A stretch of 64,000 bases of DNA from NCBI GenBank assembly GCA_026874595.1, contig CM049315.1, positions 11,532,664 through 11,596,663 on the forward strand, in the 5' to 3' direction. Under the pieces are notes generated by a model, which saw only the letters and a program-made list of their open reading frames with translations, was not told the DNA's origin and made no database searches. Every line of letters starts with the position of its first letter. Position 1 is the first letter of the stretch. This DNA comes from Sipunculus nudus. Taxonomy: Eukaryota; Annelida; Sipuncula; Golfingiida; Sipunculidae. Both the position numbers and the translations under genes were made by a program. Below are positions 1 to 64,000 of this stretch, one piece after another.

Positions 1-1121
1 ATCGGTCTGTATCTATTGTCGTTCTAAGGTATCCTATATATCGTACAAAAAAGTCAAAACTTCCGCATGGACAAGCCTTTATGTTATATCTCTAGAAATC
101 TAAAATAAAATAACCTCTGTTCTCCAGCCACGCAACCTACCTGCGTTAGAAAATTGGAAGTAAGAATCTTTATTCTTACAATATATAGGACTGCGGGCTG
201 CAAGACCTCTATAGATCCATGCCGACTTCCCTGAGAAGTTTGGTGTTTTATAAAGTTATCCTAAAGTTATTCATTCATATACCTCATCCAGAACAGTCAC
301 ATGCATGGAACAGCTGAGTATAAAAACGAAATAAGAAATTCCTTAAAATTTCACTACAAATTTCACTACGATCAGGAATTGGGGGGATTTAGGGCGGCGT
401 GGGGTTGCACAGTCCCTCATCTCGATCTGAAAAATCTGGGAATAGTGACATTTTAAGTGAGCACACGATTAATACCGAAAACAACGCCGTTTTGTTCCAA
501 CAGGCGGGGATACCCCGTGATATACACCTGTCGGCGCTGTGCTCATCGTCTCATGCCGATTAGGTGCTTCGCATTTGAGCTCCTCCCCTATTCTAAAATC
601 CTCTATCCGCACATGATTAACTTGTGTGTAGGTGCATTCATACAAAAAAATGGTAAGTAAAGAACGGCTTTGTGAACCGTCATACACTTGGTGTGGTCAA
701 TAGTCGTCGGGAGGTTTTAAAGGGTGCATCTAACTGTTGGCGCAACTTAATTTTGTTTTGGGAGCGAAATAAAAATACAATAGATTGGACAAAGTCGGGA
801 ATTTAACACTTTTCGGTGGAGAAAAACATATCCTATAGTTTGCCGCGAGATGAGAGAAAAATGTCAAACTCACCTAACCAACATGCGGCTGCAAGCTTTC
901 ATATATATAGGCCTATCGACAAGTAAGAACAAGCTGGTAGTTCGCGCCATCTGCCATTGCTTTAATGAACTGAGTGAGTTTCCCTATTACTTGAGCTTTT
1001 TCGGTCTTCCTGGATTTCCCTTGCAGATAAAAGTGTCATTCAGATATTGCCATCTTTGATTTATAGTTTTCGTGGGTAGTAGTATAAAATGAGGAGGAAT
1101 CACCAGGTCCTTCAACAACCT

Positions 1122-1143
1122 TGTGACGTACATATATGCAAAT
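1122..1143 (+). promoter_or_regulatory. CRE-like and POU octamer motif pair
   Basis: TGACGTAC at about 1123-1130 is a CREB/ATF half-site with extension. ATGCAAAT at 1136-1143 is a perfect octamer, the target of POU-domain factors. The two sit 5 bp apart, about 500 bp upstream of candidate exon 1A. Single motifs occur by chance in AT-rich DNA, so function is only a suggestion. Confidence 0.25.
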
Positions 1144-1600
1144 ACCATAGATTAACACCCCTACCCCACAATTTACTGGACAGACCTTTAGTATGAACAA
1201 TTATAGAAGTTCCTGTTTTAATGGCAAATATAATTAGAGTACACTTATCAAATAAAATAATATATAAGGCCTATTACGGGTCATATATATTAGGCCTACG
1301 CTCCCACATAGTTCCCGCTACATAGTGCGAGCATAATTTGACTTATTATTCAATAAGACTAAAATCACAGCGACTATGATATATTAATCAACCATCCCAT
1401 GCACTGCATTGAATCATAAGATTCAAATAGTCATATGCCTCGTTCTGACCACTGCCTTTGTCACATACATGCAATGCTGAAGACAGTTGTAAAATCAAGC
1501 GTAACCTGATGCAAATATGAGTTATACTGGTATCGCCATCTGTCCTCAGCATTGTACACTACTTGGTCTGGATAGCCGAGAAGTCAGCAAACTCCGGGTT

Positions 1601-1610
1601 CTATTTATAG
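1601..1610 (+). promoter_or_regulatory. TATA-like element for exon 1A
   Basis: CTATTTATAG is a reasonable TATA box. A transcription start about 30 bp downstream, near 1632, would give a leader of roughly 60 bases before the ATG at 1694. The start site is inferred from spacing only. Confidence 0.3.
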
Positions 1611-1693
1611 ACTGGGGAATACCAGAAATATTGTCAAGGATATATTATTAACACATTTCGAAGTTGTCAACCGATTTCAGACCAGAGGTTATC

Positions 1694-1700
1694 ATGGGAG
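1694..1700 (+). CDS. Candidate alternative first coding exon 1A (Met-Gly, phase 1)
   Basis: The bases ATGGGAG are followed directly by GTGAGT at 1701, a near-perfect splice donor. The exon would contribute only Met-Gly plus the first base of a codon, so it ends in phase 1. Exon 2 at 61793 starts in the matching phase and would complete the codon as Asp. A TATA-like box lies about 90 bp upstream, CpG-rich DNA precedes it and a CpG cluster follows. Very short first coding exons are common in animal genes. Against it: seven coding bases carry no statistical weight, ATG followed by a donor arises by chance, and the spliced partner would lie 60 kb away. Transcript data are needed for a firm call. 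Confidence 0.3.
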
Positions 1701-1739
1701 GTGAGTGGAACTTATGGTTATACCTTGGTTAGTACAGGT

Positions 1740-1860
1740 ACGGTTGTCTTACTGGGTCAAGCGCGCGTCGCATGGTTATTTTAAAAACAACATGAGGTTA
1801 AAAACCGGCGGCCGCGCGCGTTCTGGCACTTCTGCCGGCAGTATGATCAGTGATGATGCT
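1740..1860. promoter_or_regulatory. CpG cluster with GC-rich inverted segments
   Basis: GCGCGCGTCGC near 1759-1770 and GGCGGCCGCGCGCG near 1807-1820 make this the densest CpG cluster seen in the window. The two GC blocks are partly complementary and could pair across about 40 bp. It lies just inside the first intron after exon 1A, as expected for the downstream edge of a CpG-rich promoter. Confidence 0.4.
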
Positions 1861-2272
1861 CTTCAGAGCATGAAATTGCATTGATGCTGAAGCCAAAATC
1901 AGCAGCGTCCTCTGTAATCAGTGGTAATGTCAGCAGGAGAGCGATCTAAATTAAAGGTCTGTTGACGAGAAATTAGATGATTAGCTTTCATTATCAAAGC
2001 GACTTCAACATGACGTTTTCGTGTACATGCGTTTGTATGTCTCGATCTGTAGTCTGTAGTCTGTACATGTAACTGAACATGAAAGTTATTAAAGACAAAG
2101 TAAATCCACGATTATTTACTAGTTGTCTTGTACTAAATATAATTTGTGACAGGAGCGAGGAACAGTGTTTGCTTGTTCATCAAACTTAAAGTTGAACAAA
2201 ATTTTGTTCCAATAACTTTTCTAAAAGAATTTTTAACAAATAACATTTGGCATATTAAATAATACTTTAATT
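1861..2272. other. Intron-like sequence, nothing recognised
   Basis: AT-rich DNA without a supported exon, repeat array or RNA gene. Confidence 0.5.
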
Positions 2273-3557
2273 AAAGGGGCCCAATCACCTATAAAGCATG
2301 TTGAATTAACATGAAAAATAGCTTCTTCCCTTTAAAATAAGGGATGCTTATTTCCACTCCCCCTTATGGTAAAGGCTGGTGTAATCTGAACATATATATA
2401 AATAAATTACATGAAATGCATTTCAAATTAAAATTAGTACTGCAGTAAACATAAGTTTAAAAAATTTATGATTTGCAAAAGTGAAACCTGGTAGTTAAAT
2501 AACATTCATAATGTGACCAAGTTTTTTTAAGACAAATTAATGTATATTTTCCTGCAAATAGTTAAAATTTGCCAACAAGTTTAGTTTAATACATTTATAG
2601 ACTGGCATTGACGGGTGCTCAGGTGCCTCAGGTAGCTCAAATAGGGGTGTTATGACCACACTTAATTCCTGGCTCAGTCCTTATCAGTAGGTGGTAAGTA
2701 CCTCATCAATAGGGCTAGTCAAGAGTCTGTCTCCACATGCCAAGACTAGTGCTGGCTCAGTGCACAGATAAAGTTTAGACAGTTGCACTTGACCAGCACC
2801 CACTACTCTGGTTGTTTTTTCATGAGTTTATCCCGCCACTGATTTTGTCCAGAACAATTTGAATGACATGACTAAAGTGCCAAAAAGGTGAACTTAGTCT
2901 AAGAAAAACTAGAAATACAAAGAAACATAGGCTGCATTTAAGAGTCATAATAAGACTTGTCACCAATTTGGATATTATATGTAAGACAAATGACCATCTT
3001 CCATTATATTCACTGATGTAAATGACTTTCTAAACTTAAAACCTATTTTAACATTTAACTTTTATATTATAATTCAGATGTGGAAATAAGCATTCTATAT
3101 TTCAACTCCCAGGGTGGAGTGGAAATTCCTTATTTCAAATAAGCACTTCCTTAAAATAAATCTGTACCTGCCAAAATATTGCCTTGAAACGGTTTGCTTA
3201 CTCCTTTAATGAGTGTTAAAAACTGTGGACCAGGCACGATCACAGCTGTCGTTGGGCCATGTGCATTGCCAAGTGACATTATATGCAATCATGACCGGCG
3301 AATTGCCCAAAAAATGTAATACATGTTCTTGCTGGCTGATACACCTCATGTCACGTGGCCTTGTTATGGTAAACAGACATGCGTTCACTTTGTTAACCAA
3401 CATGCAGAGCCATAACAAGGTTTTAAACAGCTGTATGTGAGGTACTGAGACTGTGTGCTGGGAACGTTTTTGCTGGAAAACTTATGTTTAAAGCAAAACT
3501 AAACTGATAGTATGAAATAATAGGCATAAAATTGCGCCTGATTATGTCCCTTTAATA
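2273..3557. mobile_element. Possible TIR element with TTAAAGGG ends
   Basis: The left end reads TTAAAGGGGCCCAATCACCT near 2271-2291. The reverse complement of the right end (about 3537-3557) reads TTAAAGGGACATAATCAGGC, so the ends match at about 15 of 20 positions. A second pair of inverted segments around GGAGTGGAAAT occurs near 2345-2365 and 3113-3130. No clear target duplication beyond two or three bases was found and no transposase is present. The boundaries are tentative; it may instead be two unrelated fragments. Confidence 0.22.
3359..3420. repeat. Hairpin with perfect 11-bp arms
   Basis: CCTTGTTATGG at 3359-3369 and its exact reverse complement CCATAACAAGG at 3410-3420 flank a 40-base loop. 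It lies inside the possible TIR element and may be part of that element's structure. Confidence 0.5.
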
Positions 3558-4383
3558 GATCAGGTGTATGTTGGAGAAGACATTTTGTTTCCCTACCATG
3601 AGTCTCTGGAACTTTGACTTGCCCTGAGCAAGCAGAAAACTATTCTGATGCTGAACATGTCACTTCAGTCATAAGTTTATTATTAATTGCATAGTGTCCC
3701 TTTACTGTTACTCACCATTACTTTAAATAAATTTTACCTAGCTAAAGTGTCTATCTCGATGATTGTTATACCTTGTTCACAACAAGATTTGTATAGGTTG
3801 AAACTAAATCTATAAAGTCATCTGTTTAACGTAAACCTTTAAAAATTAGGTGGAGCAGTCCCTTTTATTCTTGCATTTACTTGCTGAGAAGTAAATTGTG
3901 AGATATCTTTTCATAACTTACATATTACTTTGAAAGTAATCATGATATCTCTGCAAGTTTGCCTTGCACTCTTAGTCTTACATTGTAAATTACACATTTA
4001 TTAAAGTTTCAACTTTTCCTTGAACCATATGGTTTACAAGGAGATTTATTCTAAGCAAAAAAAATGCTAAGTCGCCTATCACAAAACTTGTGCACGGCTG
4101 ACTCAACCTTTTAATATTTTGGCACAGATATGTTTGCAAATGGATTGTATCATAGCCTTTATTCATAGGGTTTTCAACTCCTTCCTTCTATCCATTATAA
4201 TTTATAGTTTTAAAGGTAATTTATATTAAAAATCTGAATATAATTCATACCTTTTTTATCTCTGTGACCTTCAAGATTTTAAATGTAGGTCAGGGTCACT
4301 AAAGTGGGTCAAAGTAAATGGGTCATGGTAAGGTACATTTTGGCTTAAGATTCAATGAAATTGGATTACAAAGTGACACTACA

Positions 4384-4384
<1 letters not shown>
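3558..4384. other. Intron-like sequence with old repeat traces
   Basis: No gene is supported. Around 4265-4330 there are several AGGTCA/GGGTCA-like half-sites in direct orientation, a composition typical of dispersed repeats in this window. GTCCCTTTA-type element ends recur near 3697 and 3849. Confidence 0.35.

Positions 4385-4432
<48 letters not shown>
4385..4432. repeat. (AAT)n microsatellite
   Basis: About 16 uninterrupted AAT triplets. On the minus strand this produces the leucine run of a spurious short ORF. Confidence 0.95.
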
Positions 4433-4434
<2 letters not shown>

Positions 4435-4858
4435 AAAAACAGAAGAGGTTAGTTCTGCTCCAACTGCTCCTTTACTGTGCCACAGTTTTTGGAATTCAAA
4501 GAGGATTTCTGAGCATTGAAACCTCCTTAGAAACCAATTCACTTTGCAGTTGAACATGCCAGGCCAGACAAGTGGGGCTACCTGTTGGCCAATAAATGTA
4601 CTAATTGTCCTTGCTGTACCCAGCTGGTGATCTGCAACAGAGAGATAAAATATCTACATATAAAGCCTTAAATGTGTTCTTAAAAAGATCATGTAATGTT
4701 ATGATGAATCAGTTTATGTTTTTTATTTTGGCTTAACATGAAAGTCCAAATATGGTCATTCAACTTTCAATGATTTATGTTTTTTCTTTGTTCAGTGTGG
4801 TGACAAAGTGTGTTATGCTTTTTCATTTTGTTTGTACTATATTCTAAAGTGGTATCAT

Positions 4859-4859
4859 A

Positions 4860-4923
<64 letters not shown>
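4859..4923. repeat. (TA)n-(GA)n compound microsatellite
   Basis: About 13 TA units pass directly into about 19 GA units with one interruption near 4919. The downstream stretch to about 5160 stays purine-rich on the plus strand, so the block could form triplex DNA. Minus-strand ORFs here are low-complexity artefacts. Confidence 0.95.
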
Positions 4924-4925
<2 letters not shown>

Positions 4926-6314
4926 GTTTGCACTGGGATGGAGAAAGTAAAATTGAGGAATAAGGTAAAGGACTGAAAGGAAAAGGAAGGGTTGTAGAAA
5001 TGGGATAAGAAAAGAAAAGTGCACAGAAACAGAAGAAATGGAGTAGAAAATGAAAGGAAAGGAAAAGACAGAAAATGAGGGAAACCCAGTAAGTAGGTGA
5101 AAGGAAACTAAAGGGGAAAGCCAGCAGAGAAAGGTTGAATTTAATGGGATAGTAAGTAAGTTGAGGGATTTAGAGGCCTTGATATTGACTACATGATAAA
5201 GTCACATGCTGGGGAGGGGACTTGTGATGGAAGATCGAGGTTGTGATCATGTGAGTGATCCAGGATACAGCAGTGTGACCTCTGCCAGTAGATGCTGATA
5301 TGTATAACAGTGCAAGTTCAGGAAATACCACTTAAAAGAGATCCTGGACTGCTATACTTGCCAGTTTTCTAATGAAGTGTATCGTAACTGGGGGAGGGAA
5401 TATATGCTTCAGGCATAAAGTGGAAGTTTTTGAAATTGTAAAGTTTAAATGTTCTTGGAATGCCAAGTTCCAATAAAACATAACACAGAACCAGAACTTG
5501 AGTCTGATCTGACATTGATACCTCTACCCCAGTCAGGATCCCAAGGACTTTAGCATACAATATTCTTTACAATGTCACATTTCATTAATTCAATTCACAG
5601 TTGAGCTCCAGGAAAAAGAGGGTTCTAATACCAATGAATGGCACAGCCCTCAGCAGGGACAAAGAAATTACCCCATCTCACAATGGTATAGAATCATAAA
5701 TTTAATTAAATTTATTTAATGGTGATCCAGATAACCACCAAAATTTTATTAACTGTTTGTTGGTATTATTTTTACCCTCCCACATTTTTATCATAAAAAT
5801 TCATTCACAGCGTTTTTGTGTTAAGTTGCTGACAGATTAACCAATTAACAAAGGGAAAATATAATACCGCACCACCTGGTTGATGTATAAAAACATAATA
5901 CATAGAAACCCAGGAGAGCACTTCTCAGACAGACCCATGTTTGACTACCAGTGGGTCCTAAGCCAATGTGTGCAATTTATATTCAACACTGGTGGTGACC
6001 TGTGACAGATTTCTCCTGGAAAATTCATGCATAGATAGCAACATTAATTTTTAACATTAAACCACTGTTTTGTTGTTACATGGAGTTAGTTCTTTTATTT
6101 GAGGTTTTGGGGACTTATAGTATAGAATAGATACTGGACAACAATACTTGCATAGATACTGGTACATGTAGCAATGTTTCAGACCACATCACAGATTAAT
6201 GATTAAAAACTGATATATGTTTACATAAACTGAAACAAATGATTGATAGATGGATTTTGAACATTTGATTTAAACAACTGCAAATGGTAAATTTAACATT
6301 ACCTATATTATTTG
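4924..6314. other. Intron-like sequence, nothing recognised
   Basis: Purine-rich to about 5160, then ordinary AT-rich DNA. The ORF on the minus strand at 5369-5560 has no supporting feature. Confidence 0.45.
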
Positions 6315-6715
6315 ATTCTCTCAGAGATTATTACATTAATTGTATCCGCCAAAACGAAGAATTTTACACAAATGTAGCCCTTGGATAGCTTTATAACATG
6401 CACAAAAATGGTGGCACCACCTGCAGCCATTTTTGCACAGCGTCCATCGGTTTGTCTACTGTGGGATAAAATCACTCATATCTCTGCAGTGGTTTGACTT
6501 TTCCACCTGAAATTTTGCATGTGTATACATCTTGGATAGTTTCTCGTTCAAATAACAGGTGGGGCCACCTACAATCATGTTTATGTGGCAGACATTCTAA
6601 TATGTAACACATGTAACTCTATTTCCCTTTGCCACTCAATCAATGCCTCACTTCACCCGTCCTATGCTGATTTTGGCGGATACACATAGTCGCTTGTCGA
6701 CTACCCATATTCTAG
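6315..6715 (+). mobile_element. Non-autonomous Helitron-type element (3' end clear)
   Basis: The right end has the canonical Helitron structure: a hairpin with stem AGTCG/CGACT and loop CTTGT near 6688-6702, then about 9 bases, then CTAG at 6712-6715 followed by T. Inside are inverted 14-bp segments TGTATCCGCCAAAA (about 6342-6355) and its complement (about 6671-6684). The left end is uncertain; a TC-starting candidate, TCTCTCAGAGA, lies near 6315 but is preceded by T rather than the expected A. No Rep/helicase coding sequence is present. Confidence 0.45.
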
Positions 6716-7857
6716 TTATTGTATGCTGTCATTACTGTCATACTATGTTAACCCTAAGTGTTGGCGACAATATCAGTTTTGATAGGTTGCCAGGATAAAT
6801 TGCATGGTTTAATGTTCGTTTGCAATTAAAGCTTTCTCAGTGTCTTACAAAGTCAAATATCTTTTTATATCATCAAGATGTCCTGTGACAGTCTGATACT
6901 GGGGCGTTTTGATGGTATACTGGTAGGCCTACACCTTAGATATTATCAATATTTTACCACTTAGTGAATAAATTAAATGGATGAATGTTACTAATTATTC
7001 AAGGCCCCAGGTTTTGTTTTATCCAGACTGTTACTAAACTGAAATCGCAAGTACTGTTAAAAATAATTTATGTTGAACTTATTTTTGTCACTGAGATTGC
7101 TTGGTTTAACTTGGCTGAGTACAGGAGGGAGATTGGTAAACAAAGAGTTATAACTAGCAGTTATTTTTAAAATTTAACTTTTGTTACTTTAATCTTTCAC
7201 TGCCCAACCCCAACTTGCACAATCAGCTTCCAGCCAACTTTTCTTCAAACTGATAAATTCTTTATAGAAAGAAGTTACAAAGAGAATCTTGAGTTATGAA
7301 TCTAAATAAAAACATGTAAATGATGTACGTACCAACTTTGTTGTTTTTTAATGACTGACATATTTTAGCAATTAAAGAACATTCTCGACTTGTAGTGAGA
7401 ATTAAACATACCTATCAAAGATGTCTTATTCGATTAACTCTGCTAGAAAACCATGTATCTGACATATTTGCTGTGACTCTGCAACTTGTATGCTAAAACC
7501 AGAACCAGGTGTACGTTAGGATTATCAGCATTTACCATAAACTTTGCTGTTTTGAATGGCTATTTGGTCATTTTCAAACCAGATTACAGTATTGTGCTTG
7601 GGAAAACAACAACAAGCCATGTAGGACAAAACAGGCATTTTAGAAAATGCATTTCTTGATCAGTTTACAACTTTCATTCCATTAGGACAGGTAGATATGA
7701 TGTCCGCATGGACCCTTCATGTGTCGTGAGTGCCGAACATTAAGTTATATTCATGTCAGGAGTGCAACACACTCGTGGGAGGCTCTTTAACATAGAAAAT
7801 TGTGGTAGATTTGTGCATTATTCGGACAGACAAAGGGAGATTAACAATAGTACCATT
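6716..7857. other. Intron-like sequence, nothing recognised
   Basis: AT-rich, with only short unsupported ORFs (for example plus strand 6985-7170). Confidence 0.45.
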
Positions 7858-9372
7858 GAAGCAGAGAGAATGCACAGGGATGCAGGGGTGATGCACATTG
7901 ATGCAGGGATGATACCTCCATGGTGATAAAGACATGATGCCCTGTGACATATGGGTGGTGCATAGAAATGACGCACACAGGTGAGGTATAGTAATACAAA
8001 CATGAGGCACACAGGTGCTGAGGTACTGCACAAGGACACAGGGGTGGTACACAGAGATAAAGATGTGAGGTAAAATGAGGCAGGGGGATGCACAGGGACA
8101 CGGGGATGAAACTCAGGGGTGATGCACAGTGAAACACGGATGTGACACAGGGGTCTAGCACAGGGGCCTAGCACTTGGAAACAGGGGTGATACATGGTGG
8201 CACAGGAACACGGAAATAATGCACAGGAATGGGGCACAGGCGTGATGCACAGTGGCACAGGACTGAGGCACAGGGGTGATGTACAGGAACAGAGGGGTGG
8301 GACACAGGGATGAAGCACAGGGACACAGGGGTCTAGCATAGGGAAACGGTTGATGCACAGTGGCACAGGACTGAGCCACAGGAAAAAACTGGTAATGCAC
8401 AGGGATGCAGGGTCAGGACACAGGGGTGAGGCACAGGGACACAGGGGTCTAGCTCAGATAGTCAGGATGGGATACATTGGTCTAGCACTGAGAAACTGTG
8501 GTGATACACAGTGGCTCAGAACTGAGGTATAGGAACATGGGAATAATACACAAGGACATAGGGATGGGACACAGGGGGGATACACAGGGAACCAGGGGTC
8601 TAGCACAGGGAAACAGGGGTGATTCACAGTGGCACAGGACTGAGGCACAGAGATGATGCACAGGGATGGTACACAGGAGTGATGCACAGGGACACAGGGG
8701 TCTTAGCAAATGAAACAGGGGTGATGCACAGCAGCACAGAACTGAGGTACAGGTACAAACTGGTGATGCAAAGGGGCGCAGAAATGGTACACAGGGGTGA
8801 TGCACAGGGACACAGGGGTCTAGCACAGGTACCCAGGGGTGTGACACAGGGGTGATGCACAGGGACACAGGGGTGTGACATAGGGGTGATGCACAGGGAC
8901 ACAGGGTTGGACACATGGATGATGCACAGGGACACAGGATTGAGGCAATGGAACACAGGGTTGATGCACAGTATCACAGAACGGAGGTACAGGTACAAGC
9001 TGGTGATGCAAAGGGCCACAGGGGTGGTACACAGAGGTGATGCACAGGGACACAGGGGTCTAGCACAGGTACCCCGGGGTGGGACACAGGGGTGATGCAC
9101 AGGGAGACAGGGTTGGGACACATGGGTGATGCACTGGTACACCGGGTTGGGACACAGGGAGACAGGGTTGGGACACAGGGGTAATGCACAGGGACACCAA
9201 GGTCTAGCACAGGTACCTAGGGGTCAGACACATGGATGATGCACAGGGACACGGGGGTCTAACACAGGTACCAAGGGGTGATCACAGGGACACAGGATTG
9301 AGGCAATAGAACACTTGGTTGATGCACAGTATTACAGATGTGAGGCACAGTGATGCAAGGGTGGTGATCATT
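7858..9372. repeat. Irregular 1.5-kb minisatellite (GGTGATGCACAGGGACACAG type)
   Basis: The block is built from short related phrases such as GGTGATGCACAGGGACACAG, GGTCTAGCACAGG and ACTGAGGTACAGG. A longer order is visible: a segment with ACTGAGGTAC at 8741 recurs as ACGGAGGTAC at 8981, exactly 240 bp later, with matching flanks. Less regular relatives lie near 8521 and 8260. Because the units lack stop codons in several frames, many overlapping His/Cys/Pro-rich ORFs appear on both strands; they should not be annotated as genes. Divergence between units indicates an older array than the one at 41 kb. Confidence 0.9.
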
Positions 9373-12300
9373 GAACAAGGACATGAGTGATACTAACAGA
9401 GTTGGTGATGTAGCTTGGCATTCTCTCTGCACCCTGCTGCTGTTGTGTTCACAAGGCCAGCCCTGATCAGACTGGGAAACTGTTAGTAAAAATAAACAGC
9501 CGTTTCACACAGGTTTTGTTTTATTACGACTAGCTCAGCTGACTTTCATCCATGCTGAGTTGCAGTAATGGGTCTTTTATTATCCAATAACAGGGCACAA
9601 ATTTTAATTGTTTTACAGAGAAACTTCTAACTCAGCTTCCTCAAAGTTTATTGGTCACTTAATTGTTAAATTATATACATTTAACAACTTCTAATTGGAT
9701 GGTGGCATGTAAGCATTAAATGAATTCTGTAACAACATAGATTGCTAAATATTGCATCTGAACTGTGTGGTTTCAAGCAATAAAATTTAAATTTTATTTG
9801 TGCTTTAAATATAAAATAAATAATATAAGTCTAAGGAATTTATCTAAAACAAAAGGAGTACAGGGTTTTGAAACTGAGTATGGTTAGATATCTTGCCAGC
9901 AGAGGTCACTACTGTGTAGTACAGAGTAAATGTCAAGTGTAAATGTTACCATTACATCTTTAGATAACCAATTACTGTAAGAAATTCATTACCATTAAAC
10001 TAATATTGTAACAGAAATCTGTTTTTCTCTATATGTTATTACAAGTCCATTAATATGTGTTTTCTTGTAACAAAGGAATGGATGAGACAATATGGAGATT
10101 GGTTGACACTTTCCAGTAATTTCTCATTTTCTTCAGATATTCGTTCATTTCATTCTGGCAACCCTAGCATGGCCAGATATTAATGTACACAATATCTCAG
10201 GAAAGGTGATAAAAGAACATATTACTCGGTAGGACAATTTATTAGGAGTATTGTAGATTCATATGAAGTTAGGTAGGAGAAAGTGTACAGGAATTGTTGA
10301 TAATGTATGAAGCATGACAGTATCAGAATTTAATTATAAATTATTTCTTGACATTGGTTTCAATGCACAATTAAAATAAAATACACCCACGCAAACAGTT
10401 TTAAGAAAATTGCAGAATATGTCAGATTGGTAGCTTCAGTCAACAGAGATTCAGTGTACTGTTGTTCAGACGCCCTACCTGGCAGACTAATAGTCACAAA
10501 AATCCTCACTTGATGGCAGCACATGTCTGTTTGATAGACAGGGGTCATTCTGTTTCTTCAATTAAACCCAGACCAAAGCTTTATCAACTCTTTCTTGTCT
10601 AAAAACGCACCTCCTTACTAAATTTTATTAAAATTATTCATGTGTGGTAAATATCTAGATGAACCAATGGAAAAAGAGTAAGATCCCTAATTCATTGAAA
10701 GAGATAATTATATGATTTGTTGTCATTTGCTATGTGCCTTTGAACACTCAACCATGTGGTCAAGGCTATTTGCCATTTGTTCTTATATTTGTGTACTATA
10801 CAGATATGTAGTATTCATTTAGTTAATGATATATGTAAAAACTGAAAATTATACTGCTTGTGAATTCCACAATAAACACTACACATTAAGATTTGTGATT
10901 AAAGGTTTATAACTACAATATTTAGATTTATGAAAGAAGATCGATTTGCATCAACATCAACTTCACATACACACCCAATATATATAAATTTGGCAAAATA
11001 TTGCATGTCAGCTGGCAAGCCATCACATTAATGTCTTGATCAGTCTGGGCTGAAAAAAAATTATTTACCTTTGTTCAGGCAGTAAAGTTTGTATATTCAT
11101 GCATCAGTTTACCCATCAGATATTATTTATCTCATATTTATAAGGTGACCAAGTTAATAGATAATTAAATATGATTTTGATATTTTTATATGATAAATTG
11201 TAAATAAATGGCTGTCATGCTAATGAAAGTGCTAATACTTACAACTGTCATGTGGACAGACACTAACTGTCCATATAGTTTTCCCTGGTCAGCAATCTGC
11301 TAGGTTTGAGTGTTCCATTTTAGATAAAGGGAAAACCATACTTAGAGATGTTTTTGAAAAAAAAGTTTAATATCAGTTTGACATTGGAGTTCTGCAAGAC
11401 TAACAAAGTAGTATATCACAAATAAAACTGGAAAATAAGATTAATTTAACGTTGGGTTATGTTGCCTCCTGACATGAAACAGGAAAAGATATGTCTGATA
11501 TTTGTGCTTAGAAACCTACTGTGATGCGGTTCACTAGTCTGATCTTTCTGAGGAAAACTGTGTTGCAGTTTCCTGTTTTTTTTTTACAGTATCCTTCTGA
11601 GAAATCTTTTTACATATAAAGGCTTATTATGTCATTGAATAAAGCAGAATTGAGGTATTATTTTCATCTCTATTTACCTATTATAAAAGTTATTTAAGGA
11701 TTTCTAAGAACCTTTGTTGAGGATTTTGACTTAGTAAGGGAAAACCTTAATATATTATGTAGTGTTCTAGAACATAATGTGGATATGAGACCATTTATTC
11801 TATATATTTGCACCTGTCATTATTGAAAAATTTTGGCAGTTATTCTCCATGTGCTGAAAAAATATTGGTAGTTCCATACCATTTTTAAAATATCTATAAC
11901 TGTATGATCATCTGGTTGAAGAAATCATGGTATTTTGTCCAAGGAGCAATCATCTGACCAAGGTGACCATTGTATTTCGTATTGAACAGTAGCACATGAA
12001 AAACTGGAAAATAAGAATGACAGGTTTCTGTGTCAAAGATGCTTCTATATGTACATATATGTTTTTCCCACATAATTCACCATGAAACAAATTTTTTTAG
12101 CATCCCTGGTAAAAGCCATATTTCTGTAATCATGCAGTCCAAAAGGGGTTTTAAATTCCTGTTAGACCCAAAAAAGCTACATTATTTTAAATAATGGGTA
12201 CAGTGTTCTTTCTGATCGTAGTCATCATTTTGAAATTTCATCAATTATTTTTTTCATTATTTTAATCAATAAAAAGTATACTATTTTAAGCACCCAGTTA

Positions 12301-13157
12301 CAGCAAGCAGTATCTCAAAATAATTTTTTGTTTTTCTCTATCATGTATCTGTCTACCTTAAAACTAAATTTTCAAATTTTGATTCAATGGAAAATTTAGA
12401 AAATGTATTTAAACAAGAAAGACACATAGGAGAGGGAAAATTATTTTTTGATATTTTCATGTAGTTGAATATTAGCCCACTAAAATGTGGATTGCTGTTT
12501 CAGGGTGGTTAAAATAGTGTACTTTTAAAATTTGGATTTTTTCAAAATGTACAAACATGAATATATATTTAAAGAAATTATATGATAGTTTGTCATATTT
12601 TAAATACAATGATTAAATTTCATATTTATTTCATAAAGATTGAGAGGCAGGATGATTTCTATCATTTCATGTGATTAAATCTCTCAGCCTGTCTGTTGCA
12701 AATCACTGATAACCATTCAAGCTCATTAACTCTTGATTAAAAGTTAATAATGTTGAGTCCACAGACGAGTAGTAATATGTGACTTACAAAGAGTGTGTGG
12801 ATTACGGCACTGATGACAAATTCAGTACAGTTTTCCTTTCTTATACAGAGTCTTGTAGGTTCAGCCTGATAATTGGAGTTATAATTTATAATGTCTTTCA
12901 ATATTTAAAAAATGTACCTTTTTTTTCTGAATGAATCAGGCAATCTAATATTTAGTTAGCAGGAAATGAACACCATACTTTGAGAAGAATTTGAGTGAAC
13001 TATACCCTATAAATAACAGTTTATTTTGTCAATGACTGGACCAACCAAGGACTGTTTGGCAAACCCTCATTGGATTTTGTTACTATAAATGTTAGAAAAA
13101 TACAGCAGCTGAAAAATACCATCCACTCCATGTCAGGCTGATCAGAAATTAAGTCGT
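9373..13157. other. Intron-like sequence, nothing recognised
   Basis: About 3.8 kb of AT-rich DNA with frequent A/T runs. I found no exon, tRNA-like promoter, terminal inverted repeat or tandem array. Confidence 0.5.
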
Positions 13158-13406
13158 TCAGAATAAAATTAATAAGATTGAATCAGATATCTCGTACTCT
13201 AATGTATGAGTTAAATAATGTTGTCCTGTCATTGTCACATGTTGAACACACATATGGGGTATTCCAGAGTTCTCACTTAAAGCACTGGCCATTCTTTGTT
13301 GGATCTGACTGAAGAGGATGTATTGGACTTGGTGCTTCTTCAGTTTTGGCATGTAGGTGGCGCTTGCAACAGCATCAGTAGTACCGGAACCTGGAATAAG
13401 CCTCAT
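13158..13406 (-). other. Exon-like minus-strand open frame, unrecognised
   Basis: The frame reads for 82 codons from an ATG at 13406. Residues about 8-50 have a balanced composition (TDAVASATYMPK, KKHQVQYILFSQIQQRMA, SALSENSGIPH) and the DNA is less AT-rich than its surroundings between about 13230 and 13400. After about residue 60 it becomes noise-like. A CAG acceptor-like site at the CTTATTCCAG segment (about 13384-13393 on the plus strand) and a weak donor near 13223 could bound an exon. No domain or family is recognised, and chance is a real alternative. Confidence 0.15.
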
Positions 13407-13856
13407 CCGGAATTATAAAATTTTGTGGTTTTGTCAGGCTCTGGTTTTATGTGGTATCTTATCTGTCATAGTCATGTATAGCATAATATTTATGCTGATG
13501 GAATCTTAAGTTCTAAGGAATATCTGTATAATATTTCACTTGTCCCATTAAGCTCTCATTCACAGACACGTTACTGTGGATAAAATGACTTCATGTGACA
13601 CCATAAACACTTTTTTTAAAGATATGGTAGAAAGTATAGTAATTGGTTAATGGTATATGACGGCATACCTTTTTGGACCCGCCATAGGATGGAGGACTAT
13701 TAAAATGGTCCGCATCTGTCATGTTGTCTTCATCCATCTATCCTTCCATTGTTCTGTCCATCCATCCTGCCCTTACTTTTATAAAATATACCTGTGCTGC
13801 TTTCATCACCAAAGTTTGCTATATTTTGTGTTGTTTGAGGTAACCACTTTCATTTT

Positions 13857-15340
13857 TAGCTCAGCTGAATATAAGTCATCTGAGCTATAGTCGTGGTCCA
13901 TTGTCCGTCGTCCATCCGTCTGTCTGTCCGTCCGTAAGACTGGCACGTTTTGACACCATTGGACCTACGAATCTGAAATTTGCCATACAGTTAGATGTCC
14001 CAAAAATCTCCTACCATGCCGAAAATTGGGTCAATAGGACTTCGTTCCTTCGAGATATTAAGGAAAAACCTCAATTTTTATTAGAAGTCTATTTTCACAC
14101 TTCAGGACTGACTAATATCAAAACCACTCATCTGGTTTTCTTCATATTCACCATAAATATTCCTCTATATAGTTCCTATGTACATGCTAGAAATTAAGTC
14201 ATTATTATTTAATTTAAAAAAGTTATGGGCCCCAAAATAATGGACTTTGTAAAAAAATCAGGAAAGATATTTGGTCACTTAAGACCAAAAGTGTTAAAGG
14301 TAGGGACTTTTTTTCAGTAATACAACTCTAATTGATCAAAATTTAATTGTATACCAAAAATTAGATCAAAATCTGTTAAATTTTTTTAAATATTGGAAAA
14401 AATATAAAATTGGTACCTTAAATTTTGCCCAAGTTTGACCATGGCACGTTTTTTTCCTGTAAGTACTGTGGATTTAATTTTCACAGCATGTTTTTGTAAG
14501 CATTTTGTCTGTAAACACCAAAAATTTGAAACCAGTTGATCATAAACTGTAGATTTTATTCAAGTTTTCAAGCACCATGTCACATCAAGTTTACATCAAG
14601 CTAGTGTTATGCAGTTTGCTAGAGCTCAGCTCCCCAGCTTCAGCTCTAAGTTCCTTAAATTTAGCATACAGTTAGATGTCTCCAAAGTCCCCTACCATGC
14701 CAAGAATTTTATCACTAGGACTTAATTCCTTCAAAATATTAATGAAAAACTTTATTTTTCCATTAAAAACCCATTGTTACACTGTAAGACTGCCTAATAT
14801 CAAAACCACTGATCTGACTTTGATCATTTATAATATACATATTTTTCTATACATTCGCTATGCACATGCCAGAAATGATGTCAGTATTGCGTAATTGTTT
14901 TAAGTTATGGGCCCAAATATAATGCACTTTTTAAAAAATCAAGAAATATATTTACTCCCTTAACAAGAGGATTGCTGAAGCTAGAGATTTTTTGTCAGGG
15001 ATGTAACATTATTTAATCAAGATTCAATTGAATACCAAAAATTAGTTCTGAATTTTTCAAATTTTATAAGTTATTAGTATAAATATAAAATTAGTACCTT
15101 AAATTTTGCCCAACTTTGACCATGGCACGTTTGTTTCCTGAGAGCACTTGATATAATTTTCATATCATGCACACATAAGGATTTCATCTTTGTAGTTTAG
15201 AAAGCTGAAAGAAATTGGCCAAATATTGTAGCTTTTATTAATGTTTATATGAGACCATGTCAGACCCAGGCTTAATCCAGCCCCTCTTCAGTCACCTGTA
15301 TGTTGACCTTGTTGACCTTTCATCAGATTATGCATGCTTG
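13857..15340 (+). mobile_element. Helentron-like element, copy A (two internal modules)
   Basis: The left end is TTTTAGCTCAGCTGA, whose head folds with GTCATCTGAGCT into a hairpin. It is followed by a GTCC/GTCT microsatellite (about 13904-13938) and the body shared with copies B and C. The body module starting near 13970 is repeated from about 14650: the CATACAG segment at 13984 recurs at 14665, 681 bp later, and both modules contain the CTACCATGCC and CCATGGCACGTTT segments. The right end is not found, so the copy is probably truncated or interrupted after about 15340. Hairpin ends without a simple target duplication suggest a Helitron-like (Helentron) origin, by inference. Confidence 0.55.
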
Positions 15341-16162
15341 AGCTAAGCATACACTGGGGCAGCCAGGCAGCTAATGCCAAGCCACAGTTGATCCAGGTGT
15401 CCAACCCAACTCATCTAGTAGTTGTTTTGAAAAACAACATAACAATAAGCAATAAATTAATAATTTTGTATTGTTTTTTATAACAAATAAAGAAAAATTA
15501 ATAGAAAAGAAATTTGTTAGTTGATGAGTAACAAAAAATTAACTTGCAGTTACTGATGATGTAAGAATCTTGCATGGATGGATAGAATGTCAGTGTTATT
15601 CCAAATAACACCATGCAGTCACCTATGGTATTTTTCAGTGAAATTTTAATGATAAAAAAATAAATCATATTATTCATTACTAACCATTAGGGATCATATG
15701 AAGGAAATTAATGATAGAGAAAGATGCAGTTGATAATATTAATCTAGATTCCTACTGTGTCTAGTGTGTAGATTGATGTGAAAGTAGTCCAAAGTGAATA
15801 TATTACATTTATTTTTTTTTTAATATAAATAAAAGCCATAAAACCAGGTACTTATGATCATTATTTAAATTTGTGAATTTTGTATATTCTGGATTCTCAA
15901 CATCTTTGTTTGGCTAAAACTGAATAAATACTAGACATGGTGCGAATGCTTTGTAAATGTATTTGAATACGAATATGAATATGTACTGCATTAAAAAATT
16001 TTATTGCATAATATTAAGAATGGGAATTCAGGTAAAAATGAAAGTATTTTAATACCAGTGCAGATACTTTCAAAATGTATTCATGAATGCATTCATGAAT
16101 ATATTCTATAATATTATATCAATAATCATTTCAGTTATATTTTATTTTAAAAAATCATATGA
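15341..16162. other. Intron-like sequence, nothing recognised
   Basis: AT-rich. It separates Helentron-like copies A and B. Confidence 0.45.
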
Positions 16163-19058
16163 TTTTTAGCTCAGCTGACTATTAGTCATCTGAGCTATAG
16201 TCGTGGTCCATTGTCCGTCATCCGTCCGTCTGTCCGTCCGTCTGTCCGTCTGTCCGTCCGTAGATGTGGCACGTTTTGAAACCGTAAGACCTAGGAATCC
16301 ATAATTCAGCATAATGTTAGATGTCCCCAAGATCTCCTACCAAGCCGAAAACTGGGTCTTTGCAACTTTGTTCCTTTGAGAAATTAAGGAAAAATCTCAA
16401 TTTTTTATTAAAATCCTATTTTCACACTTCAGGACTGCCCAATATCAAAACCACTCATCTGTTTTTCCTCATATTTACCATAAATATTCCTCTTTATAGT
16501 TCCTATGTACATGTTAGAAATTTAGTCTGTTGAGTATTAATTATTTAAGTTATGGGCCCAAACATAATGGACTTTGTAAAAAATCAGGAAAAATATTTAC
16601 TCACTTAACATGAAAAATTCTGAAACTAGAGTCTATTTTCCCAAGTATATAACTATGTTTAATTAAAATTCAACTGTTTACCCAAAATTAGATCTGAATT
16701 TTGTAAATTATTTAAGTTATTAGCATAAAAATAAAATAAGTACCTTAAATCTTGCCCAACTTTGACCATGGCACTTTTTTTCCTGTAAGTACCATTGATT
16801 TTATTTTCACAGCATGTAAACGTAAATATTTAATTTGTTCAAAATCTGAAATTTGAAAATAAAAGCTTAAAAATTAAGCTAGTTATTGATTTTTTTTTCT
16901 GGAGGCTCTATTGTAGTCATTTGCTTTGATTACAGATTACAGATGCAGGGTCCCACTCCAGGTCACTGGAAGTCAGCTATGCCAGGGTTTCTGATTTGTT
17001 ACAGTCACTGGGGGAGATCCCCTGCTGTGACAGGTGTACAGTTATTCTCATATCACCACCCCAATCACCCCCTCCCCCCCCCCCCCCACAAACCCAACCC
17101 ACCAAGTGTTATGCAGTAATTGTTATTGTTTTCACTGTATCTCCTTAATTGTAATGCTGTTTCCACTCTGATATGCAAAAACTTTCCTTGAAAAAGTAAT
17201 TCAAGGTGTAATCCAGAAGATGCAATGTTGTGTAATGTAGCATTTTTAAAGAAATCAGTTTTCTTTTAAATGATTTTAACAAATATAATTGAACCTATCA
17301 GTATGCTTAAATTATTATAAAATGTGAAGCACATTATGGATAAATAAAGACACAATTAAAAATTTTGAAATCTAAATCAAGTATTATTTTTAGATATTTA
17401 TTGTTTTGCAGATTTAAAAGATATATTTTTGTGGTAAAAAATAAATAAACATTTGTATGCATGATGTGGTGTTATCTGACAAGATTGAGATTTATGATGA
17501 TGCAATTGAGAAATATGAATCAACTTTTATATTCAGATATATCTAATACTTATAAAAGGAATTCCGTTCATGTTTGTTCGCAGTGTTCTCTATAACCGCG
17601 TTGTGTTCAATATTGTGCCATACATCATTTTAAAGGTTATTATCCCCGCAGTGACATAGGCGATATGAAAATAAATAATTTTTAATATACATATAATTTT
17701 TAGTGATTTTTCCGGTTTTTTTTACCGAGAACAGCCGAACTGCCTTCGGCAATCACCGGAATGTGTGCATCGTGGTCACTTAACCACTAACACTAAGGAC
17801 TATTGTTCATATGAATAATGCTTGCTTTCAATGAGGGATTTGACCCACGTGAGTGGACAGTAAAAGAGAAAAACACATGTTTCTCGCTTTATGAAATGGA
17901 AAGTTCAACCCAGGAGGATTAATGACAAACCTATTCAAGGTCCCGGTTTCAGGAATAGGGCTTGGGTGGTGTCGGGGGTTTCAGGCCAAAATGTGTCTGA
18001 TACGATGAAAAAAAAGGTTGCAGTGCACGGCTGCCTGGCTGAAAATGGGATAAGGACCCACTGCACGGAGTCCCGCTGGGTCCACTTCTGCTACTTACGA
18101 TGTATGCATATTTCTGTTTCCTTCTTCAGGAACAGTTTCCTTGCAACGTACATTTAATTAATCTTTCATGTGTTCCTTACATCAACCTATTTTTTATACG
18201 ACTAACGATAGAAACCAGTCAAATATCAACAAAACACTGTATGCCTCCGGGTCTAATTCCGGTATGCAATGTAAACCATCACTGACCAGGTCTTCAAGGT
18301 AAACATACCGGGATATGATTTTTGCCACGACCACAGCTCCACAAAATAACAGTAAAAATTATTTGTACATATCGTATTCCGGGAGTATCCCACTAAAAAT
18401 CTGTATTTTTTTTTTAACTTTTATAATAAAAATTAAGCCAACATTCAATATCTCAGTAAATATATCTCCCAAACCGCGGTAAAAAGCCTGGTATACCGGG
18501 TTTATCAGCTAGTATGTTATATTGGAAATTATAGAAATATAAACTTAAATTAAAAAAAAAAATTGATGTGATAAAAAATGAGGATTTAATACAAACATTT
18601 GTTCATTATTTTCCTGCCTCAGCAGAATTTAAGATCAGGCTTTGTTTGCCCTGTTTTATGTTGTTAATTAGTTAAATTCCAACTGTATACATTTCATAAA
18701 AAAATACATATATATTTAATAATATATATCATACAAAAAAATAGATTCAATTGAACAAATGTGTAAACTACTGAAATGTCAACAGTTAATCATAAAGCAA
18801 ATTAATGATCATGGTAATAGTACAGATCATTTGTTCACGAACTGCTCACATGCTTTATTTCAACATTAGGTAACACATGGTCAGGTCACAAAATATTATT
18901 TGCAACAATATCTTGCTCATCAATACAAACAAAACACATAAACCAACCATGGCCTTTATTACCTCTTCCTCTTACACTTTATCTCCATTTGATATTATTT
19001 TAGATTTTTACCTTCAAGGTCAACTTCAGCTGAGCACAGTGACCCATAGGTCCCTTGT
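16163..19058 (+). mobile_element. Helentron-like element, copy B (interrupted by a Helitron)
   Basis: It starts TTTTTAGCTCAGCTGA, has a GTCC/GTCT microsatellite at about 16213-16262, and ends with GAGCACAGTGACCCATAGG then TCCCTTGT at 19051-19058. It aligns over its whole length with copy C at 46161-48020 apart from one 971-bp insertion at 17542-18512. A poly-C stretch near 17070-17086 also occurs, shorter, in copy C. The inverted subterminal segments AGCTCAGCTGA (left) and TCAGCTGAGCA (right) are typical of asymmetric Helentron ends. The only ORFs are short and not conserved in frame between copies. Confidence 0.65.
17542..18512 (+). mobile_element. Nested non-autonomous Helitron
   Basis: It starts TCTAATACTTATAAAAGG, very close to the canonical Helitron 5' end, and ends CTAG at 18509-18512 after a hairpin made of CCTGGTA and TACCGGG. 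It is flanked by A on the left (17541) and T on the right (18513), the A^T target Helitrons use. Copy C of the host repeat preserves the empty site near 47475: GATATA joined directly to TATGTTA. So both ends and the absence of a target duplication are directly shown. The interior, about 17700-18100, is GC-richer than the host and has a short open frame at 17891-18157 that may be captured sequence. No Rep/helicase is present. Confidence 0.82.
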
Positions 19059-19352
19059 CTTATTATTTTTTTTTAATAAAAATTATATTGGCACATTTGT
19101 TATTAAATTTTAATAAATAGTTAAACTCTTTTATAATATGTGCTGCTTATAAGTTATATGGCCAAGTCAAAATCTGTGTGACAATAGCACTCCATTTGTT
19201 AATAAAATAAATGAAATCAATCCTCTTCCCTGTCTCCAAAGATACTATCAAAATCAGACATAAGCTAAACACCAACAAATCATAATAAAGCTTATATTTA
19301 TTACCACACAAAACAAGCATGTGCCTCTTTCCCAAATCATATTTTTAATCAT

Positions 19353-19392
19353 ATATAACAGCTGAGTGCCGTGACCCATGGGTCCCTTGTTT
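19353..19392 (+). mobile_element. Helentron-like 3' terminus remnant
   Basis: CAGCTGAGTGCCGTGACCC then ATGGGTCCCTTGTTT repeats the right end of copies B, C and D. It lies only about 330 bp beyond the end of copy B, so it may be the true right end of copy A, split by insertion of B, or an independent fragment. Confidence 0.5.
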
Positions 19393-19444
19393 AATGCTAG
19401 CCTAACTAAGTATATTTACATCTGCACAATTCCAGTCTGGTTCA

Positions 19445-19750
19445 GACTTCAAGACAGGGCAGTATCACACACTTCCCCTCATTTTATATCCTGATGTTAA
19501 CCAGGCCCGGTGACAACTGCTGGACTTTGGTGTGTGTAATCATTCCCATTGCTGGGTCATACCAACAAGGTACCCCAAAAGGAGCACTCGTCAGTGTATG
19601 AAACAGGGCCTTTGGGCACGACCTTCCCATTAAGTATGCAGAGCACTCACCTTGTGTGGCGGCTGACTGTGAAAAATCTCACCACCTTGGCTGAGATTTG
19701 AATCTCACAGTTTTGAGTCCTGTGCTCTACCCCTAAGCCACAGATGGCGG
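19445..19750 (-). mobile_element. tRNA-derived SINE, family 1
   Basis: On the minus strand the head contains a perfect Pol III box A, TGGCTTAGGGG (plus-strand 19730-19740), and box B GATTCAAATCT (19694-19704), placed as in a tRNA. The body and tail, including CTTAATGGGAAGG, TATGACCCAGCA and the ending CTGCCCTGTC, match the plus-strand copy at 55193-55465. This shared head-body-tail defines a SINE family and not a tRNA gene. No poly-A or clear target duplication was found. Confidence 0.72.
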
Positions 19751-20689
19751 TAAGTTTGCAGACTTTCTCATCTTATGACTGATTTGTTTATAACCTGCAG
19801 GTGATGCCATTGGTTTATGATTTATTTTCAAATTTGCAACTTCATGCTAAATAAAAATCACAAAATTGTACCATTTCAGGTGTTTGCATACTTATTGTAA
19901 ATCTGGCATCAAATATCCCTGATCTACAGCATGAGCTGTAAGCTAAAATGTAACAGGCATATTTCTTGGCCACAACTATGACTTTCACCTATTTTGTATC
20001 ACAGCTGAAATATTATTTTCAGTTTCTCTTTGTTTGTTTTTGTTACCAAGTATCAGGCACAGTATTAAAGTCAATGTAAGATCTTACCATTGGGTCTCTT
20101 GTTCAAATATGTGTAGTTTACACATAAAAATTTACATCCCCCATCACTCAAAGTTAAAGCATTATCATCTGGATACCCAAAAAATAATCATGAACTTTCT
20201 TTTTTAAATCTAGTTTGTATTTTACATGTATTTTGAATATAAAAGGGGGTATAAGTTCTAACAAGGTTTGAGGATATGAGGGCATCATTGAACCTACACT
20301 ACCCTAATTAAACACATAGCAGGGCACTATCTGTGCTTTAATCTTGGCCCTTGTCTCTTCTTAGAAAGTTAATGATTACAGTAATCAGCGAATCAGCTGT
20401 AACTGGTCACCAAATAATAAGACTGAGCTTGGCCATCCATTAGTCCATTTATTAACCAAGAATTATCTAACTCACAAATATAGTCATGATTCCTTGTTAA
20501 AGATCTAGTAACTGGTCATTTCAGGTTTCATTTATATGGTAAAGACCTAGTTTGCTTCACTAAAAAAAGTACACATTTTCACCTACAGATAACTTCTATT
20601 TTTTCTTTAGAGACATTCATTGTGTATTTATTCATGAATTATTTTATATGCCTGTCCCATATACAGGACATGTTTTAGTATTAGCAACA
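19751..20689. other. Intron-like sequence, nothing recognised
   Basis: AT-rich without supported features. Confidence 0.45.
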
Positions 20690-20992
20690 TCAGTCTGTTT
20701 GAACATCTAACCTTTGATGTCAACAATGTAACTTACAAGGAATTTGAGGATTTTCATGGAACTCCCTACAAATATTTTACCAATAAAGGATCTCACCTAT
20801 TTAATGAGGTCAAAGGTCACCACACTTCTTCGTGGTGTTGCCATGATAACTTACTTTAAATTCAGTGGATTTTTATAACACTTGCTGTGTATGTTATCCA
20901 CGGAAAAATCTCAAAATGTGTTCAATGCTCAGCAAATGTTGTCACCACAATATAGTATATATTATGCACTCTTTCATTGCTCTTGTTTAATG
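20690..20992 (+). mobile_element. Dispersed repeat remnant with GCTCTTGTT end
   Basis: The stretch has phrases such as GAGGATTTTCATGGAACTCC and ends ATTGCTCTTGTTT, both shared in degraded form with 29020-29515. It carries a perfect direct repeat of the nuclear-receptor half-site with one-base spacing, AGGTCAAAGGTCA, at 20807-20819. The left end is not defined. Confidence 0.45.
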
Positions 20993-22419
20993 TGTATACA
21001 GATATATACTTAAAATATTATCCTTCAGTAATTAGATTAAAAAGATACATGTCATTCCTAATTAAATAGTTTTATTTAGCTGTTACACCCAGATGTTTCC
21101 ATGCAAATGTGAATAGGATGCACACAGTAACATGTACACATAAGGCTTCATTCTGACGGGTTTAGGTGGAGGTCATATATTAGTTCTCAACACAAATGTT
21201 AGTTTAGTAGCCTATAAAAAACAATACAATAATCATATCTATGGATATAATAGCTCATATATCTTAGCACTTTAAGTTATCAGGAAATGTAGAGACCAGT
21301 AAAGCACATTAATATGTACATATCTATAGATATCTTTATAGCATCATTTTTTATTAGGGCCTCATTGATAGTATATGATAATACAGATGATGTATCTAGA
21401 TTTATTCCTGAATTTGGACTGGAGTGGTTTTATTTTTACCTGTTTTAGAGATAACAACCATGGTGTGATATTCACGAGTAACTCATCACTGTGTCCATGT
21501 TATTACAGTATTGTTAAAAGTCATGTGGAGAATTATGGGTAACAATAATATATGCAGTCATGCTCGAGTGGTTCTGTCAAATGTTAGGGTTGCAGGAATG
21601 AGTTGGGACAGGGTCAACCCATCTTTGAAATTCGAGTCTTGAAACTGGATGAAATGTACAAAGAGGCTCTTCTACCTATACCCCATCTTTTTCTATAGGG
21701 ACATGTTGCTGTGTAATTGGAATTAATCAGTTGTGTAGTAGTATGGAACCTTTTCCCATATTCAGATCTATAGATGTAAATATATGTCATCTCCACTGAT
21801 ATATAGGCATACATAATCACTAAAATATTGATAATTCTATATCCTATATGTGTGTATAAAATTATAAGTAAACACAGAGTTTTCTAGAGACCCTGCAACT
21901 TTTCTAGAGACTTTTTAATGAGAGCATACATTTCTTTTTCACAAAGCGTAAGTCATGTGTAAAATTTTGTAATCGATTTTGCACCACAAGATCAATGATC
22001 AAACTGGTTTGCATCAACCAACCGATTATCAGTTATAATTGATCATCAGCCCATTCCTAGTTTTTAGTAAAAAAAAAAAGGAATTTCATATTTTCAGTAT
22101 TTAATAAAAATTTGTAGTCATAAAGCATGTAATACTATAATGTTCTAAAAACAATTATATAAACTGTGCACAACAGTAATTTTAACTGCATGAATCTGTG
22201 GTTGTGTCGTGTTCTACCATGAATGGAAAGCCGAGTCTCAGTGTACTTTGTGTTAATTATTTCACTTTCTTTAATCTGGACATCTTAGCTCTTTGATGTG
22301 AAGTGTGCATCGAAAAGGAGCCACTTAAAACACTGATGTTTGATATATAACCATTCCAGACTCCTGCGCTCCATCTCATTATTATCTGGAGCCTCTGCTC
22401 TCTTCCTGTTCTGATTCTG
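20993..22419. other. Intron-like sequence, nothing recognised
   Basis: AT-rich; the minus-strand ORF at 21614-21820 has no support. Confidence 0.45.
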
Positions 22420-22472
22420 TCTGCTCTCCCTCCTCCACCCCCACCCCCCCCCCCCCCCCTCCCCTCCTCCCG
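22420..22472. repeat. Poly-C/pyrimidine tract
   Basis: A run of about 18 C within a longer C/T-only stretch. It is polymorphism-prone and could form H-DNA or i-motif structures. Confidence 0.85.
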
Positions 22473-22867
22473 CTGACAGATACAGCTCCAGTTTAGAGAG
22501 TCAAGCTATGTTCTCTGTTTTATTAGTTCATAGATAATAAGTTTGTAGTGTTTGGGATGAAACTACAACACATTTTTGAAACCTTGACTGAGGCTTTAAT
22601 ATTTAACTTGACATCTGTAAGGAATGGAAATGCCAGAAAATGAAATTCTAATAGGACTACACACTAGTAGAAAACTATAAAAAAAGCATAGGGTCAACTA
22701 GTAAGACAAGTATAGCATATCAGTTCACAAATAATGAGTTCATATTACATATTCCAAAAGAGAATGTTTAAATTCTAATATATTTAAATTCTTTCGGGGA
22801 AATTTGTGCTCTTTTATATGTAATGATTAAGAGGATATTGCTGCCAGAAACTAGTTATAAAAATAAT

Positions 22868-23798
22868 GGCAACAGGACAACTACCCCCTGGACAATTACC
22901 CCCCGACAATAACCCCCTGGACAATTACCCCCCAGACAATTACCCCCCAGTACAATTACCCCCTCGGACAACTACCCCCAGACAACTACCCCCCAGGCAA
23001 TTACCCCCCGGTACAATTACCCCCCCCCCCCCCCCCCGACAACTACCCCCTGGACAATTACCCCCATGGTATAAAACACACATTTAAAGTACACGTTATA
23101 CATTTGAATATATTCTGTGTTGCTAATGAGTAGCACAGAATCCCAAAGAAATAAATAAAATTAATTGCAAACAAAAAAGAAAAAGAAAATCACTTTAGAT
23201 AATAATATCATGCTATTACTTATTATGATATTACTTATAGAGACTGGTAAGAATGAATCAGAATGAATGGTATTCCCTTTTTGAATGGAATTATATTGTA
23301 AGCTTGCGGGTGGTTATATGGACCATAGGTTTATAAAGCTTTTGTTTTACAACTTGCTTATGTAAAGCAAATTTCATATAATGGACTTTTTACCATATAT
23401 TTACAATTTTATTTACAATACACAATACAATCATCTGAGAGGCATTGCCTAGAACTTGTAAACAGCTACTGAAAACTTGATGTGATGGATTTTTTTTCTG
23501 TTTTTACAAAAAACATGATGTATGCACCTATGCTTGGTTTGAAATATTATCATCGGTATTTGTTTTACTTACAATCGGAATATTTTACTTTTAGTTTGAA
23601 CAATGTGTATTTTAAAAGTGTTATTATACCATGTTGTCTGGGGGTAGTTGTCCGGGGGGTAATTGAACCGGGGGGTAATTGTCTGGGAGGGTAGTTGTCT
23701 CGGGGGTAAATGTCCTGGGGGGTAATTGTCCGGGGGGTAATTGTCTGGGGGGTAATTGTCTGGGGGGTAATTGTCGGGGGGGTAGTTGTCCTAGAGCC
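22868..23798. mobile_element. Foldback element with C-tract tandem arms and 9-bp target duplication
   Basis: The left arm (22868-23070) is a tandem array of a unit like GGACAATTACCCCC. The right arm (23633-23798) is the same array in reverse complement. The outer ends are GGCAACAGGACAACTACC and, reverse-complemented, GGCTCTAGGACAACTACC. Immediately outside each end is AAAAATAAT (22859-22867 and 23799-23807), a perfect 9-bp direct repeat that looks like a target-site duplication. About 560 bp of unrelated AT-rich DNA lies between the arms, with no transposase. Long terminal arms made of tandem repeats define foldback-type elements; a 9-bp duplication would fit a Mutator-like transposase (8-bp for hAT). 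ORFs in the arms are artefacts of the repeat. Confidence 0.8.
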
Positions 23799-23807
23799 AA
23801 AAATAAT

Positions 23808-25239
23808 ATGTATGCGAAACATATGAAAAGTATATGAAATAGTATAAAAAAGTAATTAAACATAATTGGTAAAGAGAGTCTCTTAGCTTTGCTCCAGTTG
23901 ATTTGAAGGTTTATGCCTGTTCTAGAAAATTTAAAAATTATTTGAGACATGAATTGTCAAAAAGTACAGTCAGGCTTGTGAATACATGTTTCTTTTTTGA
24001 TTGGTGAAATAGGTTATGCAAAGATGTGTTTAATTAATAGAAAAATCCAATAAGACTGGCCATTTATTACTTGAGAAAAGTCAGATATTAAACTGAAGAG
24101 CATTAACACTGGTGCTGGGCCAATTGATCAGTTATAATTATCACTAATTGGTAATATTCTTTTATAATTGGTTAAATTGGTTGCATCTTTGCACATTTGA
24201 TTACAAACAATTATGTGTGCCCATGCAAAGATGTCTAGAAAAAAAATTAACCCTGAGGACACAAAATAGTGAACAGCATTATAACTTGATCTTGTCAATC
24301 GAATAAGTGTCAACCATCCCGACCGTTAGCTTTACCGTTACAGTAACATAGAAGATACAAAAATAATCCATTAATAATGGATCATCGGTTGTTTTATTTC
24401 TGTCAATTGTAAAACATGATTTTACAACCAATTCCTAATAAAATTTACACAAATTTTATAAATGCATAGTCTATTTGATGACTTTAGTGTCTATATTGTT
24501 GCCCAGCCATGTTCAGCTGTAGCCTTGTGTTTAATGATCATTTGAGAACATACCAAGTAAATGAGCTTAAATCATGTCTGGTCTTCATATTCAGGAAACA
24601 TTTAGAATTACATATAAATGTAGCTAGGAATTGTAACGAGAATAGCTGGGAATTTTAATAAGATAACTGATATCTAAAGTCTGTGTCTCAGTTAATAATT
24701 AAGTGACTTTGCAATGATAGCCCATCTTACATTAAGAAACCTTTCTATCATTACTAAACTTACTTAGAATATCAATTATCCAATGTAATATCAATCTGTA
24801 AAAAGGAAAGTGCTGTGTAATCATGGTTCTTTGTTGTCATTTAGAGTTGATTCTGAGCATACCATGTAAATATTTCTTCTGCCAGATGAAAGGTGAAAAT
24901 GTAGGAATCTGTGGTGGAGGTATTATATTGATGTTGTCTGGTGACCTCAAAGTCTGAACTTGTGTCACTTAAAGAATTATACCTATTTGTTCTGGCATAT
25001 TAAGTAGGGATGGTATATAGAATTTGTATTTTGTATAAAAAAACTTCAAGAGCACAAGTCACTTGGTCGGTCTTTCAGCACTGACTTTGGCTGTCAGTAA
25101 TGCATGGCCCAGTGGTAATTGTCTGTGAGAGCACACGACATCCTTACCTGTAGTGTATAATTTGGTCTTTAACCACGTGCAAAACTGCTTATTTAATCCT
25201 CTGACTCTTCAAGTTGATGTCGACTGATATTCACTCATT
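23808..25239. other. Intron-like sequence, nothing recognised
   Basis: AT-rich; no exon or repeat supported. Confidence 0.45.
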
Positions 25240-25289
25240 GCTTGACTATCAGTATCAAGTTTTTTAACCATTGTGTAATTACATAGATT

Positions 25290-25545
25290 GCCATGTTTAC
25301 GGAGCCGATCAAAGGCGACCTAATTCCGTCTCTGGGTCCACTCTATCACTGTGTCCCTCCCTTCCGTTACAACGACAACATCACAGAGCTAGTGAATAGT
25401 TAAGTCAGTGACCCCTGTCACCTTTGACTTCCGTAGCAATGTAGTCACAATAAAGGCCAGGTTAGTTTGATTAGTGGAAAGAACAAAATGTGAGCAGACA
25501 TAACGGCCGAGGGTTTCCAGCCGAGCAACTTATGAGTATAATTTA
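25290..25545. promoter_or_regulatory. CpG-retaining intronic block, candidate enhancer
   Basis: CpGs cluster here (GGAGCCGATC, AAGGCGACC, TTCCGTCTC, TTCCGTTACAACGAC, AACGGCCGAGG) inside CpG-poor intron. Visible motifs include ATCAAAG (TCF/LEF) near 25307. On the minus strand AGGTGA-CAG-GGGTCA near 25416-25432 is a nuclear-receptor direct repeat with three-base spacing. No open frame with splice sites spans it. CpG retention in a likely methylated gene body suggests constraint or hypomethylation. Confidence 0.3.
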
Positions 25546-28500
25546 CCTTGAAAAACAGCATGAGAAATATGTAATTACCTTGGTCTTATTGTACACATCA
25601 TAGAACTAATGGGCAGTGATGAATAACTGATAGCAGCAAGTGAAGTCATATAGAAAATAAATACTTTCATCTGTTTCAAAAGTAAATTTAATATTTTGTA
25701 AATTCATTGTAATATAACAAATTTTTAATTGTGTACATTTCCATCAAAATTGTAGAATGTGGCTATTTTCATTAATTTATGACTTGATGGATGTACAAAT
25801 TGTCATTATATAGTTAATTACTTTTGTTTTCATATTTATAGATCTTATTATCATTTATTATACATTGGCTTCGGAACATAAAAATTATTGCCAACAGCAC
25901 TAGACTTAAAACTACAACTGATCAGTACTGTAACACTTACCAGTTGTGTATCAACTTGTTCTATATAAATAACACAGTTAACATGTACCAGGGGTATTAA
26001 TGTCATTGACCAACAATCTGCGGACTTTGTTACTTGTATTAGTTGTAAATAATATAACACCACTACCCCATGAAGATTAAAAAGAATTAAAACGACAAAT
26101 GTTGCCTGGTTTTTGTTATGCAAGATGAACACATTTGAGCTCCACATGTGGGGTTTATGAGGTGAGGAGCGAAACAAGAATAAATTCAGGAAAACTGTTT
26201 TGGACTTTTCAAGGTAAAATATAAATATACATTATTATGAAACATTAATTTCCCTAAAAAATCTCAAAGTGTAACTATTCAATGAATATTAATGGATATC
26301 AAAACTTTTCCTTCTTACACAAATACTGTGTAGGATTTTAAAAAAGCTTTTCATATTGATATCAGATAACCTTCTGGGGAACATTGGTACCATGAAACAT
26401 TGGTGCCAGGGAACACAGACCTGGTTGCTCCCCCACTTAAATTTATTTTATAAATTTTTACTAAAATTTTATATTTTTTTTCACATTCATTGAGTCATAA
26501 ATGTTATACATCAGCTGTTCAATCTTGCCATAAATTAACAGAACTATATGTCTTTGAAATCTCAAACCCCTGGTTGCATTATTCTATAAATAAAACTTTA
26601 TTCATTTGGTTTGGTTATACAGGAAAAAGTCTAAGTTTATTCTCAAGACCTGTATTTTTATTGCCAATTCACAAAAAGAGGATGATCAGATTTGTTTTTC
26701 CTGGTCCTGTCCGTCTTCACAACGAGTAAATAATAATTGCAGTGAGTAATATGTTTGATGTCCAGGCCAGGCTTTGTTTTTCCTGGTGTTCTGATGGGCT
26801 GTAAAACCACCCAGTAAACACTCCGTGTCAGCAGCTGGCCCCAGTGCTGGGCATCTGGTGATAATAGGCTCATCTCTGTAAACTTAACTACATAAATGGT
26901 GATAGATTGTACCGGAGGACAGCATGTCACGTGGTAGTGTGTGACAATGGCATACGCAAGATTTAAATCAGGTACCGTACATTGGCTAAATTATTATTTT
27001 TATTTATTTATTTTCATGACCCTTGACCCCATATCCAGCCTTTCTCATTTAAGTATTTCAAATTTGTAGATGCATGTATCTCACTATCTGCTCATTTAAA
27101 AAAAAAAATGGAGAATCTTTATCAATAGATACCCTAGTTAAGCCACTGAACATCCAAGCAAGTATTTCTTAAATTTCCTATAAAGAAAAGTATATTATTA
27201 TGACTGAATATGTGTGTGTTTATATGTGATTCTTGCAAATATTCCTAGGGGAGGCATATTCTGTAAAGAAAACAGTTTACTGTTACTACATGACATATTC
27301 ATGTTGAGTACTTTGTGCAGTAATGGCCTTTGATTTGCATGTATACTTAACATGTATTTGTTGCACACATATATTATAAATAAAATAGAGGGTATTATGT
27401 ATTTTAACTTCTCAGTGGTTGTTATATTTAGCTTTTGATGCTCATATCCATGGGATTTTTTACAGGTTGAGTATGTATTTATAACTGTAAATATATTTAA
27501 ATGCTTCCTAGTAGACACATATTATCACCACATGTAAAGTGTTTGTCAAACCAGAAACTGTTCAAGTAACCATGTAGCAGGGCAAGGAATGTGACCTAGC
27601 TGATGATATCAGGCATTTCTAACTTTCATCTACCTGCAATAGATGAATACAAATATAATTATAAAAACAAGCTTGTGGATAAAATCAGCTGTTCTTGTTT
27701 GTTTAGTATAATCCAGGAAGTCATGTGACCTCATTAGTCTGCTTAGTTTATTAAAATAATTTACTCAAATTAAGTCTAAAAATAATATATACTTGTATCA
27801 GATATAATGAAAAAAAAACTCCACTAAGGGGACCCCTATGGAACTGCCCCTTTATACAGATCTATATCAAAATTTATTCAGGTCTGCCATAATCTTTGGT
27901 TTTGTGGCAATTGTTTATCAGTGGTTTTTGTGTCACCCTGCAAACAAAAAAAAAACAAACAAACTAACACAGGTGACAACATATCCTCCTAACCTGTACA
28001 ATCAAAATGATATTTTAATGACTTGACATCTGAGTTAGTAAAATTCAACTAATAGTTGGAAACCTATTGCAATATACTAATTCATTTATTTTTAAATCAG
28101 AGAAGTCTTTCCTTTGTTAATAAATATTTATTCAGAGCCTCTTTGGCTCATCTTGTCTCCTAATTTAAACTCCAGCAATGTTATGTAACACAAATATCAG
28201 GTAAACAGCAGGAGCTGTGTCTGTTGTGCTGAATGTTGGATGAAATAGGCCAAAAAATAAAAGGTATGGTTCTCATGCAGGCACCACGTGCTTCAATTTT
28301 AACCCCCTGCATCAAACATTTTGATTTTGATTTTCAATAAAAAATTTATCAATTTTGAGCTCCAGACACTGGAACATTTCTTTCAAGAAGATAAAACAAT
28401 ATAATTTTGAAAAGATTTCCTTTGCTTTGTAGTGCTTTTACCTGTTTAGCAAAAAAAATCTGTTATTATCATGCTTTTCCCTGATTATATGACATTTTTA

Positions 28501-29019
28501 TCGAGACATTAAAAAAAATGTAAAAAAAAAATTCACCCACCCACACTTTAGCTTCTAGCACTGATTTCTGAAAAACTAACTAATATGATTTCATTTGCAG
28601 TGGTTACCTTTGGACTGTGAAGTGTAATATCACATTACCAGTTTAGAGACATTTAGGGCCAAAATGATGTGAAGGGTGTAGACAGGAATGATAGGAAGCA
28701 GCCCAATAGACCAAATCCAGTTGGACAGCACCCATTTCATATTTAGACACATATTGTAATTGTACACAAAGCACCAATGACTGTGACAGACAGAATACAA
28801 TGAAAACATGGCTGAGGCTTGCTAGGTAACCTGTAGGGTGAATAAATCTGGTACATGACTGCTTCTCGGGGACAGCCGATCCTGTCTAGTGAACAATGTC
28901 TCAGGTTCTTTAATTTTTCTTTGTGTGCATAAATATTCAACTTTTGATATGCAACAAGAAAACAGTCAAGGCATATATTGTATGCATTAGAAAGAACTTT
29001 CTATTTTTATTTTTATGTG
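25546..29019. other. Intron-like sequence, nothing firmly recognised
   Basis: Mostly AT-rich. A moderately GC-richer patch at about 26750-26940 includes CAGCAGCTGGCCCC and has no supported coding frame. The minus-strand ORFs at 25851-26177 and 27198-27518 lack splice sites and family resemblance. Confidence 0.4.
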
Positions 29020-29515
29020 CCGGTCTATGTGGGAAGTATTATGGTATACCTTGGTCTGTCCATCCATTAACTTTTAGTGGCGCTGTGATAACCAGAGCTT
29101 TGATGGATTTTCACAAAACTAACCATAACTACTTACCAATAGATCATCTGGCCCAAGTTTGATTATGGGCAAATTCATAGATATTTAATATGGTCAGACA
29201 TGTCACTAGACTTCTTTGTGGTTTCACCGCAGTAACTCACCAGGAACATGGTGGATTTTGATAAAACTCAACAGAAATATTAATCCATATAATATTATTG
29301 CTAAGTTCAATTTCCAGCAATATCCATGTATATTTAATGAGATCAGCGTCCACCCAACTTCCCAACTGATGACTTACCAAAAATCTGAAGGATTTTCATG
29401 AAACTCATGAATATGAACCAATTTAATTTCTCACCTGAATTACATTCTCAGCAAAATTCACACATATTTAACATTGTCAGAGGTCACAAGATATGCAGTG
29501 CTCTTGTTACATTAA
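29020..29515 (+). mobile_element. Dispersed repeat with internal ~120-bp modules
   Basis: Phrases like ATGGATTTTCACAAAACTAA, GTGGATTTTGATAAAACTC and AAGGATTTTCATGAAACTC recur at spacings of about 120-160 bp, each followed by a CACATATTTAA-like or equivalent segment. The block ends AGTGCTCTTGTT near 29496-29507, like the remnant ending at 20992. This looks like a non-autonomous element with duplicated modules, related in end structure to the Helentron-like family but distinct in sequence. Confidence 0.45.
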
Positions 29516-30689
29516 GATATGTGAAGATATGAGGATCACTATATTATTAGGTAGTTGCTTATTAAAGATGAAAATTTCATAATGTAAGTTGCATAGCACA
29601 CTCCCTTCTATTTAAAAGATTTCTCCTAGCTTCAAGAGCACACCCTTGGTTCCTGGAGCACCCGGCCCATCAGACATCCTTGTTTTCAAATGCATGAACC
29701 CCTTCCTGCTTTCAAATCCTGTATTGTACATCAGTTAATGCTACCCACATCATGTTCAAATATGCAAAAGTACAAGTAATATTGACAGTTCTTTTGTAAA
29801 GGAGGATATATATCATAGTTAAGGAGGGATAAAATCTACAGAATTTATAGACAGGCATATGCAGGGTGTCGATAGCTTATCATTCAGGATACAAAACGCT
29901 AATAATCTGATATAAACCCGCATCCAATACTTGTGTGTCACCGGAACTTTATGAAGAGTGGACATATCAGGCTAGCTATGAGTGTCATCAGCCTGGCCCT
30001 AAAATACTCATTCTGATGTCACTTCATAGAGAATATTATCAAGATATATCTTTTGGTATATCTGAGGTTTTAGGTGAAGATATAAAATAATGTTTTGCAC
30101 ATGACAAGTTAAAGTGCTAACTGAAAGTGGACTAACCAATATATAGGCCACCCCTATGGTAAAGTAGGCTGCCCTTGGTCAGGGTTAAAACTTCACTTGC
30201 AGCCCACATCTAAGCTGGCACTTAGTCATATCACTATGATGTGCTAATGAGCTAAATGTTAATCAGTATAAGGGAAATATTTTTATAGTACCCCACACAA
30301 TTATTTAGCTCTTGAATAATCACATTCAACCTCAGACAAGCAGTATAGGTTTTTGGCTTGGTAATAACAACCATTCAAAATTTGGACAGACCTTTTGGGC
30401 ATTTGATCAATGATTGTTTAAAACTTGAATTGCTCTGTTGTTTTATATTATCTTTGATAGAAATCTAAATCTAATTATTGCAAGTAAAGATACAAACCTG
30501 TTCTGGGTTAGACTCTCCAGCATGTATGGCTTGTCTCCAAATCATTCTGTCCCACTGCATGGCTTCTCCAGGGTCAAGTCTAAGCTACCTAAGATCTCTC
30601 TAACTTTATCCCATCATCAGACAGTAAAACTCCTCTAATTCTACTGATAGGTTAAGGTTTTGATAACAGTCTAATTAATAGACAGTGCA
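29516..30689. other. Intron-like sequence, nothing recognised
   Basis: AT-rich; the short plus-strand ORF 30438-30638 has no support. Confidence 0.45.
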
Positions 30690-30917
30690 GTTTCATCTTA
30701 CCATACCGTTTTCTGTCAGGGTCTGTTTGGTCTGTTCATTTTTGCAAAGTCTTCCACCTGAGTATATGGTCCCCTGGAACCACTGCCCATTCTCTCCTAG
30801 GTGGAGGAGGTGCACCATTGTGATTAAGCCCTTGACTGGGGTCCTACTTAGCAGGACCTGAACCCATGTCACATGTACACATGTCCAGAGCCCTTACCAT
30901 TACACCGCCTCCCTCCA
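30690..30917 (-). mobile_element. tRNA-derived SINE, family 2
   Basis: On the minus strand GGCGGTGTAATGGTAAGGG gives a tRNA-like box A (plus-strand about 30892-30908), and GGGTTCAGGTCC (30854-30865) is box B. The body has CTCCACCTAGGAGAGAATGG, matching CTCCACCCAGGAGTAAATG in the plus-strand SINE at 38115. The tail is unrelated to family 1. The 3' boundary is approximate. Confidence 0.62.
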
Positions 30918-31157
30918 TATTCTAGCATTTAATGAACTTAAAAAAGATTTTTCTCAAATTTTATGCATTTCTGTGTAAATGTATGTTTGTGATTGCATTA
31001 AAACTGTTACTTTTAAAATGGTCCAGTTTAAATTTATCAAACAGTTGAGCTTGGGGGGGATGTTGGGGGTGCTCTTGTATTGTTCTTTTGGATTGTGGAG
31101 TAATAAATGTAAGAACTAGATTTAATGTATTCATAAGCATTTTAAAATCAAATTAAA

Positions 31158-31196
31158 GGACCTTTACTTTTTAACCATTATTAAAAAGTAAAAGGT
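31158..31196. repeat. AT-rich hairpin
   Basis: ACCTTTACTTTTTAA and TTAAAAAGTAAAAGGT pair almost perfectly across a short loop (CCATTA). No terminator-like or miRNA-like role can be claimed; the stem is too short for a typical animal miRNA precursor. Confidence 0.5.
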
Positions 31197-32600
31197 GCAT
31201 ACAGTTTATTGTTTGAGATGAAAATAGAAGCATATTGAATGAAAACGCTCAAATTTCTAGGATCAAAATATGTGATGATGACATGTCAGTAAATGAAAAG
31301 TCCCAAGCCCTAGCATAGACAGTGGTAGAGAAAGGCTACTTATGATGTCATTGTTTATCAGGTCAGGGCTGGACGGAACAGAAAAAAAGGATGATAGGAC
31401 TGCTTTACAAATCTGAACAGATGCTAAATATATCATGGGGAAAATGTCATGCTTGGTGCTATTTTCAGTGTTGCTGCCATTGTTGTTTCCTTATTAAAGA
31501 CTCTGGTACATCTCTAATTGGTATGAAGTAATGGTATCAAATCACTGTGTTTACATGACCCATTTCTATCTGTACCATGCTGTGTCCGCAATATTCTTGT
31601 CAGTGCCTGTAATATGCAGATTGTTCAACATCAACATGTCAATTATTGAATATTTGCGGTAATCCGTAGAGTTGTTGATAATATGCTCTCCTGTTTGTCA
31701 TACTCCAGTTGAAATAATTAATTCATCGTGACATGTCGTCAGAATTAACAACAACTAGTGAATATGGTGATTGAAAGACCTTTGAAGTTTTTTCATGTCT
31801 GCTTCTGTTTGCTCCAACAGAAGACAAAGATGAGACACGTTGGTGATGGAGCTGAGCTTTGTGATCTTACATGATTTTATGCTATAATGGGCATGCCACA
31901 AACATACATAACAAGGGGGAGGAGATGATATATTTTTCTCTGTCTCGCCACAGAATTAGACAGTGCCACTGATTGAAATCCGTATCATCATATGATCTGT
32001 TATGCTCCACCCATAACAAGACCCTGTAAACCAAAAATAAGTATTGACCACAGAGCCTTGTATTCACTTTAGTGCTGCATAAATTGACCATTTATGTACT
32101 TAAAAATAAATATTGTGATTTTTTTCCCTGGCACATTTTTGTCTTCTTATTTTCTTGTGATTATCTACCAGTGCAATCTTGTTTTAGGAGTTTTTTTCCT
32201 ATTACCTTTTTGGGGGGATTTTCCCCTTTTATTGTTATAAATTTGAGTTTTTAATGTAAATCATCATTTACATATTATTACAAAAATTATCAAGGTTTAA
32301 TCTCCATTCATGCTTAATATTGGAAAAACTCATAGAAGTATATTAGCATTGTTTTTCTTAATGAGCCAGTAAAGGTGCGTTCCATACCAGGGTGTAGATT
32401 TAAGTGGTGATACACTGAGCCATTCAGCATGTTCACTGTGCAGTACTAGAAACTGGCAGAAAAAGGACATGCAAAGAGGCCATTTATTGACCTTAGCTGC
32501 ATTATGTAACAGGTACAAAAATGAAATATTCATGCGAGAAGTCTATGAGAGGATGGAGTCCAGGTCACCAATCTAAAGCCTGCTCGTTACGCTTACTGGT
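31197..32600. other. Intron-like sequence upstream of exon 1B
   Basis: AT-rich with some homeobox-core TAATTAAT motifs near 31717. No exon is supported. Confidence 0.4.
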
Positions 32601-32639
32601 TCTAAACAATATCTGTGCAACTTGCACAAACGCCATGGT

Positions 32640-33380
32640 CTTATCAGTTTATCTTGATACTCAGTCTTGCCTTTCATCATAAAACACTCCTGACCCCTGT
32701 GTGGAACTCCAGACAAGAGAACATCACGAGAAGCCTCTCATTGATTATGTATGCATGAGGAGTTAGACTGATAACACAGTGTTGAAGCATTCAAACTCCC
32801 AAAGAGCCAGACAGCCAAGGGAAGACGTTTTTTATCTCATCTAGCTTTACTCTCAGGCATTTGGGCATAAACCAGGTGGACCTCAGGAACGGTTCATTGA
32901 TTTGCCATCGCTGGTGCGTGATCGCCGGCCCCTCAGTGTTGTGTGAGGGACTGCCGTTTGCCATCACAGCTATTCACCTGTAGGAGAGCAGCAAGGTACG
33001 CAATTAGTTGCCGAGCAGCAGCATCAACGCATCACCTGTGACAAGGGAACTAGCAGATTGCTCACTTGTAAACCAAAAGCCTCGATCAGTGGATGATATG
33101 AGAACCAGCAGACCAGACCCTCAGCACCACTGATTGATGAGAAGACGTCTGCAGCAAATGATCCTGTGGTCAAATATTTATTAATTGAAAGAAAACTTAA
33201 GTAAGACACAAACTGTGAGTCTGGATAACATTAAGGAGAGAACAACAAAAATCAGAATCCTGTTGGCACAAATCATTTTGCTTCATACTGAAGTAGAAAA
33301 TTACCTGCACACAGAGAGTGTGATTCTGGAGAGAAATACCTGATTTTCTGGGGACTGATTCAAAGATTAAAGTATTCAAA
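32640..33380 (+). promoter_or_regulatory. Promoter/5' leader region of exon 1B
   Basis: From about 32680 the sequence becomes GC-richer and CpG-retaining (for example about 32888-32935, GGTGCGTGATCGCCGGCCCC), then leads without interruption into the ATG at 33381. TGA at 33321-33323 is in frame with that ATG, so the leader is untranslated. The start site is not visible and no clear TATA box was found; part of the leader may be spliced. Confidence 0.45.
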
Positions 33381-33459
33381 ATGATGGCCTGTCATGCCTG
33401 GATGTACCGGCCAGTGACCACCAACGAAAGCCTCTGGAGAAACTGGGGCTGGATGCAAG
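33381..33459 (+). CDS. First coding exon 1B of unrecognised plus-strand gene
   Basis: The exon starts ATGATGG with A at -3 and has an in-frame stop 60 bases upstream, so this is the first possible Met. It encodes 26 codons plus one base: MMACHAWMYRP, then VTTNESLWRNWGWMQ. The splice donor is CAAG|GTATCT at 33460. It ends in phase 1, and exon 2 at 61793 starts in the complementary phase, completing the junction codon as GAT (Asp). The peptide is rich in Trp and Met and low in repeats; there is no hydrophobic run long enough for a signal peptide or membrane helix. Higher GC than the surrounding intron supports it. I do not recognise the family. A distinctive short N-terminus on its own promoter fits an alternative first exon of a larger gene. 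Exons between this and exon 2 cannot be excluded. Confidence 0.6.
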
Positions 33460-36095
33460 GTATCTTTTAATTGCCATTTATCAGGATGTTGTCTCTGTAG
33501 CTGTAAATATATACACCTGTTTGTGTTCATGTGTATGTATGTTTTTTGAGGATTTTCCCATCACCCTGCCTTAAAATGGCAACTCTCATTTGATATTAAA
33601 AAAATTGATAATTTTAATCATTTTAATTATTTTCTTAATTATTTAAAAATTATTGTTTGTTTGCTAAGTGTTGCATTCCATAATTTTATATGTATATATA
33701 TTAAGTGAATCTGTGATTTATGCAGATCTGAGAAATAAACAATGATTCCAGAAGCATTGATATATTCACACATTAGTATTTCATAAAATTGTGATATATA
33801 TGATATTTAGATGAAAAGTTAAATAATTAATAATGTAAAATTATGAATCCTGTCTTATTTTCCTTGAAGGTTTTGTCAGATTAAAAAACACAGTACTAGC
33901 AGTTAAAAAAAAAAAATCAGCTCCAATTAATAAATGAATGAGAAAAACAAAAGTATTCTAAAATGTACTTGTATCTTTTTTAGATAAAATGTCTGGTTAT
34001 TATACAATTTTACAACTAAGAAGGGTCCAGTTAATAAATGGGAACCTCTGTATGCACATTTTATCATAACATATTGTATTATAAAACAACACATACTATG
34101 TTACTATGTGCATCTTGAAGTATAATTAAATAATATAATTCATTTAATTAATTCCTGATAATAATATATTACTTTATACATATGAGGAGTCTATAATTAT
34201 AAGATATCTATTCTTTTAATTATTGTACAGAATTTTGTTAATAATTCAAGGGATGTCAATATGATATGAAATATAGTGTTGAATTTTTAGAATGTTAAGA
34301 ACAATGTATCCTTTGTCAATCCTCAACCAGTTTAATTGTCCAGTGGTCATTTTCTGGTTAGAGCTAGGCTTAATTCTTTCAGGCATGTGAAAAAAAGTTA
34401 AGTGTTATCATTTTATATAATGGTGGATTGTAGTCTGGGTAAGTAAAGAAGAAATCTGGTCAAGTGGAGCACAGGTATGATGTGTGTACACCTGTCTTGG
34501 AATTTCTAATGGTCGATACGTCAGCATCTTCATTATGTTAAAACACCTGTTCCCCAGAACAACACTATTGAATAAGAATACATGCCGAGACCTTCAATCA
34601 GTGCACAAAGTTAAAGACCACCGTCTGAAATTCTTTGTGAAAGGTTACCTCAGTATCACAATTTACCAGAAAATAAATTGGGTGTAAGGTTTGATACATC
34701 TTTTATAATTCATACTAGAATGGAGATATACTGTTGCTTCTTAATTATTTGTATTGTTGAGATATTTGTTGGAATTTCTTCAGCTCTCATGATGATATTA
34801 AGCTGATAATTAAAATATATTTATTGAAATATATTTGTAAGATCAGGTTTGGCTGATGACTCCATGTTCTTTCATTCTCTTGCAATTTTTTTGTTATAGA
34901 TTTGTATTTATGTTGAAATACCAAATTACTTATAATAAAGTACAAATCCTCAGTACCATGTTCAAAATTGTTAAGTTTTGCATTATTTTATATCTGAAGG
35001 ACCACTGGCCATATTTGCCAGTGAGGTAAGGCATACAGTAAAAAATTTCTTTGTTCTTTATTTCATTAGTAAAAGCCAGAGCTTGATAGAGTATGGGTTA
35101 GTTTTCGTTGTCTGATAATTGGACAGATACAAAATAAAGAGAAACATTAAATTTTAACCATTCTGTATCTGTATCATTTGCTTTCAAGAGCATTGTGTGC
35201 ATGAATTAGAAGACAGTGATAAATATGGACATGCTGTAGTAACACCTGACATACTATGAACTAAATCAGATATTATTTAATTTCGTGTTCATGAAAGGAT
35301 TGGAGAAAATTAACACATATTTTAAATTATTTTTAAAATATTTTTTGTATCACTGTTTGGTAATGGGGATAACTGAATTTGGATATAAACTAAAAACCTA
35401 TCTATGCTTGAACAAGATTTCTTCAAACTAGTATAACAAATTTAACAGTTGCCATGAAATCATACATTCTTTATCAGTGAATATTATTTGATATAATTTG
35501 CAGTTATTTATTTCTTAATCTTAGTGTCACATGTACTTTGCATGGTTATATGCAATATTATGCTATATGATTTAAATTAAATTTATTTTTAATAGGTTTT
35601 TGGTTTAATTGTTAACAAAGATTGTAATTTTTAGAGGTTTTGCATGAATTGTTAATAAAGGTTGTCAGTATATTTTTCAAATGAGTCACTATGGCAGTTT
35701 GTTTTCAAGTTTTCAGTGAAGTATTTAACAAAATTAATTGGATTTATTGTCTCCTTGCAAAACAAATATTTTGACACATATTTGGTAAATAGATTGAAAC
35801 AAAGTAAGTTTTGTTGTTGTTTTTTAAGTAATCATTGTGTGATAAAAGTTTGGTTTGTCATCATTCATTGTAATCATTTTAATAACTACTGGTGCACTCC
35901 AGGTCAGAGGTCACAATGAAACCATACTCTTATATGGTTACTGTAGAAAACTACCTGCCCTGCACATTTAATAAATTGAAGAAATTGACATACACAAGAG
36001 GATGGAAGAATCACGTAAAAGATACAGAAAAGATATGTTAATAAAATTAATGACCAATATATATCACTTCAAATTTCAAACCTACATGTACATTA
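33460..36095. other. Intron 1B, first part
   Basis: Very AT-rich after the donor at 33460. No exon or mobile element is recognised; the ORFs 34484-34687 and 35662-35919 lack splice or sequence support. Confidence 0.5.
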
Positions 36096-36662
36096 GAACC
36101 CAGAGCTGAGTTAGCCACGTACACAAATGTAACTGGCTTGTACAACGAGTTGGCTGACTTAGTAGTAAGCTGAGTTTTGTGGCTCGACTAGGCCTGCAAA
36201 ATGTCGGCTGGTTAAAACTGACCTGAAAGCCTATTCATTTGACCATATTACAAAGTAACATTTTATGTTACAAAGAATCTGTTCTATTAAAACAAGTCAT
36301 CTACATTGCATGTGACATATTGCATCCATTTTACATTTAACTAGTTTGTGATAGAATATGGAGTATAGTTTATCCTTGTAGTTTCATAAGCCAACATTTT
36401 TATATTTAAACAATCACATCGTTTCCTTTCAGTGACAATTAAGAAACAAAGGAAAAAACAATCCTGAACATTTGTTTTGGGCATTTTTAATTAAAAAAGA
36501 TTGATCTTTTTTTATTATTTTTTCTCAAGCCAAACTGAACTGCACAAATTTGGCTCACTTTAGCTCAATGAAATATTGGCGTCACCTCCTGATAAAATTG
36601 GCTGGCTCAGCTTAATCTTAACTCAGCTGGCGGAGGCGCAAAATGGTGGTGGCGCTGGGCTC
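36096..36662. mobile_element. MITE with TA target duplication (mariner-like)
   Basis: The left end is GAACCCAGAGC, and the right end, reverse-complemented, is GAGCCCAGCGC (9 of 11 identical). TA lies immediately outside both ends (36094-36095 and 36663-36664). Weaker inverted similarity continues inside (CTGAGTTAGCC / CTGAGTTAAG, GGCTGACT / GCTGAGCCAGCC). At 567 bp with no transposase, it is a non-autonomous element; the TA duplication suggests the Tc1/mariner superfamily. Confidence 0.5.
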
Positions 36663-36664
36663 TA

Positions 36665-37336
36665 ATATACTTAATAGTGAGTGCAGGTATTTACAAAATG
36701 TGTGACATTATTGGAGTTTGATTTCTCAGTAGCATCTATTTGTCTTATAGAGATATGGTGGTAATAGATGATTCTGAAATCAGAGTTATTTTGAGGTCTT
36801 TTCATATATAGAAATAAAAAAATTTCATTCCATGAATCTTTGACATTCACAAAAACAAGAATGATCATATCAAAACTTAAGTATGTTACAGCTAGCCCTA
36901 AAAAAGAATACAGCACTACTAACAGTAAAACATTTATCGATTTAAAAAACCACATTACATGTCACATAAAAAATTTAATTATTTTACTGCTGTGTGTAAA
37001 ACCTAACACTTCACATAATTTCTTTTGTGTCCTAGAATTACATTTTATTCCCTGGCTTTAAGTGGGGATCACTCGGGATGACTAAAGCACTAGTAGGGCA
37101 TGTCCTTCCATGTGTGCATCCATTCACTTGTGAATATATATTTCTGGATGAATTTTTTACAAATTCAAAATTATTTTCTCATTTTAGGAGCATCTTAAGG
37201 TTGTTATATTTGCAATGACCTTCGATCCACTGTATATATACCACCTTTCAATATATGTCATGTGATCAGTTTTGAAATTTGATTTTCACCTACATAAGAG
37301 GAAAAAAGAGCCTCAGTATCCTTGCATAGAAAACTT
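36665..37336. other. Intron-like sequence, nothing recognised
   Basis: AT-rich. Overlapping ORFs on both strands near 36671-37061 are unsupported. Confidence 0.45.
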
Positions 37337-37668
37337 TGACTGCAAAACTGACTAACAGTCAGGATCAAACAGCAAAACTGACCAACATAATCACACAGCA
37401 AAACTGACCAATTTACAAGATCAAACAGCAAAACTGACCAACGTAATCAAACAGCAAACCGACCAATATACAAGATCAACCAGCAAAACTGACCAACATA
37501 ATCAAACAGCAAAACTGACCAGTATACAAGATCAAACAGCAAAACTGACCAACATACAAGATCAAACAGCTAAACTGACCAACATACTTCTTAAGAAAAA
37601 TCAGCAAAACTGACCAACATACAAAAAAAAAACAGCAAAACTTACCAACATACAAGAAAAAACAGCAC
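37337..37668. repeat. Minisatellite of alternating 27- and 30-bp units
   Basis: The common core is AACAGCAAAACTGACCAA. Units alternate between a form followed by CATAATCA (27 bp) and one followed by TATACAAGATC (30 bp), so the array is partly a 57-bp dimer repeat. The last three units at the right edge are degraded with A-runs. The minus-strand ORF at 37476-37670 (Cys/Phe-rich) is a by-product. Confidence 0.9.
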
Positions 37669-37689
37669 AAAAATGAGACAATTTAATAT

Positions 37690-38064
37690 TTAATATAAAA
37701 TCCTCAGTATGTTTTCTCTTGTTTTTTGCTCAGAACCCACACCTTCTATAAACTTGTTTGGAAATTCATATAGTATACATATATTCACTTCTGGCAGACT
37801 AGCTGTTAAAGGATATCCAGTCTGGACATTAGTTCCATGGTGTCCTTTTGATTCCTCACTGATTTGAACTGTATCTACCAGGACTTTTACAGAAGAGGAA
37901 CGTGTGCTTAATGTGTAACATAAGTATCCCTGCTTCAATAATGAGATTTGTCGTCCGCTGAGAGTTATCCCACGTAGGTGGTTAACAAAACAACTGACTT
38001 TAAAATTGATATCATATATTACGTCTGTTCCTGGCGCCCAGGACAAACTACTCACAGTCATCAT
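37690..38064 (-). CDS. Unrecognised 124-codon ORF, possible exon or retro-pseudogene
   Basis: The minus-strand frame from ATG at 38064 to a TAA at 37690 is outside tandem repeats and has balanced, protein-like composition: MMTVSSLSWAPGTDVIYDIN near the start, VNHLRGITLSGRQISLLKQG in the middle, VQTGYPLTASLPEVN later. The frame stays open at least ten codons upstream of the Met (IKNCFALTD), with AG acceptor-like sites near 38096-38103, so it may be a terminal exon rather than a complete gene. A SINE begins just beyond, at about 38115. No signal peptide, membrane segment or domain is recognised. Alternatives are a terminal exon of an antisense gene nested in the intron, a processed pseudogene fragment, or a lucky open frame in AT-rich DNA. 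Confidence 0.3.
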   Translation of the reverse strand: MMTVSSLSWAPGTDVIYDINFKVSCFVNHLRGITLSGRQISLLKQGYLCYTLSTRSSSVKVLVDTVQISEESKGHHGTNVQTGYPLTASLPEVNICILYEFPNKFIEGVGSEQKTRENILRILY

Positions 38065-38114
38065 GTCAGTGAGTGCAAAACAGTTCTTAATCTGCCTGTC
38101 TGCTGATAAATATG

Positions 38115-38350
38115 AAGCGTGGTGGTGTAATGGTTAGGGGACGTGACTGGGTACTACAGGGGTTGTGGGTTCGGGTCCTGATCTGCCCGCCTTCAGCTCT
38201 AAGACTCCTAGTCGAATTCTTTACCACAAGGGCAGGCTCTCTCCACCCAGGAGTAAATGCATGCATGGTTACTGGTAAGGCCTGCAGATCGAACGAAAAA
38301 CCTACCAGCACCTATAATAGCAACTTGGGTTTTATGTTCCCCAGGGTGCT
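38115..38350 (+). mobile_element. tRNA-derived SINE, family 2
   Basis: Box A TGGTGTAATGG at 38123-38133 and box B GGGTTCGGGTCC at 38167-38178 are in tRNA-like order and spacing. The downstream core CTCCACCCAGGAGTAAATG is shared with the minus-strand copy at 30690-30917. The plus-strand ORF 38112-38441 covers the SINE and is not a gene. The 3' end is approximate. Confidence 0.68.
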
Positions 38351-40161
38351 GAGAAAATTAACCTGCAAGAATGATCATAACCAAAAGACCAAGAAGGCAA
38401 AGATTAAGTCAGATGAGACAGACGCCATCACTTATACCTGACTAAAAGAACTCTACCTTTACGTTAAATATATGATTCTTAAAGGATTTGTCCAAATTTG
38501 AAACCAGAGGGCACTGAAAGAGCACACACCTTTATCAAGGCAAGATTTATATCCAGATCTCACTTCCTCAACTGTTCATCAAAATCCATCAGTTAATATT
38601 TTTTTTATCATGCTAAAAAAACACAGATAAAACTTGATCCTGTATTTGCATCAGGATTCAGATCACAGCTAACATATTGTATCTACGTCCTTGCCTCTAT
38701 AAACTCACCATACCCTGACACTGCAGTGAGGTCATTCCATGAATCTTATGAGCTATTTTTACAGAGACAAACAGACAGAAGAGGATAGACAGACATAGCT
38801 AATATTATTAATTTTTTCTGTCTAACTTGTTGAAGAAGGTTATGTACCATCTATATTGTAATCAACAGTGGTAGCACTTTATGTTAGTCATGCAAACCTC
38901 CATGGCAACAATGTAGAAATTATGTTTTTAGACCTGAAATTGTGGAAATCATGCCAAGTGTGTCCTAAGGGGGTCATTTCCCATAAATCCTGAGAAATTT
39001 GACATTTTTGCCACAAAGAGGCTACTGCACCGTCATCCATCAATATGCAACTACATGAACTCTGCGAGAATGGGAAATACTGGTATGCTAGTTGTAATAA
39101 TTAAAGTAGTCAGTTTGAATCAACAGAAGAAAATAGATACATGTAGAAGATAGAAGCATTTACAAGATAGATGCGTTAGTTGTTATCCTTATGGCCTTGG
39201 CTTACTTAATTAAAAACTATATTGGTAAAAATTTTTCATTTCATAGAATTAGGAGAATAATACTTTTTAAAAAAAAATGAGTTAACTTCTTGCATATCAT
39301 GTCTTTTATCTACTGGAATGTCACATGGATGGGAAAATCATCTGCATTGCATTTACTGTCTCATCAGGAGTCCTCAGTTTGCTCCCTGTTGCCATGAACT
39401 TGACCTTACAATAAAAAAGGATCGCTTAATCATTGTCAGATTTGCCATTAGAGTGATGGTCAGTCATGAACGCTTGCTCGTGTTGACTTAATGAAGTCAC
39501 GAGCTAACAGGCAGTGATGTCAAACTGAGGTCATGTTATCAGGTTAATGAAGTTGTGTAATTGAATTCTAGAGCATGATTGTAATATTGAAATACGATAG
39601 ATCATGTTTAATTACCAGAGTTACTTATCCAGTTACCCTTGATTATTCAACTGCTGGGTGCTGAAAGGAAAACTTGTATACTTCAGTCCGGATAATTCCG
39701 ACCAAGCATGTGTTTGAGACCAAAATTATGTCTTCATACTCTCAAATGCAGTATGTGTCTATGCATTGCCACAAACTTCAGGAATTCTGCTTTAATTCAT
39801 CATTGTAGGGCTATACATCCTTTTTAGTGTTTTTTTCTGGTTTAGGTATATAGAGATCACATGACACTCTTGATGAACGTTTTGTTATAAAGCAACCAAT
39901 TACTTATCAAATAGTTTTTGTGTTGAGTGTTTTATAAAAAATCCCCATTTAAATTCCAATAAATAGTGTTCAGTTACCAAAATATATCTTTAATATATAA
40001 AATTTGAATGTCTCTTTTTCATAAGATCACTAAAACTAAAATTTGAAAAATTTCTTTTAATCTGTTATATGAGAAAAAACATACAAATAATTTTCAAATA
40101 TGCATTTTTCACTATAATTTTGAGCCATAATTTTCAGTTGATAATTTGATTATATACCTGG

Positions 40162-40165
<4 letters not shown>
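38351..40165. other. Intron-like sequence with one motif-rich patch
   Basis: At about 39420-39560 the sequence is less AT-rich, with several GTCA/TGAC half-sites and an AGGTCATG motif, but it has no coding support. The remainder is AT-rich with nothing recognised. Confidence 0.35.
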
Positions 40166-40214
<49 letters not shown>

Positions 40215-40222
40215 CATATCAT
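40166..40222. repeat. (AT)n microsatellite
   Basis: About 25 AT units interrupted by CAT and AAA positions. It would fold on itself. Confidence 0.9.
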
Positions 40223-41107
40223 AAGAGCTGCAGCCAGCTGATGTATGTGTGTTATTATAAATTGTTCTACGTACTTGGTAATGATGGACAGTGCCAGGAC
40301 TTTTAAAACAATTAAAAATTAAATTTGATGTGTTGAACATCTTAGAAACTACCGTATACATGATATAGTTTGCAATTAGATATATACATTAAGACAATTT
40401 TTTTAACTAATTATATTGACATAGCACATGCTAACAATAATATATTAATGATTTAGTGCATGGTCATGGGATGGTAGTCAAGTCACCAGACCAAGACCCA
40501 AAAGGTCTTCAAGGTAACAAAGCTAAGTGTAAGGTCATGGAATAAGGTGACACTCTGGTGTCATCCTAGTGCAAACTGTGTGATTTGTATGTAGCTGCAG
40601 ATGTTAACTATCATTAATGTCTGTCCCTGATACATGTTGTCCTGTACTTGGATTACAGGTGCTTGTTTAGTCAGCTGAGATGAAGACTGTGGTTTATTCA
40701 TATTTGCAGGGTTAAAATTTAGCGATTTTCACTTTTTCAGTATTTTGCAATCTTATCATACAAAAGACCTATACACAGAGTGTAACCATTATTATGTGAA
40801 ATGATTATATCAAATATTATGTGCACAAAATCTTATTAACAATATATATTGTTTCTTAATGGCAGACAATTAGAAAAATTTGATATAATCTAAAATATCA
40901 ATCTGTGAACATAGTTCAACATACACAATCTGTTTTTATACATACTGTGAATATTCTACTTTATTTTTATCTTTGATGATGGGCCCTCTTATTCAAAATG
41001 GTTTATTTTTGTGATAATTCCTCTTCATGAATAATGCGTTTTTGAAACCCTTGCGAACAAAAAGGCAATTCAACTGCAGTATATAGACTATAAGCAGTAC
41101 CAGCTAT
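40223..41107. other. Intron-like sequence flanking the 54-bp array
   Basis: AT-rich with nothing recognised. Confidence 0.45.
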
Positions 41108-43861
41108 GTATCTGTACCTGTTCATACACGTCAGAACATGCAGGTACACACCCTCAGACAGGTATCTGTACCTGTTCATACACGTCAGAACATGCAGGTA
41201 CACACCCTCAGACAGGTATCTGTACCTGTTCATACACGTCAGAACATGCAGGTACACACCCTCAGACAGGTATCTGTACCTGTTCATACACGTCAGAACA
41301 TGCAGGTACACACCCTCAGACAGGTATCTGTACCTGTTCATACACGTCAGAACATGCAGGTACACACCCTCAGACAGGTATCTGTACCTGTTCATACACG
41401 TCAGAACATACAGGTACACACCCTCAGACAGGTATCTGTACCTGTTCATACACGTCAGAACATGCAGGTACACACCCTCAGACAGGTATCTGTACCTGTT
41501 CATACACGTCAGAACATACAGGTACACACCCTCAGACAGGTATCTGTACCTGTTCATACACGTCAGAACATACAGGTACACACCCTCAGACAGGTATCTG
41601 TACCTGTTCATACACGTCAGAACATACAGGTACACACCCTCAGACAGGTATCTGTACCTGTTCATACACGTCAGAACATGCAGGTACACACCCTCAGACA
41701 GGTATCTGTACCTGTTCATACACGTCAGAACATGCAGGTACACACCCTCAGACAGGTATCTGTACCTGTTCATACACGTCAGAACATACAGGTACACACC
41801 CTCAGACAGGTATCTGTACCTGTTCATACACGTCAGAACATACAGGTACACACCCTCAGACAGGTATCTGTACCTGTTCATACACGTCAGAACATGCAGG
41901 TACACACCCTCAGACAGGTATCTGTACCTGTTCATACACGTCAGAACATGCAGGTACACACCCTCAGACAGGTATCTGTACCTGTTCATACACGTCAGAA
42001 CATGCAGGTACACACCCTCAGACAGGTATCTGTACCTGTTCATACACGTCAGAACATGCAGGTACACACCCTCAGACAGGTATCTGTACCTGTTCATACA
42101 CGTCAGAACATACAGGTACACACCCTCAGACAGGTATCTGTACCTGTTCATACACGTCAGAACATGCAGGTACACACCCTCAGACAGGTATCTGTACCTG
42201 TTCATACACGTCAGAACATACAGGTACACACCCTCAGACAGGTATCTGTACCTGTTCATACACGTCAGAACATGCAGGTACACACCCTCAGACAGGTATC
42301 TGTACCTGTTCATACACGTCAGAACATACAGGTACACACCCTCAGACAGGTATCTGTACCTGTTCATACACGTCAGAACATGCAGGTACACACCCTCAGA
42401 CAGGTATCTGTACCTGTTCATACACGTCAGAACATGCAGGTACACACCCTCAGACAGGTATCTGTACCTGTTCATACACGTCAGAACATACAGGTACACA
42501 CCCTCAGACAGGTATCTGTACCTGTTCATACACGTCAGAACATGCAGGTACACACCCTCAGACAGGTATCTGTACCTGTTCATACACGTCAGAACATGCA
42601 GGTACACACCCTCAGACAGGTATCTGTACCTGTTCATACACGTCAGAACATGCAGGTACACACCCTCAGACAGGTATCTGTACCTGTTCATACACGTCAG
42701 AACATGCAGGTACACACCCTCAGACAGGTATCTGTACCTGTTCATACACGTCAGAACATGCAGGTACACACCCTCAGACAGGTATCTGTACCTGTTCATA
42801 CACGTCAGAACATGCAGGTACACACCCTCAGACAGGTATCTGTACCTGTTCATACACGTCAGAACATGCAGGTACACACCCTCAGACAGGTATCTGTACC
42901 TGTTCATACACGTCAGAACATACAGGTACACACCCTCAGACAGGTATCTGTACCTGTTCATACACGTCAGAACATGCAGGTACACACCCTCAGACAGGTA
43001 TCTGTACCTGTTCATACACGTCAGAACATGCAGGTACACACCCTCAGACAGGTATCTGTACCTGTTCATACACGTCAGAACATGCAGGTACACACCCTCA
43101 GACAGGTATCTGTACCTGTTCATACACGTCAGAACATACAGGTACACACCCTCAGACAGGTATCTGTACCTGTTCATACACGTCAGAACATGCAGGTACA
43201 CACCCTCAGACAGGTATCTGTACCTGTTCATACACGTCAGAACATGCAGGTACACACCCTCAGACAGGTATCTGTACCTGTTCATACACGTCAGAACATA
43301 CAGGTACACACCCTCAGACAGGTATCTGTACCTGTTCATACACGTCAGAACATGCAGGTACACACCCTCAGACAGGTATCTGTACCTGTTCATACACGTC
43401 AGAACATGCAGGTACACACCCTCAGACAGGTATCTGTACCTGTTCATACACGTCAGAACATGCAGGTACACACCCTCAGACAGGTATCTGTACCTGTTCA
43501 TACACGTCAGAACATGCAGGTACACACCCTCAGACAGGTATCTGTACCTGTTCATACACGTCAGAACATGCAGGTACACACCCTCAGACAGGTATCTGTA
43601 CCTGTTCATACACGTCAGAACATACAGGTACACACCCTCAGACAGGTATCTGTACCTGTTCATACACGTCAGAACATGCAGGTACACACCCTCAGACAGG
43701 TATCTGTACCTGTTCATACACGTCAGAACATACAGGTACACACCCTCAGACAGGTATCTGTACCTGTTCATACACGTCAGAACATGCAGGTACACACCCT
43801 CAGACAGGTATCTGTACCTGTTCATACACGTCAGAACATGCAGGTACACACCCTCAGACAG
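41108..43861. repeat. Minisatellite: exactly 51 copies of a 54-bp unit
   Basis: The array covers 2754 bp, which is 51 x 54 with no remainder and no indels. Each unit reads GTATCTGTACCTGTTCATAC, then ACGTCAGAAC, then ATRCAGGTACACACC, then CTCAGACAG. The only variable base I see is R: G in 36 copies and A in 15 (copies 6, 8, 9, 10, 13, 14, 19, 21, 23, 26, 34, 38, 41, 47, 49). Because 54 is divisible by three and lacks stops, three frames stay open for more than 900 codons (plus strand 41106-43871 and 41138-43963, minus strand 41003-43849). These are almost certainly not genes. Near-identity implies very recent expansion or homogenisation, or assembly effects. Confidence 0.97.
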
Positions 43862-44039
43862 GTTACTTTAACCAGACTCCAGGACAGATTGCTAACCACC
43901 TCACCCCACCTATTTGTAGGTTTTCTATTATACCAGATGCTTTGGCTGGCTTTATATTCATGAGATGGTCAAATTTGTGATACTCACGGAAGGGATTCCA
44001 TCAGGAAAATAAAACCTTGATGCCCTATCAAGACAACTG
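43862..44039. other. Unique flank between array and MITE
   Basis: Short non-repetitive DNA beginning GTTACTTTAACC. No feature recognised. Confidence 0.5.
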
Positions 44040-44044
44040 AACAG

Positions 44045-44227
44045 CAGTGCTGGATACAGAGGGGGGTGGGGGTCCATGGGGTCTGGAACCCCACCTTTGG
44101 AGCTATTTCAATATATTTTACCGGCCTGGACCCCTTCCTTTCTTTGACAGAGGTCTTTTTTTAGGTTTTCATATTAGTCTTCTTGGGATGGACCCTCCCC
44201 TTTTCCAAAATCCTGGATCCGCCCCTG
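44045..44227. mobile_element. 183-bp MITE with CAGGGGCGGATCCAG-type ends
   Basis: The right end CTGGATCCGCCCCTG, reverse-complemented, is CAGGGGCGGATCCAG, matching the left end CAGTGCTGGATACAG at most positions. AACAG flanks both sides (44040-44044 and 44228-44232) as a probable 5-bp target duplication. The interior is GC-rich (GGGGGGTGGGGGTCC) and non-coding; the ORF 44047-44247 lies inside it. This type of terminus is common in animal MITEs; superfamily not assigned. Confidence 0.6.
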
Positions 44228-44232
44228 AACAG

Positions 44233-45643
44233 TCATTTATACTCTAGCCTCATTGGTTCCTCATATACGTTATCTATACCAGTAAGTATAAAAAGGCAAC
44301 ATATATTGATATTATAGAAATAATATCTTTTGTGTTACACATAAGTTAAAGATTGACCTTATGAATATATCAGATCCTTTATATAATCTGTCACTGATGA
44401 ACAAGAACCCTGTGGTCAAACAGGAAGCCTGAATGTTGTCTTAAGGTCCTGTTTCACAGCAACTCTTTAATATTTATCATCAACCAGTTATTCAGACACT
44501 ATTCAATAATTTCCATACTTTAACATTTAATTAGCTCTTTAGGTACAGCATATAATACTGTTAATTGAAGGTCTATATAAGTTAACTGTACATAAAGTAC
44601 ATGAAGTTTTAGATTTCACATGGACTGCATAGTTCTAAGTAATTTTTACAATAGATCATTAAGGTTTCCATGACACTTTTATGTGGTTGTCACAGTGACA
44701 AACCTTTGTTGTAACCATTGTCAGCTGACAATTGTCATCACCATGGCAACATAAAATTCTCATCACAATTTCAGTGTTTACTTTTTGTGGGTATGTTCCT
44801 TGGTAATACTTAATATTTCCAGAACAGGCAGCCAGTGGTTAACTGGTATGATGTAGCCTGCTGGTCCCACTTTCATACATCAGTCTGTATAACCTTTTAC
44901 AGTTATCCTCCAGCTCATTTGAGAATTAATTATACATCCTTCACACACATAAGATGGCAGGGTTGTTTTACCAGAGAGCGCTACAGATATGTAAGTAATT
45001 TTGTATTAGTGATTTGTATATTGAACTATGTGTAAGGACTAAATTAATAATGACCAGGGCTTTCAATAAGTGGAAAAAAATTAAATAAAAATTTATACTA
45101 TAAATATTTTTTACTTTGTGTCATTTGCCTGCATGTAGCATAAAGTGTTTGACTGAACATTTGAAATCTTTCATCAATTAGGACCAGGTTACACATATTA
45201 TATGTTGTGTATAGAAAACCAACCACACAGTAAACATGGACATAGTTGACTTTATATACATTGTAGTTTGTATATGCTCATGGTTAGGAGCTGTGACAAG
45301 AGTCCACTTTGATCTTTCAGTTAGAAGTCAGAAATCAGTGTGTCCTACAGGATGCTCCAACCTCCACAGCACATCATGTGAATTAGATTTTGAGGGTCAC
45401 AAGCACAGCTTTATCCTTGCATTCCTGAAAGCCCTTAATTACTAAAACTGCCTTAAGGAGATGTTCCTAACTCAAGTGTCATTATATATATAACTGGTGT
45501 CATTATTTATGTACATTGTTTGCAATCCAGAATAGCAATCTTGAGTAATTTGAATTTTGAAAGCTTATTTTTTTTCAAATTTGAGAAATGTGGGATGGAG
45601 AGCTTAATATGTCATGGTGCTTCTACTGGGTATAGGCTTATTC

Positions 45644-45682
<39 letters not shown>

Positions 45683-46160
45683 TTTGTTCACATGCAACTA
45701 AACTCAAGTAGTCATGAAAGGAATCCCATGAAATTTTCAGGGCACCCCGGGAATGGGCCAATGAAGAATCAATTAGATTTTGGTGTGGATCCAGCTCATG
45801 ATCTGGATCCAGGAAGGACTTCCAGGAATATTCACAAATGTGCAGTCACATATGTTGATTGAACATAGGAATATGTGCTTGATAAGTGTATGTAAACACT
45901 TGTCAGGAAACATATGCACCAGTGAACATTGGAATATGAGCAAATGAGTCAATGAAAATATGGGTTTCAGAGATATGCAACATCAAGGACCACCCACATG
46001 GCAGACTCCTGTATTTGTGAGAATGCATATTTCTAGTTGTACATGAAACATGAATTTCAGATAGGAAATTACTTAGCAGTTTTAAGTGTAAGAATTTGGA
46101 GCTGTTAACCCAATCCAAATGTACGTGTTATTCCTTCATTGTTCAAATTTCTTGTAGATT
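44233..46160. other. Intron-like sequence
   Basis: No firm feature except the GT microsatellite. A 56-codon frame at 44823-44990 bounded by TTTCCAG and GTAAGT is discussed separately. ORFs at 45236-45445 and 45903-46118 are unsupported. Confidence 0.4.
45656..45689. repeat. (GT)n microsatellite
   Basis: About 12 GT units followed by TTTGTTTGTT. It creates the Cys-Val runs of short plus-strand ORFs. Confidence 0.95.
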
Positions 46161-48020
46161 TTTTTAGCTCAGCTGACTATAAGTCATCTGAGCTATAGTC
46201 GTGGTCCATTGTCCGTCGTCCGTCCGTCCGTCCGTAGATGTGGCACGTTTTGAAACCGTAAGACCTAGGAATCCAAAATTCAGCATAATGGTAGATGTCC
46301 CCAAGATCTCCTACCAAGCCGAAAACTGGGTCTTTGCGACTTCGTTCCTTTGAGAAATTAAGGAAAAACCTCAATTTTTTATTAAATTCCTATTTCCACA
46401 CTTCAGGACTGCCTAATATCAAAACCACTCATCTGTTTTTCCTCATATTTACAATAAATATTCCTCTATATAGTTCCTATGTACATGCCAGAAATTAAGT
46501 CTGTAAAATATAAATTCTATAAGTTATGGGCCCAAAATTAATGGACTTTGTAAAAAAATCAGGAAAAATAATAACTCACTTAACATGAAAAATTTTGAAA
46601 CTAGAGTCTATTTTCTCAAGTATATAACTATGTTTAATTAAGATTCAATTGTTTACCCAAAATTAGATCTGAATTTTGTAAATTTTTTAAGTTATTAGCA
46701 TAAAAAAAAATCAGTACCTTAAATTTTGCCCAACTTTGACCATGGCATGTTTTTTTCCTGTAAGCACCATTGATTTAATTTTCACAGCATGTAAACATAA
46801 ATATTTAGTTTGTCTAAATCTGAAATTTGAAAATAAAAGCTTGAAAATTAAGCTAGTTATTGATTTTTTTTCTGTAGTCACTTGCTTTGATTACAGATGC
46901 AGGGTCCCACTCCAGGTCACTGGAAGTCAGTTATGTCAGGGTTTCTGATTTGTTACAGTCACTGGGGGAGATCCCCTGCTGTGACAGGTGTACAGTTATT
47001 CTCATATCACCACCCCAATCATCCCCCCCCCCCCAACCCAACCCACCAAGTGTTATGCAGTAATTGTTATTGTTTTCACTGTATCTCCTTAGTTGTAATG
47101 CTGTTTCCACTCCGATATGCAAAAACTTTCCTTGAAAAAATTATTCAAGGTGTAATCCAGAAGATGCAATGTTGTGAAATGTAGCACTTTTAAAGAAATC
47201 AATTTTCTTTTAAATGATTTTAACAAATATTAGTATGCTTAAATTATAATAAAACATGAAGCACATTATGGATAAATAAAGACACAATTAAAAATTATGA
47301 AATCTAAATCAAGTATTATTTTTAGATATTTATTGTTTTGCAGATTTAAAAGATATATTTTTGTGGTAAAAAATAAATAAACATTTTTATGCATGATGTA
47401 GTGTTATCTGACAAGATTGAGATTTATGATGATGCAATTGAGAATTATGAATCAACTTTTATATTCAGATATATATGTTAAATTGGAAATGTATAGAAAT
47501 ATAAACTTAAATTAGAAAATAATTGATGTGATAAAAAAATGAGGATTTAATACAAACATTTGTTCATTATTTTCCTGCCTCAGCAGAATTTGAGATCAGG
47601 CTTTGTTTGCCCTGTTTTATGTTGTTAATCAGCTATATTTCAACTATACATTTCATAAAAAAAATACATATATATTTAATAATATATATTATACAAAAAA
47701 ATAGATTCAATTGAACAAATGTGTAAACTACTGAAATGTCAACAGTTAATCGAAAAACCAACTAATGATCATGGTAATAGTACAGATCATTTGTTCACCA
47801 ACTGCTCACATGCTTTAGTTTCAAAATTAGGAAACACATGGTCAGGTCACAAAATATTTTTTGCAACAATTTCTTGCTCATCAATACAAACCAATCATAT
47901 AAACCAACCATGGCCTTTATTACCTCTTCCTCTTACACTTTATCTCTGTTTGATATTATTTTAGATTTTTACCTTCAAGGTTAACGTCAGCTGAGCACAG
48001 TGACCCATAGGTCCCTTGTT
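46161..48020 (+). mobile_element. Helentron-like element, copy C (uninterrupted)
   Basis: It starts TTTTTAGCTCAGCTGA with the left hairpin, has a GTCC microsatellite (about 46213-46236), and ends GTGACCCATAGG then TCCCTTGTT at 48020. It is about 1.86 kb and closely matches copy B end to end, giving the empty site of B's nested Helitron near 47475. Shared internal landmarks are CTACCAAGCCGAAAACTGG, the GC-rich GCAGGGTCCCACTCCAGG patch (about 46898) and a short poly-C at about 47024. ORFs at 46295-46498 and 46897-47184 are not conserved as proteins. Confidence 0.68.
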
Positions 48021-48794
48021 ATTAAAAGTAATACATTCAAGCTAAAACATAATATTATATTATATACTGAGGCATTCTTATGCAGATTTTAAACCTTAAA
48101 ATAAAATTAAAATAAATTCTTGCTCAAATTATTGATGCCTCATAAAATGTATGTGCACAAAAGGAAATTACATGTGCAACAAGTGATTAGTCTAAAGACA
48201 TAGATATTAGGATGTTAGTCACAAGGTCCCATAGCATTACAAGACCACTTCAGCATTTTGTGGTGTACTTCTGTACTGGAATGCAAACACTGGTTATGAT
48301 TTTAGGGCCATATCAGGCCCAACCTTGACATAGCATGTTCTTCTCAAAGTTGGTTTCAGATCTATTATCCTATTGAATGTGAACTTTGATGGGCTTCGCT
48401 AGTAGTTTTTAGCATCAATTACACAGGGTATGAAGGTTGATTTTATTTGAGGGTGATATATTTGTTCAGTCCTCGGCACAATAGTCTTTGTCAAAACAAA
48501 GTTCTTTCACTTTCTCATTTGTGTTAGTCTGGGCTCTGGCCTAATCAGTGGCCAATATCTGTGTCGTGCTGACAGTAGGCAGTTCAGGTTCATTCGATCT
48601 TATTGATATCATTGAGTGTCACTAAAATTCAAACTTGTTGCAGGGTTGCCAGTAAATTTTTGAGGTAACAGAACATACAGTTTTTTTGTCATATGGGCCT
48701 ATGTTTAGATCTTTATGTCTGCATTTTCCTGCATGTTTTCTCTGTTTTGTCCATTGTTAATTGTTGCCCAGGTCTAGTTGTATGCTACATTTCT
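48021..48794. other. Intron-like sequence, nothing recognised
   Basis: Mostly AT-rich, no supported feature. Confidence 0.45.
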
Positions 48795-49588
48795 AGATGA
48801 GCTACGTACAGGGAGGATCCTTTGTCTGTTGGCTGTTGGTCCATCCATTTGTTGGGCTGGCACATTTTTGACAACTGGACCTGTGAATTCCAAATTTTAC
48901 ATACAGTAAGATGTTCCTATGTTCATCCACCAGGCCTGAAACTGGATCACTGAGACTTTGTTCCCTCAACACTTTAAGGAAAAACCTCCATAAGCTTTGA
49001 AAGCCTGTTGTAACAATTCAAGAGTGTCTAATATCATAACCACTGGTGCTGTTTTGTTCATATTTGGAAAAAATATTATGTGGTATATTTTCAATGTACA
49101 TGATCTTCAGTATTGTGTAATTTGTCAAACTTGTGAACCAGAGTATAACATACCTTGTCAAATATTGTAGGAAAGATAATTCCTCACTTAACATGGTAAC
49201 TACTGAAGCTTTCTAGAGAGGGTTTTCTTTAAGCATTTAACTAAATTTAATTAAAGATAATTGTATCTGGACCTAAGATATACACAGATTAAATTATATT
49301 TAAATTCTTTCATCCACTACTGCCCTAATATAAAATGAAGTTGTTTTTTCTTTGTAAGATAAGGCTGCATAATACAACATACAAAACATTTTAAAAAGAA
49401 TAAAAATCCCTGAAAATGCAAAAATTAAAAAATTAATGAGAAATTGCATGCCTGATTAGATTGATTAATGTATGACTGCAGTTCAATGCACAGATGCATA
49501 GTTACAGCCATTTACTGTTCTTTGATAACAGGTCTGTGTCACAGATCATGCTCATCTGCTGAGCACCATGACCCATGGGTCTCTTGTT
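48795..49588 (+). mobile_element. Helentron-like element, copy D (old, diverged)
   Basis: The body aligns with the modules of copies A-C (for example CATACAGTAAGATG at about 48900 and CTTTAAGGAAAAACCTCC at about 48971), and the right end GAGCACCATGACCC then ATGGGTCTCTTGTTT is intact. The left hairpin is degraded (GATGAGCTACG) and the GTCC array has shrunk to GTCCATCC. It is much more diverged than B versus C, so this family has inserted at different times. Confidence 0.55.
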
Positions 49589-50525
49589 TATATTTGTCTT
49601 TCTGCTGTTGGAGTACACTTTAATCTGTTATTACGTTAAATGTGAATAACGTCCTACGCACTTTTTCTGATATGAGTACAAGTCATGAGACTTTGGTTTG
49701 AATACATAGAACGTGAACCAGAGAAATATGAAATGCGGTTGCCATGGAGATGTATTGTCATGATCCAAATATATGTCGTACATAGGTGTGTGTTTGTTTA
49801 AGTGGTGGACAACATTAAGACGGAAATAATAAAAATAGGAAATAACTTGTTGATATTCTCACATCATTTGGTGTGTATTGACTGACACAAAGAAGTGTGC
49901 ATGTTTGTGTGTGAATGTACTTATGGTTATGTTATACAGTGTCAGTCTGTCCTTGGGTTTTAATTAAGTGTGTATATAGAAGCCCAGCTAGTGGCTGCAG
50001 AGAAGGAATGGTCAAGTCCTTGAGCCTCATTGGATTGATGAGCTGGTTTTCTTTACTTGTTGTTCTCTGTGTTCTGACCTCATTCAGGGGATTAAGGCTG
50101 AGTGGCCAGAGAGGCCACACAAACAAAAATAGGTTGTTCAGCAGATTTGTCTCTCCTGTTTTTCATCAATTTTCTTTGGCAAGATCCTTGTTGAATTGTG
50201 CCATTGCCTTGATTATCTTTTGGAAATAGACTAAATTTTGTGTTGATCATGAGCACCTTTTCAAAAAGTTGAGCATACCTTTTTATATTTTTCAGTGCAA
50301 AATTCAATGTATTATATCTTGACTGATAACTAAAAAAGTGTTTTTTAATTCCCTTGCACCTTAATGTTTTGCTCTTAGAATGCATGGAACAATTAATTTT
50401 TTTGTATGACCTTTTAATTTGCCATTTTTTTGTGAGTTGTTAAATTTCCCATGATGGTGAGAGCAGTTCATGTATACATAAACATGCTTTACATAAACAC
50501 TGTTCATTCTTTTGAAATTACAGAG
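49589..50525. other. Intron-like sequence, nothing firm
   Basis: A less AT-rich patch at 49980-50130 is open on the plus strand (ORF 49915-50229) but has no recognisable protein character. Confidence 0.4.
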
Positions 50526-50925
50526 ATAGCTTCATCGTTGAGCAGTATAGTTAAAGCTTTATAGTTGAGCATTACATTTATAGTTGAGCATTACAATTAT
50601 ACCTCATAGTTGAGCATTACAGCTATGTTACATGTACTTAGTTGAACATTAGTTATATTACCGTACTTAGTTGAGCATTACAGTTACATCTTCATGGTTG
50701 AGTTAAAACTTCATTGCTGAGTTACAACTTCATGGTTGAGTTACAGCGTCATGGATGAGTTACAACTTCATTGTTGAGATACAGCATATGGCTGAGAAAC
50801 AACTTAGTTGAGTGACAATTTAATTGTTGAGATACAGCTTCATGGCTCAGTTACATCTTCATTGCTCAGTTACAACTTAATGGTTGAGTTACAGCTTCAT
50901 GACTGAGTTACAGCTTCATTGTAGT
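50526..50925. repeat. Degenerate ~18-bp minisatellite (GTTGAGTTACA core)
   Basis: Units such as TTCATGGTTGAGTTACA and CATAGTTGAGCATTACA repeat about 20 times with variable length. The left half has GAGCATTACA and the right half GAGTTACAACTTCAT, so two subfamilies occupy separate halves of the array. Confidence 0.85.
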
Positions 50926-53800
50926 ATCTGTAGTCATTTTACATTTGTTATTCATACCAGCACCCACTGAACCATTTACCAGATGGAGTCCCACACAAAT
51001 CAGCTGATTCCAGGAATCCTGAATCATCTGTAGTACATCTCCACCCATTCTGTGGTAATGAATAAAAAAATTCATGAAAAAAAATCCAAATGCCTGCATA
51101 ACACCCTAACCCCTCCTCCCCTTCTCAACTAATCTATTCACACACATAAGTTACTCCTATGACCCTACTTATAGACTACACAGTTATTTTGTGAGGGTAA
51201 AATTGTTGTACCTCGTAACCTTTAATACTAATTTTTTTATGTTGTGTGTGTTGCAAATCTGTTGACTTGGGATCTCAAGGTAACAATAGGAATATTGGTC
51301 AGTCCTGTTGTAGATTGCAGTTAATTTTATTAGAAAAAGAAAAATACATTAATATATTGAATTTATAGCGAAAGACATGCAACCAGGTGAAGTCAATCAG
51401 TTTTGAAAATGTTATAATTATTAGTAATTGCACCCCTTGATTTTATCCCAAAGAGGAATAAATAAACTAGGAAAAATTGTGATTTTTTAACAGACTTTTA
51501 GCATTGATTTTTAAATTAAAATCTCAATTGAAGATATTTGAGCCCCTTAGAAACAGAGTGGCCCATACCACATTTTGAAGTTTTGAGAAATTTAACTTTA
51601 AGGTTAAGCTTTTTGGTATCTCCAAAATATGGACCTAAAGAAAAACTCTGAAACAGTTTCCTTGCAGACAAAGGTGAAATGTTTTTGGTCTTTCCTTATT
51701 ATAAGGATTGAGGCAATTTAACCTGTTTATGACTTTGAACTTTTTTTTTTGGTTTTGGGATGGACCATTCTTCCACTCAGTTTTGCTTACTAGTTTATGT
51801 GATATTCTGGGATAGATCATTTTGGCATTCATTTATTCCAGTAAGCATTTGGAATGTGCAATTGTGATTTTGTATTATTGGTTACAAATGAAAACAATTT
51901 ATAATTCTGAATGGTCATAGAAACTTTCTATATAGACCTAGGTCACTGCTGTTTGTTAAAATATGATTTAAAACAAAAGTATTAAAGGTAATGTTTTGTG
52001 TATTGCTGGTCCTCTATGAAGTGCTTGGACAGAAGTCACTGTCGTCACTGTCATCTGCAGCACCATCTTCATCAATTAGGGCATGCAGCTGCTCATCTGA
52101 TTAATACATTGCTGCCATTTTTACTGTGAATTCTTGGATTCTTTGGGATAAACCATTCTGGCTTTCAGTTCTTTTAACTATGACATAGATCCAGAGGTGA
52201 ACCCTCTGAATATCTTTGGTATAAACCAGTTAGCATATAAAGTGCAAATACACATGGTGATAGATGACCTTAACTGGTAAACGTTTTTGAGTACCTTAGT
52301 GACAGAGACAGTCGGCAAATCATACACTCAGTGACTGGGGACTTTGCACACAGGTACCTTATGGAGCTAATTGAAGGACATACGAACAGCACCTGCTGAT
52401 CACTTTGATTGTGTCATAAATATGTTCTTTTTTCATTCACAGGTCATTTCAGTCATTTAATAAAAGAGTAGAAGTAAATAATTTTCATGGTTTTTAATAT
52501 TGTATTTATACCTACCCTGTGAGCCAAATAGCTATCAAAAAATACAATGAACAAGACCCGGCACTCCCAGTCCACCCTGATTGGCTTATTATTAGACTCC
52601 TTCACCTTCAGTGACACCTTCAATTTTAACTGAAAATTTGACACCACAGAGATATCAGTTACCTATTGAATAAATCAAAACAAAATTTTTTATCAGTACA
52701 CAAAGCTCTATTTTGTTTTTCTGTATATGTTAATTATTCCTTGGACGATAAGCAAGGCCACCCATGCCCTTATATGGCTACTTATGGTAACATACATCGA
52801 CACTTGTCATTTTCTGGAAAGCAGGGCTTAAGTCCTACCCCAGGCAACTGGCCTGAGGACAGTGAAACTGAGGAGCTGCAACAGTTTACAGGGTGACCTG
52901 TGCTGAGTTGGCATTGTAAAGCTGTGCACATAAGACTGACCTGTTAATTAATTCTTTTCTTGATTCATCTTATAAGCCACAGTTACTCCAAATAAAAATA
53001 CCAATTACTGGGTTTTCCTTGATGCTGAAACATGGACAGTAACTAAAGTTTACTTGTATTAGAAATATTAACTTGTTTAAAAAAAATGAATTTTCTCATT
53101 TGTGATTTGTTTTAAAAAGTCAGGCTCTAGCCTAAAGAAAGTTTTGAAAGTTTATGACACCTGTAAATTTTGGTTTTTATTTATACACAATTTACTAATT
53201 TACCTAATAGTGTAGCCAGTGGTTCCATTCACTGTCTGCCTTTACTCAGTTTTAGATGTATTAAATCACACAATTTTGACATGGTATAACCTGTTACCTT
53301 ATTATTTAAAGTTACTGATAGGTCACTTTCATGATTTTTTCAACCATAAATCAGTACACTGTATTCAGTCTAATAAAAGCTTTATATAGTTATAAATAGT
53401 CGTTTTATTTTTTACACGAGCAATGTTGTTATTATATCACAATAACACAGGCCACACAGGCATGACCACCCACCTGTAGTAATAAAAACCTACATTGGTT
53501 CTAATTAGAATTGTATACGTCAGATGTAACGTTCTTCATTATTAAACCATGAGTCAGGCCAATTAGGTAACAATTGTTGCATGAAGTGTTACATCAGTAT
53601 AAGCATATTTTGTAAGTTTTGTAATAAAAAATGCCCCAGTTAAACGAGTTGCTTCTAAGCCTGGTTTGTGAGGTATTGTTTTACTGTGTATGGGGGTCAT
53701 ATCCTGGTTAGTTAGAATCTCGCTTGACAGATTTTGAAAGCCTGAAAGCCTGCACACAGGACACATTCCCCTCATGTTTGTTCATGAGAGCACAGCTCTA
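50926..53800. other. Intron-like sequence, nothing firm
   Basis: AT-rich. A GC-richer patch at 52750-52900 lies in an open frame (52666-52896) but has no convincing splice sites or protein resemblance. Confidence 0.4.
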
Positions 53801-53809
53801 GGTCAGGTT

Positions 53810-53817
53810 TATATAAA
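53810..53817 (+). promoter_or_regulatory. TATA box for exon 1C
   Basis: TATATAAA is a consensus TATA box. A start near 53840 would give a leader of about 195 bases to the ATG at 54035. That leader is CpG-retaining and contains three near-tandem GATCCGTGT segments (about 53979-54009). Confidence 0.4.
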
Positions 53818-54034
53818 TCCATTACTCCTGGTACTTGTTTGCTGAGTTGACAAGGAACGCCCACTTGTAAGGTATCAGCAAGGTGATTGCAGATAAGGAA
53901 TCGTTGGTGTCGTTGTTTACTTACTGTCAGTACAGGTAGTAGGTGCTTGTATTATTTTGGTGGAACATCATCTTTACGATCCGTGTCTGATCCGTGTGAG
54001 ATCCGTGTGAGACTTGTGAAGCACAACTCCAGTC

Positions 54035-54047
54035 ATGATCCTTGAAG
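54035..54047 (+). CDS. Candidate alternative first coding exon 1C (Met-Ile-Leu-Glu, phase 1)
   Basis: ATGATCCTTGAAG is followed by the donor GTATAA at 54048. It encodes Met-Ile-Leu-Glu plus one base, so it ends in phase 1 and joins exon 2 at 61793 in the same frame as exon 1B, again completing an Asp codon. A perfect TATA box lies about 220 bp upstream and the presumed leader is less AT-rich than its surroundings. Being nearest to exon 2 (7.7 kb), it would give the shortest transcript. The coding part is tiny and the donor only moderate, so the call rests on the combination of TATA box, CpG retention and phase. I cannot name the gene. Confidence 0.35.
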
Positions 54048-54904
54048 GTATAATCAGCTCAGGTGAATATTTATTATTTTGATTTTAACAATTAGGAATG
54101 CTGAACATGGCCCTGAGCCAAATGTAAGTAGCCATTTTGACTTATCTGATATTAAGTGTGTGTGAAACATGCTACTTGCAGTACTCATCCAGTGTCCGCT
54201 AAACCAGTTGACACTTTGATGATCTCAGTTTTAATATCAAGTTATTGTTATTTTATTATTGTAAGAGACAATTTTATTATACAAATTGCTAAGATATCAG
54301 AAATGTACAGATTATAGTAGTCTCGTGGACATGACAATGGTAGTAGCAATGCTGCAAGCATGAATATTTTATATATATTTTATGCATGTATAGAAAGACA
54401 TGTTCACATATATAGAACATTTTTTTTACTGTTATGTAAAGATTAAGCTTTCAGTTTACTAGAATCTAAATGGAGTTACCCACAAGTGAACAAATAATTT
54501 TTACAAAAGTTGAGTATTTAATTTGATAAGGAAAAATTTATTGTTGCCTTATTTAAACATGCAATTATAAGTAATTAAATGTAATAAAGATGACAGAGTC
54601 TGCACTGTGTATCAGTTTATGTTTTGGTCAATTAACAAACTGAGCCAAGTTTACAGAGTGGTGTCACTCAAATAAAAAACAATCAGTGTTAACAACAGAG
54701 AAATGAAAGTAAAATGTACAATATTAATTAATTATTATAAAAACAGTTTGGTGGTGTTCATCATAGGTAAAATGGAGTTACACCTTTGACAGATATTTTA
54801 TTGCAGAGAAACAGTCAACATATGTTTGGGAGTAACATGTTACCTGTTGATTGTTTCTTTGCTATGTAAAATCCCTGTTATATGACATACAAACATATTT
54901 TAGG
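54048..54904. other. Intron-like sequence, nothing recognised
   Basis: AT-rich DNA following candidate exon 1C. Confidence 0.45.
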
Positions 54905-55190
54905 TTCCATTATAGCTAGACGCAGCCTAATGTTTAAGGTGCTTTACCACTGAGAGGAAGTTCTCTAGTCCAAGCCCCACCAGAACCCCAAAGCCAGTTC
55001 AGCCTCAGAGATCTGCTTTATTCTCTTAACTGCATGTTTTGATTTCTGGAATAATTCTGGCCCTGTATTTATAAAACCTGAACTCCATAAGCCAAAATAA
55101 TAACATATCATTAGTATTGTGTGGTAATCTTCATCTTCATACAGTAGGTAGGGCCACCAACAGGTGATGCTTGTATCCTTACTTACCAAT
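54905..55190 (+). mobile_element. Probable tRNA-derived SINE, family 3
   Basis: CAGCCTAATGTTTAAGGTGC followed by GAGAGGAAGTTCTCTAGTCC and AAGCCCC reads like a decayed tRNA head (box A, then box B near TAGTCCAAGCC). It lies directly upstream of a family 1 SINE. The tail, with CTGGCCCTGTATTTATAAAA, is not seen elsewhere in the window, so family membership rests on the head alone. Confidence 0.4.
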
Positions 55191-55192
55191 AC

Positions 55193-55465
55193 CGGCTTCT
55201 GTGGCTCAGGATAAAGCACAGGACTCAAAGCAGTCACCCCCTACCCAGGGTAAGCGCTCTCGCGGCTTAATGGGAAGGCTGTACCCCACAGACGTGTATC
55301 ACTCACAAATGAGTGTGTCTTTGGGAGGTTCCTTGGTGTTATGACCCAGCAGTGGGGATGAGTACACACCCAGGACATGCAGGTGTGGTAGACACCAGGT
55401 CTGGGTGACACTTGGATATAAAATAAAATGGTAGAAAGTGAGTGCTGCAGCCCTGTCATATAATC
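55193..55465 (+). mobile_element. tRNA-derived SINE, family 1
   Basis: Box A TGGCTCAGGAT starts at 55202, followed by AAAGCACAGGACTCAAA; box B is not recognisable, so the head has decayed or lost bases. The body (CTTAATGGGAAGGC, TATGACCCAGCAGTGG, TTGGATATAAAAT) and the ending GCCCTGTCAT match the minus-strand copy at 19445-19750. Overlapping minus-strand ORFs are by-products. Confidence 0.68.
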
Positions 55466-55852
55466 CCAAACTGAAATGGAACTCTGCAGATGTAAATACT
55501 TAGATAAGATATTTGATAAGTCAGCATTAAAATATGGAGGCAGTTACCTCTGAAAAAAGTTAAAAAAAATAAAATAAAATAAAAAACAAAACAAAAACCT
55601 GAATAAGGTGTCTGTTTACAGGGATCGTTTTTTTTGTAGGTTTTGTTTGTGTGCAGGATGACCCCTAAAAGTAACATGGTTATTTAAGTGCACAAGACAG
55701 TATAAGTTGAGTTTGTTAGATATATATCATTATAGATATATTATCCAAACTCCAATTTTATGAATTTAATGTATTTTAGCTACACATCAATATTTCTTGG
55801 GCATAACTATAAGTGTTCAATATATTCTATTTTCAACATGCATAAGCACGTA

Positions 55853-57063
55853 AATGTCAAGGCCCAGATCCCGATCTGGACCAATCGGCGATTGGTCCAG
55901 ACCAAATCCCAATCGGGGTTTAGGCTGGACCAAATCCCGATCAGGATCTGGTCTGGACCAATCGCCGATTAGTCTGGACCAGATGCCGATCAGGATTTGG
56001 TCCGGCCTAAACCCTGATCATTAACTTTTGGGAAAGAGAATGAGTTCCTGTCTGAACTTATCAAAGTTCAGGTAAGCCTAGACCTAGATTCAGAGCATGC
56101 CTATATCCCTGACAGGATGTCTGAAATTATAACTTAATAAGTAATAACAAATGTTAATTTAATTTGTAGTCAGTGTCAATTATTGTGTCTTAATAACTTA
56201 ATTAATATTTAAGTTTGAATTAATTGAATGATTATATTAATTGTAATTATTTTCAAGTCCTTGTATTATTTTTCAAAATGAATTATTATTTCCAGTATTT
56301 TCATCAGATTGTCTATTCAATTTTTTATATAACAATTGAATAGTTTAAGCCGATTCACTGTGTAAATAAGTGTATATATTTGATGCGTTTTGTAGGTAGA
56401 ATAAATTGTTAGATGGATGACATATATAAGAAGTTAAGTATCATATGAAGTTTTCAGTCCCCGGTTTTCAAATATGGATATTCTTAACTTGTATCAACTC
56501 ATAAACAGCTTACATTCAAATGAAAAGTCCTGATTTCATGAAAACAACAATTTATAACTTCTCTTATCAACATTTTCAACTAAATATATGTATATATTCA
56601 TGTTTTTATTACATTTATTTATTTATATATAAAATTATATTATACACAACTTGGTTTATTATTTTCATGTCTTAACCTTATGGAATATAATGTTTAGCCA
56701 AAGGCCTGCTCTAGTCTGCCATGGAATCTCAATCAGGAACTGGTCCAGACCAGATCCCGATCAGGGTTTAGGCCAGACTTAATCCCGATCGGGATTTGGT
56801 CTGGACCAATCAGGAATTGGTCCAGCCCAGATCCCGATCGAGATTTGGTCTGGACCAATTCCCAATTGGTCTAGACAAATCAGCGATTGGTCCAGACCAG
56901 ATCCCGATTGGTATTTGGTCTGGCCTTAACCCCGATCAGGATCTGGTCTGGACAAGGGTTTGACCAGATCCCGATCGGGGTTTAGGCTGGACCAAATCCC
57001 GATCGGGATTTGGTCTGTACCAATCGCCGATTGGTCCAGGTCGGGATCTGGGCCTTGACATAA
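55853..57063. mobile_element. 1.2-kb foldback element with palindromic repeat arms
   Basis: The outermost 60 or so bases are inverted repeats with about four mismatches (left ATGTCAAGGCCCAGATCCCG; the right end reverse-complemented is the same). ACGTA flanks both ends (55848-55852 and 57064-57068) as a probable 5-bp target duplication. The arms (55853-56015 and 56715-57063) are packed with alternating copies of GATCCCGATC-, AAATCCCGATCGGGATTT- and GGACCAATCG/CGATTGGTCC-type palindromes. The roughly 700-bp centre is AT-rich and codes for nothing recognisable. Superfamily unassigned. Confidence 0.75.
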
Positions 57064-57400
57064 ACGTATAAATTAAAACATCATGTTGTTTGCTCACATG
57101 AAATGGGAAGCCTGTTATTGTCACATATTTGAAAAAAAACATGTAAATGTTGCATATTTTAAAAAGAGTTGTACCGGATCAGTGGTATTGGTTATTTTTA
57201 TGGAAAACTGAGAAAAAAATATTTACACACACTTCTTGGACAATACTTATTGCAACCTTGAAACAGTATGAGATAAGACCGAGAGTGCAGTCCCCCATGG
57301 TGACTCTGTGACCTAGATGGCAAAAAAGGTTAATTGTCTTTTTTTTATTAAATTTATGTGACCAAGCGCAGTCCTATTCTCATAGAAAATATACTACCCA

Positions 57401-57760
57401 AGAATATGTAGAATAGTGTAAGTATATGAAGAATAGTGTAAGAATATGTAGAATAGTGTAAGAATATGTAGAATAGTGTAAGAATATGTAGAATAGTGTG
57501 AGAATATGTAGAATAGTGTAAGTATATGAAGAATAGTGTAAGAATATGTAGAATAGTGTAAGAATATGTAGAATAGTGTAAGAATATATAGAATAGTGTG
57601 AGAATATGTAGAATAGTGTAAGTATATGAAGAATAGTGTAAGAATATGTAGAATAGTGTAAGTATATGTAGAATAGTGTGAGAATATGTAGAATAGTGTA
57701 AGAATATGTAGAATAGTGTAAGAATATACATGTAGAAAATTGTAAGAATATTTAGAATTT
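57401..57760. repeat. 20-bp minisatellite with 100-bp higher-order period
   Basis: Sixteen exact 20-bp units (AGAATATGTAGAATAGTGTA consensus) run from 57401 to 57720, followed by degraded units. The variant AGTATATGAA starts units at 57421, 57521 and 57621, and the variant ending GTGTG occurs at 57481, 57581 and 57661. So five-unit blocks of 100 bp were duplicated, with one unit apparently lost in the last block. Minus-strand Tyr/Ile/Leu-rich ORFs (57354-57801) are artefacts. Confidence 0.93.
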
Positions 57761-57768
57761 AAACATGT

Positions 57769-58479
57769 GACAGTATCTTTCATTATAACCGTGTTGTTCA
57801 CACCTTTATCAACATCCTCCGCTGTTCCTTATTAACAGACAGGGAGCAGGGAGCAAAACATTAAATTATACAAATAAGATATGAAGAGCACTCCAAGTGC
57901 ACATACATCCACTACATGCAATGTGTTATCATGTTTCTTCAACCTTAAGACATACAGGCAAACAATAAGCCTACATTCCCATGGTGATCAGAACTAGCTT
58001 CTAATTTGAAAATTTAATTTACCTAAGCTTCCTTGCCTTGAGACCTACCTCTTCTCAAATTATTATTGTTCATATGATTTTAATATTGCTGCGGATCAAC
58101 TACTAATCACATTAGCCTCCACCCGCGCCCCCTATAGACTACCGAACGCCACCACCTGAGCCACGTAGAGTGGCTAGATTAGTTATAATAACTGTTTGTA
58201 AAATCCATGTAAAATAAATAGTTTACATTTAATAAATAATTCAAACTATTTTTGGGCTACAGATTTCTATATGGACAATACTTTCAGTGTGTCCCAAATA
58301 CAGAGCACCCTGTATCTTTAACAAGTGTTGCACATCTCAGTGTCATTGAAATTTATATGTTATAACCTGTTCACAATTATACTGGCAAAACAAACAAAAA
58401 ACAGGACGCAGGTAGAAACAGATTATCAATTGGATAGACAGAAATCCCTTAACGTTCACCAAATTTTTATCATAAAAAA
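57769..58479. other. Intron-like sequence, nothing recognised
   Basis: AT-rich, with a small GC-richer patch at 58115-58165. Confidence 0.4.
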
Positions 58480-58800
58480 ACACTTCCAAGGTGTTAGTGA
58501 CGTGAAGGAGAGCACAGCATGGCGTCCATGACGGCAGAACATGCGACACACCCACTGAAATGTTAAGTCTCATCATTAATGGCTTCAGGATATCCAAGGG
58601 GATCCCCCTTTACCATTTATCAACAATTGAGCAGTTTTCATTTTACAATACTTAACGAGAGGCCATGATGGAAACAAAAGAGAAAGTCAGTGTGACGGTA
58701 GCTGGAAGCTTCCTCTCGGCATCCAAGGTCACATCTTGAGTTTATGATGGTGTCTTGCGAGCAGCTGACTACTTCAGTGTCTCACAGGGGTAATTTGGTT
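58480..58800. promoter_or_regulatory. CpG-retaining intronic block, candidate regulatory element
   Basis: CpGs are concentrated here (GTGACGTGAAGG, ATGGCGTCCATGACGGCAG, CATGCGACAC, GTGACGGTAG, CTCGGCATCC, TTGCGAGC). Two very short ATG-led frames (about 58519-58565 and 58668-58740) end without a convincing donor. The one donor-like option is in phase 0, which does not fit exon 2. A regulatory element or a fourth promoter without coding contribution are the alternatives. Confidence 0.25.
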
Positions 58801-60614
58801 TACAAAGGATTCAATAAATAGTCATGGTCTGATACACTTAACATTACTGAGACGATAAGCTTTGGCTCAAATCGGTGTACTTTTGCTTTCACTTTTGTGA
58901 TTGCAGACTATTGACTAACTATATATGATTAACCACAGCTGATCTGCTGCTACTTGTTCAGGTCATCCTTACACAGGTGGTCGTTTAAGGATTTGGATTA
59001 AGCATTGAAGATTTTAATGTTTTCAGATATGTATACATATTATCGTAAGTACTCTTCTTTAAACCTTGATACAGATAATAGATTTTATTCTTTGCACTTA
59101 ATTTCTTTTTTAAACCTCAATACAGATTATAAATAAAACTGAACTGAGAATCAGCCTTAAAGAGTATAATGTTGTAATTATGTTTACCTGTGCTTTCTTG
59201 TTTGTTAATCTCTATTTTTATCAAAGGACAAGGTTTATATCTAACTTCATACTATCAAATTGATAATTCTAAACTTAGGTAGATTTCAGTACACACCTCA
59301 AGATAAATAATTTATTTTATCTTTTAAAAGGTAAATTAATGTAAAGATTCTGAAAAGCCATTACAGGGTGTTTTCTATTGGACAAGTTTGTACTTGTTTG
59401 CCTGTGTGTGTTTGTGTGCTAGTTTGTGTGTGAAATCTTATTATCATTTAACTACATAACCACAGCCCACATAGGAACACATATATAATGTTTAGTATTG
59501 GGCTTATTATATTTATTAATGTATCAGTAATTATTGCAGAATGGTAAAAACCACATTAATTGCCTCTTTTGTTCTTGTTTTATGCCTTAATTTGTATTTA
59601 CTTGAATAATTTTGCCCAGAGAGGATGAACATTCAGGACATATTTAATTAACAAATGATGCCTGTGAGTTTGGAGGTATATATTTCCTACTGGTTTGCAT
59701 AATGGTACACCACCACTCCATTTTCATAATTGAAGTGTTGAAGTGGTAGCTTGAGCTATAGACTTGACATCATGTGTTATGTAGCAAAAGTGTGTTTGTG
59801 TGTGTGTGTGTGCCACCAAGTAAACTATAATAAACTCCATGAGTGAATTCAATATATCAACTGTTTTGTTACCATTAATATATAAATATACCTTAATGGA
59901 TTGCAACCAACATCGGTATCTCAAGGAGTATATATAAGTACCCCACATATCCATATTTTGTATATAGAATTTTCATACTCACCTAAATGGTTTACTAGAG
60001 TTGTGTGTTTAAAATGGTGTTTAAATTTTGTCATTAACCTGCAAGGTGCTCAGTTATAGCAGATGTGCACACCTGTGGCAGGTGAAAATAAATACAGGCA
60101 CTACTTTTATTTTATATCTTTTGTAATATCAATCAAGGTAAGCAGGCAAAATAAAACCAGGATTAATAAGATGCTCCTTCCAACTGACACCCCTCGTAAC
60201 AAGTGACCAGTCACATATACTGTAACATCACAAGCAAATCAGACGGGTATATGTTAACTATCCATGATTGTAGTGTTGAAAGTTGACAGTTAAGAAGATC
60301 ATTATATTCAATGATAACATATCCTTTATATTACCCATATAGCAAAGATTCATATAATATATTGATCAGATCTTTTATATTATTTGCCAAAAAGAAACGA
60401 GAATTTGCACTGTGTAGATGTTCCCTTGTATCCTTTTCAGATTTTTTAAAATTCATACAGTAATAAATGGATATATATATTTATACTACCTGTAGGTTAG
60501 CTGATAATGAAAATGGAATCCCCATGAAATTATGAAAAAGTTAAAATCTCTCAAATTTTGCCCCACATATGTGAACCCAGCCACAGACTGTGATATAGAG
60601 TACACAGCTCATGG
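58801..60614. other. Intron-like sequence with a short (GT)n at 59791-59812
   Basis: AT-rich, no supported exon. The small GT microsatellite is the only repeat. Confidence 0.45.
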
Positions 60615-60620
60615 TATACA

Positions 60621-60660
60621 GTGAAGGTCACAGTGAAGGTCACACATAGCTGCCAGGTCA
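60621..60660 (+). promoter_or_regulatory. Cluster of three AGGTCA half-sites
   Basis: The 12-bp GTGAAGGTCACA is tandemly duplicated (60621-60644) and AGGTCA occurs again at 60655-60660. TGAAGGTCA is close to the extended half-site used by monomer-binding nuclear receptors. It lies 1.1 kb before exon 2. Chance or repeat origin remains possible. Confidence 0.25.
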
Positions 60661-61792
60661 TTTTAGTCAGGCTCTTGTATTTTAGTCATATGTCTTATAT
60701 ACTTCTTGTGACATGTTTTTGCACAAGTTTTTTGCAGGTTCTGCTATACATGGTATTGTAGAATGCCATGAGTTAACATCTGACTTTGTAACATCTTGGG
60801 AACATAACACCTGTAAATATGCGGAGGGCATGGTCCATGTAAACAAATATTGATAAATGTCTGTCATGCGTACAAAACATATCGATAGATGAATGCTTTT
60901 AATATTATCAAAATAGGACACATGACTACCTGATATTCTCAAGTTGGCTCAAGATCCATTGAACCACTTTGGTCAGATGCAATAAACTGGTTTTTCAATA
61001 TTACAAAGGATCTATCAGATATATACTTAGAATGAGTTTTACTGATTTGGAGAATCAAATCCATTCGATATCTATCTCATAACACTCAGTGAACTGGTTC
61101 AGATAGATAGGCTGTAATAAAATAGTATCCAAGTGAGAAAAAAATTCTTGATAGTCAATATCCAGAAATACAAGACAAGATAACAGGGAGACAAAAAATG
61201 TATTCAGATATTTATTGATGTTTTAGAAAGATTACTTGGCTATGCAGTCTGGATTTTGAAAATGTTTTGGACTTAATTATATTTCTTATTCTATGAGTGT
61301 TTTATAGTTTTCTTATACAGGCAGACCAACACACTTTCTTTGTTCAGATATATATATATAAGCATGATTTGGTATGGTTCATTGTAAAATGTTTAAATGT
61401 ATAACACCTTGGAATAGTTCATATCTTCATAATGCATTAATCAAAAATTTATCTATAATCAGAAGCAGATGGTGTTTTCCAGGAAATGTTCAACTATATT
61501 TAAAGTTATGTTCAATGGAATTTTAAAGTTATGGATATACTAGTAGTTTGTCCTCAAAATCCACAAAATTACCCTGCCCCCTACCATTTTAAATTTGAAA
61601 TTAGAATTTATCACTTTGGAGGTTTGAACAGGTACCCACAAATCCCTGAATGCCTGAGTCGATCCACACCCACATGTTAACACCGTCTTACCTGACATGT
61701 TATGTCACATGGTTACAATTTCGGATCATTTCAGGAACTTTTTATGCTGACCTGATGATAAGACTTTTAACAGGGGTTTATGTTTGTTACAG

Positions 61793-61902
61793 ATTCAGCA
61801 GAGCTATGTGGTCAGCAGGATGCACCAGTCTTGTACGTCTCCGACCAGCCGGCCCACGCCGTTGGCTCCCCAGAGAGCATGGATGTCGGGGGCACGTCGG
61901 AG
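61793..61902 (+). CDS. Internal coding exon (exon 2) of unrecognised gene
   Basis: A GC-rich, CpG-containing 110-base block in AT-rich intron. Left border: pyrimidine-rich TTTATGTTTGTTACAG. Right border: TCGGAG|GTCAGT. All three frames are open, but the frame set by the phase-1 first exons reads (G)AT as D and continues SAELCGQQDAP, VLYVSDQPAHAVG, SPESMDVGGTSE. That is acidic, Ser/Pro/Gly-containing and the most natural of the three; the other two give Arg/Pro-rich or Trp/Arg/Gly-rich strings. It exits in phase 0. The peptide looks like a disordered regulatory N-terminus; no domain is recognised. The following exon must lie beyond about 61.9 kb and I did not find it before 64 kb. The gene appears to have several promoters, which is frequent for transcription factors and signalling proteins, but that does not identify it. 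Confidence 0.62.
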
Positions 61903-64000
61903 GTCAGTACACATTTATACAGCCTTTTTTGCCATGAAGGAGTCCAGCTCAATACATAGGTTGAGGCAACCAAAGGTCTCCTCATTGTAAGCAGTCACCT
62001 ACAGTCTCCTAGGCTCTGTGGTGAAACTTCAACAATACCTCTCAGATTTACTATAATTCTTGACCTACAGGTCTGTTAACTTGGGATTATTCCTGAGCTT
62101 ATGTATGTGAAACCTTATATACAGAAGACTATAACATTTTATTCTTTTCAATGTTGTTACCTTTATTATCATTCCAAAGACAGCACTATCAATGGGCTAT
62201 TAAAACTCTATGAAAAAGCATCTAGATGGTGATATAGATCTATACAATTACTCAAGCTGACCTATTACCACAGATATTCGAAAACCAGGCTTTATATAGC
62301 AGATTACCATAAATATACAAAACCAAAGAAATACAATACAATACCACATGGATCCTGTGAACAGACTTTATATTAGTAGATTATGTTAACTATACCAAAA
62401 TCATGCAGGCTTTACATAGCAGATTACTATAAAGACATCAGAACCATGCATTTATATTGACAAGTTCAGCACTGTCAGAGTTGTAAATGCATGTTTCCTG
62501 TATAAAATTATAAAACATGTTCTGTTTAATGCCAAGATCCCTGCTTGGTGCCGTGGCTTGAATAAAAAAAATCCAGCTGAGCTTAAAAGAGTTGATTATA
62601 ACATGTAAGAAGATCACATTTCTTGTACGTGTGTGTTTGTTTATTTCTCTCTGTAATAGTGTGACTTTCAATCTGAACAACATACATCTATGGACTATGT
62701 AGAACATGGACAGATAATAAAATAGAAATTGAAAGACAAATAAGGAAATACATAAACCTGGTAAGTTTAAGTTACAGTTATCAGTCAGCTTCTTCCACTA
62801 CCTTGTGTACAAGCTAGTGATAAAGTAATAATGTGTAACAGCGTGATCGATCAGACATAGGTAAATAAATCCACCCTCCCACGAGGCACTGTAACCCACA
62901 CTCCATAGATAACAGCACAGGGACATGATTTTACACCCACGCATGACGATTTTTTAACCGGAACTTCATGCGTATGTGCAGCTGATCATGCAGTCCCTCA
63001 CTCTGTTACTGCTATATCCTTATATAGAAATGTATTCTTCACGGACTGTTGATAACTAGTGCATTAGCCAGAAATCGTGATTTATCAGCACTTTACTTGC
63101 TTTTATTCTTCATGGAAAATACTGCATTTTGTTCAGATCCTGTACAGTTCTTGCTTTGTACTAAATACTGGATTCTGTTTAATCTAAAATGGTTTTCCTG
63201 TAATTACCATAATCTGTTGAAAAATATCATTCATTGATAGTGACTCAGTGTTTATGATTCTCAGTGACAGTGAGAGAGTGCATGTGTTTAACCTTCCATC
63301 AATCCTGAATTTTTACAAATTTATGTCAGTACATACCTGGGTCAGTTGAAAATTCACTTTGTTGGATTTACATCACAAATAGGAAGCTGTTAATTGAATT
63401 AGGGTTTGGTCTCTAGGGTCAAAGTTCAAGGTTACCAGGTAGGTCAGACACCAGATTTCTAAAAAAAATTCAGGCAGAAATCATATTACTGATATCATAG
63501 TATGGTCTCATAGTAACACACTGTGCATAAGCATGCATGCAGATAGTGCATTATACTGTTGATTTAAATTATTCATATACAGAATTTATTATTTTTCATT
63601 TAAGGGTACCAATTTTTTAGGAATGTATAGAAAATATTCTTTAAAAAGTTTCAACACTTAAAATCTGCTTTCAGCTATTTTAGGATTCAAAACAATTTTG
63701 GAAGTCCTCAGATTTTTTAATTGACAAAATTTTTAAAAAGGATAAGAAGACATCAATTGATCATATATACTAAAACCATTCCTCTCAGGTGCAAAAAGTA
63801 TGAAGACAGTTTATCAAAGAATTTCTTTTGTAGAGGACAGTGCACAAGCACACACAAAAATCTGAATATTTTTAGACGCTCCAATTGTCTTTTCATTCCA
63901 CATGAACCAGCACATATTCCTGCCTCCTGCGGTTTATTTACTTAGTAAAGAACACCACAGGCGCTTCTTTTATCAAGAATATTTCTCACATTGTAATCAT
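61903..64000. other. Downstream intron
   Basis: No further exon was recognised. The sequence around 62830-63000 is CpG-retaining (GCGTGATCGATC, CACGCATGACG, AACCGGAAC) and could be regulatory. ORFs at 62438-62707, 63049-63237 and 63721-63945 have no support. Confidence 0.45.
63416..63446 (+). promoter_or_regulatory. Nuclear-receptor DR1 element plus half-site
   Basis: GGGTCAAAGTTCA at 63416-63428 is a strong match to the direct-repeat-1 sites bound by HNF4/RXR-type receptors, with AGGTCA 12 bp later at 63441-63446. Whether it is functional or part of an old repeat cannot be told from sequence. Confidence 0.25.

Follow-up and report, generated by a model that had tools for sequence, protein, structure and literature searches.

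A probable internal coding exon in Sipunculus nudus and its possible first-exon partner across a predicted 28.3-kb intron

The window analysed here, a stretch of 64,000 nucleotides from Sipunculus nudus, contains two short exon candidates on the plus strand. The first of these, exon 1B (33381..33459), is a candidate first coding exon of 26 codons plus one base which ends in phase 1, and the second, exon 2 (61793..61902), is a probable internal coding exon with a frame offset of 2 which ends in phase 0. If both belong to the same gene they would enclose a first intron at 33460..61792, which is 28.3 kb long with a GC content of 35% and carries a 54-bp tandem array as well as other repeats. Upstream of exon 1B on the same strand lies a GC-rich stretch (32850..33155), ranked second among the GC segments of the window and a possible 5′ UTR or promoter, inside which there is a possible non-coding exon (32857-32995; acceptor 6.1 bits, donor 4.9 bits). 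A rival first exon is found at 61780..61902 (plus strand), where an ATG upstream of the exon 2 acceptor is in frame with exon 2. Candidates were scored using splice, start-context and amino-acid frequencies that are metazoan or database averages rather than values fitted to the species, and the minimum exon lengths, score floors, repeat masks, block size (150) and shuffle number (60) were our own choices.

Exon 2 is fairly convincing as a coding piece. It is preceded by TTTGTTACAG, and its end reads GAG/GTCAGT across the donor. Internal-exon candidates on both strands were ranked with metazoan splice matrices and a simple codon model, tandem repeats being masked and splice scores above 0 required. 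Of the 485 candidates, the top six were all versions of exon 2 in the same frame; 61793-61902 came second, less than a tenth of a bit behind 61799-61902. The first-pass annotation had proposed that the frame imposed by a phase-1 entry is the most protein-like one of exon 2, and this frame (offset 2) is indeed the best, by about 10 bits over the other two plus-strand frames (9.5, 10.5 and 10.2 bits at an assumed third-position GC of 0.45, 0.55 and 0.65, respectively). It scores 0.2 and 2.0 bits at third-position GC values of 0.55 and 0.65, against -8 to -17 for its competitors, and -3.6 bits at 0.45, against -13.1 and -14.1. An open frame with an equal or better score arose in 0.28% of 20,000 composition-matched simulations. 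This coding bias is a direct observation, and GC by codon position in exon 2 (0.72/0.50/0.69) follows the usual coding pattern.

The splice sites of exon 2 had been described as clean, which holds for the donor (76 of 7,649 GTs score as high or higher) but less so for the acceptor, which is moderate (549 of 6,977 AGs do so). Within the open frame there is a stronger acceptor at 61849 (3.5 vs 1.9 bits), and those at 61799, 61802 and 61819 are only about a bit lower than that at 61793. Since there are several alternative acceptors, all giving similar exon totals, the wording was an overstatement on this side.

A GC-rich island can carry an open frame and splice-like words by chance, and it is rather unlikely, though worth weighing, that neither exon 1B nor exon 2 is coding and that both are islands of this kind. 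In shuffles of 150-base blocks that kept local composition (n=60), the score of exon 2 was reached somewhere in the window in 18 of 60 cases, which favours such a reading; near the place of exon 2 itself it was reached in only two, which argues against it, as does the frame preference seen in the simulations. The CpG content of exon 2 also speaks for coding sequence, with 8 CpGs in 110 nt vs 10.8 expected where the predicted intron is CpG-poor (observed/expected 0.28); this density is reached at 7 places in the window. On the side of chance, initial exons as good as exon 1B are no commoner than in the shuffles (33 outside the exon 2 island vs a mean of 43.1 after shuffling), and the collections searched, which are almost without animal sequence, yielded no homologue. 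The earlier designation of this locus as the main coding signal in the window is sustained in that exon 2 is the best internal-exon island once repeats are masked, but not in the sense of a score that is rare across the window in shuffled sequence.

Exon 1B is plausible as a coding piece. The features claimed for it can be read directly from the DNA, namely an ATG at 33381, an in-frame upstream stop at 33321-33323, a frame open to the donor and a phase-1 end. From ATG 33381 it reads MMACHAWMYRPVTTNESLWRNWGWMQ, with a second in-frame ATG at 33384, and its donor, after 33459, is AAG/GTATCT. The start context had been called good; the ATG is present, and its context scores 0.6 bits with the matrices used. 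The donor also scores 0.6 bits and is weak, with 788 of 7,649 GTs on both strands scoring at least as high. By total score exon 1B ranks 46th of 393 initial-exon candidates (33 of these 46 lie outside the exon 2 island), and an equally good initial exon appeared at its place in 6 of 60 shuffles. Simulated sequences equalled or exceeded its frame in 8.9% of cases, so that exon 1B shows no clear frame-specific coding signal; its CpGs (2 vs 6.3 expected) are as depleted as those of the intron. Exon 1B is thus the weak half of the model, given its weak donor, its rank, its CpG depletion and a frame which is not the best at its own position.

That best frame, at offset 2, stays open over 33371-33571. 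Its score is 0.8 to 1.6 bits, compared with -3.7 to -1.2 bits for the frame from ATG 33381, an advantage of 2 to 5 bits. Its GC by codon position is 0.80/0.40/0.56. If 33381-33459 were coding at offset 2, as part of another exon or a piece of a decayed gene, it would be out of phase with the best frame of exon 2. We consider this highly improbable, as an exon starting between 32985 and 33459 would have no acceptor with a score above zero, the offset-2 frame has no match in the PDB, and the difference in score amounts to only a few bits over 79 nt.

The main point that raises exon 1B above other potential partners is its position within the base composition of the window. Exon 1B has a GC content of 57%, against 35% upstream and 27% downstream, and it is the GC-richest of the phase-1 candidates of at least 60 nt lying outside the tandem repeats at 8-9.4 kb. 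The window was cut into GC-rich segments blind to genes, and the 23 top segments were examined. The segment at 33386-33460, fourteenth outside tandem repeats, begins 5 bases from the ATG and ends 1 base from the exon 1B donor, and no other of the 23 combines an open frame with an ATG or acceptor at one border and a donor at the other. In 20,000 trials with randomly placed segments, an ATG-donor pair was found in 1.1% and an acceptor-donor pair in 1.7%; for all 23 segments together, chance alone would give about 0.25 ATG-donor coincidences. These figures are to be read with a border tolerance of 6 bases, chosen after the borders had been seen, and a donor floor of 0.5 bits, just below the score of the exon 1B donor (0.6). 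The border at exon 1B is observed directly, and the coincidence would be worth something as evidence for a segment picked in advance. For exon 2, the left border of its GC segment (61796-62023) fits, and the right end lies 121 bases past the donor.

Exon 1B and exon 2 join to give 63 residues without a stop, as had been proposed. The codon at the junction encodes D and is followed by SAELCGQQDAPVLYVSDQPAHAVGSPESMDVGGTSE, which ends before GTCAGT. The two-exon model has a start codon, an upstream in-frame stop, GT-AG borders and continuity of phase. The fit in phase had itself been offered as evidence, and in this role it fails. Upstream of exon 2 on the plus strand there are 120 phase-1 ATG-to-donor candidates including exon 1B, with 75 distinct donors (donor score above 0, tandem repeats not masked); in 35 of them the donor is closer to exon 2 than that of exon 1B, and in 100 it equals or exceeds that of exon 1B in strength. 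With repeats masked, 13 candidates including exon 1B reach the score of exon 1B, and six of the other twelve are nearer to exon 2. In the shuffles the mean number of phase-1 candidates as good as exon 1B was 7.1, with at least one in all 60. The phase fit says almost nothing, because equally good phase-1 candidates are expected by chance.

The abundance of such partners also bears on where the gene may begin. Exon 2 may be real and exon 1B not its partner, in which case the upstream exon would be non-coding or elsewhere (32857-32995, or a site beyond the window), or ATG 61780 would be the start of translation, within an exon beginning upstream of the acceptor proposed for exon 2; we regard this as unlikely, though less so than a chance origin of both exons. 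With the in-frame ATG 61780, exon 2 could be the first coding exon, and the candidate that this ATG opens is top of the 393 initial-exon candidates. Most of that score is contributed by exon 2 itself, however, and the ATG has a poor context, with T at both -3 and +4. As for 32857-32995, its splice sites are both better than the exon 1B donor. There are stops in all six frames of 32800-33140, and the GC-rich stretch 32850-33155 has no long open frame and no repeat copy elsewhere in the window. It could contain the promoter or an exon of the 5′ UTR, with its acceptor at 32857 and its donor following 32995; as 32857-32995 has stops in all frames, this exon could only be untranslated. The GC segments further count against another start, as none of the 22 others has a matching start or acceptor plus donor. 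A structured RNA in 32857-32995 (on either strand), exon 1B or exon 2 was considered and rejected (z-scores between -1.2 and 0), and so was an origin of exon 1B or exon 2 from a dispersed repeat with copies elsewhere in the window, as neither lies in such a repeat.

The joined peptide had been said to match no known family, and this was borne out in every search that was run. It has no Pfam family at E values up to 10, its best PDB match (E 1.4) is at chance level, and pattern searches gave one stretch in the viral contigs of IMG/VR, without confirmation, and 22 stretches in GTDB contigs, none of which was confirmed. Eleven short words of the peptide occur in none of 5.39 million open-access papers, and the longer open frames at both exons found nothing in the PDB for one set and a best E of 1.5 for the other. 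The result says little, as these collections are almost without mollusc sequence; because the sources are prokaryotes, viruses, solved structures, curated families and open-access text, missing relatives do not make the peptide unusual. We think it very unlikely that the 63 residues begin a lineage-restricted protein that has no outside relatives and is expressed from its own promoter just before exon 1B. Elsewhere in the window, 30 frame stretches (with X at stops) gave no Pfam match at the curated cut-off; the scan covered the plus strand at 1-7.7, 9.5-29.5, 31-41 and 44-64 kb and the minus strand at 9.5-19.5, 31-41 and 44-64 kb. The sole match, on the minus strand at 44-49 kb, scored 15.4 against a 25-bit cut-off (E 0.02) and was taken as chance. 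Within the window no tRNA was found, a tRNA-like pattern of our own design had no match and Rfam gave none at gathering scores. IMG/VR contained no exact copy of a 29-base pattern taken from the 54-bp array.

Taken together, exon 1B and exon 2 may be the beginning of an ordinary animal gene whose first intron is long, joined as the first-pass annotation proposed; this is the likeliest of the readings, and we give it somewhat less than an even chance. The sequence features of that proposal, the open join and the best frame of exon 2 all stand, as does exon 2 as the main coding signal; the phase fit falls away as evidence, and exon 1B is left as a possible partner. Under this model a spliced protein-coding gene would run on the plus strand and continue to the right past the end of the window. 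Its transcription would start upstream of 33381, possibly within the GC-rich stretch 32850-33155, and its translation at ATG 33381 or ATG 33384. Removal of the 28.3-kb first intron would join CAAG to ATTC, and exon 2 would then carry the N-terminus, which has no known domain, on into further exons beyond the window. We infer transcription, the splice between the two exons, the use of the exon 1B ATG and everything downstream of exon 2, and the pairing of the two exons is rated as possible.

If the model is true, the 5′ end of one gene would be added to the genome annotation, with an N-terminus split by a long intron of a kind that automatic gene finders may miss. There is also a lesson in method, in that when two short exon candidates lie 28 kb apart, a fit in phase is what chance would give and should not count as evidence.

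Among transcription-factor genes with poorly conserved N-termini, such as those for nuclear receptors, a short, unconserved N-terminus lacking any Pfam domain often precedes a long intron. The resemblance of the present locus to such genes lies in this layout, with no sequence similarity in any search, and is offered as a lead and not as a classification. No DNA-binding or ligand-binding domain of nuclear receptors was present in the scanned frames of the window, outside which the later exons would fall.

A broader comparison is with animal genes that have long first introns. One report describes a long first intron as the general rule in eukaryotes (PMC11214234), and another describes the growth in size of neuronally expressed genes as coming mostly from introns toward the 5′ end, with the longest genes in an octopus also showing neuronal expression (PMC7222433). 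The present locus differs from the known cases in that the searches matched it to no protein family. As modelled, it would share with them GT-AG borders, a short first coding exon, a phase-compatible second exon, an intron tens of kilobases long close to the 5′ end and exon candidates whose GC content lies above that of the intron.

A GC-rich stretch at 32850-33155, upstream of the candidate first coding exon (exon 1B, 33381-33459), occurs once in the window and is without long open frames. Good splice-like sites lie within it at 32857 and 32995. This stretch is possibly a promoter or a 5' UTR exon.

Tandem repeats are also present. An array of a 54-bp unit spans 41108-43863 (51 copies, 99% alike) and stays open in more than one reading frame, several in all, on both strands because the unit length is a multiple of three. 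Short tandem units form large inverted pairs in two further regions, 22884-23791 and 55848-57067, where the unit types are GACAATTACCCCCC and GACCAAATCCCGATC, respectively.

Two pairs of related GC-rich sequences lie in opposite orientation, one at 19403-19669 and 55231-55506 (71% identity), and a shorter one at 30852-30921 and 38109-38180 (73% identity). The GC-rich stretches containing the shorter pair resemble tRNA-derived SINEs.

A dispersed repeat is found in two copies, 16163-19065 and 46161-48024, with 91-94% identity in aligned pieces, and related pieces lie at 13852-15262 (75-81%) and 48857-49264 (67-69%). The first copy is split by an insert of approximately 970 bases (17542-18512), and comparison of the copies within the window shows no insert at the corresponding point of the second, 47474. 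The insert starts with TCTAATACTTATAAAAGG and ends with CTAG, is flanked by A on one side and T on the other, carries a short GC-rich palindrome, CCTGGTATACCGGG, immediately ahead of its end, and retains a CpG o/e of 0.90. Because of these termini, flanks, palindrome and CpG content, and by the hallmarks of Helitrons, the insert looks like a young non-autonomous Helitron.
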